A stretch of DNA of 64,000 bases, from contig NZ_JAUSYS010000001.1 of NCBI RefSeq assembly GCF_030817015.1, positions 4,526,001 to 4,590,000 of the forward strand, given 5' to 3'. Of the stretch, positions 1 to 64,000 are shown piece by piece. The number at the start of each line of letters is the position of its first letter. The first letter of the stretch is position 1. The notes under the pieces were generated by a model that saw only the letters and a program-made list of their open reading frames with translations, did no database searches and had not been told where the DNA came from. Origin of the DNA: Arthrobacter sp. V1I7 (GTDB lineage: Bacteria; Actinomycetota; Actinomycetes; Actinomycetales; Micrococcaceae). Made by a program: the position numbers and the translations under genes.

Positions 1-513
1 TAGGAGGTGGTCTTCATGGTGCGGGGCCCGGCGATAAGGATCAGCATGTCCTCCCAGGAGGCCCACAGCGGGCGTTTCCCGGCGACGCTGCGGCCAAGCC
101 GCACACCCGGGGAGTTCTCGACCCCGAGGCGCACCGCGGTGGCGGTGGTCCCTTTGGTGCCCAGGTGATTGAGGTCTTTTCCCCGGCCCATGTGGACGGC
201 GGCCTTATCCACACGGGTGCGTTTGCTCGCGGTCCGGGAGCGGACCACCAGCACCGTCACCAGCAGTGCGATCAGGACAGCGGCCAGCACGCAGGCGACC
301 ACTGTGGATTATTCCGGCCAGGGCACCCGGCCCTTGACCAGCCCGGCCACCAGATCAATCGGATGGGCCGGGGGCGCGGCAAGACCGGCCAGCCAGGATC
401 CGAGATGGGCCGAGACCCAGCTGCCGCCCCCCAATGACGACAGCTGCGCCGATGGCCAGCCAGATCCCTAGCCCGTCGCCCATGCCCGTGCCTTTACGAT
501 TCGGAGCACTCAT
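1..513 (-). pseudogene. Conjugative coupling protein (VirD4/TraG-like), N-terminal part, broken and cut by window edge
   Basis: Reading the minus strand from an ATG at 513 gives MSAPNRKGTGMGDGLGIWLA, a hydrophobic start. The frame is lost at a run of six G (427-432 on the plus strand are C). With one base removed it continues through a second membrane-like stretch, an in-frame TAA at 309-311, a further hydrophobic segment, and then a Walker-A-like GPRTMKTTS near the window edge. That motif and the N-terminal membrane segments are typical of actinobacterial type IV coupling proteins. The gene follows the VirB4-like ATPase with a 20-base overlap. Two independent lesions in 200 bases make a non-functional remnant the best reading; the family call rests on motif likeness only. 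Confidence 0.55.
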
Positions 514-2098
514 GCCGCACCTTCTTCCCTACCGGAGCCGGCGCTTCCAGCAGGGTCTCTGCCCGGGCATGCCATTTTTTATTTGTGTCGTTCAGGGTCG
601 CTTCGATGGAGGTGAGGCCGATCTGGACGGGGATGCCGGGGCGGCCGCCGACCTTGATCAGGAATTTCCCACGTCCGGGAGGTTCGACGTCGCCGCCGCG
701 GGAATCCCAGGCGGGCGGGTCCTGCCACGAGATGAGCTTCTGCTGTTCCTGCCGCGACAGCGGGATCGCTGCGGTCAGCAGCGGCATCTCGGAGGCGGGG
801 AGGCCGCCGCAGATGACCATGCCGGAGCGGTTCGACGAAGCCGCGGGCCTTCATCCGGTCTTCTTCGGCCGGGAGCGCGAGGAGGTCGGACATGGTGTGG
901 GAGATCATGACCTGCCCGACACCGACGGAACGGTTGAGCCGGGTCAGGGCGTCCACCCGGTCCACCATGCCCTTGCCGGCGCGCAGTGCCCGCCAGAGCT
1001 CGTCGAGGACGACGAAGTAGTTCCGGCGCGGTTCCAGACCGGCGTCAGCGAGGGCGTTGGCGATGTTGACGGTGCCGAAGCCGTAGGACCAGCAGGCCAG
1101 CAGCACGGCGGCCTGAAGGTCCGTTTCGGTCTCATCGATGCTGGAGACATCGAAGACGACGGCCCGGTCGCGCCGCATCTGGTTCGTGGTGTGCCGGGAG
1201 AAGATTTCCCCGAGTTTCCCGCCGCCGGTCAGCCCGAGGAGCGTGGCTTCCAGGGCCCGGGTTTCCTGCAGGTAGACGGTCATGTCGCCGCGGTCCAGTG
1301 CGACCTGGCGCAGCTCGTCCGGCGCGGCGGTGATGACGTCGAGAAGGTCTTTCAGGACCGGAACACCGTCGAAGGATTCATCGAGGACGCGCAGGGCGCG
1401 GTCCAAAATGGTCTGTTCCTGATCGATGGGCGGGTTGTTCCGGCTGATCGTGATGAGGGAGACGACCACGTTCAGGCGCCGGCCGTGTGCGTCGGCGCCC
1501 GGACCCGGACGGCGGCGTCGTGGTGGCCGCGCTCCTCGAGGAGCTGAGCGACCTCGATGGCCTGTCCGGGGTCAAGGATGTTCCGGTAGCCACGGCCGCG
1601 GCCGAGTTCGATGACCTGCCCGCCAATGGCCTTGATGGCGTCCACGTGTTCGCCCTTCAGGTCCCCGAGTACGAGCGGGTGGACGCCCTGGCCGGAGAGG
1701 CCCAGCTTCATGCGGCGCACGGGCGTGGATTTTCCCAGGCCGGGTTTGCCGAGGATGAACGCGGAGGGGTTGGAAATCAGGTGGGCGCGCTGGAACCAGC
1801 TGATCGGGTCACAGCAGACCGTGGCCTGGGTTTCCTCGTGCCGGCCCAGCGGGACGCCGATCATGGGCGAGGACGTGCCCGAGGAAAATGGCCACAGCCC
1901 GCAGACCTGCACTGTGGTCCCACAGTATTCACGCACCGCCGGGACCAGGGCGGCAGCCCCTCCCCCGCGGCCGCCCCAGCCGCGGGACCCGGGGACACGC
2001 AACCGGGCCGGACGAACAGTGGATGCGCGGCGGTTACGGGCTTCGGTTTCCACACCGTCAAGGAGCGGATTCTTCGTCCGTCGAAAGAACTTCTGCAT
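494..2098 (-). pseudogene. VirB4-like conjugation ATPase, frameshifted
   Basis: An ATPase of about 530 residues is spread over three frames: 2098 to about 1500, about 1500 to about 830, and about 830 to 494. The first part holds a Walker A (GKPGLGKST, followed by PVRR where LVRR would be usual). The second has a Walker-B-like YFVVLDELWRALR and the ISHTMSDLLALP segment seen in conjugative VirB4/TraC-type ATPases. The join near 1500 needs one added base; the join near 829-830 needs one removed base (VERSGMVICGGLP is restored). Product would energise DNA transfer at the membrane. Its downstream neighbour is the broken coupling protein, so this is the remnant of an integrated conjugative element or plasmid. 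Confidence 0.7.
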
Positions 2099-2259
2099 TA
2101 CAGGGCCTCCCTGATTTCGGTGGGCAGCAGGATCCGGAAGCTGGAGAAAACCATCGCTTCAATCTCACACCGGCTGGAACTCGAGACCGCCCGGTCCCTG
2201 TCCAGGTCAATGCCCTTCCCGGGGTGGGACCCTTTCTTCGCCGCGTCGAGGTCGCTCAT
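2098..2259 (-). CDS. Short ORF upstream of the VirB4-like remnant
   Basis: ATG at 2259 opens a 53-codon frame ending in TAA at 2098-2100, with the A of the stop shared by the ATG of the ATPase remnant (TAATG). The product ends in FSSFRILLPTEIREAL, a hydrophobic/helical tail. The one-base overlap suggests it belonged to the same conjugation operon. An in-frame TAG lies two codons upstream of the ATG. I do not recognise the family; it could also be the tail of a larger decayed gene whose upstream part is not readable. Confidence 0.3.
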   Translation of the reverse strand: MSDLDAAKKGSHPGKGIDLDRDRAVSSSSRCEIEAMVFSSFRILLPTEIREAL

Positions 2260-2406
2260 CGACGTCTACGCCTACCCCACACTTCATTTCGATTTCCACG
2301 CCAAACAGCTGAGTCTTCGGCAACCGGGCGCGTCCTGAAGCTCAGGGCGGACCAGAAACGCCGATAACAGCGCATCTGTAGGCTCGGGTCGATGCTGCCG
2401 ACGAAT

Positions 2407-2649
2407 TCAGTCCGCGGTAGCAAATGCCGCAGCGATCCGCTCCAGCGACTCTTCCTTCGACATCCCGGCCATCTCGGCGATCATTCCTACCAGTGCCTCG
2501 CACACTCTGCCGAGTGCGGCGATGGCTTCTGAGTTTCCGCCAGGAAGATCTCTGGTAAGCAAAGTGAAGCCCTGCGGATCGTTGTGGACAAAAGTCGTGA
2601 GGATCGCCACGCCCAGATCCAACAGGTCGTCCGGCTTTTTCTCATCCAT
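2407..2649 (-). CDS. Hypothetical helical protein, 80 aa
   Basis: ATG at 2649 is preceded by AAGGAG at good spacing (AAGGAGCTTTGGCG-ATG); a TTG two codons earlier is a weaker alternative. The product MDEKKPDDLLDLGVAILTTF... is acidic and helical, ends in ...AAAFATAD, and has no signal peptide or membrane segment. Codon use is ordinary for the region. Not a family I recognise. It stands alone between the conjugation remnant and another small minus-strand gene. Confidence 0.6.
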   Translation of the reverse strand: MDEKKPDDLLDLGVAILTTFVHNDPQGFTLLTRDLPGGNSEAIAALGRVCEALVGMIAEMAGMSKEESLERIAAAFATAD

Positions 2650-2931
2650 CGCCAAAGCTCCTTGATCTGGAAGGGAGACCGGCGCTCAAATCCCGGTTGT
2701 CCAGCCGAAAATAATCCGGGGCGGTTGTGAACAGCTTGTGGAAAAGCTGTAACCGGCTGGCAACGGCAGTGGGGGTCTAACTTCCATCCCCAGCTTTGCC
2801 TCCCAGCCCGTTCGGATCCGCGCGACCATAACGCCGTTTCAGGGTCGGACGGTGATGCAGGACGGGGCGGCGTACGTCGGAAGGGAGTGTGGGCAACTGC
2901 CCCACGGATGGCAGCGCGAGCTGCCTGGGCG

Positions 2932-3244
2932 CTACCGCTCCGCCAGCGTGCGGATCGTGAGGTAACGGATCCATTGGAACGCCTTCGGCGGCTTCCAGCC
3001 TGAGGGCGCCCAGGTGTTCCGCCAGCCCAATTTCCGGTCGTCCCGGATTGGCATCCACACATTTACGTAAGTGATCCCGGGCGCGGGCCTGCTCCGGCGC
3101 AGACCCGGCAAGCACCAGGGCGATAATCTCGGCGGCCTGCCGGCGTATCCCCCAAGCCTCGTCGGACCCCGGTTCGATCGCCCAACTCTCTGCAGTCCGG
3201 TTCAGAGGCGGACCTTCGGGCAGGAACGACGGCTCCATGGACAT
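2932..3244 (-). pseudogene. Hypothetical protein, about 103 aa, with a single-base frameshift
   Basis: ATG at 3244 has a Shine-Dalgarno AAAGGAG 7-8 bases upstream. The frame codes MSMEPSFLPEGPPLNRTAES... and runs well until about 2972, where GCCGAAGGCGTTCC leaves the natural frame. Removing one G restores AFQWIRYLTIRTLAER and a TAG at 2932-2934, a far more protein-like end than the proline/glycine-rich read-through to 2777. Family unknown; the central part (PEQARARDHLRKCVDANPGR) looks helical. Either a recent mutation or a sequence error. Confidence 0.45.
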
Positions 3245-3408
3245 TGGCTGCTCCTTTCCCGGAGGACCCTTAAGGGAACTTTACAACGAGACCGACCGGT
3301 CTGTCCCCTGGTCGCATCCCGCCTACGGCGCCACTACGCCGCCTGAAGACAAAGGCCCGGGCCAGGATTGCATTGACGGCTGCCGGGTCTCCGGATGACA
3401 CTGGTCCG

Positions 3409-3627
3409 GTGAGCTACGCAGAAGGCGAATCAACCATACTCAAGGTTGTTGACCGTCTGGCCGTGAGGTTTCCTGGCGCTCCCAAGGCTCGCATCGCAGA
3501 AATCGTGCGCGAAGAATATGACTTGCTCGCTGCCGGCCGGATCCGGATCTACATCCCGACCTTGATCGAGAACGCCGCCAGGAACCGGCTCCACGGCGAA
3601 TTCGACAGCGTAGCAACCCTCGACTGA
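3409..3627 (+). CDS. Small three-helix-bundle-like protein
   Basis: A short protein (72 aa from the GTG at 3409, 84 aa if the TTG at 3373 is used) with ILKVVDRLAVRFP, RIAEIVREEYDLL and IRIYIPTLIENAARNRL. This spacing of helices resembles the three-helix bundle dimerisation domain proteins common in actinobacteria; that assignment is from memory of the pattern. No membrane segment. It is transcribed opposite to the small gene on its left and separated from it by about 130 bases. Role unknown. Confidence 0.5.
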   Translation: MSYAEGESTILKVVDRLAVRFPGAPKARIAEIVREEYDLLAAGRIRIYIPTLIENAARNRLHGEFDSVATLD

Positions 3628-3887
3628 CGGCAAGGGATCGGGGTTCCGCATCTCCCGACGCGGTTGACCGTCTCTCATTGACCGCACGGAGATAGCCGTG
3701 TGGCCGGCAGCAGCAGTAAAGCTTGAATCTGGCGATGACCAGCCGCGCCTGTTGTGTGAGTTCCGCCTTCGTCAAGATTGCCGACCGCCGCGAAAACCCG
3801 CAGGGCATCCGCCTTCCCTGCACGACGCGGATGCCGGACACTGTGTTCAGGGGGTGTCATCCAAGAACCGAGGAAGGCCTGGCCGTC
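3628..3887. other. Intergenic region before the GNAT gene
   Basis: No convincing gene. A plus-strand frame runs through it into the acetyltransferase (ATG at 3723) but its residues before 3888 (RENPQGIRLPCTTRMPDTVF) do not look like part of a GNAT fold. Confidence 0.4.
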
Positions 3888-4406
3888 ATGAACCCTTTGA
3901 TCACGCTCGCTGCACTGACCGGGCCGCACGACGGCCCCGCGACGAGCATCCCTGTCCGGACCATTGAGGCCAGGGATCTTCCTGAACTCACTCGAATGTA
4001 CCGGCATGCCTATGCCGACGGCCCCCTGCCCTCCGACGGCGGCAGCCCCGAATGGATCCGCGCCCTCTTCGACGGCGTCCACGGCCGCCTCGTCACCGAA
4101 GCGTCCCTGGTGACTACCCGCACGGATGGCAGCCTGACCGCAGCCATCATCACCACGGACTCGGCGCCGGGAAGCGAACGCGGCGGGCCGGCATTCATCG
4201 CTGAGCTCATCACACGCCCCGAGCACCGCCGCCAGGGACTGGCCGAAGAACTCCTCCGCCACTGCATGCATGCCCTGCATTCCATGGGCCGAAGCACCGT
4301 GGCCGTCAGCGTCGACAGTCGCAACGCAGCGGCGATCGCTCTCTACCTGTCCAGGGATTTCCGCCGCCTCACCGATGACAGCGACACCGACGGGGATACC
4401 GACTGA
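3888..4406 (+). CDS. GNAT family N-acetyltransferase
   Basis: 172 aa from the ATG at 3888, chosen because the fold begins there (MNPLITLAALTG). Residues FIAELITRPEHRRQGLAEELLRHC carry the acetyl-CoA binding motif A (Q/RxxGxA/G: RRQGLA), and SVDSRNAAAIALYLSRDFRR is motif B of the GNAT fold. The product should transfer an acetyl group from acetyl-CoA to a small amine or peptide; the substrate cannot be read. The gene is single and convergent with the biotin carboxylase gene. No regulator nearby. Confidence 0.75.
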   Translation: MNPLITLAALTGPHDGPATSIPVRTIEARDLPELTRMYRHAYADGPLPSDGGSPEWIRALFDGVHGRLVTEASLVTTRTDGSLTAAIITTDSAPGSERGGPAFIAELITRPEHRRQGLAEELLRHCMHALHSMGRSTVAVSVDSRNAAAIALYLSRDFRRLTDDSDTDGDTD

Positions 4407-4414
4407 ACCGCGAA

Positions 4415-4446
4415 CTGGCCCCATGGGCTCGCAACCACGGGGCCAG
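4415..4446. terminator. Hairpin between convergent genes
   Basis: Arms 4415-4426 (CTGGCCCCATGG) and 4435-4446 (CCACGGGGCCAG) pair over 12 positions with one mismatch that becomes a G-U pair on the minus strand, around an 8-base loop. It lies 8 bases after the GNAT stop and 170 bases past the biotin carboxylase stop. No clear U-tract, so termination efficiency is uncertain. Confidence 0.45.
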
Positions 4447-4614
4447 CGTTCAGGGCGCCGACATTCAGGGGGGCGAATGCCGTATGGCCCGCCCCGCGCT
4501 GGGTTGATGGGCCACGTCCTGGGGCAAAAGTAGGCGCCTGACCTCTACATTTCCTTGGCCTGCCCCGCCGGCGGGTCTGTGCGCCGGTCAAAGGTGATCG
4601 TTGCCCGTGTGGAG

Positions 4615-6366
4615 TCAGCCGATCAGTGCCAGCACCGTGCCCGCACTCACGACGCCACCGGCTTCCACCTGGACGTCCGCGACGGTGCCGCCGCGGTGGG
4701 CAGCAAGCTGGGTCTCCATCTTCATTGCCTCCAGCACGACGACGGGGTCCCCTGCGGCGACCTCGGCGCCCGGTTCGACCAGCCACTTCACCACGGTTCC
4801 GGCCATGTCCGCGCGCAGCTCGCCGGGATCAGTGGCGGCGCCGCCGTCGGACGCGGGATCCAGTGACACTCCGGCGGGGAGCGCCGCTCCGGACCGAGCC
4901 CAGCCGTCCAGCAGCTGCGCGGGCAGACCGACCGCCATCCGGCGGCCGTCCACCTCAACGGTGATGGTGCGGCGAACGCCGTCGGGCGCGGCGGTGCTGT
5001 AATCCGGGTCGGCCGGGATCCGGTCCGCGAAGCCGGTTTCGATCCAGCGGGTGTGGATGCCCAGGCCGGTTGCGGCAGTGAAGTCCGGGGATTCGAGCAC
5101 GGCCCGGTGGAACGGCAGCACCGTGGCGACGCCGGTGATGCTGGTTTCCGCGAGGGCGCGGCGGGCCCGGCGCAGCGCCTGCTGGCGGTCGGCGCCGGTG
5201 ACAATGAGCTTCGCCAGCAGCGAGTCGAACTGCGGCGGCACAAACGAGCCGGAGCGGACGCCGGTATCGAGCCGGATTCCGGGGCCTGTGGGGCCGGAGA
5301 ACTCGGTGATGGTCCCGGGCGAGGGGAGGAAGCCGCGCCCCACGTCCTCGGCGTTGAGCCGGAATTCGAAGGAGTGCCCGCGCGGGGCCGGGTCGTCGCT
5401 GATGCGCAGCGGCTCGCCCGCGGCGATCCGGAACTGTTCCTGCACGAGATCGATCCCGGTAGTCTCCTCGGTGATCGGGTGTTCCACCTGCAGGCGCGTG
5501 TTGACCTCGAGGAACGCAACCGTACCGTCGGCCGCAACCAGGAATTCGACCGTGCCGGCGCCGGAGTAGCCGGCTTCGCGGCAGACGGCCTTGGCGGCAT
5601 CGTAAATCTGCTGCGTTTGCTGCTCGGTGAGGAACGGCGCGGGGGCCTCCTCCACGAGCTTCTGGTGCCGGCGTTGGAGCGAGCAGTCGCGGGTTCCGAC
5701 GACGATCACGTTGCCGTGTGCATCGGCCAGAACCTGCGCCTCGACGTGCCGCGGCCGGTCCAGATAGCGCTCCACGAAGCATTCGCCCCGGCCGAAGGCG
5801 GCGACGGCCTCACGGACGGCGGAGTCGAAGGCCTCTTCCACCTCATCAATGGTCCGGACCACCTTCATGCCGCGGCCGCCGCCGCCGAAGGCCGCCTTGA
5901 TGGCGATCGGCAGGCCGTGCTGTTCGGCGAAGGCGCGGGCCTCGGCGGCGGAATCCACCGGCCCGTCGCTGCCGGCGACGAGCGGGGCGCCGGCGCGGAC
6001 GGCCGCCTCACGGGCGGTGATCTTATTGCCGAGCAGCCGGATGGCGTCCGGCGTCGGGCCGATCCACGTCAGGCCGGCGTCCAGGACGGCCTGGGCGAAC
6101 TCATCATTCTCGGAGAGGAAGCCGTAGCCGGGGTGCACGGCGTCGGCGCCGGATTCCGCCGCGACGGCGAGCAGCCTGGGGATGTTGAGGTAGGTGTCCG
6201 CCGGCGAGTTGCCGCCCAGGGCGTAGGCCTCATCCGCGGCGGAGACGTGCAGGGCGTCGGCGTCGATATCCGCGTAGACGGCGACGGACGCCAGCTGCGC
6301 GTCGTCGCAGGCCCGGGCGATCCGGACGGCGATTTCGCCGCGGTTGGCGATCAGGACCTTGCGCAT
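4615..6366 (-). CDS. Biotin carboxylase fused to biotin carboxyl carrier domain
   Basis: 583 aa from ATG at 6366 ([18 protein letters not shown]), which shares one base with the pxpBC stop (TGATG). Residues 1-445 form an ATP-grasp biotin carboxylase: [14 protein letters not shown] glycine loop, [17 protein letters not shown], and [13 protein letters not shown] catalytic segment. The C-terminal 70 residues are a biotinyl carrier domain with EAMKM, the lysine being biotinylated. It would carboxylate its own biotin with bicarbonate and ATP. No ordinary carboxyltransferase is nearby. The upstream pxpBC fusion is homologous to the carboxyltransferase half of urea carboxylase, so the two may form one enzyme. 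The long extension upstream of 6366 in this frame is not coding. Confidence 0.85.
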
Positions 6367-8042
6367 CAGGGACTCGCTTTTCGTTCGGGACGGATGTGTT
6401 CGGGGCGGGCGGACGCCGTGGTTCCGGCAGGCGCCCAGCGGAAGCGGATCGTGCCGCCGATCGGGACCTGGGCGGCGAGATCCAGCTGGGAATCCACGAC
6501 GACGGCGATCACCGGATAGCCGCCGGTGATCGGATGGTCGGCGAGGAAGAGCACCGGCAGTCCTTCCGGTGGAACCTGGAGGGCACCGGCAACTGTGCCC
6601 TCGCTGGGCAGTTCGCCGGTGCGGCTGCGCTGCAGCGGGGTTCCGTCCAGGCGCATGCCCACCCGGTTGGACTGCGGTGTCACAACCCATGCCTGGCTGA
6701 CGAAGGAGTCCAGCGCGGCCTGGTCAAACCAGTCGGCGCGCGGGCCGGGAACGACGTCGAGGACTGTCACACCGGAACCGGGGAACTCCGGCTGCAGCTC
6801 CGGATTCCCGACGACGCCGGAGTCGGCTTCCCCGCCTGCGGCGAGGAGCTGCCCGGCGGCCAGCGGCGCGGGGCCGATCCCGGACATGGTGTCGGTGGAT
6901 CGGCTGCCGAGGACCGGTGCGGCGTCCACGCCGCCGCGCACTGCGAGGTAGCTGCGGAAGCCGGCCGCGGGCTGGCCGACGGTCAGTGTTTCGCCGTCCA
7001 GCAGGGCGAACGGGGTGGCCATCGGGACGGTGCGCTGCCAGACCTCGTCCCCGCCGACGTCGGGCGGTGACTCGATGGTCAGTTCCGACGGCGCCCCGGC
7101 GACCGCGAGCACCTGGTCGCCGACGGCCTGGACGCTGAGCCCGCCGGCGACGGTCTCGACCGCCGCGGCCGACGCCGCGTTCCCGACGAGGCGGTTGGCC
7201 CGCCGCAGCGAGGCCCGGTCCAGGGCGCCCGCGGCGGAGACTCCCAGGCCTGAGTGGCCGTACCGGCCGAGGTCCTGGATCAGGCTCTGCAGCCCCGGAG
7301 AGATGACCCGCAGCCCGCTGCTTACTTCCGCGGCAGCTGCCGAAGCGGGGGTATTCTCCGGCGCCAGGGTCACAACATCCCGGACCGCGCGGAACTTGAC
7401 CCGGTGGCCGGGGCTGGCCAGCGCGGGCTGTTCCCGGTCCAGGTCCCACATTTTGGCGCCGGTGCGGCCGATCAGCTGCCAGCCACCCGGGGAACGGCGC
7501 GGGTACACGGCCGAGTAATTGCCGGCCAGCGCCACCGAACCCGCGGGAACAGCGGTACGCGGCGAGCTGCGCCGCGGCACGTCGAGGACCTGGTTCTCGC
7601 CCACCATGTAGCCGAAGCCGGGCGCGAAGCCGGCGAAAGCCACGGTCCATACCTGGCCGGAGTGGGCGGCGATCACACCGTCCGTGCCGAGGCCGGTCAG
7701 CTCCCCCACTTCGGCGAGGTCCTCGCCGTCGTACACGGTGTCGATGACCACCAGCTCGCCGTCACGCTGCACGGGAGCGGTCAGGTCGAGCCGGGGTAGC
7801 TGCTCGGCGATCCGCCGGGCGGACACCGGCGAGTCCGCGGTGACCAGGACGGTCTCGGCGGCGGCCAGCACGTCCAGCTGCCCCGGCAGCGGGTTCTCGA
7901 GGAGCAGCGCCTGCAGCGCAAGCACGCCCTGGGTTCCGGACAGCTCGGCGAGCACCGCGCGGGTGCCCACGGGCCGCACCAAACGGACCTTGTGTACTGC
8001 CGCCTGCTGTCCTGCCAAGGTTTCCCCCGCTGTCTTAATCAT
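6366..8042 (-). CDS. pxpBC: 5-oxoprolinase subunits B and C fused (KipI-KipA / AHS1-AHS2)
   Basis: 558 aa, ATG at 8042 after GGAGG. Residues about 20-220 are the PxpB/KipI (AHS1) part, with GFAPGFGYM and [10 protein letters not shown]...SPGGWQLIG; residues about 235-540 are the PxpC/KipA (AHS2) part, with [16 protein letters not shown] and [10 protein letters not shown]. In bacteria PxpA, PxpB and PxpC together hydrolyse 5-oxoproline to glutamate with ATP; B and C are often separate genes. The AHS1-AHS2 pair is also the carboxyltransferase portion of urea carboxylase. The gene sits between an MFS transporter and a biotin carboxylase in one operon with pxpA, which suggests uptake and breakdown of a lactam or carboxylated amide. 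Cytoplasmic. Confidence 0.85.
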
Positions 8043-8100
8043 CAGCTGCCTCCATCATTGCCGGTGCCGGTGAAAGGGATCCGCGCCGCCGAGGAGCGCA

Positions 8101-9438
8101 CTAGGCGTGGGCATCCTGCAGGAGCCGCTCTTCCTCGTCGGTGTGCGGATTCCGGCCGAGGGCCAGACCTACGACCGTCACGATCGAGGTGACCGCCAGG
8201 TACGCCGCGATCAGGAACCAGTTGCCGGTCATAGCGTAAAGGGCGGTGAAGATCAGCGGTGCGACGGCGCCGCCGATGACGCCGGCGAGGGTGTACGCGA
8301 GCGAACTGCCGGCGTAGCGCAGCCGGGCCGGGAACTGTTCGGTGATGTAGGCGGCCTGCGGGCCGTACATAAAGGCGTGCAAGGCCAGGCCGATGACTAC
8401 GCCGACGGTGAGCATCAGGACGGACTTGCCCTCGACCATGAGGAAGAACAGCGGGATGTACGCGGCCGTGCCGACGGCGGCGATGCCGTAGACGAGGCGG
8501 CGGTTGAAGCGGTCCGTGAGGGCGCCGGCAGCGGGGATCAGAAACAGCTGGAAGGCGGAGCCGATCAGGATGGCGGAGAGCACGTTGCCGGTGGTCATGC
8601 CCAGTTCCCTGGTGGCGTAGACGGCCACGAAGACGGTGAAGAGAGCGTAGAGCACGTCGGGGCAGACGCGGGACAGGGCGGCGGCGACGAGGGCGCGGGG
8701 TTCCCTGGTGAAGACCTCCTTGATGGGGGCCTTGGGCTGCTCGCCGTGGGCCTGGATGGCCTTGAAAACAGGAGTTTCCTCGAGCTTGAGCCGGATCACC
8801 AGGCCGAAGACCACCAGGAGGGCGGAGGCGAGGAAGGCAACGCGCCAGCCCCAGGAGAGGAAGGCTTCGGTGCTGAGGGACGCGGCGAGGAGAGCCAGGA
8901 CACCGTTGGCCATCAGGTTGCCGGCCGGCGGGCCGATCTGCGCGGCCGAGGACCAGAAGCCGCGCTTGTGGGCGTCGCCGAACTCGCTGGAGAGCAGGAC
9001 GGCACCGCCCCATTCGCCGCCGACGCCAATGCCCTGGGCCAGGCGCAGCAGCACCAGGATGATGGGGGCGGCGACGCCGATGACCGAGTAATCCGGCAGC
9101 AAACCGATCAGCACGGTCGCGATGCCGATCAGCAACAGAGTGATGACGAGGACGTGCTTGCGGCCGATCTTGTCACCGAGCCGGCCGAAGACCACACCGC
9201 CGATGGGGCGGGCCAGGTAGCCCACCGCGAAGGCGGAGAAGGACAGCAGCAGGCCGACGAATTCGTCGTTGCCCGGGAAGAAGATCTTCGGGAACACCAG
9301 GGCCGAGGCCACGGAGTAGATCGCGAAGTCGTAGTACTCCAGCGAGGTGCCGGTGAGGCTGGCGACGTAGGCCTTCAGGGCTCCGGGTGGCATCTTCTTT
9401 TTGCTGGCGGCCGGGGTGGCCTGGTGCGGTGCGGTCAT
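8101..9438 (-). CDS. MFS transporter, metabolite:H+ symporter family
   Basis: 445 aa from ATG at 9438, preceded by GGAGG; the longer upstream frame is not protein-like. Hydrophobic throughout with about 12 membrane segments. The opening TGTSLEYYDFAIYSVASALVF and the loop GRLGDKIGRK after segment 2 mark the MHS family (shikimate, ketoglutarate, proline-betaine type symporters). It likely imports the organic acid or lactam used by the pxp enzymes, probably 5-oxoproline or a relative, by proton symport. Located between pxpA (88-base gap) and pxpBC (58-base gap) in the same direction. Confidence 0.85.
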   Translation of the reverse strand: MTAPHQATPAASKKKMPPGALKAYVASLTGTSLEYYDFAIYSVASALVFPKIFFPGNDEFVGLLLSFSAFAVGYLARPIGGVVFGRLGDKIGRKHVLVITLLLIGIATVLIGLLPDYSVIGVAAPIILVLLRLAQGIGVGGEWGGAVLLSSEFGDAHKRGFWSSAAQIGPPAGNLMANGVLALLAASLSTEAFLSWGWRVAFLASALLVVFGLVIRLKLEETPVFKAIQAHGEQPKAPIKEVFTREPRALVAAALSRVCPDVLYALFTVFVAVYATRELGMTTGNVLSAILIGSAFQLFLIPAAGALTDRFNRRLVYGIAAVGTAAYIPLFFLMVEGKSVLMLTVGVVIGLALHAFMYGPQAAYITEQFPARLRYAGSSLAYTLAGVIGGAVAPLIFTALYAMTGNWFLIAAYLAVTSIVTVVGLALGRNPHTDEEERLLQDAHA

Positions 9439-9526
9439 GGTTTTTCCTCCAGGTGTGCGGGGTGCTGCCTGTTGCTCGGGTGGAAGTGCGGTGACCCGGT
9501 GGAACCGGGGGTGGTGCAGGGCGTGA

Positions 9527-10285
9527 TTAAACGAACGCGGCGGTGGCGATGCCGGCGGCGGTGAGCGCTTCCCGGACCGCCGCAGCCATGGTGACGGCTC
9601 CCGGGGAATCGCCATGGACGCAGATGCTCTCTGCGCGGATTTTCCGGATGGAGCCGTCGATGGCGCGGACGGCGGAATCGGATGCCATCCGGAGCACGTG
9701 CTCCGTGACCTCCGCGGGGTCGTGCAGGACGGCTCCGGGGAGCGTGCGGGACACGAGGGTGCCGTCCGGGTTGTAGGCCCGGTCCGCGAACGCTTCGGTG
9801 ACGGCGCGGAGCCCGGCGGCTTCGGCCAGACGCAACACCTCCGAGCCGGGCAGGCCCATGATGGGCAGGCCGGGATCGACTGACTTCACGGCGTCGACGA
9901 CCGCCTGCGCCTGGGCAGTGTGCGAGACGATCGCGTTGTAGAGGCCGCCGTGCGGCTTCACGTACTTGACGGTGCCGCCCTCGACGGCGGCCAGCGCCTG
10001 CAGCGCGCCGATCTGGTAGACGACGTCGTCCGCCAGGTCGATCGGGTCGATGTCCAGGAACCGGCGGCCGAATCCGGCGAGGTCGCGGTAGCCGACGTGG
10101 GCGCCGATCACGACTCCGGCCGCCACTGCCTCGCGGCAGGTCCGGCGGATGACGCGGGGGTCGCCGGCGTGAAATCCGCAGGCCACGTTCGCGCTGGACA
10201 CCGAGCGGAACATCGCCGTGTCATCGCCTAAGGTCCAGCGGCCGAATGACTCGCCGACGTCGCTGTTCAGGTCAATGGTTGCCAT
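9527..10285 (-). CDS. pxpA: 5-oxoprolinase subunit A (LamB/YcsF family)
   Basis: 252 aa, ATG at 10285. Family hallmarks are all present: [14 protein letters not shown] at the N terminus, [29 protein letters not shown], and VKPHGGLYN. PxpA is the subunit that, with PxpB and PxpC, converts 5-oxoproline to glutamate in the cytoplasm. First gene of the four-gene minus-strand operon pxpA-MFS-pxpBC-biotin carboxylase. It is divergent from a GntR-type regulator across a 106-base intergenic region that holds a perfect palindrome, the likely control point. Confidence 0.9.
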
Positions 10286-10337
10286 TTGTGATCCTCATCT
10301 CATGATAGGCCCCTCTAAGAATGCACTAATCGGGTCG

Positions 10338-10350
10338 ATTGTTCAACAAT
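10338..10350. promoter_or_regulatory. Palindromic operator between pxpA and the GntR gene
   Basis: ATTGTTCAACAAT is a perfect 13-base palindrome centred on 10344, 52 bases upstream of pxpA and 42 bases upstream of the GntR ATG. FadR/GntR regulators usually bind short palindromes in such divergent regions. The flanking sequence is AT-richer than the rest. Confidence 0.6.
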
Positions 10351-10391
10351 TCCACGATTCAACATTGGAACGATCGTGTAGATTCGGCACC

Positions 10392-11078
10392 ATGACGACT
10401 TCCGAGGCGGGATCCCGCAGCCAGACCGCCGCGGCACGGCTGCGCGTGACGGTTCCCTCAGTGGCGGACCGGGTGGCGGCTGAACTGCGGCTTCAACTGG
10501 CGGAGGGTCTGCTGCTGCCGGGCGCGCGGCTGACCGAGTCCGCCATCGCCGAAGACCTGGGGGTTTCCCGCAACACGGTCCGGGAGGCCTTTGCCGAACT
10601 CGCCGCCGAGCGGCTGGTGGTCCGCCTTCCCAACCGTGGCGTGTTCGTTGCGAGCCTTGGCCCGGGCGACATCCACGACGTCTACACCGTGCGCCGTGCG
10701 GTTGAGGTCAGTGCGATCCGCGCGGGGGGCACCCCGGAGCGGGTGGCCGCGGTCCGGGCCGCGGTGGAGGAAGGCAAAGCCGCGGCCGCCGCGGACGACG
10801 AGGAAGCCCTGGGCACCGCCAACCAGCACTTCCACGGCGCGATCGTGGGGCTGGCCGAAAGCCGCCGGCTGGACACGATCATGTCCCAGGTCCTCGCCGA
10901 GATGCGGCTCTTCTTCCACAAGGCCACCGTCGACGCTCATTTCTACCGCGGTTATCTCGCCGACAACGACGAGATCTGCACCGCACTGGAGGCCGGCGAA
11001 CTTGACCGCGCCGGCAGCCTCCTGCTGTCCTACCTGGACCGCTCGGAAGCCAAGCAGAGCGCCGTCCACGGAGACTAG
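10392..11078 (+). CDS. GntR family transcriptional regulator (FCD/FadR type)
   Basis: 228 aa from ATG at 10392, chosen because upstream codons in this frame lie in the operator region and pxpA. N-terminal winged helix at about residues 20-90 (LTESAIAEDLGVSRNTVREAF). The C-terminal FCD ligand-binding domain has DIHDVYTVRRAVEVSAIR, NQHFHGAIVGLAES and a following helical bundle whose histidines and aspartate fit a metal/acid-binding pocket. It probably represses the divergent pxp operon and releases DNA on binding an organic acid; this is inferred from position. Ends near a hairpin that it shares with the convergent sugar-transport operon. Confidence 0.85.
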   Translation: MTTSEAGSRSQTAAARLRVTVPSVADRVAAELRLQLAEGLLLPGARLTESAIAEDLGVSRNTVREAFAELAAERLVVRLPNRGVFVASLGPGDIHDVYTVRRAVEVSAIRAGGTPERVAAVRAAVEEGKAAAAADDEEALGTANQHFHGAIVGLAESRRLDTIMSQVLAEMRLFFHKATVDAHFYRGYLADNDEICTALEAGELDRAGSLLLSYLDRSEAKQSAVHGD

Positions 11079-11290
11079 AGCGAGGCACTTTCGGCCCTGT
11101 GATGCGCAAAATTCCTGCCGACGCCGGAAGTCAGGCGTCGGGAGGTATTCCGCGCGTCGGGGGAAACTCTGCGCGTCGGGGATGACGCCCACGGACGGCG
11201 ATTCTCGAGGTCACGGCCGAGGCGCACATTGACGCCAGCCAGGTGCGGGTCCTCGGCCTGGCCGCGACATCCGTCTGGCAACACCAGCAA
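11079..11290. other. Intergenic region after the GntR gene
   Basis: No gene seen. It holds a degenerate 19-base tandem repeat (separate entry) and leads into the terminator hairpin at 11291-11336. Confidence 0.5.
11135..11190. repeat. Degenerate 19-base tandem repeat, three units
   Basis: Units start at 11135 (GCGTCGGGAGGTATTCCGC), 11154 (GCGTCGGGGGAAACTCTGC) and 11173 (GCGTCGGGGATGACGCCC). The first eight or nine bases are constant; the rest varies. Function unknown; could be a small intergenic repeat family. Confidence 0.45.
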
Positions 11291-11336
11291 AAAAGAGCGG
11301 CCCGGGTTGGCCCGTTCTGGACCAACCCGGGCCGCT
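11291..11336 (-). terminator. Rho-independent terminator of the monosaccharide ABC operon
   Basis: Arms 11296-11310 (AGCGGCCCGGGTTGG) and 11322-11336 (CCAACCCGGGCCGCT) are a perfect 15-base pair stem with an 11-base loop. On the minus strand the stem is followed by CTTTTTTGC, a U-tract. It lies 62 bases past the permease stop at 11398. The stem could also stop transcripts of the convergent GntR gene, but there is no U-tract on that side. Confidence 0.8.
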
Positions 11337-11397
11337 GCCGTTCCCGGCGTGGCTTACCGCGGGAGTGGCTGCCGAGGCCGCCGCTCCCGCAGTTTTG

Positions 11398-12684
11398 TCA
11401 GTTACCGGCCGTTACCGGAATCGGGGGTTTCTCCGCCGGCGTTCCGGCCTCCGAGGCCGCGGGAGGGGTTTTTCGCTTGAGTCGCTTGTCGATCGTCGCT
11501 CCGCCGCCCTTGCCGCTGCGGTTCTTGTTCCAGATGTCGAAGCCGACGGCGAGGAGCAGCACCAGGCCCTTGATGAGCTGCTGGTAGTCGGTGCCGAGGC
11601 CCAGGATGGACATGCCGTTGTTCAGCACACCCATGATCAGGCCGCCGATCAGGGCCCCTGCCACGGTGCCGATGCCGCCCTGGACTGCCGCGCCGCCGAT
11701 GAAGGCCGCCGCGATGGCGTCCAGTTCGAAGCCGGTGCCGCCGGCCGGCTGGGCGGAGTTGAGCCGGGCCGTGAACACGAGGCCGGCCAGGGCGGCGAGG
11801 ACGCCCATGTTCACGAAGAGCCGGAACGTGACGGCCTTGGTTTTGATGCCGGAAAGCTCGGCTGCATGGAGGTTCCCGCCGATCGCGTAGGTGTGGCGGC
11901 CGAAGACGCTGTTGTTCATCAGGGCCGTGTAGACGATCACCAGGACCGCGAGCACGATCAGCACGATCGGGGTTCCCCGGTAGCTGGCGAGGAGGAAGGT
12001 GATGGTCAGCATGAGCAGGGCGATGAACGCGGTCTTGGTCGCAAACCAGGCCATCGGCTCGTTCTCGAGCTCGAACCTCTTGCGGATCCGGCGTTCCTTG
12101 ACCGCCTGGATCACCAGCGCCAGGGTGGCGCCGACGCCCAGGATGACGGTCAGCCACTCCAGCACCGAGGTGCCGCCGGAAATGTCCGGCAGGAAGCCGC
12201 CGCCCAGCGCCCGCAGCTCGGACGGGAAGGGCGTGATCTGCTGGTTCTTGAGCGTGATCAGGGTCAGACCGCGGAAGATCAGCATCCCGGCGAGGGTGAC
12301 GATGAAGGCGGGGATTCCGACGTACGCGATCCAGTAGCCCTGCCAGGCACCCACCAGCGCGCCGACCAGCAGGCAGGCCGGGATCGCCAGCCACCAGGCC
12401 CAGCCCCAATGCACGATCATGACACCGGCGACCGCGCCGATGAAGCCGGCAATCGATCCGACGGACAGATCGATATGGCCGGCGATGATCACCATCACCA
12501 TGCCGATGGCCAGGATCAGGATGTAGCTGTTCTGGACCACGAGGTTGGTGACGTTCTGCGGCTGAAGCAGAATGCCGTCCGTCAGGATCTGGAACAGCAG
12601 GACGATCAGGATCAGGGCGACAAAGATGCCAACCTGGCGGAGGCGGCTTGTCAGGAAGCCCAGGGATTCTCGGAGGGCGGACAT
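11398..12684 (-). CDS. mmsB: Multiple-monosaccharide ABC transporter permease
   Basis: 428 aa, ATG at 12684. About 10-12 hydrophobic segments. GHIDLSVGSIAGFIGAVAG and GGAAVQGGIGTVAGALIGGLIMGVLNNGMS are hallmarks of the XylH/RbsC/GguB permease family (BPD_transp_2). A longer cytoplasmic loop (VKERRIRKRFELENE) separates the halves, as in the GguB/MmsB subgroup. It forms the membrane channel with the ATPase and binding protein encoded just upstream (gap 5 bases to mmsA). Last gene of a three-gene operon followed by a strong terminator. Confidence 0.88.
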   Translation of the reverse strand: MSALRESLGFLTSRLRQVGIFVALILIVLLFQILTDGILLQPQNVTNLVVQNSYILILAIGMVMVIIAGHIDLSVGSIAGFIGAVAGVMIVHWGWAWWLAIPACLLVGALVGAWQGYWIAYVGIPAFIVTLAGMLIFRGLTLITLKNQQITPFPSELRALGGGFLPDISGGTSVLEWLTVILGVGATLALVIQAVKERRIRKRFELENEPMAWFATKTAFIALLMLTITFLLASYRGTPIVLIVLAVLVIVYTALMNNSVFGRHTYAIGGNLHAAELSGIKTKAVTFRLFVNMGVLAALAGLVFTARLNSAQPAGGTGFELDAIAAAFIGGAAVQGGIGTVAGALIGGLIMGVLNNGMSILGLGTDYQQLIKGLVLLLAVGFDIWNKNRSGKGGGATIDKRLKRKTPPAASEAGTPAEKPPIPVTAGN

Positions 12685-12689
12685 GTTCG

Positions 12690-14219
12690 CTATTCCTTCT
12701 CTTTGGTCATGTAGTGCATGAGGGTTTCCTGCGATGCTTCCGCGATCGGGACCTCGCCGGTGATGTGCCCGGCGGACAGCGTGTAGATCCGATCGCAGAT
12801 GCCGAGCAGCTCGGGCAGTTCGGAGGAGATCACGATGACCGCCTTTCCTTCCGCCGCCAGCTTCGCGATGATCGTATAGATCTCAAATTTCGCGCCGACG
12901 TCGATCCCGCGGGTGGGTTCGTCGAGGATGAGCACGTCCGGGTCGGAGAACATCCACTTGCTCAGCACGACTTTCTGCTGGTTGCCGCCGGACAGCTTTC
13001 CCGTGATGGCGGCGACCGACGGGGCCTTGATGTTCATGCTTTTCCGGTAGTCGTTGGCCACGACTGTTTCCTGGTTCTTGTCCACCCAGCCGCCCTTGAC
13101 GAGCTTGTGGAGCGCGGCCATGGAGACGTTCCGTTTGATGTCCTCGATGAGGTTCAGCCCGTAGCGCTTGCGGTCCTCGGTGGCGTAGGCGATTCCGTGC
13201 TTGATGGCCGCTGAAACGGTCGCAGTGTTGATTTCCTTGCCGTGCTTGAAGACTTTTCCGGAGGTGGCCGTGCCGTAGCTGCGCCCGAACACGCTCATGG
13301 CCAGTTCCGTCCTTCCGGCGCCCATCAGCCCGGCCAGGCCCACAACTTCCCCCTTGCGGACGTTGAGGCTGGCGTTCCTGACCACCATCCGGCTGTGGTC
13401 CTGCGGGTGCCGTACGGACCAGTCCTCGATCCGCAGGACCTCCTCGCCAATCCGGGGATCCCGGTGCGGGTACAGGCTTTCCAGGTCGCGGCCCACCATT
13501 CCGCGGATGATGCGTTCCTGGGTGATCTCGCCGTCACCGAGGCGCAGGGTCTCGATGGTCTGGCCGTCGCGGATGATGGTGACGGCGTCCGCGACCTTGC
13601 GGATTTCGTTGAGCTTGTGGCTGATGATGATGCTGGTGACGCCCTGGCCCTTGAGGTGCAGGATCAGGTCCAGCAGGTGGCCGGAATCCTCGTCGTTGAG
13701 GGCCGCCGTGGGTTCGTCGAGGATGAGGAGCTTGACCTCCTTCGAGAGCGCCTTGGCGATTTCCACCAACTGCTGCTTGCCCACGCTGATGTGCTGGACG
13801 GGAGTGACGGGGTTTTCGCTCAGGCCCACCCGTGCCAGGAGTTTTGCGGCCTCCAGGTTGGTCTTCCGCCAGTCCACCCAGCCGCGCGTGGCCTGCTCGT
13901 TGCCGAGGTAGATGTTCTCGGCGATGGACAGGTAGGGGCTCAGCGCCAGCTCCTGGTGAATGATCACGATGCCGCGCTTCTCGCTGTCGCTGATGCTGGA
14001 GAAGTTGCAGGGTTCGTTTTCGAAGAGGATTTCGCCGTCGAAGGAGCTGTGCGGGTAGACGCCGGACAGCACCTTCATCAGGGTGGATTTTCCGGCGCCG
14101 TTCTCGCCGCAGATGGCATGGACTTCACCGCGGTTCACCTGCAAAGTGACGTCCTGGAGGGCCTTCACGCCGGGGAAGGTCTTGGTGATTCCCCGCATTT
14201 GAAGAATGGGTGTGTTCAT
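12690..14219 (-). CDS. mmsA: Multiple-monosaccharide ABC transporter ATP-binding protein
   Basis: 509 aa from ATG at 14219 (a TTG two codons earlier is possible; neither has a strong ribosome site). Two ATPase halves. The first has Walker [10 protein letters not shown], signature SVGKQQ and [11 protein letters not shown]. The second has a degenerate Walker A (GLMGAGRTE) with signature LSGGNQQK and [12 protein letters not shown], the usual asymmetry of sugar importers of the RbsA/XylG/GguA family. Energises uptake through MmsB. Stands 105 bases after the binding-protein gene. Confidence 0.9.
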
Positions 14220-14324
14220 CGTCAATTCTCACTGACTGGTAGTACTTAGACCGCCTGCGGCTGCAGGGGTCTACGGGAAGGGCGGCGGCCGGCCTCGACG
14301 GCGGGACGCCACCCCTCACCGTAA

Positions 14325-15449
14325 CTACTTGACGTCGGCCTCGGTGTAGTACCCGGAGTCGATCAGTTCCTTCTTGTAGTTCTCTTTGGTGATGATGACG
14401 GACTTGAGCAGGTAGGCGGGGACCACCTTGACCTTGTTGTTGTAGGTCTTGGTGTCGTTGACCTCGGGCTCCTGGCCCTTGAGGAGTGCGTCGACCATCT
14501 TCACGGCCTGGGATCCGAGTTGGCGGGTGTCCTTGAAGATGGTGGAGTACTGCTCGCCGGCGACGATGGACTTCACCGAACCCTTTTCGGCGTCCTGGCC
14601 GGTAACGATCGGCAGGCTCCCCTTGGCGTAGCCGCCGGTGCTGGTCAGCGCCGAGATGATGCCGATTGACAGGCCGTCGTAAGGGGAGAGCACGCCGTCG
14701 AGCTTGGTCCCGGAGCTGTAGGCCGCCGTGAGGATGTCCTCCATGCGCTTCTGCGCCACCGGTGCCTGCCAGCGGAGGATGGCGGCCTGCTCGAACTTGG
14801 TCTGGCCGCTGGGCACCTTGAGGGTTCCGGCGTCCAGGTACGGCTTGAGGGTGTCCAGGGCGCCGGTCCAGAAGAAGTTGGCGTTGTTGTCATCCGGGCT
14901 GCCGGCGAAGAGCTCCACGTTGAACGGGCCCTTGCCTTCCACCTTGTTGCCGCTGGCGTCGAGAAGGCCCAGGCCGGTCAGCAGCGACGTGGCCTGCTGC
15001 ACGCCCACCGTGTAGTTGTCGAAGGTGGTGTAGAAGTCGACGTTGGGAGTGCCGTTGATGAGGCGGTCATAGGCGATGACCTTGACGTTCTGTTCCTTCG
15101 CCTTGGCGAGGACGTCGGTCAGCGTGGTGCCGTCGATGGCGGCGACGATGAGGGCCTTCGCGCCCTTGGTGAGCATGTTCTCGATCTGCGCCACCTGGGT
15201 GGGGATGTCGTCGTTCGCGTACTGCAGGTCGGTCTTGTAGCCAAGCTTCGTCACGGACTCCGAGACGTTCTTGCCGTCGGCGATCCACCGTTCCGAGGTC
15301 TGGGTCGGCATCGAGATCCCGACGAGGGCGCCGGCAGCGTCGGCGCTGACGGACGGCGAGGCGGTACCGCCCCGGGTGCCGCAGCCGGTGGCTCCGACAG
15401 TCACGGCGAGGACGACCGCAGCGGCGCCCAGGAGTTTCCTGATCTTCAC
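14325..15449 (-). CDS. chvE: Sugar-binding lipoprotein of the ChvE/MmsE type
   Basis: 374 aa from GTG at 15449 preceded by AAGGAG. Signal peptide with lipobox TGC, lipidated Cys23, so it is anchored outside the membrane. The periplasmic-binding fold (Peripla_BP_4) shows [31 protein letters not shown] and [12 protein letters not shown], close to the ChvE group, which binds arabinose, xylose, galactose and related sugars. First gene of the operon, with a LacI-type operator about 150 bases upstream that matches those of araB and the lacI gene; arabinose is therefore a likely ligand (inference). Confidence 0.88.
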
Positions 15450-15761
15450 AATTTTCTCCTTCCGCGGACCCGGGTCCGCGAAGTTGCTCCTGATCGCAGT
15501 TCTTCACGTCATTGTGTCCCCTGAGGGGCGGTAATAGCGGGAGGAATGCGGAGGTCTGGGTGGAACGGGGGTTCAGCCTGCAGCGGACCGCGGCCAATTG
15601 TTATCGCTAACAATAGAGACAAAGATAGCTCCTCGTAACATGTGAGTCAACGCACATCCGGCGGTCATTATTCAGCCCGCGTGGCCCCACGCGTTAGCCA
15701 GCGAAGATCAGGGCCGCCATCCAAGCGCGCGCCACGCGCCGCGGTTCTGCCTCCCAGGTCG
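15450..15761. other. Promoter region of the ChvE-type operon
   Basis: 312 bases without a gene. It contains the palindromic LacI-type operator at 15597-15614 and an AT-richer stretch at about 15600-15650. No hairpin terminator for the upstream SDR gene was recognised. Confidence 0.5.
15597..15614. promoter_or_regulatory. LacI-type operator before the sugar-binding protein gene
   Basis: ATTGTTATCGCTAACAAT: seven-base arms ATTGTTA/TAACAAT around TCGC. It differs from the araB operator core TTGTTAGCGCTAACAA by one base. Confidence 0.75.
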
Positions 15762-16517
15762 TTACAGCGCCGTCAGCCCGCCGTCGATCGTGAACATTCC
15801 GCCGGTGGCGTAGGCAGATTCGTCGCTCGCGAGGAAGACCATGATGCCTTCGACGTCGGCGGCCTTGCCTGCCCTGCCAAGCATGGTGGAGTTGACGAGA
15901 CCGGCCCGGCTTGCGGGGTCGTCGGCAATGGCCTGTACCAGCGGGGTTTCCGTGTAGCCGGGGACTACTGTGTTCACACGGATGCCGGCGCTGGCGTAGT
16001 CGGCCGCGACCACGCGGGCTAGTCCGTGGACGCCCGCTTTTGAGCTGGTGTAGGCCGTAAAGGTCTGCCCACATCCGACGACCGCCGTGGGGCTACCCGT
16101 GCAAATGATGGAGCCGCCCCGGCCTTCCAGGGCGCGTACGGCGTGCTTAAGCGTAAGGAATGCGCCGCGCTGGTTCACGGCTACGGTCTTCTCCCAGACG
16201 TCCAGGTCGAGGTCACCGACCCTTGCGTCCTGGCCGAAGAGCTGGACTCCGGCGTTGGCGACGACGATGTCAAGCTGCCCCTCGCCGGCGATGGTCGCAT
16301 AGACGGTTTCGACGCTTGCCTCGTCGGAGATGTCCATCCGGAGGGCTGCGGCACCGGACGCCCCGGTGGCTGCGGCGGCCCTGACGGCGGCGTCGACGTC
16401 GATGTCGGCGAAGTAGACGCGGGCGCCTTCTGCAATGAAGCGCTGGGCGACAGCCAGGCCGATGCCCGATCCGGCGCCGGTTATCAGGGCTGCTTTGCCT
16501 GCGAGCCTATTGGACAT
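15762..16517 (-). CDS. SDR family oxidoreductase, probable sugar dehydrogenase
   Basis: 251 aa, ATG at 16517 after AGAGGA. Classical short-chain dehydrogenase: TGAGSGIG nucleotide loop at residues 14-21, NAGV, catalytic serine in CTGSPTAVVG, YTSSK (Tyr and Lys of the active site), and an MFTIDGGLTAL end. It is the last gene of the 18-kb glycan operon, 27 bases after the apionate-lactonase-like gene. Aldose 1-dehydrogenase followed by lactonase is a common pairing, so it may oxidise a released sugar to its lactone. In characterised apiose pathways the dehydrogenase is of the Gfo/Idh/MocA family instead, so the substrate is open. Confidence 0.8.
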   Translation of the reverse strand: MSNRLAGKAALITGAGSGIGLAVAQRFIAEGARVYFADIDVDAAVRAAAATGASGAAALRMDISDEASVETVYATIAGEGQLDIVVANAGVQLFGQDARVGDLDLDVWEKTVAVNQRGAFLTLKHAVRALEGRGGSIICTGSPTAVVGCGQTFTAYTSSKAGVHGLARVVAADYASAGIRVNTVVPGYTETPLVQAIADDPASRAGLVNSTMLGRAGKAADVEGIMVFLASDESAYATGGMFTIDGGLTAL

Positions 16518-16544
16518 CCTGGTCCTCTTTCCTGGTGGGTAGTT

Positions 16545-18302
16545 TCAGCTGAGCGGACGGGCAGTTTCGGTCCACGCCGGAAGGTCGATGGTCCCGGCAT
16601 GGCCGTATTCCAGCCGCACTGCCACGCGTACCGGCTTGGGCGTGAGGTTCGCAGCGAACAGCACGACGCCGGACCCGACCCTGACGGGATAGACGATCAT
16701 GCCAGGCGTATGCCCCTCGGCTTTGAGCACCCCGGCTCCGCGCAGTCCGGCGAGCCGAGTCAGCAGGCTGCCGGCGGGGGTATCGGCGCCACCGTCGGTG
16801 CGGAGACCCCTGGGACCGCTGGCCTCGAAGTAGCTCACGGATTCCACCCCGGGCATGGTGAGGGAAGCGATGCTGCCCAGCATCCACGCGGCGGTGAAGT
16901 CTTCTCCCTGGAGCGGGTCGGAGGCCATGCTTTCGGCTTTTTGTCGGCACTCGGCGCCGCCGGTGGAGACCGCGTTGAAGCGGGGTTTGAGGGTGATGGG
17001 ACCGATGTGCAGGGCAGTACCGGAGCCGATCCGGAGCGCATTGAGTGCTGTTTGCCGCTGCATCGGCAGCGTCTCGACGATGTGCATCACTTCGGAGGCA
17101 TGCATCTGCGGCGTGATGCTGTACGTCATGGCCTGCGCCTCGGGAAGTGACGGCGCTGTTCGATTGAGTTCGGTGAAGTGTGAGCGGGCGCCGGCCAGCA
17201 GGGTCCCGGCGAAGCCGCGCCGTTGCGCTTCCCCTTGCAGTTGCCGCCACAGAGCCGGCCCGGTGGCGTGGCTCTCGGAGCTGAAAGCGCCGAGCCGGCT
17301 GACCTGGTCCAGGGGCAGCAGGTCCAGGAATCCCGCAAGGGATTCGGGTCGGCGCACGGATATCCGCACATCCAGAGGCACACCCAGTTCCGCGGCCTGC
17401 CGATGGGCCTGCCGGATCTCTTCCGCAGCCGCTGCCCGATCGTCCCCGGAAAGTTCGACGAGCAGCGATGCCAGGCCGGGCACCGGGGCGAGGGTTGCGG
17501 GTGATCTGGAGGCGGAAGTGCCAAGCGCCGGGACCGTGCCGACCGTTTCGTGGTGCACAGTCAGTACGGCAGGGCCGGTGTCCGGCTGGCGAGGTTCCGG
17601 CTGCCGCCTCTCCGGACCCTGGGCTGCGGGTTCGGCCGTGAGGCGGATACTCTGTCGGATGCGGTCGCCGGCCCGCACCTCGACGGGGAAGGGGCGGGAC
17701 AGCGGTGTGCTGTAGGTCTTGAAGGATGCGTCCGTCCAGTTGCGCTGGTCTTCGGTTTCGAATGTATCTCCGCTGAACTGCAGCCGGAAGTTCGTCCCGT
17801 CCCGTTCCCAACACATGGCCGCAACGTCCCGGAAGGGCTGATGCGGGCTGATCTCCACGGGAAATGCCAGGCGGGTGCTGGTCCGCTCGGGCGAAGTGAC
17901 AGTGAGCGCCCGTCCCGCATCGTCCGGACGGTGCAGGACCACCAGGCCAATGCGGTTGCTGCTGAAACTGCCGGGCGCAACGCCGTCGAAGCTGAGGGAG
18001 AGTTCACCGCCGCAGAGCCGGAGCATCAGGTCCGCGCGGTAGCGGGCGTTGAAGCCGGCAAAACCGATGGTCAGCCGGAGTGTGGTGGTCCCTGCCTCGT
18101 CGCTACGGGTGATCGATTCGACGTCGGGTGTCAGGGTTCTCCAGTCGTGGTCCCGGACAACCAGACGGATGCCCCGGAGCACGGGGTATCCGCCGTATTC
18201 GATGTCCGCCACTTCGTCGCCGCGCAGCTGCAGACGCCAGGCGCCGGCTTCGATGGTCTCGGAGGGGGCGAAAAGCCGCAGGCGGTTACCGGCGTCGATC
18301 AC
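16545..18302 (-). CDS. D-apionate lactonase-like protein (ApnL family)
   Basis: 585 aa from GTG at 18302, with GAAGGAC upstream; no signal peptide. The N-terminal ADIEYGGYPVLRGIRLVVRDHDW and the central RNWTDASFKTYSTPLSRPFP segment match my recollection of the ApnL family, whose studied members open D-apionolactone to D-apionate. The second half resembles a TIM-barrel-like domain (SITPQMHASEVMHIVETLPMQ). The size matches the family (about 590-610). Neighbours strengthen the call: directly upstream lies an apiosidase-like gene, directly downstream an SDR dehydrogenase. A general lactonase for other sugar acids is the main alternative. Confidence 0.6.
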   Translation of the reverse strand: MIDAGNRLRLFAPSETIEAGAWRLQLRGDEVADIEYGGYPVLRGIRLVVRDHDWRTLTPDVESITRSDEAGTTTLRLTIGFAGFNARYRADLMLRLCGGELSLSFDGVAPGSFSSNRIGLVVLHRPDDAGRALTVTSPERTSTRLAFPVEISPHQPFRDVAAMCWERDGTNFRLQFSGDTFETEDQRNWTDASFKTYSTPLSRPFPVEVRAGDRIRQSIRLTAEPAAQGPERRQPEPRQPDTGPAVLTVHHETVGTVPALGTSASRSPATLAPVPGLASLLVELSGDDRAAAAEEIRQAHRQAAELGVPLDVRISVRRPESLAGFLDLLPLDQVSRLGAFSSESHATGPALWRQLQGEAQRRGFAGTLLAGARSHFTELNRTAPSLPEAQAMTYSITPQMHASEVMHIVETLPMQRQTALNALRIGSGTALHIGPITLKPRFNAVSTGGAECRQKAESMASDPLQGEDFTAAWMLGSIASLTMPGVESVSYFEASGPRGLRTDGGADTPAGSLLTRLAGLRGAGVLKAEGHTPGMIVYPVRVGSGVVLFAANLTPKPVRVAVRLEYGHAGTIDLPAWTETARPLS

Positions 18303-18325
18303 GTGGTGTCCTTCGCTGTGAAGTA

Positions 18326-20113
18326 TCAGGACCCGGCTCCGTCCCGGACGGCGCGGATCCTGACGGCGATGAACTGCCTGCCGGGGAGCTCCAGCCGGAA
18401 CCGGCCCTGGACGGTGTCCGGCAGGGTTTCAATGGTCATGTTCCAGGTGTCAATGATGTCCACGGCATAGTGGTGCCCGGCGGGCATCACGAAGTTCCGG
18501 TAGGTGGGCTGGTTGAAGCCGAAGTAGCTGATCTCGTACTCGTGGCGGATGCCGGCGGTGGGAACATCCCAGCCGCCGGGCAGCGGCTCGAGGAACCCGC
18601 GCGGTGTCTCCTCGAGGATGCGGCGCAGGAACGCGATGCGGCCCGGGCTGCTGCCGTGGAGTTCCCCGCCCTTGGACCACCAGAGGGTGTCCTCCGGGTG
18701 CACATACGTTTCGCCGTGGCCGACATAGCCGCCGCGTACCGCGCCTTCCCAGAACCGCCGGGTCATTTCCTCGCCGGTGATGTTGCCCCAGCCCTGGTCG
18801 ATGTTGCCCTCGTAGGCGCACTCGTCGATGACCACCGGCTTCTGCCAGCGGTCCCGCCACTCGCCCGTGAACTCGGCAGTCTTGTGCACGTCCTGGCGCT
18901 GAACGCTGCTGTGCGTGATCCACGGACGGCTGTAGTCGTAGAAGTCCCGGCAGTTGTGGATGGAGAGTAGGTGCCCGCTGGGGTCGTTGACCTGGACAAT
19001 GCCGGCGAAGCGTTCCCAGTCCTCGGTGGTTTTGCGGAACAGCAGGTCGTATTCGTTGGCGAGGGACCACCAGATATTGCGGCGCGAGGCCAGCCGGGCA
19101 ACGACGTACTTCAGGTAGCGGTCGTCCTGGCCCGGGGTCATGGTGGCGAAACCCCAGCGGTCATAGGCGTGGAACAGGATGAGGTCCGCTTCGATGCCGA
19201 GTTCGGCCAGCTGGCTGATGCGCTGTTCGAGATGGCGGTAGAACGCAGGGTTGGGCCGCTCGTAGTCGAAGCCGGCCGCCAGGGAACCTTCGAACGGGTA
19301 CTGATCCGGCTCGTTCTCGTTGAACAGGTAGGACTTGGGGAAGACGCACATCCGCATCTTGTTGAACGGTCCTGCGGCCAGTGTGTCCAGGGTCTGCTTT
19401 TCCAGGGCATCGCCCTGATGGGCCCAAGCGTAGGCCGTGGTGCCGACGGGCAAGTACGGAGTTCCATCCCCGTAGGCGAAGTGGAAGGTGTTGGCCACCT
19501 GTACTACGCCTCTGGCTCCCCCTGCAGCCTCGCCGGCAATGAATGAGCCGGTGATTCCGTCCAGCGAGCGGGCGTTACTGGAGGTGGCGAAGGTCCAGTC
19601 GCCCGCCTCGCGGACGAGGAGCCTTACCTTGTAGCTGCCGTTTCCGTCGTAGAAGCCAGGAACGCTGAGCGCCTTGCCTGACGGCGCGGTGAAGTCCGCC
19701 CGGAGGTCGACGTCCGTGAACGGGTTGCCGTGCGATGGCCCGGAGAGAGCGAGTTCGAAGCATTCCTGCGCTGCCGCCGTCGTCGGGAAAGAAGCAGTGG
19801 CGCTGCCGGGTTCCACCGCCTCCGGCTCGTAGCCGGCGGCCGGGGCAGGAACGTCGGCGGCGGCCGCCGCCGCGCGCTGCGCCACGGGATCCTCCGGTTC
19901 CAGCTCGCCGATGAGGCGGAGGATTTCCGCAACCTCCGCGGGTTTTCCCTGCAGGGCTTCTTCAGTTCCCAGGATCAGGCCCACCTCATGGAAGTAGAGC
20001 GTGTGAAGCAGGGGGTTGTTGGTCAGGGTTGGAACCCGTTCGCGCAGGATGCGGTTGCCTTCGGCGTGCCCCATAACGAAGTACAGCGGGCTCTCAGCGG
20101 TGAAAGTGGTCAT
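18326..20113 (-). CDS. DUF5060/DUF4038/DUF5605 glycoside hydrolase, apiosidase-like
   Basis: 595 aa from ATG at 20113. An N-terminal helical stretch of about 75 residues (SPLYFVMGHAEG...) is followed by a beta domain like DUF5060 (CFELALSGPSHGNPFTDVDL), then a TIM barrel of the DUF4038/GH140-related type, and a C-terminal beta domain like DUF5605 (SYFGFNQPTYRNFVM). WWSLANEYD provides the likely acid/base glutamate and VVIDECAYEG the likely nucleophile. GH140 enzymes release D-apiose from rhamnogalacturonan II. The family also has uncharacterised members, so apiosidase is a proposal supported by the ApnL-like neighbour. No signal peptide: cytoplasmic, acting on imported oligosaccharides. Confidence 0.65.
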   Translation of the reverse strand: MTTFTAESPLYFVMGHAEGNRILRERVPTLTNNPLLHTLYFHEVGLILGTEEALQGKPAEVAEILRLIGELEPEDPVAQRAAAAAADVPAPAAGYEPEAVEPGSATASFPTTAAAQECFELALSGPSHGNPFTDVDLRADFTAPSGKALSVPGFYDGNGSYKVRLLVREAGDWTFATSSNARSLDGITGSFIAGEAAGGARGVVQVANTFHFAYGDGTPYLPVGTTAYAWAHQGDALEKQTLDTLAAGPFNKMRMCVFPKSYLFNENEPDQYPFEGSLAAGFDYERPNPAFYRHLEQRISQLAELGIEADLILFHAYDRWGFATMTPGQDDRYLKYVVARLASRRNIWWSLANEYDLLFRKTTEDWERFAGIVQVNDPSGHLLSIHNCRDFYDYSRPWITHSSVQRQDVHKTAEFTGEWRDRWQKPVVIDECAYEGNIDQGWGNITGEEMTRRFWEGAVRGGYVGHGETYVHPEDTLWWSKGGELHGSSPGRIAFLRRILEETPRGFLEPLPGGWDVPTAGIRHEYEISYFGFNQPTYRNFVMPAGHHYAVDIIDTWNMTIETLPDTVQGRFRLELPGRQFIAVRIRAVRDGAGS

Positions 20114-20123
20114 CGGTGCCTTC

Positions 20124-23019
20124 TCAGTTCGGGAGTTCTTGGCGTGTGCGGGAGGGTGCGGCGGCGCGGCGGTCATTGAGGGCAGCCAGCGCGGCGGCGA
20201 TGTCCTTCTTGACGGAGGGCGGGGTGAAGATCAGGCTCTGGTCCAGGGTCGTCTGCCGATACCAGACGGTGTCTTTGCGGAATGCCGCCGCGCCCGCCGG
20301 ATCCTGGGCTTCGATGGCCTGCCACACCGCGGCATAGGCCTGCGGGTCGTCCATGATGTCCGCGAGCGGGGTGTGCAGTGAAGCAGCGGCGGTTTCCGCG
20401 GCGGACTCCGTGGCGGGCACGTCCCAGCGGTGCTGGCCCGAGCCCACTTCGAACTCGGCGGAGCCGTCCGGAAGCGAGACCACGGCGGCGGTGCCCGGGC
20501 GGCACGGTGGCTTCCACCAGGACCCTGTCCCCTGCGCGCTTCCATGCGACCCGGGCCAGCCCGTACGGCGTCTCGTGCGACGTCGAAGCGTGCTGGAGAC
20601 TGGCGAGCGGCCGCGGCGCGATGCGCACCTTCCGGTACCCGGGCGCCGCCGGGGCCAGCCCGGCAACAGTGCGGTGCATCCAGTCGGCGATGGCGCCCAG
20701 CGCGTAGTGGTTGAAAGACGTCATTTCGCCGGGGTTGACGCTGCCGTCTTCCAGGATGGAGTCCCAGCGTTCCCAGATGGTGGTGGCGCCGTGCGTGACG
20801 GGGTACAGCCAGGAGGGGCACTCGGTCTGGGTGAGCAGCCGTTCGGCAGCGTCCAGGTGCCCGGTAGCGGTCAGGGCATCGGCGATCAGAGGTGTGCCCA
20901 CAAACCCGGTGGCAATCCGGTACCCGCCGAGGCGGGCGAGCTCCGCGAGCCGGCCGCCCATGGCCCGGCGCTGCGACGGATCGGTGCTGATGCCGAACAT
21001 CAGGGCCAGCGAGTAGGCGGTCTGGGCGTCCGAGACGATCCGGCCGGAGGGCGTTACGTATTCGGCCAGGAACGCCTGCCGGGTGTCTTCGGCGAGCACC
21101 GCGTACTTGGCGTGGTCGGCGTCGGAGCCGAGGATGGCTGCGGCCTTGGCCACCAGGTCCAAGGACCGGAAGAGGTAGGCACTGGCAACGATGTCCCCGT
21201 GCGTCCTGGCAGCGCCGGGCTTGTCCGGGGGTGCGGCGGGATCGAGCCAGTCGCCCAGCTGCATCTGGCCCTGCCAGAGCCCGGAACTGTTCCGGACCTT
21301 CAGGAGGGCATCCGCCCAGTCCCGCATGCTGGCGTACTGCCGGCGGAGCAGCCCCGTATCACCGAACCTCTCGAACAGCACCCAAGGGACCACGGTGGCC
21401 GCGTCGCCCCAGGCGGCCACCGGCGATTCGAGCATGCCCAGCACGGACGGAACGATGATAGGCACCACGCCGTTGCGGTGACCCTGCTCGAGGGCGAGGT
21501 CCTCCAGCCAGGAACCGAGGAAGCCCAGCGTGTCGTACAGGTAGCTGGCTGTTGGGCTGAAGACCTGGATGTCACCGGTCCACCCCAGCCGCTCGTCACG
21601 TTGGGGGCAGTCGGTGGGGAGCGCGAGGAAGTTGCCACGCATCCCCCACAGGGCGTTCTCGTGCAGGCGGTTCAGCAGCGGGTCTGAGCACGCGAACCAG
21701 CCAGTGCGGCGCATGTCGTTATGGATGACGACGGCGGCGATCGCCGCCGGGTTTAGCGCACCGGGCCAGTTGTCCACCTGGGCATAGCGGAAGCCGTGGA
21801 ATGTGAAGCTCGGCTCCCATTCTTCCTCCCCGTCACCGGCGAGCGTGTACGTGTCGGTGGCGGCCGCCTGGCGCAGCGGACGGAGCGACAATTCGCCGTC
21901 TTCGAGCACTTCGGCATGCCGGAGGGTGATGATATGGCCGGCCGCGCCGCTGACCCGGATCCGCAGCCTCCCCACGAGGTTCTGGCCGAAGTCCAGCACC
22001 GTGGCGCCGGAGGGCGTGGTCAGCACTTCCACGACCGGCAGCTCCTCGATCCGGCGCACGGGAGGGGCGATGGCCGGGGTGGCTGCCGCCCATTTCCCGG
22101 CATCAACCGCGGCAGGATGCCAGTGTGCGTCGTCGAAGCCGGGTTGGGACCAGCCGGCCTCCGCGCGCCGGGCGTCAAAGGACTCACCGGCGTAGATGCC
22201 GCTGGAGACAAGCGGTCCGGCCGTGGTGGCGCGCCAGGTCGGGCTGCTGGTCACGGTTTCCCGCGTCCCGTCGGCGTATTCGAGGTGCAGCTCCACCTTT
22301 ACGGAAGGCTGCTCACCGTAAAAAGGCTTGGCGAAGCCGTGGAAGCCGTACTTTTCCGTGAACCAGCCGCCGGCAAGCCAGACTCCGATGGCGTTGGCGC
22401 CCGGGGTCAGGAGTGCTGTGACGTCCGTGGTTTCGTGGTTGAGCCGGTCCGCGTAGGCCGTCCAGCCCGGCTTGAGGACCTGGTCGTCCACCTCCGTGCC
22501 GTTGATTTCGGCCTGGTACACGCCGTGGGCGGTGGCAAACAGGGTGGCTTTGGCCAGCCCGTCGCCCACCGTGAATTCGTTCCGCAACTGGCCGGGCCGT
22601 CCCAGCGGCGCCTGCTTTCCGGCCGGGACGGGGAGACTGATCGCCGTGGCCTGCCACCGCCCGTCCACAAAGCCGCCCACCAAAGTCAGGGGCTCGCTCC
22701 AGTCGGTGGTGTCGCCGTCGTTCCCGGTGATCCGGACTTCCACTTCCACCTGCTCGCCCGCGGCGATGGCCTTAAAGGGCCACTCCACCAGCACGGACTC
22801 CGTGCCGCAATGCACCCGGGACTCCGCCGTTCCGCCACGCGTGAGCCGGAGTTCGGCCTGGGTCTGTTGCCAGTCGGTGCTGTCGGTGGCTGTTATCCAG
22901 CTGAGCCGGGGCCGCGGGTCTGCCACGAACGGGGTGTCCGTTCGGTACTCTGCGCTGAACCGGCTGACGGCGGTCTGCTGGCGGATGGCTGACTGCGGTG
23001 TCAGGGACGTGGATGTCAC
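20124..23019 (-). pseudogene. Alpha-L-rhamnosidase GH78, frameshifted near the 3' end
   Basis: Start GTG at 23019 (TSTSLTPQSAIRQQ), no signal peptide. Domain order matches GH78: N-terminal beta domains, an (alpha/alpha)6 barrel with DCPQRDERLGWTGD carrying the catalytic acid, and a C-terminal beta sandwich. At about 20494-20500 (CCCGGGC) the frame is lost after VEATVPPG. Removing one base restores TAAVVSLPDGSAEFEVGSG and a helical tail ending at 20124, giving 964 aa; the uncorrected frame runs in nonsense to 20173. The length 20124-23019 is 3n+1, as expected for a one-base insertion. It would remove terminal rhamnose from imported glycans. The catalytic barrel is intact, so partial function or a sequence error are both possible. 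Confidence 0.85.
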
Positions 23020-23078
23020 GGAAGACCTTTCGGGAAACAGCGGGTGAGGGAAGGCTGGGCGGACGGGCGTGTGGTTCC

Positions 23079-24605
23079 CTAGTTGGGCTCGCGTCCGGAA
23101 CTGCGGAACCAGTGGAAGGCCACCGTGCCGCTGCTGGCGAAGACGCCCGCCACCCGTCCGGTGAAGGACGCGGCGGTTTCGGCCGAGAGGTACCGTCCGT
23201 CCAATTCGGCCAGGGTGACCGGTTCGCCGCCGATGACGGCCTGCAGCGCCACGGTGTCCGAACTCAGGTGGCCGAACCCGGCGCCGCCGGCGGGCTGGCG
23301 GGTTGCGATCCGGAGTTCGAGGGGGCCTCCGGGTACCTGGCGGGTCCACGCCTGTTCGATCGAGGACACCCGGGCCCGGGCGGTGACGGTGGTCCCGTTG
23401 ACTTCGATCGAGTAGTGGTGGGACTCGTCGTAGCGGACGGCGAGGCCGCCGGCGTTGCCCTTCCCGTCACTGGGACCCTGCTCCTCGGGGGAACCTGTGT
23501 CCACCAGTGCGGCGATCGTCTCCACCTGGTACCGCTGGCGGCGGCCCAGGAACGCGGGCCGGGCGTCATCCAGGCCGGGGCCGTCGCTGGTTACGGTCAG
23601 CCGGCCGCGGATCTTCTCCGTGGAGGCGAACGCGCCGGGAAAGCGCCGTACGGCGATCCAGCCGCCGTCGAGCTCCGCGTCCACGAAGTCATCCTCGAAC
23701 TCGCCGCCGGAGCGCGGATTCAGGATGACAGGTTCAACCACCGGCCAGCCGTCCTCCCAGGTGACCGGGGTGATGAAGGTTTCCCGGCCCAGCGCCGAGA
23801 AGGCGCGGGTCATGCCCCTGGGCCGCATGCCCAGGAGCACCATGGCCCAGCCGCCGTCGGGGGTCTGCACGAGGTCACCGTGGCCCGTGTTCTGGATAGG
23901 GCGGTCGGTGCTGCGGGCGCTCAGGACGGGGTTGGCCGGGTTGTTCTCGAACGGGCCGGTGGGGGAGGTTCCCCGGGCGATGCTGACGCTGTGTCCGCGC
24001 TCGGTGCCGCCCTCGGCGATCATGAGGTACCAGTAGTCGCCGTGCCGGTAGAGGTGCGGGGCTTCGGGGAACATCAGTCCGGTGCCGGACCAGACGCTGC
24101 GGGGTTCCTCCAGGGCCTTGCCCGATTCCAGGTCCACGCGCACCTGGAGGATGCCGCGGTGCTCACCGATGTTTCCGGTGACGGTGTCCAGCCCGGAGTA
24201 GGTCAGGTAAGCGGTGCCGTCCTCGTCCCAGGCAAGGTCCTGGTCGATGCCGACCGCGCCCTCAATTGCCAGCCCGTCGCTCCACGGGCCGGCGGGGTCC
24301 TTAGCCGTGAACACCAGGGTCCCCCGGGCCATGGCGTCGGTGACGGCAACATAGAACAGACCATCATGGAAGCGGATGGTGGGCGCCCACGCGCCACCAA
24401 GGGTGGGCACGTCGCGGGAGTCCAGTTGCCCTTCGCGGTCCACCACGTGCCCGACCCGGGTCCAGTCGACCAGGTCGGTGCTGTGGTACACCGGGATGCC
24501 GGGCAAGTATTCAAAGGTGGACGTGGCGAGGTAGTAGTCCTCCCCCACCTTGACGATGCTGGGATCCGGGTTGAAGCCCGAAATCAGGGGGTTGGGCAGG
24601 TTCAT
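23079..24605 (-). CDS. Glycoside hydrolase family 43 (beta-xylosidase/alpha-arabinofuranosidase)
   Basis: 508 aa, ATG at 24605 overlapping the GH3 stop by ATGA. Five-bladed propeller: general base Asp14 in GFNPDPSI, transition-state Asp in GIDQDLAWDEDG, general acid Glu in MFPEAPHLYRHG. The C-terminal beta-sandwich (residues about 310-500, DDFVDAELDGGWIAVRR) is the usual GH43 xylosidase/arabinosidase-type domain. No signal peptide. It should remove arabinofuranose or xylose from oligosaccharides inside the cell. Translationally coupled to the GH3 gene. Confidence 0.88.
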   Translation of the reverse strand: MNLPNPLISGFNPDPSIVKVGEDYYLATSTFEYLPGIPVYHSTDLVDWTRVGHVVDREGQLDSRDVPTLGGAWAPTIRFHDGLFYVAVTDAMARGTLVFTAKDPAGPWSDGLAIEGAVGIDQDLAWDEDGTAYLTYSGLDTVTGNIGEHRGILQVRVDLESGKALEEPRSVWSGTGLMFPEAPHLYRHGDYWYLMIAEGGTERGHSVSIARGTSPTGPFENNPANPVLSARSTDRPIQNTGHGDLVQTPDGGWAMVLLGMRPRGMTRAFSALGRETFITPVTWEDGWPVVEPVILNPRSGGEFEDDFVDAELDGGWIAVRRFPGAFASTEKIRGRLTVTSDGPGLDDARPAFLGRRQRYQVETIAALVDTGSPEEQGPSDGKGNAGGLAVRYDESHHYSIEVNGTTVTARARVSSIEQAWTRQVPGGPLELRIATRQPAGGAGFGHLSSDTVALQAVIGGEPVTLAELDGRYLSAETAASFTGRVAGVFASSGTVAFHWFRSSGREPN

Positions 24606-27136
24606 GCGGCACCTTCCTCGGTTGGGTGCACCAGCGTGAGCGTGGTGTCCAGCGGCAGTTCACTGACGGAGGTGCCGACGCGGAGGGTGTAGTCGCCGGG
24701 TTCATACGTCCAGCCGTTGTCCCAATACGCCAGGAGCCGGGTGGGCACGTCCAGGACTGCGGTGACGGTTTCGCCGGCTTCTGCCCACACGGGGGCGGAG
24801 GAGACGAGCCAGCGGACCGGGCGGTCCACGGCGGAGCCGGGCTTTTCGGCGTAAACCTGGACCACGTGTTTTCCGGCGCGCTGACCGGTGTTTCGCAGCG
24901 TGACGGCCAGCGGCACGACGTCGGCCGGTGCGGCCGTGGCGGGGGCCACCACGGATTCGAGACGCCAGGACGTGTAGCCGAGTCCGGAGCCGAATTCGTA
25001 AGCCGGCCGGACTCCGGCTTTGAGCCACGCCCGGTAGCCGATGTGGATCCCTTCCTCGTAGACCAGGGTCCCGTCGGCGTCGGGCGTGACATTTATGACC
25101 GGCACGTCGTCCTGGCTGGCCGGCCAAGTGGTGGGGAGCCGGCCGCCGGGTTCGGTGACGCCGGTGAGGATGTCAGTGAGGGCGTGGCCGAATTCCTGGC
25201 CGCCGAAGTAGCCCAGGAGGATGGCTGCGACCTCGTCGCGCCAGGGCAGCAGCACGGGGGCACCGGAGTTGACCACCACGATGGTGCGCGGGTTGGCCGC
25301 CGCGACCGCGTGAACCAGGCGGTCCTGCAATCCGGGAAGCTCCAGGGAGGTCCGGTCGTAGCCCTCGGATTCGACGCGGGAGTTGGTGCCGACCACGACG
25401 ACGGCGACGTCGGCGGCGCGGGCTGCCTCAACCGCCTCGGCGATCAGGGCGTCGGGGTTCGAGTCGTCGGGTTCCACGCCGATCGCGATGCTCAAGGCAT
25501 TGGCGAGGGCGCCGGTGCGGTCCGCGATGTCGAGCTCCATGCGCACTTCCACCGGGATACCGGCAGTGACTGCGAGCTCGAAGGAGGCGGAGGGCGGGGC
25601 CAGGAACGCGGCCCCAAGGTCGGTTCCGGTCGCTTCGATGGTGACTTCACGGCCCAGTACGCCGTCGACAAACATCCGGCCACGCCCCACGGTGGAGAAG
25701 CCCAGGCGGATGGTGCCGGTCTCTTCCGGGGTGTAGATGGTGTGGAACTGGACCGTGGAGGACGCCGCGATCGGGGCGTCGCCGCCGAACCAGACCAAAG
25801 CCGTGGAGCGGCGGTCCTCGGCGAAGAGTTCCTCGCCGTGGGCGTCCAGGAAGCGCACGCGGAGCCCCGGACGGCCCGTGACGGGGTTGGCCAGGTGTTC
25901 GAGCGGCAGTTCGGCGATGCCCTCCTGGACCACAGCGCCCACACTGTACGAAACTTTGTCCGCGCCGAAGGCGGCGCGGATCCCGTCCAGCGGGGTGACG
26001 ACCTTTTCCGGGACCACGGTCGCGGAACCACCGCCCTGGGTGCGGGCGTGGCGGGCGTTGTGACCGATCACGGCGACGCGGGACACTCCAGGAGCATCCA
26101 GCGGAAGCCCGCCGTCGTTCTTCACCATCACCGTGCCGGCGGCGGATGCCTCACGGGCGAAGGCGATCGGGTCCTCACGGTCGGCCGGTTCGGCCTTGAC
26201 GGCGTCGAAGCCTTGCAGGGCGCCGACGCGGGCCGCGAGCTGCAGGATGCGCAGGACTTTGCGGTCGATGCTGGCCTCGGCCACTTCTCCGGATTTCACT
26301 GCCACGGCAAGCGCCTCGCCCCAAGGACCGGCCGGGCCGGGCATGACCAGGTCCTGAGAGTGGTTGGCGCTGTTGACGCTCCGGACGGCGGTCCAGTCGC
26401 TGATGACCACACCGTCAAAGCCCCACTCACTGTTCAGCGGCGTTTCCAGCAGTTCGTTTTCCGTGGCAGTGGCGCCGTTGATCGAGTTGTAGGCGCTCAT
26501 GACCAGCCAGGCCTTGGAGTCGACGATTGCCTTCTCGAAGGCGAGCAGGTACAGCTCGCGCAGCGGCCGGTCCGCGACCTTGACATCGACGGTGAAGCGG
26601 TCGGTTTCCGAGTCGTTGGCCACGTAGTGCTTCGGGGTGGCTCCCACACCGTTGCGCTGCACGCCGGAAACGTAGGCGGCGGCGAGCCCGGCCGTGAGGA
26701 CCGGATCCTCGCTGAAGGCCTCGAAGTGGCGGCCGCCCAGCGGGGAGCGGTGCAGGTTGATGGTCGGGCCCAGGACGACGTCGACGCCTTTGCGCCGCGC
26801 CTCGACGGCGGAGGCGGCGCCCAGCCGGTCGGCGATGGCCGGGTCCCAGCTGGAGCTGATCGCGGCGGCCGAAGGGAAGTTCATGGACGGCACGCGTTCG
26901 TCCCAGACCTCGCCGCGGACACCGGTGGGACCGTCCGAAACCAGCATGCGGCGCAGACCGATCTTCGCCATCGGCCACGTGGTCCAGAAGTCGCGGCCGG
27001 TCAGGAGCTGGATTTTGTCTTCTAGGCTGAGCTCCGCCAGCAGGGATGCCAGGCGCTGCTCTGTGGAGAGCATGTCGGTGGTGAGAGTTTCCATGATGTC
27101 TTTCTGGTCTGTACTGACGGCGGAAGTGGGGCTCAT
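24602..27136 (-). CDS. Beta-glucosidase-type glycoside hydrolase family 3 with PA14 insert
   Basis: 844 aa from ATG at 27136, which overlaps the GH1 stop (ATGA) and so fixes the start. N-terminal GH3 barrel with LLTGRDFWTTW, KHYVANDSETDR and the nucleophile in GVVISDWTAV. The C-terminal alpha/beta domain is interrupted by a PA14-like module (about residues 390-540, IYTPEETGTIRLGFSTVGRGRMF). A fibronectin III-like end closes the protein (LAYWDNGWTYEPGDYTLRVG). No signal peptide. GH3 enzymes of this layout cleave beta-glucosides or related aryl and plant glycosides. Coupled to GH1 upstream and GH43 downstream. Confidence 0.9.
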   Translation of the reverse strand: MSPTSAVSTDQKDIMETLTTDMLSTEQRLASLLAELSLEDKIQLLTGRDFWTTWPMAKIGLRRMLVSDGPTGVRGEVWDERVPSMNFPSAAAISSSWDPAIADRLGAASAVEARRKGVDVVLGPTINLHRSPLGGRHFEAFSEDPVLTAGLAAAYVSGVQRNGVGATPKHYVANDSETDRFTVDVKVADRPLRELYLLAFEKAIVDSKAWLVMSAYNSINGATATENELLETPLNSEWGFDGVVISDWTAVRSVNSANHSQDLVMPGPAGPWGEALAVAVKSGEVAEASIDRKVLRILQLAARVGALQGFDAVKAEPADREDPIAFAREASAAGTVMVKNDGGLPLDAPGVSRVAVIGHNARHARTQGGGSATVVPEKVVTPLDGIRAAFGADKVSYSVGAVVQEGIAELPLEHLANPVTGRPGLRVRFLDAHGEELFAEDRRSTALVWFGGDAPIAASSTVQFHTIYTPEETGTIRLGFSTVGRGRMFVDGVLGREVTIEATGTDLGAAFLAPPSASFELAVTAGIPVEVRMELDIADRTGALANALSIAIGVEPDDSNPDALIAEAVEAARAADVAVVVVGTNSRVESEGYDRTSLELPGLQDRLVHAVAAANPRTIVVVNSGAPVLLPWRDEVAAILLGYFGGQEFGHALTDILTGVTEPGGRLPTTWPASQDDVPVINVTPDADGTLVYEEGIHIGYRAWLKAGVRPAYEFGSGLGYTSWRLESVVAPATAAPADVVPLAVTLRNTGQRAGKHVVQVYAEKPGSAVDRPVRWLVSSAPVWAEAGETVTAVLDVPTRLLAYWDNGWTYEPGDYTLRVGTSVSELPLDTTLTLVHPTEEGAA

Positions 27137-28579
27137 GCGGGGGCGCCTGCGGTGACGGGTGTGGCTGCTTGTGCGGTTGCTCCGCGAACGGCGGCGATGG
27201 TGTCCCGGTACCAGTAGGCACTCTGCTTGGGGATGCGGGTCTGGGTGCCGTAGTCCACATAGACCAGGCCGAAGCGCTTGTCGTACCCCTCGGCCCACTC
27301 GAAGTTGTCCATGAAGGACCAGGCGAAGTAGCCCCGGACGTCCACACCATCGGCGATCGCCTCACCCACGGCGGAAATGTAACCGCGGAGGTAATCGATG
27401 CGTTCGGGGTCGCGGACCTCGCCGTTCGGGTCAACGTAGTCGTGGAACGTCACACCGTTTTCGGTGACGTAGAGGGGCAGCCCGGTGTACTCGCTGGCTA
27501 CCCGCTTGAGCACCGCCTTGAGGGCTTCGGGAGTGTTGGACCAGCCGAAGGACGAGGGTGCCGGCTGCACGTGGGTCCAGTTCGGGGCGGCCCCATCGCC
27601 GGGACCCGCGGAAACGAGCATGTTGGTGTAATGGTTGACTCCGGCAAAGTCACCAGGCGCGGAGATGATGGCGAGGTCGCCCGGCTGGACCAAGTCCCTG
27701 GGCCCGGCATCCTCGCCCGTGGCTGTCAGTCCGTACCGGCCGTAGGCGGCGATGGTCGTGTCGGCGTAGCGGCCGCGGTAGACGGGATCCAGGAAGATCC
27801 GATTGCTGACGGCATCCCAGTATTCGGTGGCCTGGCGGTCTGCCTCGGTATCGGTCGCCGGGTTCAGGTTGCCGACGATGTTGGTAATGCCCACTTTGGC
27901 CTTGGGGCGGCGGGCGCGGAATTCCCCCAGTGCCAGGCCGTGGGCCAGGAGCAGATGGTGGGCGGCGGGAACGGCGAGGCTATCGTCCTTGAAGCCGGGG
28001 GGCCTGCATACCCCACGAGTGGCCCAGGAAGGCTGCGCACATGGGCTCGTTGATGGTGATCCAGTGCTCGGCGAGATCACCGAGGGCCTCGGCGACGAGT
28101 CCGGAATACTCGCCGAAGCGGTACGCAGTGTGCCGCGCCGGCCAGCCGCCGTCGTCCTGCAGCGCCTGCGGCAGGTCCCAGTGGTACAGCGTCACGTACG
28201 GCGTGATGCCGCGGGCGGTGCAGCCTTCGAGCAGCTCCCGGTAGAAGCGGACACCTTCGGGGTTGAGTGGACCCGTCCCGCTGGGCTGCAGGCGGGACCA
28301 GGACAGGGAAAGCCGGTACGCGGGGATGCCGAGCTCGGCCATCAGATCGAGGTCGGCTTCCCAGCGGTGGTAGTGGTCGCAGGCGATATCGCCGTTGTCA
28401 CCATGAATCGTGGTGCCGGGCTGGTGGGAGAAGGTGTCCCAGATGCTTTTGCCGCGGCCGCCCTCGTTGACGGCGCCTTCGATCTGGTAGGCCGCTGTGG
28501 CCACGCCCCAAGCGAAATCGGCGGGAAAAGTGGCGCCGGAGGAGAGCCCCGGGTGTGCGGTCGCTGATTGCGTGGTCAT
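27133..28579 (-). pseudogene. Beta-glucosidase GH1, split by a frameshift
   Basis: Corrected product 481 aa, ATG at 28579. The first frame holds [15 protein letters not shown] and the acid/base TINEP; it breaks at a six-G run (27997-28002 on the plus strand), giving a stop a few codons later. Removing one G restores [17 protein letters not shown] and a second frame with the nucleophile motif YVTENG and the closing SFMDNFEW. The interval length is 3n+1, as for one inserted base. Both catalytic glutamates are in different frames, so no active enzyme would be made if the sequence is right. It is the first hydrolase gene after the ABC transporter (63-base gap). Confidence 0.88.
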
Positions 28580-28642
28580 TGGCTCGCCTTTCTGTTGTCT
28601 GGATTCTGTGGTGCTGCGCGTCCGGCGGATGGGGCGGCGCCC

Positions 28643-29503
28643 CTAGGCCACGCCGGCCTGTACGTCCTGCTCGTGCTGGATTGCCGCCAGGCGATGGCGG
28701 TCGGCCCGTCGTTGGGCCTGCCGGTCCGGATCCGGCACGGGCGCGGCCATGAACAGCCGCTGGGTGTAGGGGTGTTCCGGTTCGCCGGTGACTTGGTCCC
28801 CTGCGCCCCATTCCACGATTTCGCCGTGGTACATGACTGCCACGCGATGGCTGAGATACCGGACCACCGCGAGGTCATGGGAGACGAAGAGGTACGCCAC
28901 TCCGGTGCGTTCCTGGATTTCGAGGAACAGGTCCAGGACCCGGGCCTGGGTGGAGAGGTCCAGGGCGGAAACCGGTTCGTCGCAGACGACCAGCTTCGGG
29001 TCCAGGGCAAGCGCCCGGGCGATTGCGATGCGCTGGCGCTGCCCGCCGGAGAATTCCCTCGGCAGCCGGTGAACGGCGTCGTGTGGCAGCCGCACCTGGT
29101 CCAGGAGCTCCGCGACCCGCTTGTTGGCTGCCTGGCGTTCCACCTTCCGGACGGTCAACGGCTCGGTCAGGATTTGTTCGATGGTCATGGAAGGATTCAG
29201 CGAGGTATACGGGTCCTGGAACACCACCTGGATTTCGTGGCTGAGCTCCTTGCGCTGGGCCCGGCTGGCTTTGGAGATCTCCTGCCCGCGATAGCTGATG
29301 CTGCCGCCGGTTACGGGAGCAAGACCCAGTACGGCGCGGCCCAGGGTGGTTTTTCCGGAACCGGACTCACCCACCAGGCCCACGGTCTCGCCGGGGCGGA
29401 CGTCCAGGGAAACGCCCCTGAGCGCCTTGAACGGCTCCCTGCGGAAACCCTTGAGGGGATATTCGACGACGACGTCCCGGACGTCGAGCAGTGTTTCGGT
29501 CAT
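28643..29503 (-). CDS. Oligopeptide-type ABC transporter ATPase (OppF/DppF)
   Basis: 286 aa, ATG at 29503 overlapping the upstream stop (ATGA). Walker A GESGSGKTTLG, signature FSGGQRQR, Walker B KLVVCDEPVSALD, and the C-terminal YTQRLFMAAPVPDPDRQ region typical of the oligopeptide/dipeptide class. Works with the permease-ATPase fusion and the second permease. In actinobacteria this class often imports plant oligosaccharides, and the glycoside hydrolase genes immediately downstream point the same way. Confidence 0.88.
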   Translation of the reverse strand: MTETLLDVRDVVVEYPLKGFRREPFKALRGVSLDVRPGETVGLVGESGSGKTTLGRAVLGLAPVTGGSISYRGQEISKASRAQRKELSHEIQVVFQDPYTSLNPSMTIEQILTEPLTVRKVERQAANKRVAELLDQVRLPHDAVHRLPREFSGGQRQRIAIARALALDPKLVVCDEPVSALDLSTQARVLDLFLEIQERTGVAYLFVSHDLAVVRYLSHRVAVMYHGEIVEWGAGDQVTGEPEHPYTQRLFMAAPVPDPDRQAQRRADRHRLAAIQHEQDVQAGVA

Positions 29504-31296
29504 AGCGATACTCCGTTCAGGGAGAGAAGCGGTCCGCGGGGCGCCGTGTCCTCGAGGATCGCGTCGAGCAGCAGCCGGGTGTAGGGGTGCCGCGCGTCGT
29601 TGAAGATGGCCCGCACGGGACCTGTCTCCACGACCCGGCCCGTCTGCATCACGGTCACGCGGTCACACAGGTCCGCCACGACGCCGAAGTTGTGGGTCAC
29701 AAGGATGACTCCCATGTTCAGTTCGGCCTGGAGTTCGCGGAGCAGGTCGAGCACTTCGGCCTGCACCGTGACATCGAGCGCCGTCGTGGGTTCGTCGGCG
29801 ATCAGCAGGTCCGGCTGGCACGAGACGGCCCCGGCTATCAGCACGCGTTGCGCCATTCCGCCGGAAATCTGGTGCGGGTAGGCGTTAAAGGTCCGCTCGG
29901 GGTTGGGAATCCCCACTTTGGCCAGGAGTGCGAGGGCCCGCTTCCGGGCGTCCGCCTTCGATATCCCCAGGCAGACGCGCATCGGCTCCATCAGCTGGCT
30001 GCCGATGGTGAACGCGCCGTCCAGGTTGCTCATCGGCTCCTGCGGGATGTAGGCGATACGCTTCCCGCGGATCTTGGTCATCTCCTTCTCCGACAGGGAG
30101 GCCAGGTCCTTGCCGTCGAAGACGATCGAGCCGCCCGTGACGCGGCCGCCTTGTGGGAGAAGCCGGAGGATGGAGAACGCTGTCTGCGTCTTCCCGGAGC
30201 CGGATTCGCCAACGATCCCGTGGACTTCGCCGCGGCGGACGGTCAGGCCCACATGGTTGACGACGTGGGTGGTGGAGCCGTCCGGCTGGTCGTAGCCGAC
30301 ACCAAGGTCGGTGACTTCCAGGAGGATCTCGCCGGCAGTATCGGAGGGCTCCTCGGGGTGGACGACGGCGGCGGCGCCGCGCTGCTCGGCGGCGGAGGCC
30401 GCATCGGTGAGCGTCGCCTTGCGGCGCTTGACCGGCCCGCCGCTCCGTTCAAGCTCGTCGCGCATCGCGTTGGCCAGCAGGGTCAGGGCGACGCACACCA
30501 GCCCGATCAGCAGGGCGGGCCACAGGACCAGGGTTGGGACCTTGTAGAGGTTAACGAAGCCGTCGTTGAGCATGCTTCCCCAGGTGGGGATGTTCAGGTC
30601 GCCCAACCCCAGGAATTCGAGGCCCGCCTGGATGGCGATGGCAATGCCCAGGATCATGGCGGACTGGATGATCACAGGCGCCCGGACCACTGTAAGGATG
30701 TGGCGGCCGATGATCCTGAAGTCGCCCAGCCCGGAGACCCGGGCGGCGTCGACGTACAACTCGTTGCGCACCGCGGTGACTGAGGCGTAGACGAGCCGGA
30801 AATAGGCCGGGGAGAGCATGATGCCGAAGATCATCATGGACAACCACATCGACGGGCCCAGCACGGCGCGTGCGGCCAGAAGGACCACCATTCCCGGCAG
30901 GGCCATCAGCAGGCCGGTGAGCCAGGAGGAGACGGAATCGAACCAGCCGCCGTAGTAGCCGGCAATCAGTCCGCCGGTCACCCCCAGCACCATGGCCACC
31001 GCCAGCGCCAGGAGCGCGCCGGCGAGGCTGAACTGCCCGGCGAATAGCAGACGGCTGTAGACGTCGCGGCCGGCGCTGTCCGCTCCCAGCCAGTGCCCCG
31101 GCCCCGCCTTGGCCAGGACGGCCTGCAGGCTCGCCTGACCTGGATCATGGGTGGCCAGCAATGGTGCAAGGATGGCCGCCACGGCGACCAGCACGAGGAC
31201 CAGGAGGGACGCTGCGCCGGTGGGATGTGTCAGGAGCCGGCGGAACAGGGAAACCTTCGCTGCCGGGGTGGGACGTGCGATGGGAGTATCGATCAT
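29500..31296 (-). CDS. Fused permease and ATPase of an oligopeptide-type ABC transporter (DppC-DppD)
   Basis: 598 aa from ATG at 31296, overlapping the upstream permease stop by ATGA; codons upstream of this in the same frame belong to the other permease gene. Residues 1-275 are a DppC-like permease with about six membrane segments (LGADSAGRDVYSRLLFAGQ; ARVSGLGDFRIIGRHIL coupling helix). After a linker of about 45 residues, residues about 320-598 form an ATPase: GESGSGKTQTA, YPHQISGGMAQRV, DLLIADEPTTALDV. The fusion fixes permease-to-ATPase stoichiometry. No stop or frameshift is seen at the junction, so the fusion is real. Confidence 0.88.
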   Translation of the reverse strand: MIDTPIARPTPAAKVSLFRRLLTHPTGAASLLVLVLVAVAAILAPLLATHDPGQASLQAVLAKAGPGHWLGADSAGRDVYSRLLFAGQFSLAGALLALAVAMVLGVTGGLIAGYYGGWFDSVSSWLTGLLMALPGMVVLLAARAVLGPSMWLSMMIFGIMLSPAYFRLVYASVTAVRNELYVDAARVSGLGDFRIIGRHILTVVRAPVIIQSAMILGIAIAIQAGLEFLGLGDLNIPTWGSMLNDGFVNLYKVPTLVLWPALLIGLVCVALTLLANAMRDELERSGGPVKRRKATLTDAASAAEQRGAAAVVHPEEPSDTAGEILLEVTDLGVGYDQPDGSTTHVVNHVGLTVRRGEVHGIVGESGSGKTQTAFSILRLLPQGGRVTGGSIVFDGKDLASLSEKEMTKIRGKRIAYIPQEPMSNLDGAFTIGSQLMEPMRVCLGISKADARKRALALLAKVGIPNPERTFNAYPHQISGGMAQRVLIAGAVSCQPDLLIADEPTTALDVTVQAEVLDLLRELQAELNMGVILVTHNFGVVADLCDRVTVMQTGRVVETGPVRAIFNDARHPYTRLLLDAILEDTAPRGPLLSLNGVSL

Positions 31297-32234
31297 GACA
31301 GCCGAACTTTCGGATTGAGCCAGCCTTGGGCGAGGTCGATGATGAGGTTGACGGCAACCACGATGGCGGCCGTAGCGACGACGACCCCCATCACGACGGG
31401 GATGTCCCCTTGACCCGTGGCGGCAACGGTGATCTGCCCCAGGCCGGGCAGCGCGAAGATCTGTTCTACAATCACGGCCCCGCCCAGCAGGCCGATGAAC
31501 TGCACGGCGAGGACGGCCAGGGCCGGACCGCCAGCGTTGCGCAGCACATGCTTGTAGACAACCCGGTTGAAGGAGAGGCCGCGGGCACGCAGCGTGCGGA
31601 CGTAGTCCTGCCGGAGGGCGTCGATCAGGGAACCGCGGACCTGCTGGACCACGGAAGCGACACACCCGATCGAGAGGGCGATGATCGGCAGGGTGACGGT
31701 GGAGGCCCAGCCGCCGAATGACGTCGTGATGGGAATATAGCCGGTGGCCTTGAACCATTTGAGGTTCAGGGCGAAGAGGGAGACGAGCCCCAGCGCGATC
31801 AGGAAGCCCGGGATGGCGTGACCCAGCACCCCCACGGACTGGACCACCCGGTCCACCCAGCCGCGCCGGACAGCCGCCCAGACGGCAATGACCACAGAGA
31901 CTGCGGCGGCGATGATGGTGGCGCCCAGCACCAGCGAGATGGTGACCGAAACCCGGCTGGTGACACCGGTGGTGACCAGCTGGCCGTTGAACCAGGACCG
32001 GCCAAGATCGCCGGTGACGGCACTCGTCAGCCAGTCCCAGTACTGGACCAGGAGCGGTCGGTCCAGGCCGAGCTGTGCGGCTTTCAGCGTTACCTGCGCT
32101 TCGCTGGCGGTAGGACCGACAATACGCCGGGCGATGTCGCCGCCGCCGGCATACAGCAGCAGGTAAGCGACCGTTGTAATGACGAACAGCAGGAGGACGC
32201 CGGAGAGCAGGCGCCGCAGCACGAATTGGTACAT
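31293..32234 (-). CDS. Oligopeptide-type ABC transporter permease (DppB)
   Basis: 313 aa, ATG at 32234. Six predicted membrane segments. MYQFVLRRLLSGVLLLFVIT opens the protein, GLDRPLLVQYWDWLTSAVTGDLGRSW is the conserved loop after segment 1, and RQDYVRTLRARGLSFNRVVYKH is the ATPase-coupling motif. Pairs with the fused DppC-DppD protein. Gap of 77 bases to the binding-protein gene upstream, 4-base overlap downstream. Confidence 0.9.
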   Translation of the reverse strand: MYQFVLRRLLSGVLLLFVITTVAYLLLYAGGGDIARRIVGPTASEAQVTLKAAQLGLDRPLLVQYWDWLTSAVTGDLGRSWFNGQLVTTGVTSRVSVTISLVLGATIIAAAVSVVIAVWAAVRRGWVDRVVQSVGVLGHAIPGFLIALGLVSLFALNLKWFKATGYIPITTSFGGWASTVTLPIIALSIGCVASVVQQVRGSLIDALRQDYVRTLRARGLSFNRVVYKHVLRNAGGPALAVLAVQFIGLLGGAVIVEQIFALPGLGQITVAATGQGDIPVVMGVVVATAAIVVAVNLIIDLAQGWLNPKVRLS

Positions 32235-32311
32235 CGAAAGTTCCTTAGGGGAGTTCCTGGAGCTGCCGGTTCCGGATCACGGTGAGGGGGTCCGGAACCG
32301 GCAGGTGTCCG

Positions 32312-33832
32312 CTAGGAGGCGGGAGTGAAGGACCAGATGAACGGGTAGGCATTGCCCGTCTGGACCTCGACGTTCGTCTTGGCGTCGGTGACGAAGCTGG
32401 ACTGCGGGCGGTACCACGGCGCGAACCAAGCCTGCTCCACGATGTACTTGTTCAGTTCCTTGGCCGCGGTCTTCTGCTCGTCCGCGGAGCCGACGTGGAT
32501 CGCGTTGATCAGCTCATCCGCTTTTGGGTCCTCGTACTTGTACGGGTTCCACGGTGCGTTCGGGGCGAGCTTCATGTTGATCAGCTGCCAGTCGGACTGC
32601 TGCTCCAGAATCATGTAGCTCACGCCGTACTTCGGTGCCAGGAGGTCGGCGATGAAGTTGTTGCCGGTGTCCGTGAACTCGGCGGTAATTCCGACGTCCT
32701 TGAGCTGCTGGGTGATCAGCGCCGGGATCGTGTTGCCCAGCAGGGTGGAGGAGGGCAGCTTCAGAGTCAGCCCGCTTGCGTAGCCTGCCTCGGCCAGGAG
32801 CGCCTTGGCTTTGGCCGGGTCGTAGGAGTACCGCGCGTCCAGGGACTGGTCATAGGCGTCCGACGACGTCGGGAACACCTGCGTGGTCAGCTCGCCGTGG
32901 CCCTGGCCGATGGACTCCAGCATTGCCTTCGTGTCGAAGGCGTAGTTCAGTGCCTGGCGGACGCGGACGTCCTTGAGCGCCGGGTTGGTGGTGCCGGCGC
33001 GGTCAAAGAGGAGCAGACCGGACCAGTTCAGCTGGAGCGGGTTGACCTTGTACCCCGCGGCTTCAATTTCGGTCAGGGTGTTGTTGTCGATGGTGTTGGC
33101 GGCGTTCAGCTGGCCGGACTTGATGGCGTTCAGCAACGAGGTCTGGTCGCCGTAGACGTTGAGGACCAGGTTGTCGTAGTGGACCAGGCCCTTGTCCCAG
33201 TACTCCGGGTTGCGCTTGTAGCTGTAGGAAGTGCCCGTGACGGTGGCGGCGGTGTCCAGAACGTACGGTCCGGAGCCGACCGGCTTGGTGGCGATGTCCG
33301 GGGCGGCGAACGATGCCGGACTCTGCATGAAGGACGCATCCTTGGACAGGTAGTTCAGGAACGCCGGGTCCGGGGCGGAGAGCGTCAGCTCCAGTGTGGT
33401 GGCATCCACCGCCTTCGCTGTCGCAAGTGCCGCGAGGAACTGCGCGTCCGGGGACGTGCCTGCCTTGAACCGATCAAGGTTCTGCTTGGCCGCATCGGCG
33501 TCGAAGGGCGTGCCGTCTGTGAACTTCACGTCGTCGCGGAGGCTGAGGGTCAGAACGGTCTTGTCGGCGTTGTACTTCCACTCCTTGGCCAGCATGGGCA
33601 CCAGCGTGCCGTCCGGCTTCATCCGGATCAGGGTGTCGTACACGGCCTGGTAGAAAGGCGAGAGGTTGGCGAATTCGGACTGGTCCGCGGCAAACGTCTT
33701 GGGAGCCAGCAGGGTGCCGAGGGTGAGGGTTGCGGAGGACTGCTCCTGGCTTGCGTCTCCGGCGGCGGAACATCCGGTGAGGCCCAGGGCAACGGCAGCA
33801 ACGAGGGCGGCCATTCGCTTCGATCGGAACAT
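32312..33832 (-). CDS. Oligopeptide-type ABC transporter substrate-binding lipoprotein
   Basis: 506 aa, ATG at 33832. Signal peptide with lipobox LTGC, lipidated Cys21. SBP_bac_5 fold: LSPFYQAVYDTLIRM, DDVKFTDGTPFDADAAKQNLDRF, and VGSGPYVLD. Ligand not readable; by context a plant oligosaccharide or glycoside. First gene of the long minus-strand operon, divergent from a TetR gene with an imperfect palindrome between them. Confidence 0.88.
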   Translation of the reverse strand: MFRSKRMAALVAAVALGLTGCSAAGDASQEQSSATLTLGTLLAPKTFAADQSEFANLSPFYQAVYDTLIRMKPDGTLVPMLAKEWKYNADKTVLTLSLRDDVKFTDGTPFDADAAKQNLDRFKAGTSPDAQFLAALATAKAVDATTLELTLSAPDPAFLNYLSKDASFMQSPASFAAPDIATKPVGSGPYVLDTAATVTGTSYSYKRNPEYWDKGLVHYDNLVLNVYGDQTSLLNAIKSGQLNAANTIDNNTLTEIEAAGYKVNPLQLNWSGLLLFDRAGTTNPALKDVRVRQALNYAFDTKAMLESIGQGHGELTTQVFPTSSDAYDQSLDARYSYDPAKAKALLAEAGYASGLTLKLPSSTLLGNTIPALITQQLKDVGITAEFTDTGNNFIADLLAPKYGVSYMILEQQSDWQLINMKLAPNAPWNPYKYEDPKADELINAIHVGSADEQKTAAKELNKYIVEQAWFAPWYRPQSSFVTDAKTNVEVQTGNAYPFIWSFTPAS

Positions 33833-33897
33833 CTTTGGTCCCTTTCACGATCAGTGGCAGTCCATCATGGACGGCCATTGAGGAAGACCGTAACATG

Positions 33898-33921
33898 AAA
33901 ACCGAGTGGGTACTAGGTTTT
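33898..33921. promoter_or_regulatory. Probable TetR operator in the divergent region
   Basis: Arms AAAACCGAGT (33898-33907) and ACTAGGTTTT (33912-33921) pair at nine of ten positions around a GGGT spacer. Located 66 bases before the binding-protein start and 96 before the TetR start. The layout (divergent regulator, single palindrome) is typical of TetR control. Confidence 0.55.
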
Positions 33922-34016
33922 TGTTTGCGAGCTTGAAACGTTGCCAATTGTGACGGCGCCCACATCGGACGACCGGTTCGGAATCTGGTCGAAATTCGCG
34001 TTGTTAGGGTGGGGTC

Positions 34017-34655
34017 ATGACAGAAACAGTGCACAGCGCCTCCGCGGAAACGCCGCGCCGAGGCCGCCCGCGGGGCAGCTACGCGAAAACCGAAGCGCGC
34101 CGTCAGGAAATCCTGAACGCGGCGTTCGAGGTCTTTTCCGCTTCCGGTTACCGGGCGGGCTCACTGAAGGACGTCGCGGACAAGGTGGGGCTCAGCCAGG
34201 CCGGGCTGCTGCACCACTTTCACAGCAAGGAAGCCCTGCTGGAGGCACTCCTGACCCTGCGCGACGAGCAGTCTGCTGCCCGGACCGGTGCCCTGACGGC
34301 CACGGGCGCGGATCTGCTTCGCGGAATGGTGGAATTGACCCGCTACAACACCACTATTCCGGGCCTGGTGGCGCTTTACTGCGCGCTGTCGGCGGAGGCC
34401 ACGGATCCGGAGCATCCGGCCCATCAGTACTTTCTCAACCGGTACAACTGGGTGCGGGGCGTGATGACCGAGGCGTTCGCCGAGATGGGCCGGCAGGGCA
34501 GCCTCCGGACCGGAATCGCGCCGGAGGCGGCCGCCCGGCAGATCATCGCACTCATGGACGGGCTCCAGGTCCAATGGCTCCTCGACAATGACTCGGTGGA
34601 CATGCCTGCCGAAGTGGCCTCGTATCTGAATGCGGTCACGACCGCGGCGTTCTAA
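34017..34655 (+). CDS. TetR family regulator, likely controls the glycan operon
   Basis: 212 aa, ATG at 34017. N-terminal helix-turn-helix at about residues 28-72 (RQEILNAAFEVFSASGYRAG, then LKDVADKVGLSQAGLLHHF). The C-terminal ligand domain contains TRYNTTIPGLVALYCALSAE, an arrangement common among TetR regulators of actinobacterial carbohydrate loci. Divergent from the 18-kb ABC/glycoside hydrolase operon, and the only regulator next to it. Likely a repressor released by a sugar or glycoside. Confidence 0.85.
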   Translation: MTETVHSASAETPRRGRPRGSYAKTEARRQEILNAAFEVFSASGYRAGSLKDVADKVGLSQAGLLHHFHSKEALLEALLTLRDEQSAARTGALTATGADLLRGMVELTRYNTTIPGLVALYCALSAEATDPEHPAHQYFLNRYNWVRGVMTEAFAEMGRQGSLRTGIAPEAAARQIIALMDGLQVQWLLDNDSVDMPAEVASYLNAVTTAAF

Positions 34656-34673
34656 CCCGCCGGGTGGCTGCCG

Positions 34674-35594
34674 TCAGGCGGCAAAGATGCACCAGCCCGC
34701 CTCGTGGACGGCTCCGGGGTCGAGCCGCACGAGGTCCGTGCCGGTGTTGAAGGCGTCCGGCGGACAGCTCATCGGTTCCACGGCCAGCCCCAGCCGGTTG
34801 GGCAGCGGGGGCTCCTTGTCGCCGGTATGGAGCTGCAGCCAGGGAAGGCTCCGGTCCCAGGCCATCCCGACGCCGGTCCCGCCCGGATCACGGGCCACGA
34901 CGCGTGCGCGCCCGTCGCCGTCGCCGTCGAACGCAATGTCTGTGAAGGCATGGTCGATCTCGGTGGCACCGATCACGCGGGCGGCGCGGAAGTCGTATTC
35001 GTGTCCGTCAACGGGTCGGTTGGCGACCGGCAGCAGCCGGTCCGGGGTCACCTCAAGAAACGTCCGCGCGGGGACCTCGAGGCTCCACCGATCCAGCGGA
35101 GCGGGTCCCGCCAGCAGATAAGGGTGCGGGCAGACACCGTACGGAGCGGTCCTTTCACCCGTGTTGCGGGCTGTGACGCCGCTGTGCAGACCGTCCCCGT
35201 CCAGCGAGTACGCGGCGGTGAGCGCCAGCGCGAACGGGTACCCCGGCGTCGGCGCAATCGCGCAGGAGAGCACCACGGCCGATTCCGTCCGGGAGTCCAG
35301 CTGCCAGTCCAGCTCCGGGGTGAAGCCGTGCAGGGCGCACTGCCGGCCGGGCTCGTTGACCGGCACGCCGTAGTCAACCGAGTCGAAGGTGTACCTGCCG
35401 TCCGGAATCCGGTTGGGCCAGGGCGCCACGATGACGCCCCGGAAGTCCGGATTCGGCCCTCCGGCCGGGAACGGGACAACAAGGTCCCGTCCCCGGTGCT
35501 GCAGTTCGCGGACGGCGGCTCCCCGGGCCGTGATGACGGCGGTGTACTCCCCCGCCTCGATTTTGAATTCGATCGCAGCCCCGTATTCGGTCAC
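34674..35594 (-). CDS. galM: Aldose 1-epimerase family protein
   Basis: 306 aa from GTG at 35594, overlapping the araA stop (GTGA); upstream codons in this frame are inside araA. Galactose-mutarotase fold: [24 protein letters not shown] (His), [13 protein letters not shown] (His-Pro-Tyr), and a glutamate near [16 protein letters not shown]. It interconverts alpha and beta anomers of a sugar, here presumably L-arabinose entering the ara pathway. Last gene of the araB-araD-araA-epimerase operon. Confidence 0.85.
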
Positions 35595-37111
35595 AGGCCG
35601 CCGGCCAGCTTGTAGTAGGCGGCGTTCCACGCCAGTTCCTTTTTGAACTGTTTGATTGTGGTGTCTTGATCGATGGTCAGCAGCTCCGTGCGGGCGATCT
35701 CGGCGAAGTCCTCGAACACGTCCATGCCGACGGCAGTGGTCAGGACGGTGTGGTGGGCGGCGCCGGCGGTCAGCCAGGCGGCCGCCGAGGTGGCGAAGTC
35801 CGGCTTGGGCGACCAGAGCGCGCGTGCCACCGGCAGGTTGGGCAGCGGCTCGTCCAGATCCACGACGTCGACAGCGTTTGCCACCAGGCGGAAGCGGTCG
35901 CGCATGTCGGACAGTGCCACGACGACGCCGGGCCCGGCGTCGGTGTCAAAGACCATCCGGACCGGATCTTCCTTGCCGCCGATGCCCAACGGGTGGATTT
36001 CGACGCGGGGCTTGGTGGCGGTCAGGGAGGGGCAGACCTCGAGCATGTGCGCCCCCAGGATCTTTTCCTGGCCCGGCGCGAGGTGGTAGGTGTAATCCTC
36101 CATGAGCGAGGCGCCGCCGGGCAGTCCGGCGCCCATGACCTTGGCCGCGCGGACCAGGATGGCGGTCTTCCAGTCTCCCTCGGCGCCGAAGCCGTAGCCG
36201 TCGGCCATGAGCCGCTGGACGGCCATGCCCGGCAGCTGGCGGAGTTCGCCGAGGTCCTCGAAGGAGGTGGTGAAGGCGGCGGAGCGGTTGGCTTCCAGGA
36301 ATCTGCGCAGGCCCAGTTCGATCCGTGCGCTGTAGCGCAGGGACTCGTGGCGGGGTCCGCCGGCCTTCAGCTCGGGGGCGACGTCGTAGAGCCGCTCGTA
36401 CTCCGCGACGAGGGAGTCGACGTCGGCGTCCGCAGCACCGTGCACGGCGTCGGCGAGTTCGTTCACGGACCAGGTGTTCACGGAGACACCGAAACGCAGT
36501 TCGGCCTCGGTCTTGTCCCCTTCGGTGACGGCGACGTTGCGCATGTTGTCGCCGAACCGGGTGAGCTTGAGCGTGCGGACGGCGGCCCAGCCCGCGGAGG
36601 CGCGCTGCCACGATCCCACCTGGCGGGACACCTCGGGGTTGGACACATGGCCCACCACGGTCTTGCGCGGAATGCCCAGGCGCGACTGGATGTAGCCAAA
36701 TTCGCGGTCGCCGTGCGCGGCCTGGTTCAGGTTCATGAAGTCGAAGTCGATGTCCGCCCACGGCAGTTCGACGTTGGCCTGGGTGTGCAGGTGCAGGAGC
36801 GGCTTGCGGAGCAGGTCGAGTCCCTGGATCCACATCTTGGCCGGCGAAAAGGTGTGCATCCAGGCGGTCACGCCGATCACCGAGTCGTCCGCGTTGGCCT
36901 CGAGCGCGGTGCGGCGGATGGCTTCCGAGTCCGTCAGCACTGGCTTCCAGACCAGCTTGACGGGCACCTCGGAGGAGGCGTTGAGGGCCGCGGCGATCTC
37001 CTGTGATTGCGCGGCCACCTGCTTGAGGACGTCCTCGCCGTAGAGGTGCTGGCTGCCGGTGAGGAACCAGACCTCGTACTGCTCAAGGGAGGTGTTATTG
37101 GCGTTCGTCAT
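35591..37111 (-). CDS. araA: L-arabinose isomerase
   Basis: 506 aa, ATG at 37111, standard family length. [17 protein letters not shown] at the N terminus and [14 protein letters not shown] are signature stretches; metal ligands appear as glutamates/histidines in the ...[11 protein letters not shown] region and HMLEVCP. Converts L-arabinose to L-ribulose with Mn2+. Lies 44 bases downstream of araD. Regulated with araB by the LacI-type operator upstream of araB. Confidence 0.95.
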
Positions 37112-37155
37112 GTTTTCTCCTGCGGAAGGTAAGGGGCGACGGCGGGTGGCGCGGC

Positions 37156-37866
37156 CTAGCGGCCGTAGACGTTCTGGTAGCGGGCGTAGAGGGAGTCGAT
37201 CTGGGCCGCGTCGATCGGCAGCGGTTCACCGAGCTGGCGGGAGACGTGGACCGTGCGGGCCACTTCCTCGCACATGACCGCGGCCTTGACGGCCGAGCGG
37301 GCGTCCTTCCCCACGGTGAAGGGGCCGTGGTTCTGCATGAGCACGGCCGGCGAGGTGGAGTTGGCCAGGGTCTCCACGATGCCACGGCCGATCGAATCGT
37401 CCCCGATCAGTGCGAAGGGGCCCACGGGGATGGGGCCACCGAATTCGTCACCCATCATGGTGAGCACGCACGGGATGGCTTCTCCGCGGGCGGCCCAGGC
37501 GGTTGCGTAGGTGGAGTGGGTGTGGACCACTCCCCCGATCTCGGGCATGTTCCGGTAGACGTAGGCATGCGCCGCGGTGTCCGAGGACGGCGTGAGGTCC
37601 GGGTTCCCCCATTCCGCCGCCCCACCGTCCGCAGCGGCGGAAAACCCGCTGACCGGAGTGCCGTACAGGTCGGTGACCACTATCAGCTCCGGGCTGAGAT
37701 CGTCATAGGAGACGCCGGACGGCTTGATCACCATGAGGTCATGTCCGGGGACCCGCGCGGACACGTTTCCCGCCGTCCAGACGACCAGCTGGTAGCGCGT
37801 GAGTTCGGCGTGCAGGGCGCAGACCTCGCCGCGGAGCCGTGCGATGGATTCCAGCAGCGCGCTCAT
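37156..37866 (-). CDS. araD: L-ribulose-5-phosphate 4-epimerase
   Basis: 236 aa, ATG at 37866 overlapping the araB stop (ATGA). Class II aldolase fold: [22 protein letters not shown], the zinc site [10 protein letters not shown], and [13 protein letters not shown]. Converts L-ribulose 5-phosphate to D-xylulose 5-phosphate, which enters the pentose phosphate pathway. Second gene of the ara operon. Confidence 0.95.
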
Positions 37867-39578
37867 GCGGACACCCCGGCGGTGAAGAGCGGGCGGACGG
37901 CGTTGCGCTGGATCGTCTTGAGCCGGTGCATGACTTCGTTGGTTCCCCTGCCGAAGTAGTCGTGGAGCGTCCGGTACTCACGGAACAGCTCCTCGTAGGC
38001 GGCGACGTTCTCCAGGATAGGAGTGAAGACGGCTCCCGGCTCGGAGCCCATGGCGGCGGCCGCGGCCCTGATGTCCGGGTATTTACCGGCGGCCACCGCT
38101 GCGTGGATGGCGGAGCCCAGCGCCGGTCCCTGGCTGGAGCCGATAGTGGACAACTGCAGGCCGGTGACGTCGGCGTAGATCTGCATCAGGAGCTCGTTCT
38201 TCAGCAGCCCGCCGGCGACGATGAATTCCGTCACCGGAACGCCGGAGTCGCGGAAGGCGTCGACGATGGTCCGAGTGCCGAAGGCGGTGGCTTCCAGCAG
38301 GGCCCGGTAGGTGTCCTCGGGCCGGGTGGCCAGGGTCTGGCCCACCACGATGCCGGAGAGCTCGTGGTCCACCAGCACCGACCGGTTGCCGGAGTGCCAG
38401 TCGAGGGCGATCAGGCCGTGCTGGCCAATCGCCTGGTGGGATGCCAGTTCGGTGAGGTATTCGTGGATGCCCAGCCCTGCGGCTTCGGCAGCCCGGTGGT
38501 ATTCCGGCGGAACGCCGTACTTGGTGAACCAGCCGAAGATGTCACCCACTCCGCTCTGTCCCGCCTCGTAGCCCCAGAGCCCGTCCACGATTCCGCCGTC
38601 CACCACGCCGCACATGCCGGGCACTTCGTGCAGTTCAGCCCCGTTCAGGACGTGGCAGGTGGAGGTACCCATGATGGCGACGAGCTGCCCGGGCTCCACG
38701 GCCCGGGCCGCAGGCGCGGTGACGTGGGCATCGACGTTACCGACCGCCACGGCGATGCCTTCGGGCAGTCCGGTCCACGCGGCCGCTTCGGCCGTGAGGT
38801 AACCGGCGGCGTCGCCCAGCCGGCCGATGGTGTGCTTCAGCTTGGTGCTCACAAAGTCCTTGAACTGCGGGTTCAGGGCGGCCAGGAACTCCTCCGAGGG
38901 GTAGCGGCCGTCCTGGTAGATCCCCTTGTAGCCGGCCGTGCAGGCGTTGCGGACGTAGTTGCCGCAGAGCTGCCAGACGATCCAGTCGGCTGCTTCCACC
39001 CAGCAGTCCATGGCGGCGTAGCATTCCGGGTCTTCCTCGAGCAGCTGAAGCCCCTTGGCGAATTCCCATTCCGAGGAAATCAGTCCCCCATAGCGCGGGA
39101 GCCAGTGTTCGCCCCTCTCGGCTGCCAGTGCATTGATCCGGTCCGCCTGCGCCTGCGCTGCATGGTGCCGCCACAGCTTGACGTAGGCGTGCGGACGGCG
39201 GGCGAATTCCGCCACTTCGTTCAGCGGGGTGCCGTCAGCCTTGACCGGAACCATCGTGCAGGCGGTGAAGTCGGTCGCGATTCCGACGACGGCGGCGGGG
39301 TCGATCCCGGCGTCGGCGATCGCGGCCGGAACGGCGTGCCGGAGTACGTCCCGGTAGTCGTTGGGCACCTGAAGGGCCCATTCCCCGGGAAGCCGGATGC
39401 CGGCGTCGCCCGCGGTGTCCTCGGGCAGTTCGTCGGTGACCACGGCGTGGGGGTAGGCGAAAACGCCGCTGCCGATTTCCTTGCCGTCCCGGACCCGCAC
39501 GACGACGGCCCGTCCTGAGAGGGTGCCGTAGTCGACGCCAATGACAAAGTTTTCGGTTCCGTCCACTGAGACGTCCAT
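37863..39578 (-). CDS. araB: L-ribulokinase
   Basis: 571 aa from ATG at 39578, with TTGGAGGATTTG immediately before it; the longer frame upstream runs through the operator and is not coding. FGGY kinase: FVIGVDYGTLSGRAVVVRV (phosphate loop), TDFTACTMVPV, GTSTCHVLN, and the FGGY-type FIVAGGLLKNELLMQIYADV end. Phosphorylates L-ribulose. First gene of the ara operon, with the operator 42-57 bases upstream. Confidence 0.95.
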   Translation of the reverse strand: MDVSVDGTENFVIGVDYGTLSGRAVVVRVRDGKEIGSGVFAYPHAVVTDELPEDTAGDAGIRLPGEWALQVPNDYRDVLRHAVPAAIADAGIDPAAVVGIATDFTACTMVPVKADGTPLNEVAEFARRPHAYVKLWRHHAAQAQADRINALAAERGEHWLPRYGGLISSEWEFAKGLQLLEEDPECYAAMDCWVEAADWIVWQLCGNYVRNACTAGYKGIYQDGRYPSEEFLAALNPQFKDFVSTKLKHTIGRLGDAAGYLTAEAAAWTGLPEGIAVAVGNVDAHVTAPAARAVEPGQLVAIMGTSTCHVLNGAELHEVPGMCGVVDGGIVDGLWGYEAGQSGVGDIFGWFTKYGVPPEYHRAAEAAGLGIHEYLTELASHQAIGQHGLIALDWHSGNRSVLVDHELSGIVVGQTLATRPEDTYRALLEATAFGTRTIVDAFRDSGVPVTEFIVAGGLLKNELLMQIYADVTGLQLSTIGSSQGPALGSAIHAAVAAGKYPDIRAAAAAMGSEPGAVFTPILENVAAYEELFREYRTLHDYFGRGTNEVMHRLKTIQRNAVRPLFTAGVSA

Positions 39579-39619
39579 CAAATCCTCCAATAGGTTCCGC
39601 AGCGTTGCGAACCACTCCA

Positions 39620-39635
39620 TTGTTAGCGCTAACAA
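39620..39635. promoter_or_regulatory. LacI-type operator before araB
   Basis: TTGTTAGCGCTAACAA is a perfect 16-base palindrome, 42 bases upstream of the araB start. It is in the short region between araB and the 3' end of the lacI gene. Confidence 0.85.
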
Positions 39636-39687
39636 ACATACTGTCAAGAAATTTCTCGCAAGGAGTTACTTGGCGGAGGGTCCGTCC

Positions 39688-40710
39688 CTAGCCGCGCGGG
39701 GTTCGGGGTGCCGTACTGGCGCGCACCACGAGCTCGGGTTCGACCACCCGGATGCCGCGGGCCGCGCCGTCCTCGATCTGTGCGCGCATCAGATCCATGC
39801 AGCGTCTGCCGAGTTCCTCAAAGTCCTGGCGGACCGTGGTAAGCGGCGGCATGAAGTAGGCGGATTCCGGCTGGTCATCGAAGCCGACCAGCGAGACATC
39901 CTCGGGCACACGGACACCCTTTTCTCCGAACGCGCGCAACAACCCCAGCGCCATCTGGTCGTTGCTGACGAAGACCGCCGTCGCCGCGCGCTGTTCTGCC
40001 AGCTGCTGCCCGATCCGGTAGCCGCTGCCCGCGCTCCAGTCACCCTCCACCAGGAGCTCGGCGGCGAGGCCGGCTTCCACCAGCTCTTCGCGCCATCCGT
40101 CGACGCGGGCCCGGCCGTCGATCCAGTCCAGCGGCCCGGAGACATGACCGATCCGTTGGTGGCCAAGGCTGATCAGGTGGGCGACGGCGAGCCGCGCCCC
40201 GAGCTTCTGGTCGACCATGGCTCCGCTCAGCCGCCCTTCCCCGGCTCCGCCCACGACCACCACGGGGACATCCAGGTTCAGTTCCTCCAGCGCCTGAAGC
40301 GTCCCGGCGTGCGGCACGATCACAATCATCCCGTCCGCGCCCTGGTCCGTCAGGTGGCGGACCGCATCGGCTATGGCGTCGGCTCCGGCGCCCTTGATGG
40401 CCGCGATGCTCACGAAATAGCCGGCCTCCCGGGCGGCCTGCTGGACTCCGAGCAGCGTATTCGCCGGGCCGTACTGGCCCAGTTCTGAGGCCAGCACCCC
40501 GATGGTCTGGGTACGCCGGGTCACCAGGCTCCGGGCGGCGGTGTTGCGCCGGTAGCCAAGTTCGGCGATCGCCGCCTCGACCCGCTCCCGCGTTGCCTTG
40601 CTGACATTCGGGTGGTTGTTGATCACCCGCGAGACCGTCTGGTGGGACACCTTGGCCCGGGCTGCGACATCTTCGAGGCGCGGCAGCCGCCGGTCATTGC
40701 TGTTCCCCAT
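39688..40710 (-). CDS. LacI family transcriptional regulator of the ara genes
   Basis: 340 aa from ATG at 40710; the frame continues upstream without protein-like content. Helix-turn-helix at residues about 10-60 (LEDVAARAKVSHQTVSRVIN, NHPNVSKATRERV) followed by a periplasmic-binding-like sugar domain (TIGVLASELGQYGPANTLLG; FVSNDQMALGLLRAFGEKG; SLVGFDDQPES). Located directly upstream of araB on the same strand, with a like operator upstream of itself, so probably autoregulated. It should repress araBDA and the ChvE-type importer until arabinose or a derivative binds. Confidence 0.9.
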   Translation of the reverse strand: MGNSNDRRLPRLEDVAARAKVSHQTVSRVINNHPNVSKATRERVEAAIAELGYRRNTAARSLVTRRTQTIGVLASELGQYGPANTLLGVQQAAREAGYFVSIAAIKGAGADAIADAVRHLTDQGADGMIVIVPHAGTLQALEELNLDVPVVVVGGAGEGRLSGAMVDQKLGARLAVAHLISLGHQRIGHVSGPLDWIDGRARVDGWREELVEAGLAAELLVEGDWSAGSGYRIGQQLAEQRAATAVFVSNDQMALGLLRAFGEKGVRVPEDVSLVGFDDQPESAYFMPPLTTVRQDFEELGRRCMDLMRAQIEDGAARGIRVVEPELVVRASTAPRTPRG

Positions 40711-40798
40711 GCGGGGCACCTTCCCTCCGTATGCAGCCGCGCCGCCTGATCTCCGGACGACCCGAGGATTTCGACGCCCGCAACTCCGCGCCGCTACT

Positions 40799-40810
40799 GT
40801 TAGCGCTAAC
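40799..40810. promoter_or_regulatory. LacI-type operator before the regulator gene
   Basis: GTTAGCGCTAAC, a 12-base palindrome with the same core as the araB operator, 89 bases upstream of the regulator start. Supports autoregulation. Confidence 0.8.
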
Positions 40811-40965
40811 GCTAGTCTATTTCGTCTTCCATGGCGGAGGAATCCCTGCTTCTCGTTGTCCGTGACGGACGCTGCTCGCGTGGCTCGCGGCTCACGCGGG
40901 ACTGCAGGTGCTGAACGCCTGGACAAGGTCGGGGCAGATCTGGAACCCGCGCGAACGGGGGCACC

Positions 40966-41199
40966 CTATCGGCGGACCAAGGCGTTCTTCTGACGGGCGC
41001 TGATGCTGGACATTCGCCCGCAGTTGGAGCACGTGATCCGGTAGGAACGGCTGGTGGTGAACACCGGGATGAAGAACACCGTGAACCTGGTCGACCGTTC
41101 CTCAAGGTGGTGGTGCGCGAAGGCGTGGCAGTACTGACAGCTCGCAGGCCGCCCCGGCAACTCCCTGGTAATGGTCTTGAGCCCGAAAAGTAACAGCAT
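40966..41199 (-). CDS. Zinc-ribbon small protein
   Basis: 77 aa, start at 41199. CQYC near residues 20-23 and CSNC near residues 57-60 form a likely zinc ribbon, with FAHHHLEERSTRFTVFFIPVF between them. Short proteins of this pattern (MLLLFG... zinc-ribbon) are frequent in Micrococcaceae; the role is unknown. Monocistronic. Confidence 0.65.
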   Translation of the reverse strand: MLLLFGLKTITRELPGRPASCQYCHAFAHHHLEERSTRFTVFFIPVFTTSRSYRITCSNCGRMSSISARQKNALVRR

Positions 41200-41269
41200 T
41201 GTTGGTGCCTTTCAGTGCCGGCCAGGAGCGGTAAGTAAGCCTGCTTGTCAATTTACCTTAGCCTGCAGT

Positions 41270-41613
41270 CTAAAACATCGTCAGGGACCAGGCGCGGTGC
41301 GGCCAGCCGGGCGCGTGACCGGCAGCCGCATTCCCGTCGGTGTAGTCCCGGAGTTGGGCCAGGGGGGCCTCCTGGTTCAGACAGTAGCCCACAGATCTTC
41401 CACGGTATGGCATTGCCAGGTTGCCCCGAAGGGGCGGGACATCATCCAGCCATCGCTTAGGGCCGTGACTTTGGGGGCTCCGCGCATGCCGCTGCACACG
41501 CTGTTGATCGTGCCCGCCACGATCAAGTGTTGGCGCACGGTCCGGACCGCCCCCAGGACCGGATCGACCAGGTCGTCCTTGGGTTTGCCCCAGGAAGAGG
41601 TTTCCACCCGGGA
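41270..41613 (-). pseudogene. Unrecognised, probably broken minus-strand gene
   Basis: A frame with codon use like its neighbours (mostly G/C in third positions) codes ETSSWGKPKDDLVDPVLGAV, VRQHLIVAGTINSVCSGMRG and MMSRPFGATWQCHTVEDLW, then stops at about 41377. A second minus-strand frame just beyond it reads CLNQEAPLAQLRDYTDGN and ends at 41270. Joining them needs a one-base shift near 41385. I do not recognise the family. Start uncertain. Confidence 0.3.
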
Positions 41614-41702
41614 CGCTTGCCAGCAGCAGCGCCACGGGGCGCCACCTCCGCGGGCGTTCCGAAGCGTCCCAGCGGAAGTTCCGCACGTTTGGCGGCCTTC
41701 CA

Positions 41703-42185
41703 GTCTTCAGAAATGCCCTCAACGAGCGGCGTTTCAAACGGGCCAGGGCAGCAGGGGCTACCACGGAGGCCCTGCGCGCATCATTAACCGACCTGGCCGG
41801 TTTTGAGTGGGACGGTGCACGGCCTGTGCTGGAACACTGTGACGCCGCCGGCAGCAGCCATCCCCCGGTCAAGGGATTCCTGTCCCTCGAGGCCGAAATC
41901 GACGCCGTCCTTGGCGCCGGGGCAGGGACCGGGATCACGGTGAACTGGGCCCGCTCGGTAATCGAACAGCGCGACGTCGCGGCACCGCTCCGGCATGTCA
42001 AGCTGGCGCTGGAGGCGGGCGTACTGGCCGGGGCCGTCCTCTCCGGGTGTGCCCCTGTTGCTACGGAATTCGGTGCCGCCTGGGATGACGTCCACCTCCC
42101 GCCCGGCTCCCAGTGGCAGGAACGCGTCGCCGTCGTGGCGTTATCGCTGGCCGCCGCCCAGACCGCCGGATGGCTATCCCGCTGA
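41703..42185 (+). pseudogene. C-terminal fragment of a DUF4862-like TIM-barrel protein
   Basis: The frame codes LRASLTDLAGFEWDGARPVL, EHCDAA...KGFLSLEAEIDAVL, TGITVNWARSVIEQR and FGAAWDDVHLPPGS. This is close to what I recall of the C-terminal half of DUF4862 family (xylose-isomerase-like TIM barrel) proteins. The N-terminal half is missing, and after HLPPGS the usual end of the family is not seen. The first ATG (41826) lies inside the domain. Its end overlaps the convergent nickel permease by 12 bases. Read as a truncated remnant. Confidence 0.4.
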
Positions 42186-43223
42186 TCGCCACCGCAGGGA
42201 GGCCGCTCCCCAGACGGCCAGCAATCCCGCGACCAGCAGCAGCCCGGCGTCGCCCAGATCCACGGCAGCCAGCCACGTGGTCAGCGGATCCCGGAGGCCA
42301 AAGGCCGAAGAGAGCACACCGCCCAGGGTGATGACCGCGATGAAGAGGGCGGACACGGCGGAAATGCCCGTGATGGCGGCATTGAAGACCAGCTTGCCGC
42401 GGGGATCGGCCAGGGCCGAACGGTACATCCGCATCATGGCCACGCCGTTGATGGTGTCGCACAGCGTCATGGCAGCGGCAAAGGCCAGCGGCAACGCCAG
42501 CAAGGCGAACGGGGAAACACCAGCCAGCGATGCCGCCGTGGCCATGATCAGCACTCCGATGGTGGTGGCGGTATCAAAACCCAGCCCGAACAGGAAGCCG
42601 ATCAGGTAGATGTGCCGGGGACGACGGACCCGGGCCAACGGCTTCGTGAGGAGCCGGGCCACGAAGCCTCCCGCCGCCAGATCGGCGTGAACAACCGCCG
42701 CGCCGGTGCGGACGCTCCGGTAGGCCTTCACCGTCCGGGCGAAGGCCGAGCCGTTAAAAATGCCCATCGCCAGCAGGAAGAGCCCGGACACCCCGCTGCC
42801 GATCAGCCCCAGCAGCAGGTTCCCGGCGGTCCCCTCGGCCATGAAGCTGCCCACCAGGGACACTCCCGCCACGAGCAGCACCCCGGCCAGGACCACCACG
42901 GAGCTGTGGCCCAGGCTGAAGGCGAAGCCGATACTCACCGGATCCTTGTGCTCGGCGGCGAACTTCCGGCTCGCATTGTCGATGGCCGCGAGGTGGTCCC
43001 AGTCGTAGCTGTGCTTCACGCCCGCCAGGTAGGCGGTCAGCACGAGCCCCGCCGCCAGCGGCTGGCCGCCTCCGGCCGTGCCGGAGAACAAAAGCACGAC
43101 GGCGGCGGCATGGAGCACTGCCACCGCACCGAAGGTGACCAACAGGCGCGTCCGGAACGGTAACTGCTCCCGGTCGCGGTACAGCGCCGCCATCTGGTCC
43201 GCGACCCGGATCGGGGCGGCCAT
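42174..43223 (-). CDS. Nickel/cobalt permease, NiCoT family
   Basis: 349 aa, ATG at 43223, sharing one base with the ureD stop. Several membrane segments. Helix II carries KHSYDWDHLAAIDN, the HX4DH metal-recognition motif of HoxN/NixA permeases, and GFLFGLGFDTATTIG is the second signature. Imports Ni2+ for the urease encoded just upstream. Last gene of the urease operon. Confidence 0.92.
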   Translation of the reverse strand: MAAPIRVADQMAALYRDREQLPFRTRLLVTFGAVAVLHAAAVVLLFSGTAGGGQPLAAGLVLTAYLAGVKHSYDWDHLAAIDNASRKFAAEHKDPVSIGFAFSLGHSSVVVLAGVLLVAGVSLVGSFMAEGTAGNLLLGLIGSGVSGLFLLAMGIFNGSAFARTVKAYRSVRTGAAVVHADLAAGGFVARLLTKPLARVRRPRHIYLIGFLFGLGFDTATTIGVLIMATAASLAGVSPFALLALPLAFAAAMTLCDTINGVAMMRMYRSALADPRGKLVFNAAITGISAVSALFIAVITLGGVLSSAFGLRDPLTTWLAAVDLGDAGLLLVAGLLAVWGAASLRWRSAG

Positions 43224-44251
43224 CAGTACTTCCTCAGATTCAAGGGTTCCTGCCCGTACCAGCGCTTCCGCAGCAGGGCCGTGGCATCCCCCAGCATGCG
43301 CTTCAGTTCCTCGGTGCTGTTGGAGAGCGATCTCAGGACCAGGCCGGCGGTTCCCAGCAATGTGGCGGTGAGGGAAAGGCCTGTGTGGGCGTCGCGGCCG
43401 GCGGTAATCGCGTGCAGTTCGTCGGCGAGGGCCTGGTCCACGCGCGGGTCCACCACGATCAGCGACCCCAGATGGCTGAATCCCTCCATGAACGCCATTC
43501 CGGAGACGTCGGCCAGGGGCGGGCGGATCAGCACGTTATCGAGGGCCAGCAGTCCACTTTTTTCGCCGGTTTCGACCTGGATCTCGGTCCGGAGCCGCAG
43601 TTCCTCGTACCGGAACGGCGCCCCGTCCGGTGACCAGCCCGGCGTGATGACTTCCGCCATCACCAGGCTCGACGACGGCCGCAGCCTGATGTGGGTGTTC
43701 TGCCGGTAACTGGCCTCCCGGTAGGCGATCAGCTGCTCCGGGGCCAGCTCCAGCCGCGCCCCCTCCCCCAGCCGCACGCGCATCCGCTGCTCAGCAAAGG
43801 ACCCGGGAGTCCGGTAGATCTTGGTGGCCGACTGGGTAGTGAGGAGCAGCTTCGCCCCGTCCCCCACCTCCACGTCGATCACATAGAGATCAGCCCCCAG
43901 ATAAGCTCCGCCAGGATTCACCAGAACATAACAAACCTGCCCGCTCTCATCCAAGTAATGAGGCCGCAAAACCCGCAATGCGCCCCGATGGTACTGGTGC
44001 TCGGCCACCGATCTATCTCCACGGACGGCCACCCGCAACTCAAGTTCCCCCATCGGTGACTCGACAGCGCGAGCGGAGCCGGGGATAAGGGGCCGCGGCG
44101 TGGCGGGCACCGCGGGGGTCCCACTGCCGCGTGGGCCCCGACTCGAGCTTGCGAGAGTTGGGAGCGGCTGGGGACGGGCACTGCCCTCTATATCCGGCGA
44201 AGAGCCGGGAGCGGCGTCAGCCCGAGGGGAGATAGCCGCCGTCGAGCTCAT
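43223..44251 (-). CDS. ureD: Urease accessory protein UreD
   Basis: 342 aa from ATG at 44251 overlapping the ureG stop (ATGA). After a 70-residue Pro/Ser/Ala-rich N-terminal extension unusual for the family, the conserved UreD core runs from [20 protein letters not shown] through [14 protein letters not shown] and [14 protein letters not shown]. UreD is the scaffold that, with UreF and UreG, delivers nickel and CO2 to apourease. The extension may be real or the start may lie further in (ATG inside, MGELELRV, at about 44054). Confidence 0.88.
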
Positions 44252-44865
44252 GATGCGAGGTCGAGCATCAGGACGTCGCGCCGCACCCACTCGATGACGC
44301 GCTCCAGCCCTTCGTCCGTCTTCAGGTTCGTAAGGCAGAACGGCTTTTCGCCCCGGAATTCGCGCGAGTCCCGTTCCATGACGGACAGGTCCGCGCCGAC
44401 GTGGGGTGCGAGGTCGGTTTTGTTGATGATGAACAGGTCGGACTTGATCATGCCCTGGCCTGCTTTGCGGGGGATCTTCTCGCCCTGGGCGACGTCGATG
44501 ATGTAGATGGAGAAGTCCACCAGTTCCGGGCTGAACGTCGCCGAGAGGTTGTCGCCGCCGGATTCGACGAAGATCACCTGCAGGTCCGGGTGCCGCTTCT
44601 TGAGCTCCTCAATGGCCGCCATGTTCATGGAGGTGTCCTCGCGGATCGCGGTGTGCGGGCAGCCGCCGGTTTCAACGCCGATGATCCTGTCCTCGGGCAG
44701 GACGCCGTTCCGGGCCAGGATCTTGGCGTCCTCGATGGTGTAGATGTCGTTGGTGATGGCCGCCATGGAAATTTCCCGGCTCATGTGGCGGGTAAGCCGC
44801 TCCACGAGCTGGGTCTTCCCCGCGCCCACCGGGCCGCCGACGCCGATCTTGATGGGTTCAGACAT
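44248..44865 (-). CDS. ureG: Urease accessory GTPase UreG
   Basis: 205 aa, ATG at 44865. P-loop GGPVGAGKT at residues 10-18, nickel-binding CPH motif in [15 protein letters not shown], and [10 protein letters not shown] for guanine recognition. GTP hydrolysis drives nickel insertion into urease. 34 bases after ureF. Confidence 0.95.
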
Positions 44866-44899
44866 ATTCTTCTCCAGACATATTTCTCGTATAGCTCGG

Positions 44900-45589
44900 T
44901 CAGCTCATGAACATCCGCGCGCGTTGGCGCTCGTGCCGCATCTGTGAAATTTCCAGTCCGGGGCTGACGGCCCCGAAGTCGTCGGGCGTGAGGAGTCCAA
45001 TCCGGTCGACGGCAGCAGCCACGTCGTGGGAGGCCTTGCGCAGCAGCCGCTGGCCGGCGTTCTGCCCCAGCGGGATGGCCCGCACCGCGTTCTGCGTCAG
45101 CGACGTGACCGTGGCGAACAGGTACGCGGCGAAGGCCTCGGGCAACGGAACGCCCAGCGAACGTGCGACGACGGCGAACGCCAGCGGCTGGTGGCCGGCG
45201 GCGCGGCCTGCGGCCACCAGCTCCCGGTAGTCCGCCAGCCCGGGTGAGGGAAAGACCTCGGCGCCGATCTCCAGAAGCCGGGTTCCCATCTTGATGCTGG
45301 CTTCGCGCAACTGCCGGGGCAGGAGCTGCGCCGTCAGCTGCGCATCCAGCTCGACAAGCGGGACACCTTCATAGAGGAACCGGATGGCCGCCCCGTCGGA
45401 GTACGTCAGCTGCTGCCCCACGAAGGCGGACAACCACACCCCGAAGGACTCCTCGTCGAGCACCAGCCCGCGATCGATATAGGTCTCAAATCCGAGCGAG
45501 TGCGCAAACGCCCCGGTCGGCAGGGCGGAGTCGGTCAGCTGCTGCAGGGCGAGCTGCCAGGACGCCAGGCTAGTGGCTGTGTTCGGCAT
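44900..45589 (-). CDS. ureF: Urease accessory protein UreF
   Basis: 229 aa, ATG at 45589, overlapping ureE by 20 bases. All-helical Ure[21 protein letters not shown] near the N terminus, [17 protein letters not shown] C-terminal region. Acts as the activating partner of UreG in the UreDFG complex. The C-terminal [12 protein letters not shown] is short and basic. Confidence 0.92.
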
Positions 45590-46052
45590 GGCGGAACGGC
45601 ACGGGCATTACGCGCTCCTGGCGGTCGTAGGGCACCCCGACGTGCTTGAGGTAGTCCTCCACGGTGTGGTCATACTGGCAGACCATGACGTCGGCGCCGT
45701 ACTCGGAGGTGGCGTCAAAGAACTGGGCCTGCAGGTGCCGGTTGCCCAGGGAGTGTGCCACCACCCCCATCTCGTGGACGGACCGGGGCGCAATCACCAG
45801 CACGTCGGTGGGCAGCACGGACACCACAATCATGTTGGATCCGGCGACGTGCAGGATGTCCCCGTCGCGCAGGTCGCCTGAGCCGGCCGGCAGGCGGATT
45901 CCAAGTTCCTTGCCGTGGTCGGTGGTGACGCGCAGGATTCGTTTCACAAGCTGGGCGCTGGGCAGCACGACATTTTCCCGGTGCAGACCGGCGTACGGGT
46001 CCGGTCCAGGGGGTAGGTCGTGCGTGTTGGCGAGGACCTTTTCGATGATCAT
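45570..46052 (-). CDS. ureE: Urease accessory nickel chaperone UreE
   Basis: 160 aa from ATG at 46052 (MIIEKVLANTHD). N-terminal peptide-binding domain and C-terminal metal-binding domain with GVVAHSLGNRHLQAQF. The C-terminal tail ends in HAEHSH, only three histidines, far from the long poly-His tail of Klebsiella UreE. Delivers nickel to UreG. Confidence 0.92.
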   Translation of the reverse strand: MIIEKVLANTHDLPPGPDPYAGLHRENVVLPSAQLVKRILRVTTDHGKELGIRLPAGSGDLRDGDILHVAGSNMIVVSVLPTDVLVIAPRSVHEMGVVAHSLGNRHLQAQFFDATSEYGADVMVCQYDHTVEDYLKHVGVPYDRQERVMPVPFRHAEHSH

Positions 46053-46071
46053 ATTCGTCTCCTCTGGAGGC

Positions 46072-47817
46072 CTAGAAAAGGAAGTAGCGTTGCGCCATGG
46101 GCAGCACGTCTGAGGGCTCGCAGGTGACATCCTCGCCGTCCACGCTCACCTGGTACGTCTCCGGATCCACCTCGATGGCCGGCGTGGCGCCGTTGTATTT
46201 GAGGCCCGATTTGGTCAGGCTGCGGATGCCGGAGACAGGCCGGATGACCTTCTGAAGTCCGAGTTCCGCCGGGACGCCGGCCTCAATGGCGGCCTGTGAC
46301 AGGAAGGTGATGGAGGACTGCTGCACCGCCTTGCCGTAGGCGGCGAACATCGGCCGCATCGTGCGCGGCTGCGGGGTCGGGATGGAGGCGTTGGCGTCCC
46401 CCATCAGCGCGTAGGCGATCTGGCCGCCCTTGAGCACGAGCTCAGGCTTCACCCCGAAGAAGGCCGGGTCCCAGAGCACCAGGTCCGCGAACTTTCCCGC
46501 TTCGACCGAGCCGATGGAGTCGGCCATGCCCTGCGCGATCGCCGGGTTGATGGTGTATTTCGCCACGTAGCGCTTCAGGCGGAAGTTGTCGCTCTCAGGT
46601 CCCAACCCGGACGCAGCGCCGTGGGCACCGCCGTCGGGGTCCTTCAGGACGCCGCGCTGTTTCTTCATCTTGTCCGCCACCTGCCAGGTGCGGGTGACCA
46701 CTTCGCCCACCCGGCCCATGGCCTGCGAGTCCGAGGAGGTGATCGCGAAGATGCCCAGGTCTTGCAGGACGTCCTCGGCGGCGATGGTCTCGGCCCGGAT
46801 GCGGGAGTCCGCGAACGCCACGTCCTCCGGAATATCCGGGTTTAGGTGGTGGCACACCATGAGCATGTCCAGGTGCTCTTCGATGGTGTTGCGCGTGTAG
46901 GGCAACGTGGGGTTTGTGGAGGCGGGCAGGACGTTGGACAGCCCGGCGATCTTGATGATGTCCGGGGCGTGGCCGCCGCCGGCGCCCTCGGTGTGGAAGG
47001 TGTGGATCACCCGGCCGTCAATGGCCCGGATCGTGTCCTCCACGAAGCCGCACTCGTTGAGGGTGTCCGTGTGGATGGCCACCTGGACGTCGTACTCGTC
47101 CGCCACCTTCAGGGAGGTGTCGATTGACGAGGCCGTCGAGCCCCAGTCCTCGTGGACTTTCAGTCCGATGGCACCGGCGCGGATCTGTTCGGCCAGGGGT
47201 TCGACGGCGGACGCATGCCCCTTGCCGAACAGGCCGATGTTGATCGGGAGCCCTTCGGCCGCCTGCAGCATCCGCTGGATATGCCACTTCCCGGGGGTCA
47301 CGGTGGTGGCCTTGGTGCCTTCCGCCGGGCCCGTGCCGCCGCCCAGCATCGTGGTCACGCCGCTGCACAGGGCCGCCGGGACCTGGCCCGGGGAAATGAA
47401 ATGGATGTGGGAGTCCACGCCGCCGGCCGTCAGGATCTTCCGTTCTCCCGCAATGATCTCGGTGCTGGCACCGATCACGATGTCCACGCCATCGGTGATC
47501 TGCGGGTTGCCGGCCTTGCCGATCCGGAAGATGTGGCCGTCCCGGAGCGCGACGTCGGCCTTGTAGATGCCGGAGTAGTCCAGCACCACAACGTTGGTGA
47601 TCACGGTGTCCGGAACGTCCTCATCGCGGGTTACTTGCCCGTTCTGGCCCATGCCGTCACGGATCACCTTGCCGCCGCCGAACACCAGTTCCTCGCCGTA
47701 GACGGTGAGGTCCTTCTCGATCTCGAGGAAGAGCTCAGTGTCGGCGAGGCGGATGGCGTCGCCCGTCGTCGGGCCGTACAGGTCCGCGTATTGCCGACGG
47801 GACAATTCGGAACTCAC
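46072..47817 (-). CDS. ureC: Urease alpha subunit
   Basis: 581 aa from GTG at 47817, overlapping the ureB stop. Active-site elements are all present: HIHF, the carbamylated lysine in [33 protein letters not shown], the flap [13 protein letters not shown], and [11 protein letters not shown]. Slightly longer than the usual 567-573 residues because of the N terminus. Hydrolyses urea to ammonia and carbamate with two nickel ions. Confidence 0.97.
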
Positions 47818-48158
47818 TGCGCTTCCCCTGCCTGGCCGGCATGGCGGGCCTCGTTGAGTTTCCCGTTGACCGCGTTGCTGAGGCCGTAAACTTCCCGGCT
47901 GCCCGCGAGTTCGATCAGCCGGACGGTCCTGCTGTCACCCGGTTCAAACCGTGCCGCGGTGCCTGCCGGGATGTCCAGCCGCCGACCATGCGCGGCCTGC
48001 CGGTCGAACTTCAGGGCGGGATTGGCCTCGGCAAAGTGGTAATGCGAGCCCACCTGCACGGGGCGGTCACCGGTGTTGGTCACGGCGATATCGATCGCCT
48101 CGCGGCCGGCATTGATGACCACCGGCGCGGCACTGAGAACGTACTCTCCTGGAATCAT
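47814..48158 (-). CDS. ureB: Urease beta subunit
   Basis: 114 aa, ATG at 48158. [40 protein letters not shown] and [17 protein letters not shown] are the conserved stretches. Structural subunit of the urease trimer. 9-base gap after ureA and 4-base overlap with ureC. Confidence 0.96.
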
Positions 48159-48167
48159 CGAAGCTCC

Positions 48168-48470
48168 CTAGCGGATGGGGTCGTGGACGGTGACGAGCTT
48201 TGTGCCGTCCGGGAAAGTGGCTTCGACCTGGACGTCGTGGATCATTTCCGGCACGCCCTCCATCACGTCGTCGCGGCCCAGTAACGTGGAGCCGTAACTC
48301 ATGAGCTCCGCCACGGTCCTGCCGTCCCGCGCGCCCTCGATCAGCTCATAGCTGATGACGGCGACCGACTCCGGGAAATTGAGTTTCAGGCCGCGCGCCT
48401 GGCGGCGGCGGGCGAGGTCCGCTGCGACGACGATCATGAGCTTTTCCTGCTCTCGGGGTAACAGGTGCAT
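48168..48470 (-). CDS. ureA: Urease gamma subunit
   Basis: 100 aa from ATG at 48470, the usual family length; the frame upstream is not protein-like. [40 protein letters not shown] and the [20 protein letters not shown] end match the family. First gene of ureABCEFGD-nickel permease, all on the minus strand with overlaps or gaps under 40 bases. Confidence 0.96.
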
Positions 48471-48736
48471 TACGGAATCCCTTCTGGAACGGCCAGCGCC
48501 GCGGCCTGCAGGCGCCGCGGTGCTGCCCAGCGTAGCCGGGGGACGTTTCCTGCAGGTTTCCGGCGTTACAACCCGACAACCCGCGGGCCGGCAGCCGTCC
48601 GTCGACTGAGCTGCACCCGGCCCGCGTGTGTCCTGAACACCCGCGAAACGTGGCGACGCCATCATCGTCGGCGAGACGGCCGCTGGCCTGCAGGACCAGC
48701 CGGCACCATCATCGGCCCCAGACGCAATCCTAGGAG
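48471..48736. other. Upstream region of the urease operon
   Basis: 266 bases without a supported gene; should carry the ureA promoter. I could not identify a NtcA/GlnR/AmtR-type box with confidence. Confidence 0.4.
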
Positions 48737-48779
48737 AAGCGACCCGGGTTGGCCCATGCTGGGCGAACCCGGGTCGCTT
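48737..48779. terminator. Long perfect hairpin before the lipoprotein gene
   Basis: Arms 48737-48750 (AAGCGACCCGGGTT) and 48766-48779 (AACCCGGGTCGCTT) form a perfect 14-base stem, with GCCC/GGGC in the loop extending it. There is no U-tract on either side. It sits 20 bases before the lipoprotein ATG, so it is in that gene's leader. May be a terminator core, or an attenuator. Confidence 0.5.
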
Positions 48780-48799
48780 CCGCTTGTTAGGCTGGACGA

Positions 48800-49135
48800 A
48801 TGAAACCACGTCTCGCCGCCCTGTCCGCTGCTGCCCTCATGATCGTCCTGACCGGCTGCGGCCAGGTGCAGGAAGCCGCCGAAAAGGCCGTCAGCGACGG
48901 CGCCTCCCAGGTGGCCACGGCCGCCGGCAATGAAGTGAAGAAGCAGGCCTGTGCTCTCGTTGAGGACGGACTCGTGAGCATCCAGGACAAGGAACTCCTC
49001 GGCGGACTCGTCGCCGGGGCGGAGACCGCCGGCCTCCCCTCGGACATCACCACTCCACTGCGGCAGATCGCCGAATCCGGCGATCAAGTTCCGGCCGAGT
49101 CCGTCAAGGCCCTCCAGGATGCCTGCGCCAAGTAG
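48800..49135 (+). CDS. Small lipoprotein
   Basis: 111 aa, ATG at 48800. Signal peptide with lipobox LTGC, lipidated Cys20. The mature part is helical and Ala-rich ([20 protein letters not shown]) with two further cysteines (ACALVEDG and ALQDACAK), which could form a disulfide outside the membrane. Family unknown. Convergent with the LysR-like gene. Confidence 0.7.
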
Positions 49136-49162
49136 CGGTTCCGCCCAAAAAAGCCCGGCAGC

Positions 49163-49915
49163 CTAGCGCTTGCCCTTTTTCCGTGATCCCTTGCCGCGGC
49201 CCTTGTCCGGGTTCGGCGCGTAACGTTGCGCCACCTTCGGTTTCTTGACTGCGGGTCCGCGCCGGTCCGGTTTCGGTTCCCGCTTGGGTTTCTCCTGCTG
49301 CGCGGAAGGCTGCCGGGAGCTCGCGGCCGTCCGGCCGCGCACGATCCCGATGAACTCCTCAATCACCTCATCCGTGGTGCCGCTGGGCCAGGCCAGGGCA
49401 ATCTCCGTGCCGGGCGCGCCGGTAAGCTTCCGGGCCACGGTGTCCTTGACGTTGAAATGCCGCGCCACGGACATCGGCAGGATCACCAGCCCGGCACCGG
49501 AGGCCACCACCTGCAGGGCCGTCTCCGGTCCGCCGATTCCGGCCACATCCAGGAAGGTCTCCTGGGACAGGTCCGCCAGCGCCACTTCCTCGAACACCGA
49601 AATCTCGTGGCCCTTCGGCGCCACAACCACCGGCTGTTCCTCGTAAAGCGGGATGACGTTCAGGCCTTCGCGTTCCACCGGCAGCCGGACGAAGCTCAAA
49701 TCCGCGGAACCGTCGTGGAGCACCGCGAGCTGGGCGCCGTCGTCGGACATAAAGGAGTGCAGCGGCACGTCGGGCATCCGCTCTTCCCAGCGCCGGATCC
49801 ATTTGCCGGGGGTCACGCCGGGGACGTAGGCGAAGCGCAGCTCCCGTGCTGCTTTTTCAGCCGGGGCGTCGGCGGTTTCGTCACGGGTCTGGGGGGCTTC
49901 ATCTTGTTGGGACAC
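49163..49915 (-). CDS. LysR-type substrate-binding domain protein without HTH
   Basis: 250 aa from GTG at 49915; codons upstream of it are not protein-like. Residues 25-200 are a LysR effector-binding domain (ELRFAYVPGVTPGKWIRRWE, VPLHSFMSDDGAQLAVLHDG, QVVASGAGLVILPMSVARHF) but there is no N-terminal helix-turn-helix. The last 45 residues are rich in Lys, Arg and Pro (KPKREPKPDRR, GKGSRKKGKR). It may sense a ligand and act through protein or nucleic acid contacts of the basic tail. Divergent from the DUF5997-like gene (80-base gap). Confidence 0.8.
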   Translation of the reverse strand: MSQQDEAPQTRDETADAPAEKAARELRFAYVPGVTPGKWIRRWEERMPDVPLHSFMSDDGAQLAVLHDGSADLSFVRLPVEREGLNVIPLYEEQPVVVAPKGHEISVFEEVALADLSQETFLDVAGIGGPETALQVVASGAGLVILPMSVARHFNVKDTVARKLTGAPGTEIALAWPSGTTDEVIEEFIGIVRGRTAASSRQPSAQQEKPKREPKPDRRGPAVKKPKVAQRYAPNPDKGRGKGSRKKGKR

Positions 49916-49995
49916 AAGTTCACAGTACCGCCAGAGCAGGCGTAGGGTTCCGCCGCTTGGTGCCACGCAACCGCCGCGCCGGATACCCTTGAAAC

Positions 49996-50400
49996 ATGAC
50001 CTCTGCAAACTCCCAGTCCATGAAGCCGGCCACCGTTGCCAAGAAGCTTGGCATCTACCTGCCCGCAACACCCCAGGAGTTCCAGGATTCGGTTATCACC
50101 CGATCCGATTTCGCCGAGCTCCAGGCCAACCCGCCGGAGTGGCTGGCGGAACTGCGCCGCAACGGCCCCCACCCCCGCCCGGTGGTGGCGCAGAAGCTGA
50201 ACGTGTCCATCGCCGGCCTGGCCCGCGGCGGCGTCGAGGAAGCGCTCACGACGGCGGAGATCACCGCGCTGCTGCAGGCTCCCCCGGCATGGCTCGTGGC
50301 CGAGCGCTCCACCCACGCTGCCGTCCGTGCCGAGGCCCAGCGGGTCAAGGACGAGGCCGCGAAGAAGGACGCCAAGAAGGCCCGCGCCAAGGCCGAGTAG
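49996..50400 (+). CDS. DUF5997-like protein
   Basis: 134 aa, ATG at 49996. KPATVAKKLGIYLPATPQEF and PPEWLAELRRNGPHPRPVVA followed by LNVSIAGLARGGVEEALTTA fit the DUF5997 family of actinobacteria (from memory). Ends in a Lys/Ala-rich tail. Divergent partner of the HTH-less LysR-like gene; the pair is likely functionally linked. Function unknown. Confidence 0.7.
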   Translation: MTSANSQSMKPATVAKKLGIYLPATPQEFQDSVITRSDFAELQANPPEWLAELRRNGPHPRPVVAQKLNVSIAGLARGGVEEALTTAEITALLQAPPAWLVAERSTHAAVRAEAQRVKDEAAKKDAKKARAKAE

Positions 50401-50451
50401 CCTTCCCGCCACGCCACCCCGCCCGGGGACGGGTCGGCGTATCCGAACCCC

Positions 50452-50835
50452 TCAATCCTGGTGCAGCTGGACGAAGTTGCCGCAGCCGTCGTCCATCACA
50501 ACGGACGTGCCGCCGGGACCCTCGCTCGGTTCGCCCTGGAAGATCACGCCCCTGGCGGTGAGCCGCTTGTGCTCGGCCCGGACATCGGGCACGCCGAAGA
50601 CGATCGCGGGAATCCCGGCGTCGTGAAGACCGTTCATGTAGGCCGCGCCGATCGGGTTGTCGCTGGGCTCCAGCAGCAGCCCCACCGATCCGCCCCCGGT
50701 ACCGGACGGATCCTTGACGATGTACAGGTTGTGCTCGGGCATGACCATGAGGCTCTCAAAACCGAGGATCCCGGTGTAGAACTCGTGGGCTGCCGCGGGA
50801 TCCTTGACGTGGATGCTGCACATTTTCAGTCGCAT
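50452..50835 (-). CDS. VOC family (glyoxalase-like) protein
   Basis: 127 aa from ATG at 50835. Two beta-alpha-beta-beta-beta repeats: MCSIHVKDPAAAHEFYTGIL and the matching C-terminal VPDVRAEHKRLTARGVIFQG...MDDGCGNFVQLHQD. His and Glu positions fit a metal site, but the reaction cannot be named (glyoxalase, dioxygenase or resistance type). Stands alone. Confidence 0.8.
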   Translation of the reverse strand: MRLKMCSIHVKDPAAAHEFYTGILGFESLMVMPEHNLYIVKDPSGTGGGSVGLLLEPSDNPIGAAYMNGLHDAGIPAIVFGVPDVRAEHKRLTARGVIFQGEPSEGPGGTSVVMDDGCGNFVQLHQD

Positions 50836-50982
50836 GGGCCCAAGGCTACGCCGGAGACCGCCCGGCTGTGAACCTGCCCTGCGCCCGGCGCCACGGACCA
50901 TTGACGCCCCGCCCGCCAGGGATTCCAATGGAATCAGCGGAACTGCGCCCGCCCCGGGCAGCTTCCCTGGAGGTGTTTGGAA

Positions 50983-51620
50983 ATGCCGGCTCTCTTTGAA
51001 TCCGCCGCCCTCGCGGTTTGGCAACTGCTTGTGCTGGCAACCATCGTGGTAGGGACGGTTGCAGGCTCCGTTTACCTGGCACGGAAGCACCTGGCGTCCG
51101 ACGCCGGGCTGCCGGACGCCGTGTTCTGGGACAGCTTCGCCGGGCTCGCCGTCGTGGTGCCCGCCGTCATTGTGCCGTCCCTGGTCTCGCCGTGGGCCGG
51201 ACTGATGCTCGGACTTCTCGCCGCGGGCACCGCCGGGGCAGCGTACCGATGGGCTCCACGCCTGTTCAGCTGGCAGCACGCCCGCCGCTCGTCCCGCGAA
51301 ATTCAGGCATCCAATGCGGCGGCGGCCGTCCGGCACCAGAACGCCCTGGCCCGATGGCGGCGCTATGAGCTGGACCCCGCGTACTGCATCGACTACCCCG
51401 CCATGAGCGACCCCGCCCGGCCCGAGACGGCGGCCTTCCTCCGGGCGATGAAGGCCGCCGAGCAGCTGCGCGGCGGGACCGACGTCGGCTACGGCCCCGC
51501 GCCGTCGACCGGCTGGAGCGCGCCCTGGCCGAGGCGGAGCGCGCGGCCGGAGCTCCTGCTTTCTCCAGCCCCGGAGTTTCCCGGCGGGCTTCGCACCTTG
51601 CCGCTGAGGGTTCACGATGA
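50983..51620 (+). pseudogene. Membrane protein with a frameshift in its C-terminal part
   Basis: ATG at 50983, ten bases after GGAGG (TTG at 50977 is an alternative). Two hydrophobic segments (residues about 8-33 and 45-85), then a charged helical part with SREIQASNAAAAVRHQNALA and DPAYCIDYPAMSDPARPETA. Near 51495-51500 the frame changes: the shifted frame reads AVDRLERALAEAERAAGAPAF and stops at 51618-51620, overlapping the next gene's ATG (ATGA). The uncorrected frame runs to 51744 through Arg/Pro-rich sequence. One base appears to be missing. Family unknown. Confidence 0.55.
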
Positions 51621-52255
51621 CAGACCTCACGATTATTGGCGGCGGCAACATGGCACGCGCTCTCGGGACCCGCGCCGTGGCCGCCGGGCGTTCGGTCCAG
51701 ATCCTGGACCGCACGCCGGAGAACGCCGCCAACCTCGCTGCTGAACTTGGCGGCGGCGCTACCTCCGGCGGGCTGAATGAAATACCGGCCGGAGATCTTG
51801 TGGTTCTGGCCCTCTACTTCGGGCCAGCCAAGGAGGTGGCCACGCATTATGGCGACACTCTCAGCGGTAAAACCGTGATTGAGATCAGCAACCCGGTCAA
51901 TTCGGAGACCTTCGACTCCCTCCAGGTCCCCGCCGGCTCGTCCGCCGCGGAGGAAATCGCCGCCCTGCTGCCCGGTGCCGTCGTGGTGAAGGCCTTCAAC
52001 ACCACCTTCGCCGGACCGTTGACGGCGGGCACCGCCGGCGGCCTGCCGCTGGATGTCTTCATTGCTTCCGACTCCGCACAGGCCCGGGCCGAGGTCGCTG
52101 CCTTCGCCGCGGCGGCGGGTCTGCGGCCGCTCCAGGTCGGCGGGCTCCACCATGCCCGGGAGCTCGAAGGCTTCCAGCTGCTCGTGGTGGGACTCCAGCT
52201 CAACCCGGACTACGAGGCCTTCAACTGGGCCACCGGGCTGAAGATCATCGACTGA
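51617..52255 (+). CDS. NADPH-dependent F420 reductase-like oxidoreductase
   Basis: 212 aa, ATG at 51617. Rossmann start TIIGGGNMARALGTRAV, then ISNPVNSETF and VVKAFNTTFAGPL, as in the F420H2:NADP oxidoreductase/FNO-like family. Whether it uses F420 or only NADP cannot be read. Starts within the stop of the upstream membrane protein gene, so the two are translationally coupled. Confidence 0.8.
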   Translation: MTDLTIIGGGNMARALGTRAVAAGRSVQILDRTPENAANLAAELGGGATSGGLNEIPAGDLVVLALYFGPAKEVATHYGDTLSGKTVIEISNPVNSETFDSLQVPAGSSAAEEIAALLPGAVVVKAFNTTFAGPLTAGTAGGLPLDVFIASDSAQARAEVAAFAAAAGLRPLQVGGLHHARELEGFQLLVVGLQLNPDYEAFNWATGLKIID

Positions 52256-52288
52256 GCCACCCCGAGGGTAGCCGTAAGCCTGCCGGGC

Positions 52289-53815
52289 TCAGTTTCCCTT
52301 CGCGATGACCTGTCCTTTGAAGAATTCCGGCCGGATCCTGGCCATCACCAGCATGAGGACAACGCCCAGCAGGATGACGCCCATGCCAAGGATGAAGACG
52401 AGCCCCAGGCCCCCGACCGACGATCCGGAGCCGTACTCCGGGTCCATCGAGTCGTAGGCGGTTTTGAAGAACATCACCAGCAGGATGATGCCGCCCAGCA
52501 GCGGTGAGAGGAACTTGAAGAAAAACGCCCGCGCCCCGCCGAACGCCTCGGCCCGGAAGAACCAGACACAGGCCAGGGCCGTGATGCCGTAGTAGAAGCA
52601 GATCATCATGCCCAGGGCGGTGATGGTGTCCCAGAGTGCATTCTCCGAGGTGGTCCTGGTGATCACGTAGAACCCTGCGGCGGCTGCGCCAGCCGCGATC
52701 GTGGCGTAGCTCGGGGATTTGTAGTTCGGGCTGACCTTGCCGAACCTCTGCGGCAGGGCCTGGTAGTGGCCCATGGCGAGCAGGGTCCGCGCCGGGGAAA
52801 CAAAGGTGGACTGCAGGGAAGCGGCCGAGCTGCTGAGGATCGCCAGGGACATCAGGATGGCGAAGGGGCCCATCACCGGGCCTGCTAGGACGGCGAAGAT
52901 GCTGCCCTGGTTCTCCGGGTTTCCGGCGCCCAGTCCCTCTTCACCGATGCCGGCGAAGGCCAGCGTGGAAAGAGCAACGGTCATGTAGATGACCACAATG
53001 GCCAGCACCGTGACGGTGGCGGCACGGCCCGGCGTCTTCTCCGGGTTCCGGGTCTCCTCGTTCATGGTAAGCGTGACGTCCCATCCCCAATAGATGAAAA
53101 TGGAGAGCGAGACGCCGGCGGCGAAAGCCGAGAAGGAACCCACCGCGAACGGGTTGAACCAGTCCGGCGAGATGGCGGTGGCGTCGAAGGCCGTGCCGTT
53201 GGCGACGTGGCTGAAGGCCGCCACGGCGAACCACCCGAGCACCAGGAGCTGGAACGCCACCAGGACGTACTGCACGCCCTTGGTGGTCTCCATGCCACGG
53301 TAGGAAACCCAGCAGGCCAGCGCAATGAACACCAGGGTCGTGACGATATTCAGCGGCAGATTGGTGGACAATTCGGCCAGTTCCGGGTTTCCGAACAGCT
53401 GCGCCAGCATGAGGTAGAAGAAGTCCACCGCCACCGCCGCGAGGTTGGACAGCACGATGATGGTCGCCGCAATCAGTCCCCAGCCGCCCATCCAGCCGAT
53501 CCACGGACCGAAGGCCCGGGAGGCCCAGGTGAAGGAGGTCCCGGCGTCGGGCATGGCGTTGTTCAGTTCGCGGTAGCCGAAGGCCACCAGCAGCATGGGG
53601 ACGAAGCCGACGAGGAAGATTGCCGGGAGCTGGACCCCCACCTCGGCGACGGTTGGACCCAGGGCCGCGGTCAGCGTGTACGCGGGGGCGATGCAGGACA
53701 CCCCGATCACGACGGCGCCGATCAGCCCCACCGATCCGGCCTTGAGTCCCTTGGCGCTCAGTCCTTTGTGCTCTTCGTGGTGCGAGGTCTGTGACGTCGC
53801 GTGGTCGGTGGTCAT
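52289..53815 (-). CDS. APC family amino acid/polyamine permease
   Basis: 508 aa, ATG at 53815. About 12 membrane segments. GSVGLIGAVVIGVSCIAPAY and the FTWASRAFGPWIGWMGGWGL loop are APC hallmarks. By neighbourhood (putrescine oxidase upstream on the same strand, 113-base gap) it likely imports putrescine or related diamines. The N terminus has several histidines (SQTSHHEEHKG). Confidence 0.85.
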   Translation of the reverse strand: MTTDHATSQTSHHEEHKGLSAKGLKAGSVGLIGAVVIGVSCIAPAYTLTAALGPTVAEVGVQLPAIFLVGFVPMLLVAFGYRELNNAMPDAGTSFTWASRAFGPWIGWMGGWGLIAATIIVLSNLAAVAVDFFYLMLAQLFGNPELAELSTNLPLNIVTTLVFIALACWVSYRGMETTKGVQYVLVAFQLLVLGWFAVAAFSHVANGTAFDATAISPDWFNPFAVGSFSAFAAGVSLSIFIYWGWDVTLTMNEETRNPEKTPGRAATVTVLAIVVIYMTVALSTLAFAGIGEEGLGAGNPENQGSIFAVLAGPVMGPFAILMSLAILSSSAASLQSTFVSPARTLLAMGHYQALPQRFGKVSPNYKSPSYATIAAGAAAAGFYVITRTTSENALWDTITALGMMICFYYGITALACVWFFRAEAFGGARAFFFKFLSPLLGGIILLVMFFKTAYDSMDPEYGSGSSVGGLGLVFILGMGVILLGVVLMLVMARIRPEFFKGQVIAKGN

Positions 53816-53928
53816 TTCTGTGCCTCTCCGCAGGTTTCATTCGAGCTGAATGGGTGGGTGCTTCAGTTCATGGCCGCTGGTCATAACGATCGTGGACATT
53901 GGCAGGGCGCGCAGGAAGCGGGCCGCTC

Positions 53929-55365
53929 CTAAGGGCTGACGGACGCACGGTCAGCCGCCTCGACGATCCGGGCCGCGGTCTGGCGACCCATCCGCACCGC
54001 ACCGTCGACATGCTGGTAGCCCTCGGCGGCGAGGTCGGAGGAGGACCAATAGATCGGCCCGACGGGCGCGTGCTGGTCCTTGCCGTAGCGGTGCAGGCCG
54101 CCCAGGTCGTAGCTCGAGGCGTAGGCGCCGCGGGTCCATTCCTCCGATCCCCAGTCAGATTCGTAGTAGACCTCGGGATCGAGGGCCTTCGGGCCGAGGA
54201 AACCGGCGATCGATTCGAGGACGGCGCGGCGGCGGTCCTCCGCGCCGAGCTCGAACACGGCATCGGCCTTTTCGTCCGAGATGAAACCGACCAGGGTGCC
54301 CCGCGGGTCCTCGTGGTTGGTGTTGTCGTAAACCTCCTGGACCAGGGCACCGGCACCGAAACAGGTTCCGGACAGGCCCTCCTCCCGCCAGAACGGCGCA
54401 CTGTAGACGGCGTGGACCTTGATGACCAGGCCCAGCGACTGGTGCTGGTGCATCTGGTGCTGGCGGCGCGGCAGCGGTGGATTGAACGAAACGCGGGAGT
54501 AGAGGTTCGGTGGCACCGCCATGATGACGAACCGGGCGCGCACGGTGGCGCGTTCGGAAACGGCGGTCACCCGGCATCCGGTGTCGTTCCCGTCGGCATC
54601 TCCGGCACCGTTTCCGGCACCGTTTCCGTCTGCGGAGGACATCTCCCAGTTGATCGTGCGTACCGGGCTGCCCAGGACGACGTCGTCGCCCAGTTCGGCG
54701 GCGATCAGCTGGGAAACCTGCTGCATTCCGCCGACAACGCGCTTGTCGAGGATGAAGTCCTCGTCGGTGAGGTGCGTGAATGACCCGGCGGACGCCGCCA
54801 TCAGCACGGCTTGCAGTACCGAGAAGGCATGGGCGGGCTTGGTCAGCATGCCGCCGGCGATGAAGAGGCCGATGTTGTTACAGGCTTCCTCGTCGGAGGA
54901 GTTCTGCCGCAGCCAGTGGTGGAAGGAGATGGTGTCCAGTTCGCGCGCCTTGGGGTGTGCCCACGGCTCCGTGGCCCCGATTTCCGCTGCGAGCGAATCC
55001 AGCAGGGCGGTGAGCCTGTCCATTTCCGCGGCGGTGGTCTCGCTGACCGGGAAGGTGTCCCCCGCGTACAGCGTGCGTTTGCCGTCCGCGCCGATATAGA
55101 CGGACCGGCCGTCGCGGTAGCGGGAGTAGGTCTGCAGCCCCAGCTCCCCGAGCAGCGCGAGCAATTCGGTCTGATCCGGGGAGACCCACTGGCCGCCGAT
55201 TTCGAGCATGGCGCCCTCAACGGTATCCGTCCAGGTCCGGCCGCCGACGCGGTCCCGCGCCTCCAGCACGGCCACGCTCAGGCCGGCCCTTTTCAGTTCC
55301 CGGGCTGCAGTAAGCCCGGTGGGGCCGGCTCCGACGATGACGACGTCGCGGTCAATTTCCAGCAT
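53929..55365 (-). CDS. puo: Putrescine oxidase-like flavin amine oxidase
   Basis: 478 aa, ATG at 55365. FAD-binding VIVGAGPTGLTAARELKRAG at the N terminus, ARDRVGGRTWTDTVEG, EIGGQWVSPDQTELL, and the C-terminal GYQHVDGAVRMGRQTAARI. Sequence is very close in my memory to Rhodococcus/Kocuria putrescine oxidase, including the RRQHQMHQHQSLGLVIK stretch. Oxidises putrescine to 4-aminobutanal with H2O2. A Gly/Asn/Asp-rich insert (SADGNGAGNGAGDADGND) at residues about 245-262 is unusual. Divergent from a TetR gene over a perfect palindrome. Confidence 0.85.
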   Translation of the reverse strand: MLEIDRDVVIVGAGPTGLTAARELKRAGLSVAVLEARDRVGGRTWTDTVEGAMLEIGGQWVSPDQTELLALLGELGLQTYSRYRDGRSVYIGADGKRTLYAGDTFPVSETTAAEMDRLTALLDSLAAEIGATEPWAHPKARELDTISFHHWLRQNSSDEEACNNIGLFIAGGMLTKPAHAFSVLQAVLMAASAGSFTHLTDEDFILDKRVVGGMQQVSQLIAAELGDDVVLGSPVRTINWEMSSADGNGAGNGAGDADGNDTGCRVTAVSERATVRARFVIMAVPPNLYSRVSFNPPLPRRQHQMHQHQSLGLVIKVHAVYSAPFWREEGLSGTCFGAGALVQEVYDNTNHEDPRGTLVGFISDEKADAVFELGAEDRRRAVLESIAGFLGPKALDPEVYYESDWGSEEWTRGAYASSYDLGGLHRYGKDQHAPVGPIYWSSSDLAAEGYQHVDGAVRMGRQTAARIVEAADRASVSP

Positions 55366-55402
55366 GATGTCCTCTCTGCGGCCGCTGCAGTGCTGCGGGC
55401 CA

Positions 55403-55425
55403 CTAAATGAATTCCATTCATTTAG
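55403..55425. promoter_or_regulatory. TetR-type palindromic operator at the putrescine oxidase promoter
   Basis: Arms CTAAATGAAT (55403-55412) and ATTCATTTAG (55416-55425) are a perfect 10-base inverted repeat with TCC between. It is 38 bases upstream of the oxidase start and 90 upstream of the regulator start. Confidence 0.8.
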
Positions 55426-55514
55426 GTTCGACTATAGACCTTCCGCGCGCCGCGGGGAAGAGGGCGGCGGGAAGAAGTTTCCGTTGGGAGAAATGTGCCG
55501 GGAAGGAGGGCACA

Positions 55515-56246
55515 ATGGAGTCACCCCTGCAACCGCCAGCAGAAAGGCCAGGAATGCCGGCAGCCACAAGCGCCACCGCGGACCCCCAACGCCCCGAGGC
55601 CAAACCACGCCGCCGGGTGGGCAGGCCGGCCGCCGCCGTGCTGGACCAGGACGGAATCACGTCGGCGGCCCTCCAGCTCATCCGAACGAGCGGCTACGAC
55701 GGTTTCACCATGGCCGCCCTCGCCCGGACGCTGAACGTGGCACCCTCGGCGCTCTACAATCACGTCTCATCCAAACGGGACGTGCTGGTCCTCGTCCAGG
55801 ACCACCTGACCTCGTTCGTGGATGTCTCCGCCTTCGAGGCCGAGCCCTGGGACCAGGCCGTGCGGGACTGGGCCTGGAGTTACCGGGAGGTGTTCTCCAA
55901 GCACACTCCCCTGATTCCCGTCATCGCCGTGCTGCCCGTGACCGATGCGCCGAAGACGCTTGCCATGTACGAAGCCGTCAGCGCCGGCTTCAGCCGCGCG
56001 GGCTTCCCGCCCGAGCGCATCGTCTCGGCGATTGTCGCGCTGGAATCCTTCATCTTCGGATCCGCCTATGACGTCACGGCACCGGCGGACATCTTCGATT
56101 CCGGCAGCATGGCAGCGTCGACGCCGCACTTCACGGCCGCCGTCGACCGCCTCGCGGAGCAGGGCTTTGAACGACCGGCCGACGTCGCCTTCAGCCTGGG
56201 ACTCGAGGCACTGATCGCCGGCTTCGGCGCACTGCGGAGGACGTAG
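55515..56246 (+). CDS. TetR family regulator of the putrescine genes
   Basis: 243 aa from ATG at 55515, preceded by GGAAGGAGGG; an earlier in-frame ATG (55407) lies in the operator and is unlikely. Helix-turn-helix at residues about 45-90 (ITSAALQLIRTSGYDGFTMA, ALARTLNVAPSALYNHVSSK). TetR_C-type ligand domain follows (DQAVRDWAWSYREVFSKHTP). The long Pro-rich N-terminal extension is unusual. Probably represses the divergent oxidase and the permease. Confidence 0.85.
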   Translation: MESPLQPPAERPGMPAATSATADPQRPEAKPRRRVGRPAAAVLDQDGITSAALQLIRTSGYDGFTMAALARTLNVAPSALYNHVSSKRDVLVLVQDHLTSFVDVSAFEAEPWDQAVRDWAWSYREVFSKHTPLIPVIAVLPVTDAPKTLAMYEAVSAGFSRAGFPPERIVSAIVALESFIFGSAYDVTAPADIFDSGSMAASTPHFTAAVDRLAEQGFERPADVAFSLGLEALIAGFGALRRT

Positions 56247-56310
56247 CGGTCGCTGCGGGCCGTCCGGGGCATACCGCAGATCCAGCTGTTCGACGAGCAA
56301 CTTCCGAGGG

Positions 56311-57087
56311 TCAGGAAAGCTGCAGTCCCCCGTTGATGTCGTACGTGGCGCCGGTAATGTAGCCGGCATCCTCGCCCAGCAGGAACACCATCAGCGCGGC
56401 GATGTCCCGCACGGTTCCCACCCTCCCGACCAGGATGTCCGCCGACATGGCGGCCTTGCGCTCATCCGTCAGCGTTCCACCCATGATGTCCGTGTCCACG
56501 GGACCGGGAGCCACACAGTTGACGGTGATTCCGTGCTGGCCCATTTCCCGGGCCAGCGCCCTCGTGAAGCCGATGATGGCAGCCTTCGAGGCGCTGTAAG
56601 CCACCTTGGAATACGTGCCGCCTCCGCGCTGGGCGGAGATGGAGGAGACACTCACGATCCTTCCGAGCTTCCGTTCGATCATGCCCCTGAGCACGCGCTG
56701 GGTGACCAGGAACGTGCCGGTCATGTTGATTTTGAACACCCGCTCCCATGCCTCGAGCGTCTCGTCCATGAACTCCGTGGGTGAGCTGATGCCCGCCAGG
56801 TTGGCAAGGGCGACGATCGGCGGCAGCGCGGCTTCGACCTCGTCTATGGCGGCGTTGACGGTTGCCTGGTCGGAGACGTCGGCGCCTACCCCAATCGCCT
56901 GGACGCCGTAGACGTCGGTGATTTCCGCCGCGGCCTTCCGTGCCGCGTCGCCGTCGATATCCAAAATCGCCACCGCCCAGCCTTGGCTGGCGAGCATCTC
57001 CGCCGTCGCCCGTCCGATGCCGCGCGGAGAAGCGGCGCCGGTCAGCACCGCCGTTCGCTCAGCCGGGAACGTTTCATGAGGTGCCAT
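56311..57087 (-). CDS. SDR family oxidoreductase, probable polyol dehydrogenase
   Basis: 258 aa, ATG at 57087. TGAASPRGIGRATAE (cofactor loop), NLAGIS, SVSSISAQRG with catalytic serine, YSASKAAIIGF (Tyr/Lys) and ITGATYDINGGLQLS end. Last gene of the tetrulose operon, 27 bases after the MFS gene. In known tetritol pathways dehydrogenases of this size oxidise erythritol or threitol to erythrulose; here the substrate is inferred. Confidence 0.82.
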   Translation of the reverse strand: MAPHETFPAERTAVLTGAASPRGIGRATAEMLASQGWAVAILDIDGDAARKAAAEITDVYGVQAIGVGADVSDQATVNAAIDEVEAALPPIVALANLAGISSPTEFMDETLEAWERVFKINMTGTFLVTQRVLRGMIERKLGRIVSVSSISAQRGGGTYSKVAYSASKAAIIGFTRALAREMGQHGITVNCVAPGPVDTDIMGGTLTDERKAAMSADILVGRVGTVRDIAALMVFLLGEDAGYITGATYDINGGLQLS

Positions 57088-57114
57088 GTCCGTTAGCCTC
57101 TCGTCGCCTGGTTA

Positions 57115-58494
57115 TCAGCTCTTAATGTCAAACTCGTCGGCAGCTACAGCTTCCTCTCCGACCGCGGCCGGCGTACCCGGCTTCACATGTCCCTCCGGGC
57201 GCTTGCGCGCGTAGAGGTAGGTGGCAACGGCCGTGATGCCGAGGCAGGCGGCGAGGAACACGAGGCCGGAACGGTTGTCTCCTGTGGCGTCGTTGAGCAG
57301 CCCAACGGCGTAGGGAGCCACGAACCCGCCCAGATTACCGAGCGAATTCACCATGGCGAGCCCGGCTGCCGCGGCAGCGCCCACCAGGGCCGTCGAGGGC
57401 ATGGCCAGGAACGGGGCGATGGCGGAGTAAATGCCCATGGCCGCCAGCGTCAGGGCAATCAGTGCCAGGATCGCGTTGACCTGTACCAGGTAGCCGGCCG
57501 CCAGGAGGCCGACGGCGGCCATGACCATGCTGATGCTCGCATGCATCACCCGGTTCCCGGTGCGGTCGGAGCGCCGGCCCCAGAAGTACACGAAGACGGC
57601 CGCAATCGTGTAGGGGATGGCCACGATGAAGCCGACCTCCGTGGTGGTGAATCTCCCGAGTGCGGCAACGATGGTCGGCATCCACAGGCCGAGGCCGTAG
57701 ATGCCGCAGACCAGTCCGAAGTACAGCGCCGAGTAGGCGATGGTCCGCGAGTCCTTGAGGCCTGCGAGGAAGTGGTGCGGCTGGCCCTTCTGCTTGTGGG
57801 CAAGCTCCTCGTCCATGGTCCTGGTCAGCCACTCCCGCTCATCGTCCGCCAGCCAATGCGCATGGCCGGGACGGTCGGTCATCAGGAACGGGGTCAGCAG
57901 GCCAAGGAGAATGGCCGGGATGCCTTCAATGATGTAAAGCCACTGCCAGCCGTGCAGGCCCATGATGCCGTCCATCTGCAGCAGCAGGCCCGAGACCGGG
58001 GCGCCCAACGCGTTGGAGATGGGCTGGGCGAGGATGAAGATGCCCAGCACGGTGACGCGCTGAGCCGCCGGGAACCACAGCGTCAGGTAGAACAGGATGG
58101 CCGGGAAGAACCCTGCCTCCGCAGCACCGAGCAGGAACCGGATAACGTAGAACGTGGCCTCGCCGTTCACCAGCGCCATGGCCGTGGCGAAGATGCCCCA
58201 CGAGATGAGGATGCGGGCGATCCATTTACGGGCACCGAACTTGTACATGCCGGCGTTACTCGGGATTTCCAGCAGAGCGTAGCCGAGGAAGAAGATGCCG
58301 GCGCCGAGGCCATAGGCCGAAGCACTCAGGCCGATGTCCTCGCTCATGGTCAGCTTTGCGAAGCCGACATTGTTCCGGTCCAGGTAAGCGATGAAGTACA
58401 GCAGGACGATCAGCGGCATGAGGCGGTTGCGCACCTTGCGCAGTGTCCGCTGGCCCAGCTCGTCGAGTTGATTGGCAGGATTCATTGAAGTCAT
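57115..58494 (-). CDS. MFS transporter, anion:cation symporter (ACS) type
   Basis: 459 aa, ATG at 58494. About 12 membrane segments. LYFIAYLDRNNVGFAKLTMS is the ACS-family opening, and RFLLGAAEAGFFPAILFYLT is its signature segment. Members carry sugar acids, tartrate or phthalate. Probably imports the substrate of the surrounding tetrulose operon, perhaps a tetronate or tetritol. 116 bases after the hydroxyacyl-CoA dehydrogenase-like gene. Confidence 0.85.
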   Translation of the reverse strand: MTSMNPANQLDELGQRTLRKVRNRLMPLIVLLYFIAYLDRNNVGFAKLTMSEDIGLSASAYGLGAGIFFLGYALLEIPSNAGMYKFGARKWIARILISWGIFATAMALVNGEATFYVIRFLLGAAEAGFFPAILFYLTLWFPAAQRVTVLGIFILAQPISNALGAPVSGLLLQMDGIMGLHGWQWLYIIEGIPAILLGLLTPFLMTDRPGHAHWLADDEREWLTRTMDEELAHKQKGQPHHFLAGLKDSRTIAYSALYFGLVCGIYGLGLWMPTIVAALGRFTTTEVGFIVAIPYTIAAVFVYFWGRRSDRTGNRVMHASISMVMAAVGLLAAGYLVQVNAILALIALTLAAMGIYSAIAPFLAMPSTALVGAAAAAGLAMVNSLGNLGGFVAPYAVGLLNDATGDNRSGLVFLAACLGITAVATYLYARKRPEGHVKPGTPAAVGEEAVAADEFDIKS

Positions 58495-58610
58495 CGTGCA
58501 CCTCGCTGTGAGTAACGAGCCCGCCGGGTCCCGCAGCGGAACAGTTAAGGTTTACCACTCTGATATGCAATAGTCACCACGGTGGGTGCGCGCAGACGTG
58601 CCGAGGGTGC

Positions 58611-59579
58611 TCAGTTAATGGGCGCCGGACCGAGCTCTTCGAGGAGCTTCTGCATGGCCACGTAGGCCTTGTTCCGGTACGCGACCAGCTCGGGGGTGCG
58701 CTCCGCCGGGACGTTGAGGAAGCCGCCGCCGGTCTTGGTGCCCAGCTTGCCGGCCTCCACCAGGTCGGTGAGGATCTTCGGGGTGGCGAAGCGTTCCGGG
58801 AAGTCCGTCTGGAGGGATTTGTAGCAGAAGTTGTAGACGTCCAGGCCTGCCATGTCGGCGATCGCGAAGGGCCCGAAGAACGGCAGCCGGAAGCCGAACG
58901 TGGTGCGGACCAGGGTGTCCACGTCTTCCGCCGTCGCGATGCCCTGTTCCACCAGCTGTGCGGCCTCGTGGAAGAGTGCGTACTGCAGGCGGTTGAGCAC
59001 GAAGCCGGTGACGTCCTTGACGACGGCGGTCTGCTTGTTGGCCGCATGCACGAGGTCGCGGGCTGCACGCACCGTCTCAGCCGAGGTCCCGGCGTGGGGG
59101 ATGATCTCCACGCCCGGGATGAACGGTGACGGGTTGGAGAAGTGCACGCCCAGGAAGCGTTCCGGGTTACTGACCGGCTGCGCGAGTTCCGCGATGGAAA
59201 TCGTCGAAGTGTTGGAACCGATGATGGCGTCGGGACGGGCGGCCGCGCTGATGCGGGCGAGCGTCTGGTGCTTGATCCCGATGACCTCGGGCACGGCTTC
59301 CTCGATGAAATCGGCGTCGGCCACGGCCTCCTCGATGTCCTGGGCGGCCCAGAGGTTTCGCTGCAAAATGCTGGTCGAGCCTTCGGGGAACAGACCGTCG
59401 GCCACGAACTGGTCGGATTCCGTGAGCAGACGCTCGTAGTTCGTCCGCGCCACGTCTGCGGAAACGTCGGCCAGGGCAACCCGCGCCCCGCCCAACGCCA
59501 GGACCTGGGCGATCCCGCCGCCCATGTATCCGGATCCGACGACGGCGATCCTGCCCGGGCTGTTGGGGTTTTCCGTCAT
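58611..59579 (-). CDS. 3-hydroxyacyl-CoA dehydrogenase family protein
   Basis: 322 aa, ATG at 59579. NAD-binding VVGSGYMGGGIAQVLALGG, then IIGSNTSTISIAELAQ and HFSNPSPFIPGVEIIPH, and the C-terminal helical domain with DVTGFVLNRLQYALFHEA. Family members oxidise 3-hydroxyacyl-CoA or 3-hydroxy sugar acids (L-gulonate 3-dehydrogenase). In this operon a hydroxy-acid substrate related to tetronate is more likely than fatty acids. Gap of 17 bases after rpiB. Confidence 0.82.
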   Translation of the reverse strand: MTENPNSPGRIAVVGSGYMGGGIAQVLALGGARVALADVSADVARTNYERLLTESDQFVADGLFPEGSTSILQRNLWAAQDIEEAVADADFIEEAVPEVIGIKHQTLARISAAARPDAIIGSNTSTISIAELAQPVSNPERFLGVHFSNPSPFIPGVEIIPHAGTSAETVRAARDLVHAANKQTAVVKDVTGFVLNRLQYALFHEAAQLVEQGIATAEDVDTLVRTTFGFRLPFFGPFAIADMAGLDVYNFCYKSLQTDFPERFATPKILTDLVEAGKLGTKTGGGFLNVPAERTPELVAYRNKAYVAMQKLLEELGPAPIN

Positions 59580-59596
59580 GGTCAGTCAGCCTCCGT

Positions 59597-60064
59597 TCAG
59601 TCGGCTTCGTAGGAGTGGATGGCGTCCACCTTGGCAGCAGAGGACGAGTTCTCATCGAAGCGGTGGCTGAGCCATTCGCCCACCAGCTTCTTGGCCAGTT
59701 CCAGGCCGATCACGCGCTGGCCCATGGTGAGGACCTGGGCGTTGTTGCTCAGGACCGAGCGTTCGATCGAGTAGCTGTCGTGGGCGGTGACGGCCCGGAT
59801 GCCAGGCACTTTGTTGGCCGCGATTGCCACGCCGAGGCCCGTTCCGCAGATCAGGAGCGCGCGGTCGGCTTCGCCTTCGGCCACCTTCCGGGCGGCGTTG
59901 ACCGCAAGGTGCGGGTACGCTGTGGCGTCATTGGCGCCGACGCCGATGTCCACCACGGACGCGACCCGGCTATCCGCCTCGAGCAGGGATTTCAGGGCTT
60001 CCTTGTATTCGACGCCTGCCTCGTCGTTGCCGATGACAATGCGCAAACCTTCGGGGTTAGTCAT
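59597..60064 (-). CDS. RpiB-family isomerase, probable D-erythrulose-4-phosphate isomerase
   Basis: 155 aa, ATG at 60064, overlapping the kinase stop by eight bases. RpiB/LacAB fold: [55 protein letters not shown]. The cysteine in CGTG is the catalytic base of the family. Next to a dihydroxyacetone/erythrulose kinase this matches EryI/DerI, which makes D-erythrose 4-phosphate. Ribose-5-phosphate isomerase is the alternative. Confidence 0.88.
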
Positions 60065-61835
60065 TTTGTGCTCCCTTTCCGGCCGCTGCGGCCTTGTCGG
60101 ATGTGGCCGGTTCTGGCCCGGCCGGCTCTGCCTGGATGTGGCGGGCGATCCGTTCGCTGATCAGTCCGAAGGAAACCGCTCCGGGATCGCGGTGACCCAG
60201 GCTCTTTTCAGCCAGCGGACGGGCGCGGCCCTTGAGCGGACGGAGATCAGCCGTCCGGCGCGCCGCCTGGGCCGCTGCGGAAGCAGCGGCGGCGAGGGCG
60301 CCAGCCAGGGAGGCCCCGCCGTCGAGCTCGTTGAGGAAAGTCTCCCGGAACGGCAGCAGGGCGTCCACCATGGTCTTGTCCCCGGGTTCGGCCTTGCCAA
60401 GTTCGGTGATGGCGTTGGTGAAGGCGTTGACCGCGGCGACCGCGTCATCGGCCCGGTAGGACTCGCGGTTTCCCAGCGCGAGGCCCGCCGCGATGACCGC
60501 CGATCCCCAGAGGGCACCGGAGGTTCCGCCCGCACGCTCGCTCCAGGCCTCGCCGGCCGCGGTGAGCACCCGTCCAACGGACGCTCCGGCCACCGCGTTC
60601 CGCTCGGCTGCCGCAGCGGCTGCCTCCACACCACGGCGCATGCCGATGCCGTGGTCGCCGTCGCCGGCGATGGCATCCAGGTTGCCCAGTTCCACTTCGT
60701 GCTCGACGACGACGTCCCGCACCTGCCCGAGGACGGAGGCGGCCAGCCTGCCTGCGGCAGCGGCCGCGAGGGTGGGGTTCTCGGTCTCCTCAGCCGCCGC
60801 CTCGTCGGTTTCGGCCAGTTCGCGGCGGACGCGCGGCGCCAGGTTGCCCTTGCGGTAGGCCGGGGTGTCAGCCGGGGCCGCCCAGTACTGCTCGATCTCG
60901 TCGTCAAGCCACAGCAGGGTGAGGGAGAGCCCGGACATATCCAGACTGGTGACCAGCTCGCCGCATTCGGGCTCCACCACGGTCAGACCGGCCTTGTTGA
61001 GCAGCTTTTCGATCTTGCCGAACAGCAGGAACAGTTCGTCGTACTTGACCGTGCCGAGACCGTTGACGATGGCCACCACACGGGTGCCGGCGTCCTCGGG
61101 TTTGTCCTCCAGAAGCTTGGAAACGAGCAGTTCGGCCAGCTCTGAAGCGGTTGGCAGGGGATGCTCAGAGATGCCCGGTTCGCCGTGGATGCCCAGACCC
61201 AGCGACATCTGACCGGCCGGCACGCGGAAGAGCGGTTCGCTGGCACCGGGCAAGGTACAGCCGTCGAAGGCTACGCCGAGGGAGCGGGTACGGTGGTTGG
61301 TCTTGATCGCCAGCCGCTCCACGTCAGCCAGGTTCGCGCCGGCTTCTGCCGCGGCGCCCGCAACTTTGAAGACTGTCAGGTCGCCGGCGATGCCGCGGCG
61401 CTTCCCGATCTGGTTCAGCGGTGCGCTGGCGATGTCGTCAGTGACCAAAACAGTGCGGGTTTCAATGCCCTCAGCATTAAGTCGGAGTTGGGCCTGGCCG
61501 AAGTGCAGGACGTCGCCCGCGTAGTTGCCGTAGCTAAGGAGCACTCCGCCGCCTGCGTTGGCCGCCTTGGCCACGCGGTAGACCTGCCCGGCGGCGGGCG
61601 AGGCGAACATGTTGCCGCAGGCGGAAGCCGCTGCCAGGCCCGGTCCCACGAGCCCGGCAAAGGCGGGGTAGTGTCCGGAGCCGCCGCCGATCACGAGTGC
61701 CACCTGGCCGGCTGTCATCTCGGTGGACCGGACCACGCCGCCGTCCACGCGGGCTACATAGCCGCGGTTGGCAGCGACGAAGCCGTCCAACGCCTCATCC
61801 GCGAAATCAGCGGGATTGTCGAAGATCTGGGTCAT
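60057..61835 (-). CDS. Dihydroxyacetone-kinase-family protein, probable erythrulose kinase
   Basis: 592 aa, ATG at 61835. DhaK domain (residues 1-335: [30 protein letters not shown], and a histidine in [13 protein letters not shown] for covalent substrate binding) fused to a DhaL ATP domain (residues about 370-560: [23 protein letters not shown]). Single-chain ATP-dependent kinases of this form phosphorylate dihydroxyacetone or D/L-erythrulose. The flanking isomerases favour erythrulose (LerK/DerK type). Ends in an Ala/Lys-rich tail. Confidence 0.88.
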
Positions 61836-61909
61836 GGTTCCTCATTGAATCCGTGTTGGAATCAGTTTCTGGTGAGTACGGGCCCGCTTCATTGGGCGCG
61901 CCGGTCGGT

Positions 61910-62914
61910 TCAGGAGCCGGCCGGTCCGGTGCCGGCGGGCTGCTGCCGTCCCTGCGCAACCTTGCTCGTGCCCAGGGCGTAGCCATCCTCTTTAGGAAGG
62001 ACATGGCGGCGCAGGTAGTCCTGGTTGCTTGCGGTGACGGACAAGCCGTCGCCGCCGTAGTGCTCGGTGCAGATGATGCCCTGAAAACCGGCTGCGATGG
62101 CTGCCTTGAATGCCTCACGGTAGTTGATGAGGCCGCTTTCCATCGGTGCGGGCATGGCAACGTAAGTATCGCGGGCCACGTCCTCGTCACGGATGTAGTT
62201 CTTCACGTGCCAGTAGTTGGAGTACGGCATGGTCTTGGAAACCATTTCGCGCCAGTCCTCGATGGGTCGGTGCAGGCGGACGAGGTTTCCGATGTCGGGG
62301 TTGAGGCCGACGTTTGCGAGGCCGATGTCCTCGACTAGCTGCACAGACGAGTCTGCCGTGCCAAGGTAGGTGTCTTCGTACATTTCCAGCGAGAGCAGGA
62401 CCCCCACCTCGGCCGCGTGACGGCCGAGTTCGCGGAGGCGTGTGACGGCGTTGTCCCAGACGCCCTTGTCATCCACCGGGTCCCTGTGGCCTTCAACCGT
62501 CCAGAACCAGAGGTGCTTCTGCTGCTCCGGCGTGATCGCCTGGTGCAGGCCGAACGAGACAACTTCACAGCCGAGTTCAGCGGCGGCGTCGATGGTGCGG
62601 TGGCTGTACTCCAGGTTCTCTGCCCAGTTGCCTTGCTCGATCACGCTACGCCGGATGGCGGAGATGACGGGGATGCCGATGCCCACGTTCTCGGCGGTCT
62701 GTTTGAACTCGGCCAGGCGCTCTTTGCTGAGATCGCCCGGGCGGACCCAGCTGTCCGTGAGGTCGGCATTGGTGAAACCGGCGTCCCGGACCTCGGTGAG
62801 GACCCCGGCCCAGGCGGATGCGTCCGCGTCGTTGATCGGTGTGCCTTGGGCGTCCGTGCCCGGAAACTGCAACAGGGCCGCGGTGATCGGCCAATTCTCC
62901 GCTGTGTACGCCAT
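61910..62914 (-). CDS. TIM-barrel sugar-phosphate isomerase, LerI-like
   Basis: 334 aa from ATG at 62914 with GAAGGAG upstream. Xylose-isomerase-like (AP_endonuc_2) barrel: SLEMYEDTYLGT, VGLNPDIGNLVRLHRP, YWHVKNY and IICTEHYGGDG provide Glu/Asp/His/Glu metal ligands. In mycobacterial L-erythrulose catabolism an enzyme of this family (LerI) turns L-erythrulose 1-phosphate into D-erythrulose 4-phosphate, which the next isomerase uses. First gene of the operon; 74 bases before the kinase gene. Other sugar epimerases of the family cannot be excluded. Confidence 0.8.
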   Translation of the reverse strand: MAYTAENWPITAALLQFPGTDAQGTPINDADASAWAGVLTEVRDAGFTNADLTDSWVRPGDLSKERLAEFKQTAENVGIGIPVISAIRRSVIEQGNWAENLEYSHRTIDAAAELGCEVVSFGLHQAITPEQQKHLWFWTVEGHRDPVDDKGVWDNAVTRLRELGRHAAEVGVLLSLEMYEDTYLGTADSSVQLVEDIGLANVGLNPDIGNLVRLHRPIEDWREMVSKTMPYSNYWHVKNYIRDEDVARDTYVAMPAPMESGLINYREAFKAAIAAGFQGIICTEHYGGDGLSVTASNQDYLRRHVLPKEDGYALGTSKVAQGRQQPAGTGPAGS

Positions 62915-63264
62915 TGGTTCTTCACTCCTTCGTGAATCCTGTTCCGATAGGAACTTCCCCCGCAGAAGGCCGTCAGGGCCACAAGGACTATCCTGCAACA
63001 CTCAAAAACCTATCCGGCCTGTTCCCGCTTTGGAAGAGGTCACTGACTGGGTGCGACCCAGCCGCTCCGTCTCGGGACTGCGGAAAGAACAACGACGGCG
63101 CCCGGCTTCAGCTCCGAGGCAACGCCATTCTCGCCAAAAAGAGCGTCATCCTGCTGGTCAGACGCTCGACGACCTCAAGACCTACGTCCTTGGGCACCCA
63201 CCGGGGGCGCTGAGCGAACGGGCTCACAGGTGTTACGAGCTATCGCCTGGGCCGAGACAAAAAA
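62915..63264. other. Intergenic region upstream of the tetrulose operon
   Basis: 350 bases without a supported gene. It should hold the promoter of the minus-strand operon. No clear palindrome or regulator gene was found here. Confidence 0.4.
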
Positions 63265-63297
63265 GAACCCCGGGAAATCAACGATTTCCCGGGGTTC
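63261..63297 (-). terminator. Rho-independent terminator of tRNA-Leu
   Basis: Arms 63265-63279 (GAACCCCGGGAAATC) and 63283-63297 (GATTTCCCGGGGTTC) make a perfect 15-base pair stem with a three-base loop; on the minus strand it is followed by TTTTTTG. It begins 12 bases past the tRNA 3' end. Confidence 0.85.
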
Positions 63298-63308
63298 CTT
63301 CGATTGCG

Positions 63309-63391
63309 TGCGCGAGGGGGGATTTGAACCCCCACGCCCTTTCGGACACTGGCACCTGAAGCCAGCGCGTCTGCCGTTCCGCCACTCGCGC
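63309..63391 (-). tRNA. tRNA-Leu (anticodon CAG)
   Basis: 83 bases on the minus strand. Acceptor arms GCGCGAG (63385-63391) and CTCGCGC pair fully; discriminator A at 63309. Anticodon stem CTGGC/GCCAG with loop TTCAGGT gives CAG, reading CUG. A long variable arm and GGGGGTTCAAATCCCCC T-arm confirm class II leucine tRNA. The 3' CCA is not encoded. Confidence 0.95.
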
Positions 63392-63679
63392 GCAACTTCT
63401 CTTACCCGGAATGCGACCCGTGTTTGCGGACCGCCAACCTCGTAAAAGCAGCGAGATCAAGCATAACGGACAACCGCGGAAAAACACCAATCGAGCTGCC
63501 GAGGCGCCGCACCGCCGTGGTTCCACGGCATGGAGCTGCTGCGTCCATTAAGGCCATTCCCAGACTCGCCCAGTAGTATCTGATGTAGGAGTGCCCACCT
63601 ACCGGGGGCTTCCGCAAATGTTGGAAACCGAGTTCCAGAACGAACACTGCCCCGCAGTCGTCAGGAAAGGAGAAGGACC
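63392..63679. other. Promoter region between tRNA-Leu and fhaA
   Basis: 288 bases with no supported gene. It carries the divergent promoters of the tRNA and of fhaA. No -10/-35 pair was assigned with confidence. Confidence 0.45.
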
Positions 63680-64000
63680 ATGGGATTGCTGGACAAAGTC
63701 GAGCGCGGCATCGAAAAGGCCGTCCGCGGAGTCTTCTCCACCGGTTCTCGCGCCCAGGTTGAACCTGTCGAGATCGCCAGCCGCCTCCGCCGCGAGGTCG
63801 ACAACAAGGCCCTTACCGTCGCAGCGGGACGCACCCTCGCCCCCAACGTCTTCGACGTCCTTCTGAGCGACGACGATTTCCAACGGGCACAGGAATGGGG
63901 CACCCCGCTCGCAGAAGAGCTGTGTGACGTCGTCATCAATCACGTCCGCAGCCAGGGTTACACCTTGCAGGGGCCAGTCCGGATCAGCTTCCGCCGCGAC
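63680..64000 (+). CDS. fhaA: FhaA (DUF3662/FHA domain protein), N-terminal part
   Basis: ATG at 63680 preceded by GGAAAGGAGAAGG. The 107 codons to the window edge code the DUF3662 domain: MGLLDKVERGIEKAVRGVFS, VEPVEIASRLRREVDNKALT, APNVFDVLLSDDDF. In mycobacteria FhaA binds the phosphorylated pseudokinase domain of the peptidoglycan regulator MviN through its C-terminal FHA domain, which lies beyond this window. It normally starts the fhaA-fhaB-pstP-rodA-pbpA-pknA-pknB cluster. Confidence 0.93.
   Translation, partial: MGLLDKVERGIEKAVRGVFSTGSRAQVEPVEIASRLRREVDNKALTVAAGRTLAPNVFDVLLSDDDFQRAQEWGTPLAEELCDVVINHVRSQGYTLQGPVRISFRRD

Follow-up and report, generated by a model that had tools for sequence, protein, structure and literature searches.

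Introduction

The oxidative D-apiose pathway of Proteobacteria was reportedly described by Carter et al. in 2018. In the sections of PMC6302742 and PMC11747546 that deal with it, the pathway runs through a dehydrogenase, ApnL and ApnO, and then through either OiaK/OiaX or OiaC. Its substrate, the rare plant sugar apiose, occurs in pectin and in over 1,200 metabolites of plants, according to the abstract of PMC10602602. Three other described clusters come close to the locus analyzed here. A Pantoea plasmid cluster (L099; MFS-DAK-TIM-TIM barrel-ApnO) has the same families and, RpiB apart, the same gene order as the distal cassette discussed below, with 63% identity in ApnO, but no glycosidase and no ApnL are annotated in the 25-kb stretch that was read. 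The glycoalkaloid deglycosylation clusters of Arthrobacter S41 and Glutamicibacter S2, which are related bacteria, resemble the present operon in combining GH3 and GH78 for a plant specialised metabolite, but they comprise three genes including GH2, and an apiose pathway is not mentioned in the accessible sections of the source (PMC9597252). The D-apiose cluster of E. coli ST131/STc14 lacks the known first enzyme, for which other oxidoreductases were proposed, and is associated with growth on D-apiose; there, however, it is the isomerase of another apiose route that is replaced, and the accessible sections mention no glycosidase operon (PMC13001218).

Here we analyzed a 64,000-nt window of the soil actinobacterium Arthrobacter sp. 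V1I7 containing an operon that, as judged from sequence comparisons, probably lets the cell take up small plant glycosides containing apiose and use them internally. In the best reading, it encodes a system for using apiosides whose D-apiose dehydrogenase is of the SDR type. This system resembles the proteobacterial oxidative pathway in the ApnL family, an ApnO homologue and later steps via 3-oxo-isoapionate, and differs from it in having an SDR where that pathway has a Gfo/Idh/MocA dehydrogenase, a distant ApnL branch, a lack of OiaK and OiaX matches across the 20 loci read from other families, and apiose that is apparently freed inside the cell from imported glycosides. Our search of the open-access literature (most subscription journals lie outside this scope) yielded no paper describing how actinobacteria use apiose, in agreement with the original prediction, which knew of no actinobacterial locus combining these genes.

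Results

Organization of the operon

ORF and domain scans delineated a minus-strand operon from 33832 to 15762 that encodes an Opp-type importer, glycosidases, an apiosidase-like protein, an ApnL-like protein and an SDR. With the starts as called, five junctions are gaps of 77, 63, 59, 23 and 27 bases and the remaining five are 4-base overlaps, which bears out the predicted spacing of gaps up to about 80 bases or overlaps of 1-4 bases. The gene-order comparison that had been proposed as a check showed the order to be kept in 11 relatives; therefore, the cluster is not a chance arrangement.

The importer is a complete Opp/Dpp-type ABC set of an SBP family 5 protein, two permeases and two ATPases, all encoded on the minus strand. 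The solute-binding lipoprotein (SBP_bac_5 family, 32312..33832; PF00496, 238 bits) has a lipobox-like N-terminus and is 87-91% identical across the 10 relatives with a one-piece gene. It is followed by an OppB-type permease (31293..32234; PF00528, PF19300), a fused OppC permease and OppD ATPase (29500..31296; PF12911, PF00528 and PF00005 in a single ORF, with NCBIfam Opp/Dpp matches below cut-off) and an OppF-type ATPase (28643..29503; PF00005, 122 bits). As had been proposed, no hydrolase of the operon has a signal-like N-terminal stretch, judged by hydropathy rather than SignalP. The proposed scheme of import first and hydrolysis inside gains support from three of the 20 other-family loci (L137, L138, L152), in which an Opp-type importer adjoins the apionate cassette, in two of them together with a TetR gene.

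Four glycosidase genes follow, also on the minus strand. In this sequence, the GH1 gene (27133..28579) is interrupted by a frameshift within a C run near 28000, giving two ORFs that match the GH1 profile, one (27980-28579) covering profile positions 3-182 of 453 and the other (27133-28080) positions 179-449. Ten of the eleven predicted genes are borne out by their ORFs and domains; GH1 is not a single ORF. Among relatives, GH1 is in one piece or absent (no match in L112 and L113); its break in the genome's own sequence speaks against the apioside-utilisation reading. The GH3 protein (24602..27136; PF00933/PF01915/PF14310) is of the beta-glucosidase or alpha-L-arabinopyranosidase type, scoring 753 bits on NF052330 and 472 bits on NF041610, each under cut-off, and 663 bits against the beta-glucosidase structure 7pjj. 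The GH43 protein (23079..24605; PF04616, 287 bits, and PF17851) is of the beta-xylosidase or alpha-L-arabinofuranosidase type, and its best PDB matches are the beta-xylosidase 5z5d (298 bits), then the arabinofuranosidase 5joz (263 bits). The GH78 protein (20173..23019; PF17389, 415 bits) matches the alpha-L-rhamnosidase structure 6gsz with 750 bits.

Apiosidase-like and ApnL-like proteins

The candidate beta-apiosidase (18326..20176, minus strand) combines DUF5060, an apiosidase-like barrel and DUF5605, and scores 64 bits on the apiosidase-like catalytic domain PF13204 (cut-off 26.5). Compared with GH140 beta-apiosidase (5msy, 8t9w), DUF5060 and DUF5605 are additions. Neither GH140 structure was matched at the sequence level, the 27-row profile matching only 4n0r, the closest structure, at E<=0.01; the predicted model appears to come near the GH140 structures.

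The neighbouring ApnL-like protein (16545..18302, minus strand), a candidate D-apionolactonase of an actinobacterial branch, scores 190 bits on NF049900 against a curated cut-off of 750, which canonical ApnL proteins exceed (L101, 770; L100, 925); it is therefore a relative of that family and not a member by the curated test. The motifs FExEDQR-W-DAS-KTY, ELNR, H401 and R441-x-N443 are invariant in 11 aligned rows, three of them Gfo/Idh-paired homologues. In the ApnL tree, which excludes L064, L068, L077 and L078 (4 of 39 named loci, lacking a full-length predicted gene) and in which L070 was not entered, the protein sits on a separate long branch. The conserved motifs speak for the predicted ApnL-like lactonase, its branch and sub-threshold score against it. 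Its predicted structure has a pLDDT of 89. On the putative GH-like (beta/alpha)8 scaffold of the branch, a Glu follows strand 4 (E378, 44/44 rows) and another closes strand 7 (E493, 39/44 rows); in clan GH-A these are the sites of the catalytic pair. Five of the 120 matches listed bear the source name D-apionolactonase.

Linkage to a distal apionate cassette

The ApnL-like and SDR genes make up a module of two genes, and in relatives this module adjoins a cassette matching the D-apionate pathway, with ApnO- and OiaC-like proteins, a DAK kinase, TIM- and RpiB-like isomerases, an MFS transporter and a GntR regulator. The whole cassette is present about 0.83 Mb from the operon (C1:520813-527966), with 76-95% identity to the copy in L072, and the far-apart pair and cassette seem to be separately controlled, which speaks against the apiose reading. 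The ApnO-like gene (G000:C1:527109-527966) encodes a protein 92% identical to that of L072 and 43.9% identical to the product of a gene that, in a canonical apiose cluster, neighbours OiaK (NF042436, over cut-off). The names ApnO and OiaC are based on homology, synteny and, for some homologues, the source name (3-oxoisoapionate decarboxylase in 5 of the 120 matches listed); the NCBIfam scan gave neither protein a curated name.

Across 206 genomes of the genus, in counts that ignore relatedness, all 32 genomes with the SDR also have ApnL and ApnO, and the 27 with the apiosidase-like gene have ApnO in every case and both ApnL and SDR in 26. Within the genus, 30 of 33 SDR copies lie within 300 bp of ApnL, a count that left out second fragments of split genes. 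One miss (G475) arises because its SDR adjoins such a fragment; the other two are a contig end (G359) and an SDR beside an apiosidase-like gene (G416). Other counts in the genus speak against the apiose reading: 17 of 47 listed ApnL copies have no SDR inside 400 bp, 8 of 44 ApnL genomes have no ApnO match, and 10 of 43 apiosidase-like copies are separated from ApnL, SDR or ApnO by more than 20 kb or by a contig boundary. Outside the genus, 28 genomes gave a match; in the 20 loci read from these, the SDR is found with ApnL in 15 and ApnO and OiaC-like genes in 15, while ApnL, ApnO and OiaC-like genes without the SDR in four count against the reading.

This linkage and co-occurrence support the predicted apiose reading, and they bear on the alternative that the operon handles general arabinose, xylose and rhamnose glycosides, in which case the apiosidase-like protein would cleave some other beta-pentoside and the ApnL-SDR genes would be hitchhikers. 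Such a role would suit the araBAD genes next door, GH3 and GH43 enzymes that may be arabinosidases or xylosidases, and an apiosidase-like family that is huge (7333 matches among 7999 candidates scored) and probably mixed in function; moreover, among the relatives compared, the pair stands at the operon end only in this genome and in L089. We nonetheless consider it rather unlikely, given ApnO in all 27 of the genus genomes with an apiosidase-like gene and the co-location of operon and cassette genes in one stretch in 9 of 11 relatives.

Small apiosides as the favoured substrates

The original prediction named both small apiosides, such as saponins, and rhamnogalacturonan II fragments as substrates. 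According to the relevant section of PMC7939467, the latter contain Rha-Api, arabinofuranose and methylxylose and are the target of the apiosidase BT1012, which releases Api from GalA. However, domain scans of the operon revealed no pectin lyase, galacturonidase, methylesterase or fucosidase family, its hydrolases lack the signal-like N-terminus noted above, and GH1 with a beta-glucosidase-like GH3 would suit plant glucosides better. An RG-II substrate thus appears improbable, and the saponin-type half of the prediction is the likelier one.

The SDR as a candidate D-apiose dehydrogenase

The SDR (15762..16517, minus strand; PF13561, 189 bits), whose role had been left open, is likely the D-apiose 1-dehydrogenase, as suggested by its linkage to ApnL. 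TG...GIG, GSPT and Y...K do not vary among 59 sequences, of which some come from stretches of the same genome that overlap; they correspond to TGxxxGIG and the catalytic Ser-Tyr-Lys residues of SDR enzymes. The SDR tree was built without loci L109-L124, which are repeat genomes. In three plasmid loci that were read, the partner of ApnL is a Gfo/Idh/MocA dehydrogenase, in place of the SDR of this operon. At E<=1e-8, neither the window nor the 32 kb surrounding the genome's own cassette has a match to such a D-apiose dehydrogenase, and the remaining loci searched gave two weak matches (24-28%), in L073 and L144. That the SDR and the ApnL-like protein instead oxidise a different sugar, for example L-rhamnose, to its lactone and acid is highly improbable: despite 139 bits on the L-rhamnose dehydrogenase model (cut-off 400) and a GH78 gene in the operon, many other SDR models score higher, the L089 operon has the pair without GH78, and in L140, L145 and L148 the pair accompanies ApnO/OiaC-like genes with no GH78 match seen in the stretch.

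Proposed pathway and its regulation

In the apioside-utilisation system that we favour, the SBP5-OppB-OppCD-OppF importer would take in a glycoside or its oligosaccharide, from which the cytoplasmic GH1, GH3, GH43, GH78 and DUF5060/DUF5605 enzymes would release glucose, arabinose, xylose, rhamnose and apiose. The SDR would then convert D-apiose to D-apionolactone, whose ring the ApnL-like protein would open to D-apionate. By way of 3-oxo-isoapionate and L-erythrulose, the distal cassette may carry D-apionate towards erythrose 4-phosphate, with the ApnO-, OiaC-, DAK-, TIM- and RpiB-like proteins as putative actors.

More tentatively, apioside utilisation of this kind might extend across actinobacteria. 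In such a system, an SDR-type D-apiose dehydrogenase would stand in for the Gfo/Idh/MocA enzyme, ApnL would form a branch of its own with a GH-like (beta/alpha)8 scaffold, and the DUF5060/DUF5605 proteins would constitute a second family of apiosidases; the ApnL-SDR pair would travel as a unit among import operons of at least three kinds. We hold this generalization to be possible, somewhat short of probable. The locus yields three enzyme candidates, namely an apiose dehydrogenase of the SDR type, a divergent apionolactonase and a non-GH140 apiosidase, each of which would be useful for trimming saponins and flavonoid apiosides, and it suggests how root-zone bacteria may live on plant defence glycosides.

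A divergent TetR-family regulator (34017..34655, plus strand; PF00440, 54 bits), found at the same place in relatives, is the candidate repressor. Its candidate operator is a conserved intergenic palindrome, AAAACCTAG-N6-CTAGGTTTT (33898..33921, 1 mismatch), through which TetR may block the operon until a pathway ligand appears. The palindrome recurs in 11 of 11 intergenic regions compared with 0-2 mismatches, was absent from 100 shuffles of the window, and at <=3 mismatches is a single site in the 5.03-Mb genome, before the operon. An araBAD operon adjoins the glycoside operon, and freed L-arabinose may enter it.

The glycoside operon and its surroundings

Every part of the operon has known kin; what is new is their combination and, within the apiose pathway, an SDR (candidate D-apiose 1-dehydrogenase) that would replace the known dehydrogenase of the Gfo/Idh/MocA type. 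No description of the combination with the SDR turned up in the open-access searches. A replacement of the first step has also been proposed for the E. coli apiose cluster, which is without the isomerase, two other oxidoreductases being proposed (PMC13001218).

The operon runs from 33832 to 15762 on the minus strand and encodes SBP5, OppB, a fused OppC+OppD, OppF, GH1, GH3, GH43, GH78, a DUF5060/Apiosidase/DUF5605 protein, an ApnL-like protein (candidate D-apionolactonase) and the SDR, with the spacing of the original prediction (gaps of at most about 80 bases or overlaps of 1-4 bases). The predicted GH1 gene is present but lies in two frames, split near 28000, whereas GH1 in relatives is in one piece or absent; the split may reflect either a recent lesion or an error in base calling. 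The window genome comprises 5.03 Mb in two contigs, with the window at C1:4526001-4590000, and the nearest named homologues of the window proteins are from Arthrobacter.

A TetR gene is transcribed divergently from the operon. Upstream, LacI, araB, araD, araA and aldose epimerase genes (34674-40926, minus strand) stop 18 bases short of the TetR gene; the arabinose operon adjoins the glycoside operon in this genome. Downstream of the SDR lies a ChvE-type monosaccharide ABC importer (11398-15449; ChvE model 523 bits, cut-off 460). The genes at 4615-10285 (biotin-dependent carboxylase, CT_A_B/CT_C_D, MFS, LamB/YcsF) form what we take to resemble a 5-oxoprolinase-type cluster. An Rfam 5_ureB_sRNA match (47373-47662, 92.6 bits), opposite in strand to the ORF at 46072-47817, may simply mirror conserved urease coding sequence.

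Conservation and possible target of the operon

The gene-order comparison that the original prediction called for found the importer and GH genes in the same order in 11 relatives. GH1-GH3-GH43-GH78-apiosidase-like is seen in L109-L111, L114-L116, L118 and L120; GH1 is missing from L112 and L113, and GH78 from L089. Ten of the 11 are 79-95% identical to the window, L120 being fragmented into pieces of 46-93% identity. In L117 the genes are arranged differently and those for SBP, Opp and GH3 have diverged; the L119 contig is short. Because GH1 or GH78 is missing in some relatives, the comparison shows that the target glycoside differs among them. According to PMC9952785, platycosides bear glucose at C-3 and, at C-28, residues of apiose, xylose, rhamnose and arabinose; the operon's hydrolases (for glucose, xylose, rhamnose, arabinose and apiose) correspond to these sugars, which we offer as a suggestion only. 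RG-II is a less likely substrate, since the operon is without enzymes for its other sugars.

Possible mobility of the ApnL-SDR pair

In 10 of the 11 relatives the SDR lies on the far side of TetR from the operon, and for eight of these (not L111 and L113) the cassette of putative D-apionate pathway genes also falls inside the 20-kb stretch viewed in that genome, with a CUT1 operon in between in L075. In L089, as in the window, the pair ends the operon; beyond TetR there are GntR, MFS and the first part of the kinase gene. The window itself has the pair at the operon 3' end, with the cassette at another place in the genome. The pair is found in no fewer than three types of import operon: the Opp-GH operon, a CUT1 ABC operon that also has an apiosidase-like gene (L051-L054), and another Opp operon (L065-L067), which contains GH78, GH43 and two apiosidase-like genes on either side of an MFS gene and ends with ApnL and SDR. 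In the ApnL tree the window copy groups with four copies from CUT1-type importer operons and two others (support 99/97), while its GH neighbours are close to GH genes of other lineages, which suggests that the module was exchanged. The exchange is not confirmed by the SDR tree, where the window falls elsewhere with weak support.

The putative D-apionate cassette

We grouped the predicted proteins of 40 stretches (up to 20 kb each) around ApnL-like genes of relatives. The SDR, where present, closely follows ApnL, and within the genus its sequence is the more conserved of the two (for the most part 74-86% identical to the window, versus 40-66% for ApnL). Many of these loci also contain the divergent cassette, whose families number 22 (f2, f3), 20 (f5, f6), 19 (f7), 18 (f8) and 17 (f9) members; it encodes an ApnO-like oxidoreductase, a TIM-barrel protein, TIM and RpiB homologues, a DAK-type kinase, an MFS transporter and a GntR regulator. 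Source names read 3-oxoisoapionate decarboxylase in 5 of the 120 matches listed for the TIM-barrel protein and D-apionolactonase in 5 of the 120 for ApnL, the other named rows being mostly sugar phosphate isomerase/epimerase or hypothetical protein. The NCBIfam scan gave a curated name to neither the ApnO- nor the OiaC-like proteins. The ApnO-like protein is a 43.9% homologue of a gene adjoining oiaK in Paraburkholderia, in whose cluster OiaK (822 bits) and ApnL (770 bits) pass the curated cut-offs and the OiaX-like protein (444 bits) falls below its cut-off of 700. The cassette fits the route D-apionate to 3-oxo-isoapionate to L-erythrulose to erythrose 4-phosphate, reportedly that of Carter and colleagues in 2018. 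For one strain, PMC11747546 reports that it grows on D-apiose and lists its lactonase, dehydrogenase, oxidoisomerase, kinase and decarboxylase with EC numbers.

A complete cassette (76-95% identity to the L072 copy) lies at 520813-527966 of the window's own contig, C1, about 0.83 Mb from the operon if the chromosome is circular. The window's ApnL-like gene is the sole ApnL-type match in its genome. Within 32 kb around this cassette there is no match to the canonical dehydrogenase, and the best SDR has 37% identity to that of the operon.

The TetR-importer intergenic region contains AAAACCTAG-N6-CTAGGTTTT in all 11 sequences compared (0-2 mismatches). It is the single site in the genome at up to 3 mismatches, arises in none of 100 window shuffles, and is confined to loci with the TetR-SBP5 gene pair across 1.35 Mb (the window and partly overlapping stretches). 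The cassette has a separate palindrome, GTCAACCGGTTGAC; therefore, judged by these motifs, the cassette and the operon appear to be under separate control in the window genome.

Co-occurrence within and beyond the genus

Among 206 genomes of the genus, matches were found for ApnL-like (E 1e-3) in 44, ApnO (E 1e-40) in 71, SDR (E 1e-75) in 32 and apiosidase-like (E 1e-60) in 27. As raw counts that ignore kinship, all 32 SDR genomes have ApnL and ApnO, and the 27 apiosidase-like genomes have ApnO in every case and ApnL plus SDR in 26. Co-occurrence is not reciprocal: ApnO is without ApnL in 35 genomes, and ApnL is without the operon-type SDR in 12 and without ApnO in 8. The SDR is less than 300 bp from ApnL in 30 of 33 copies; conversely, 30 of 47 ApnL copies have an SDR less than 400 bp away and 28 an ApnO less than 15 kb away. 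ApnL-like copies without an adjoining SDR (L062, L063, L081, L083) stand among the recurring families f12, f14, f19, f20 and f24. Adjacent partial ApnO and apiosidase-like genes at L122:3297-4712 are apparently remnants.

A search of the order (396 genomes) gave ApnL-like matches in 31, 28 of them outside the genus, and we read one stretch from each of 20 of these 28, all from other families. The SDR (59-67% identity) is present in 15 of the 20, as are ApnO and OiaC-like together; among the matches listed for the 20 stretches, none at E 1e-12 was to the canonical dehydrogenase, OiaK or OiaX. L140 reads MFS-DAK-RpiB-OiaC-ApnO-SDR-ApnL, all in one direction. SDR and ApnL occur without ApnO in the stretch in L139, L141, L144, L149 and L154, and L153 has a partial SDR at its edge. 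An importer accompanies the cassette in three of the 20 (TetR-SBP5-Opp in L137 and L152, Opp in L138). In L143, L147, L150 and L151, from one genus, ApnL, ApnO and OiaC-like are present with neither the SDR nor a Gfo/Idh match. At each of the three plasmid loci examined, a Gfo/Idh/MocA gene adjoins ApnL.
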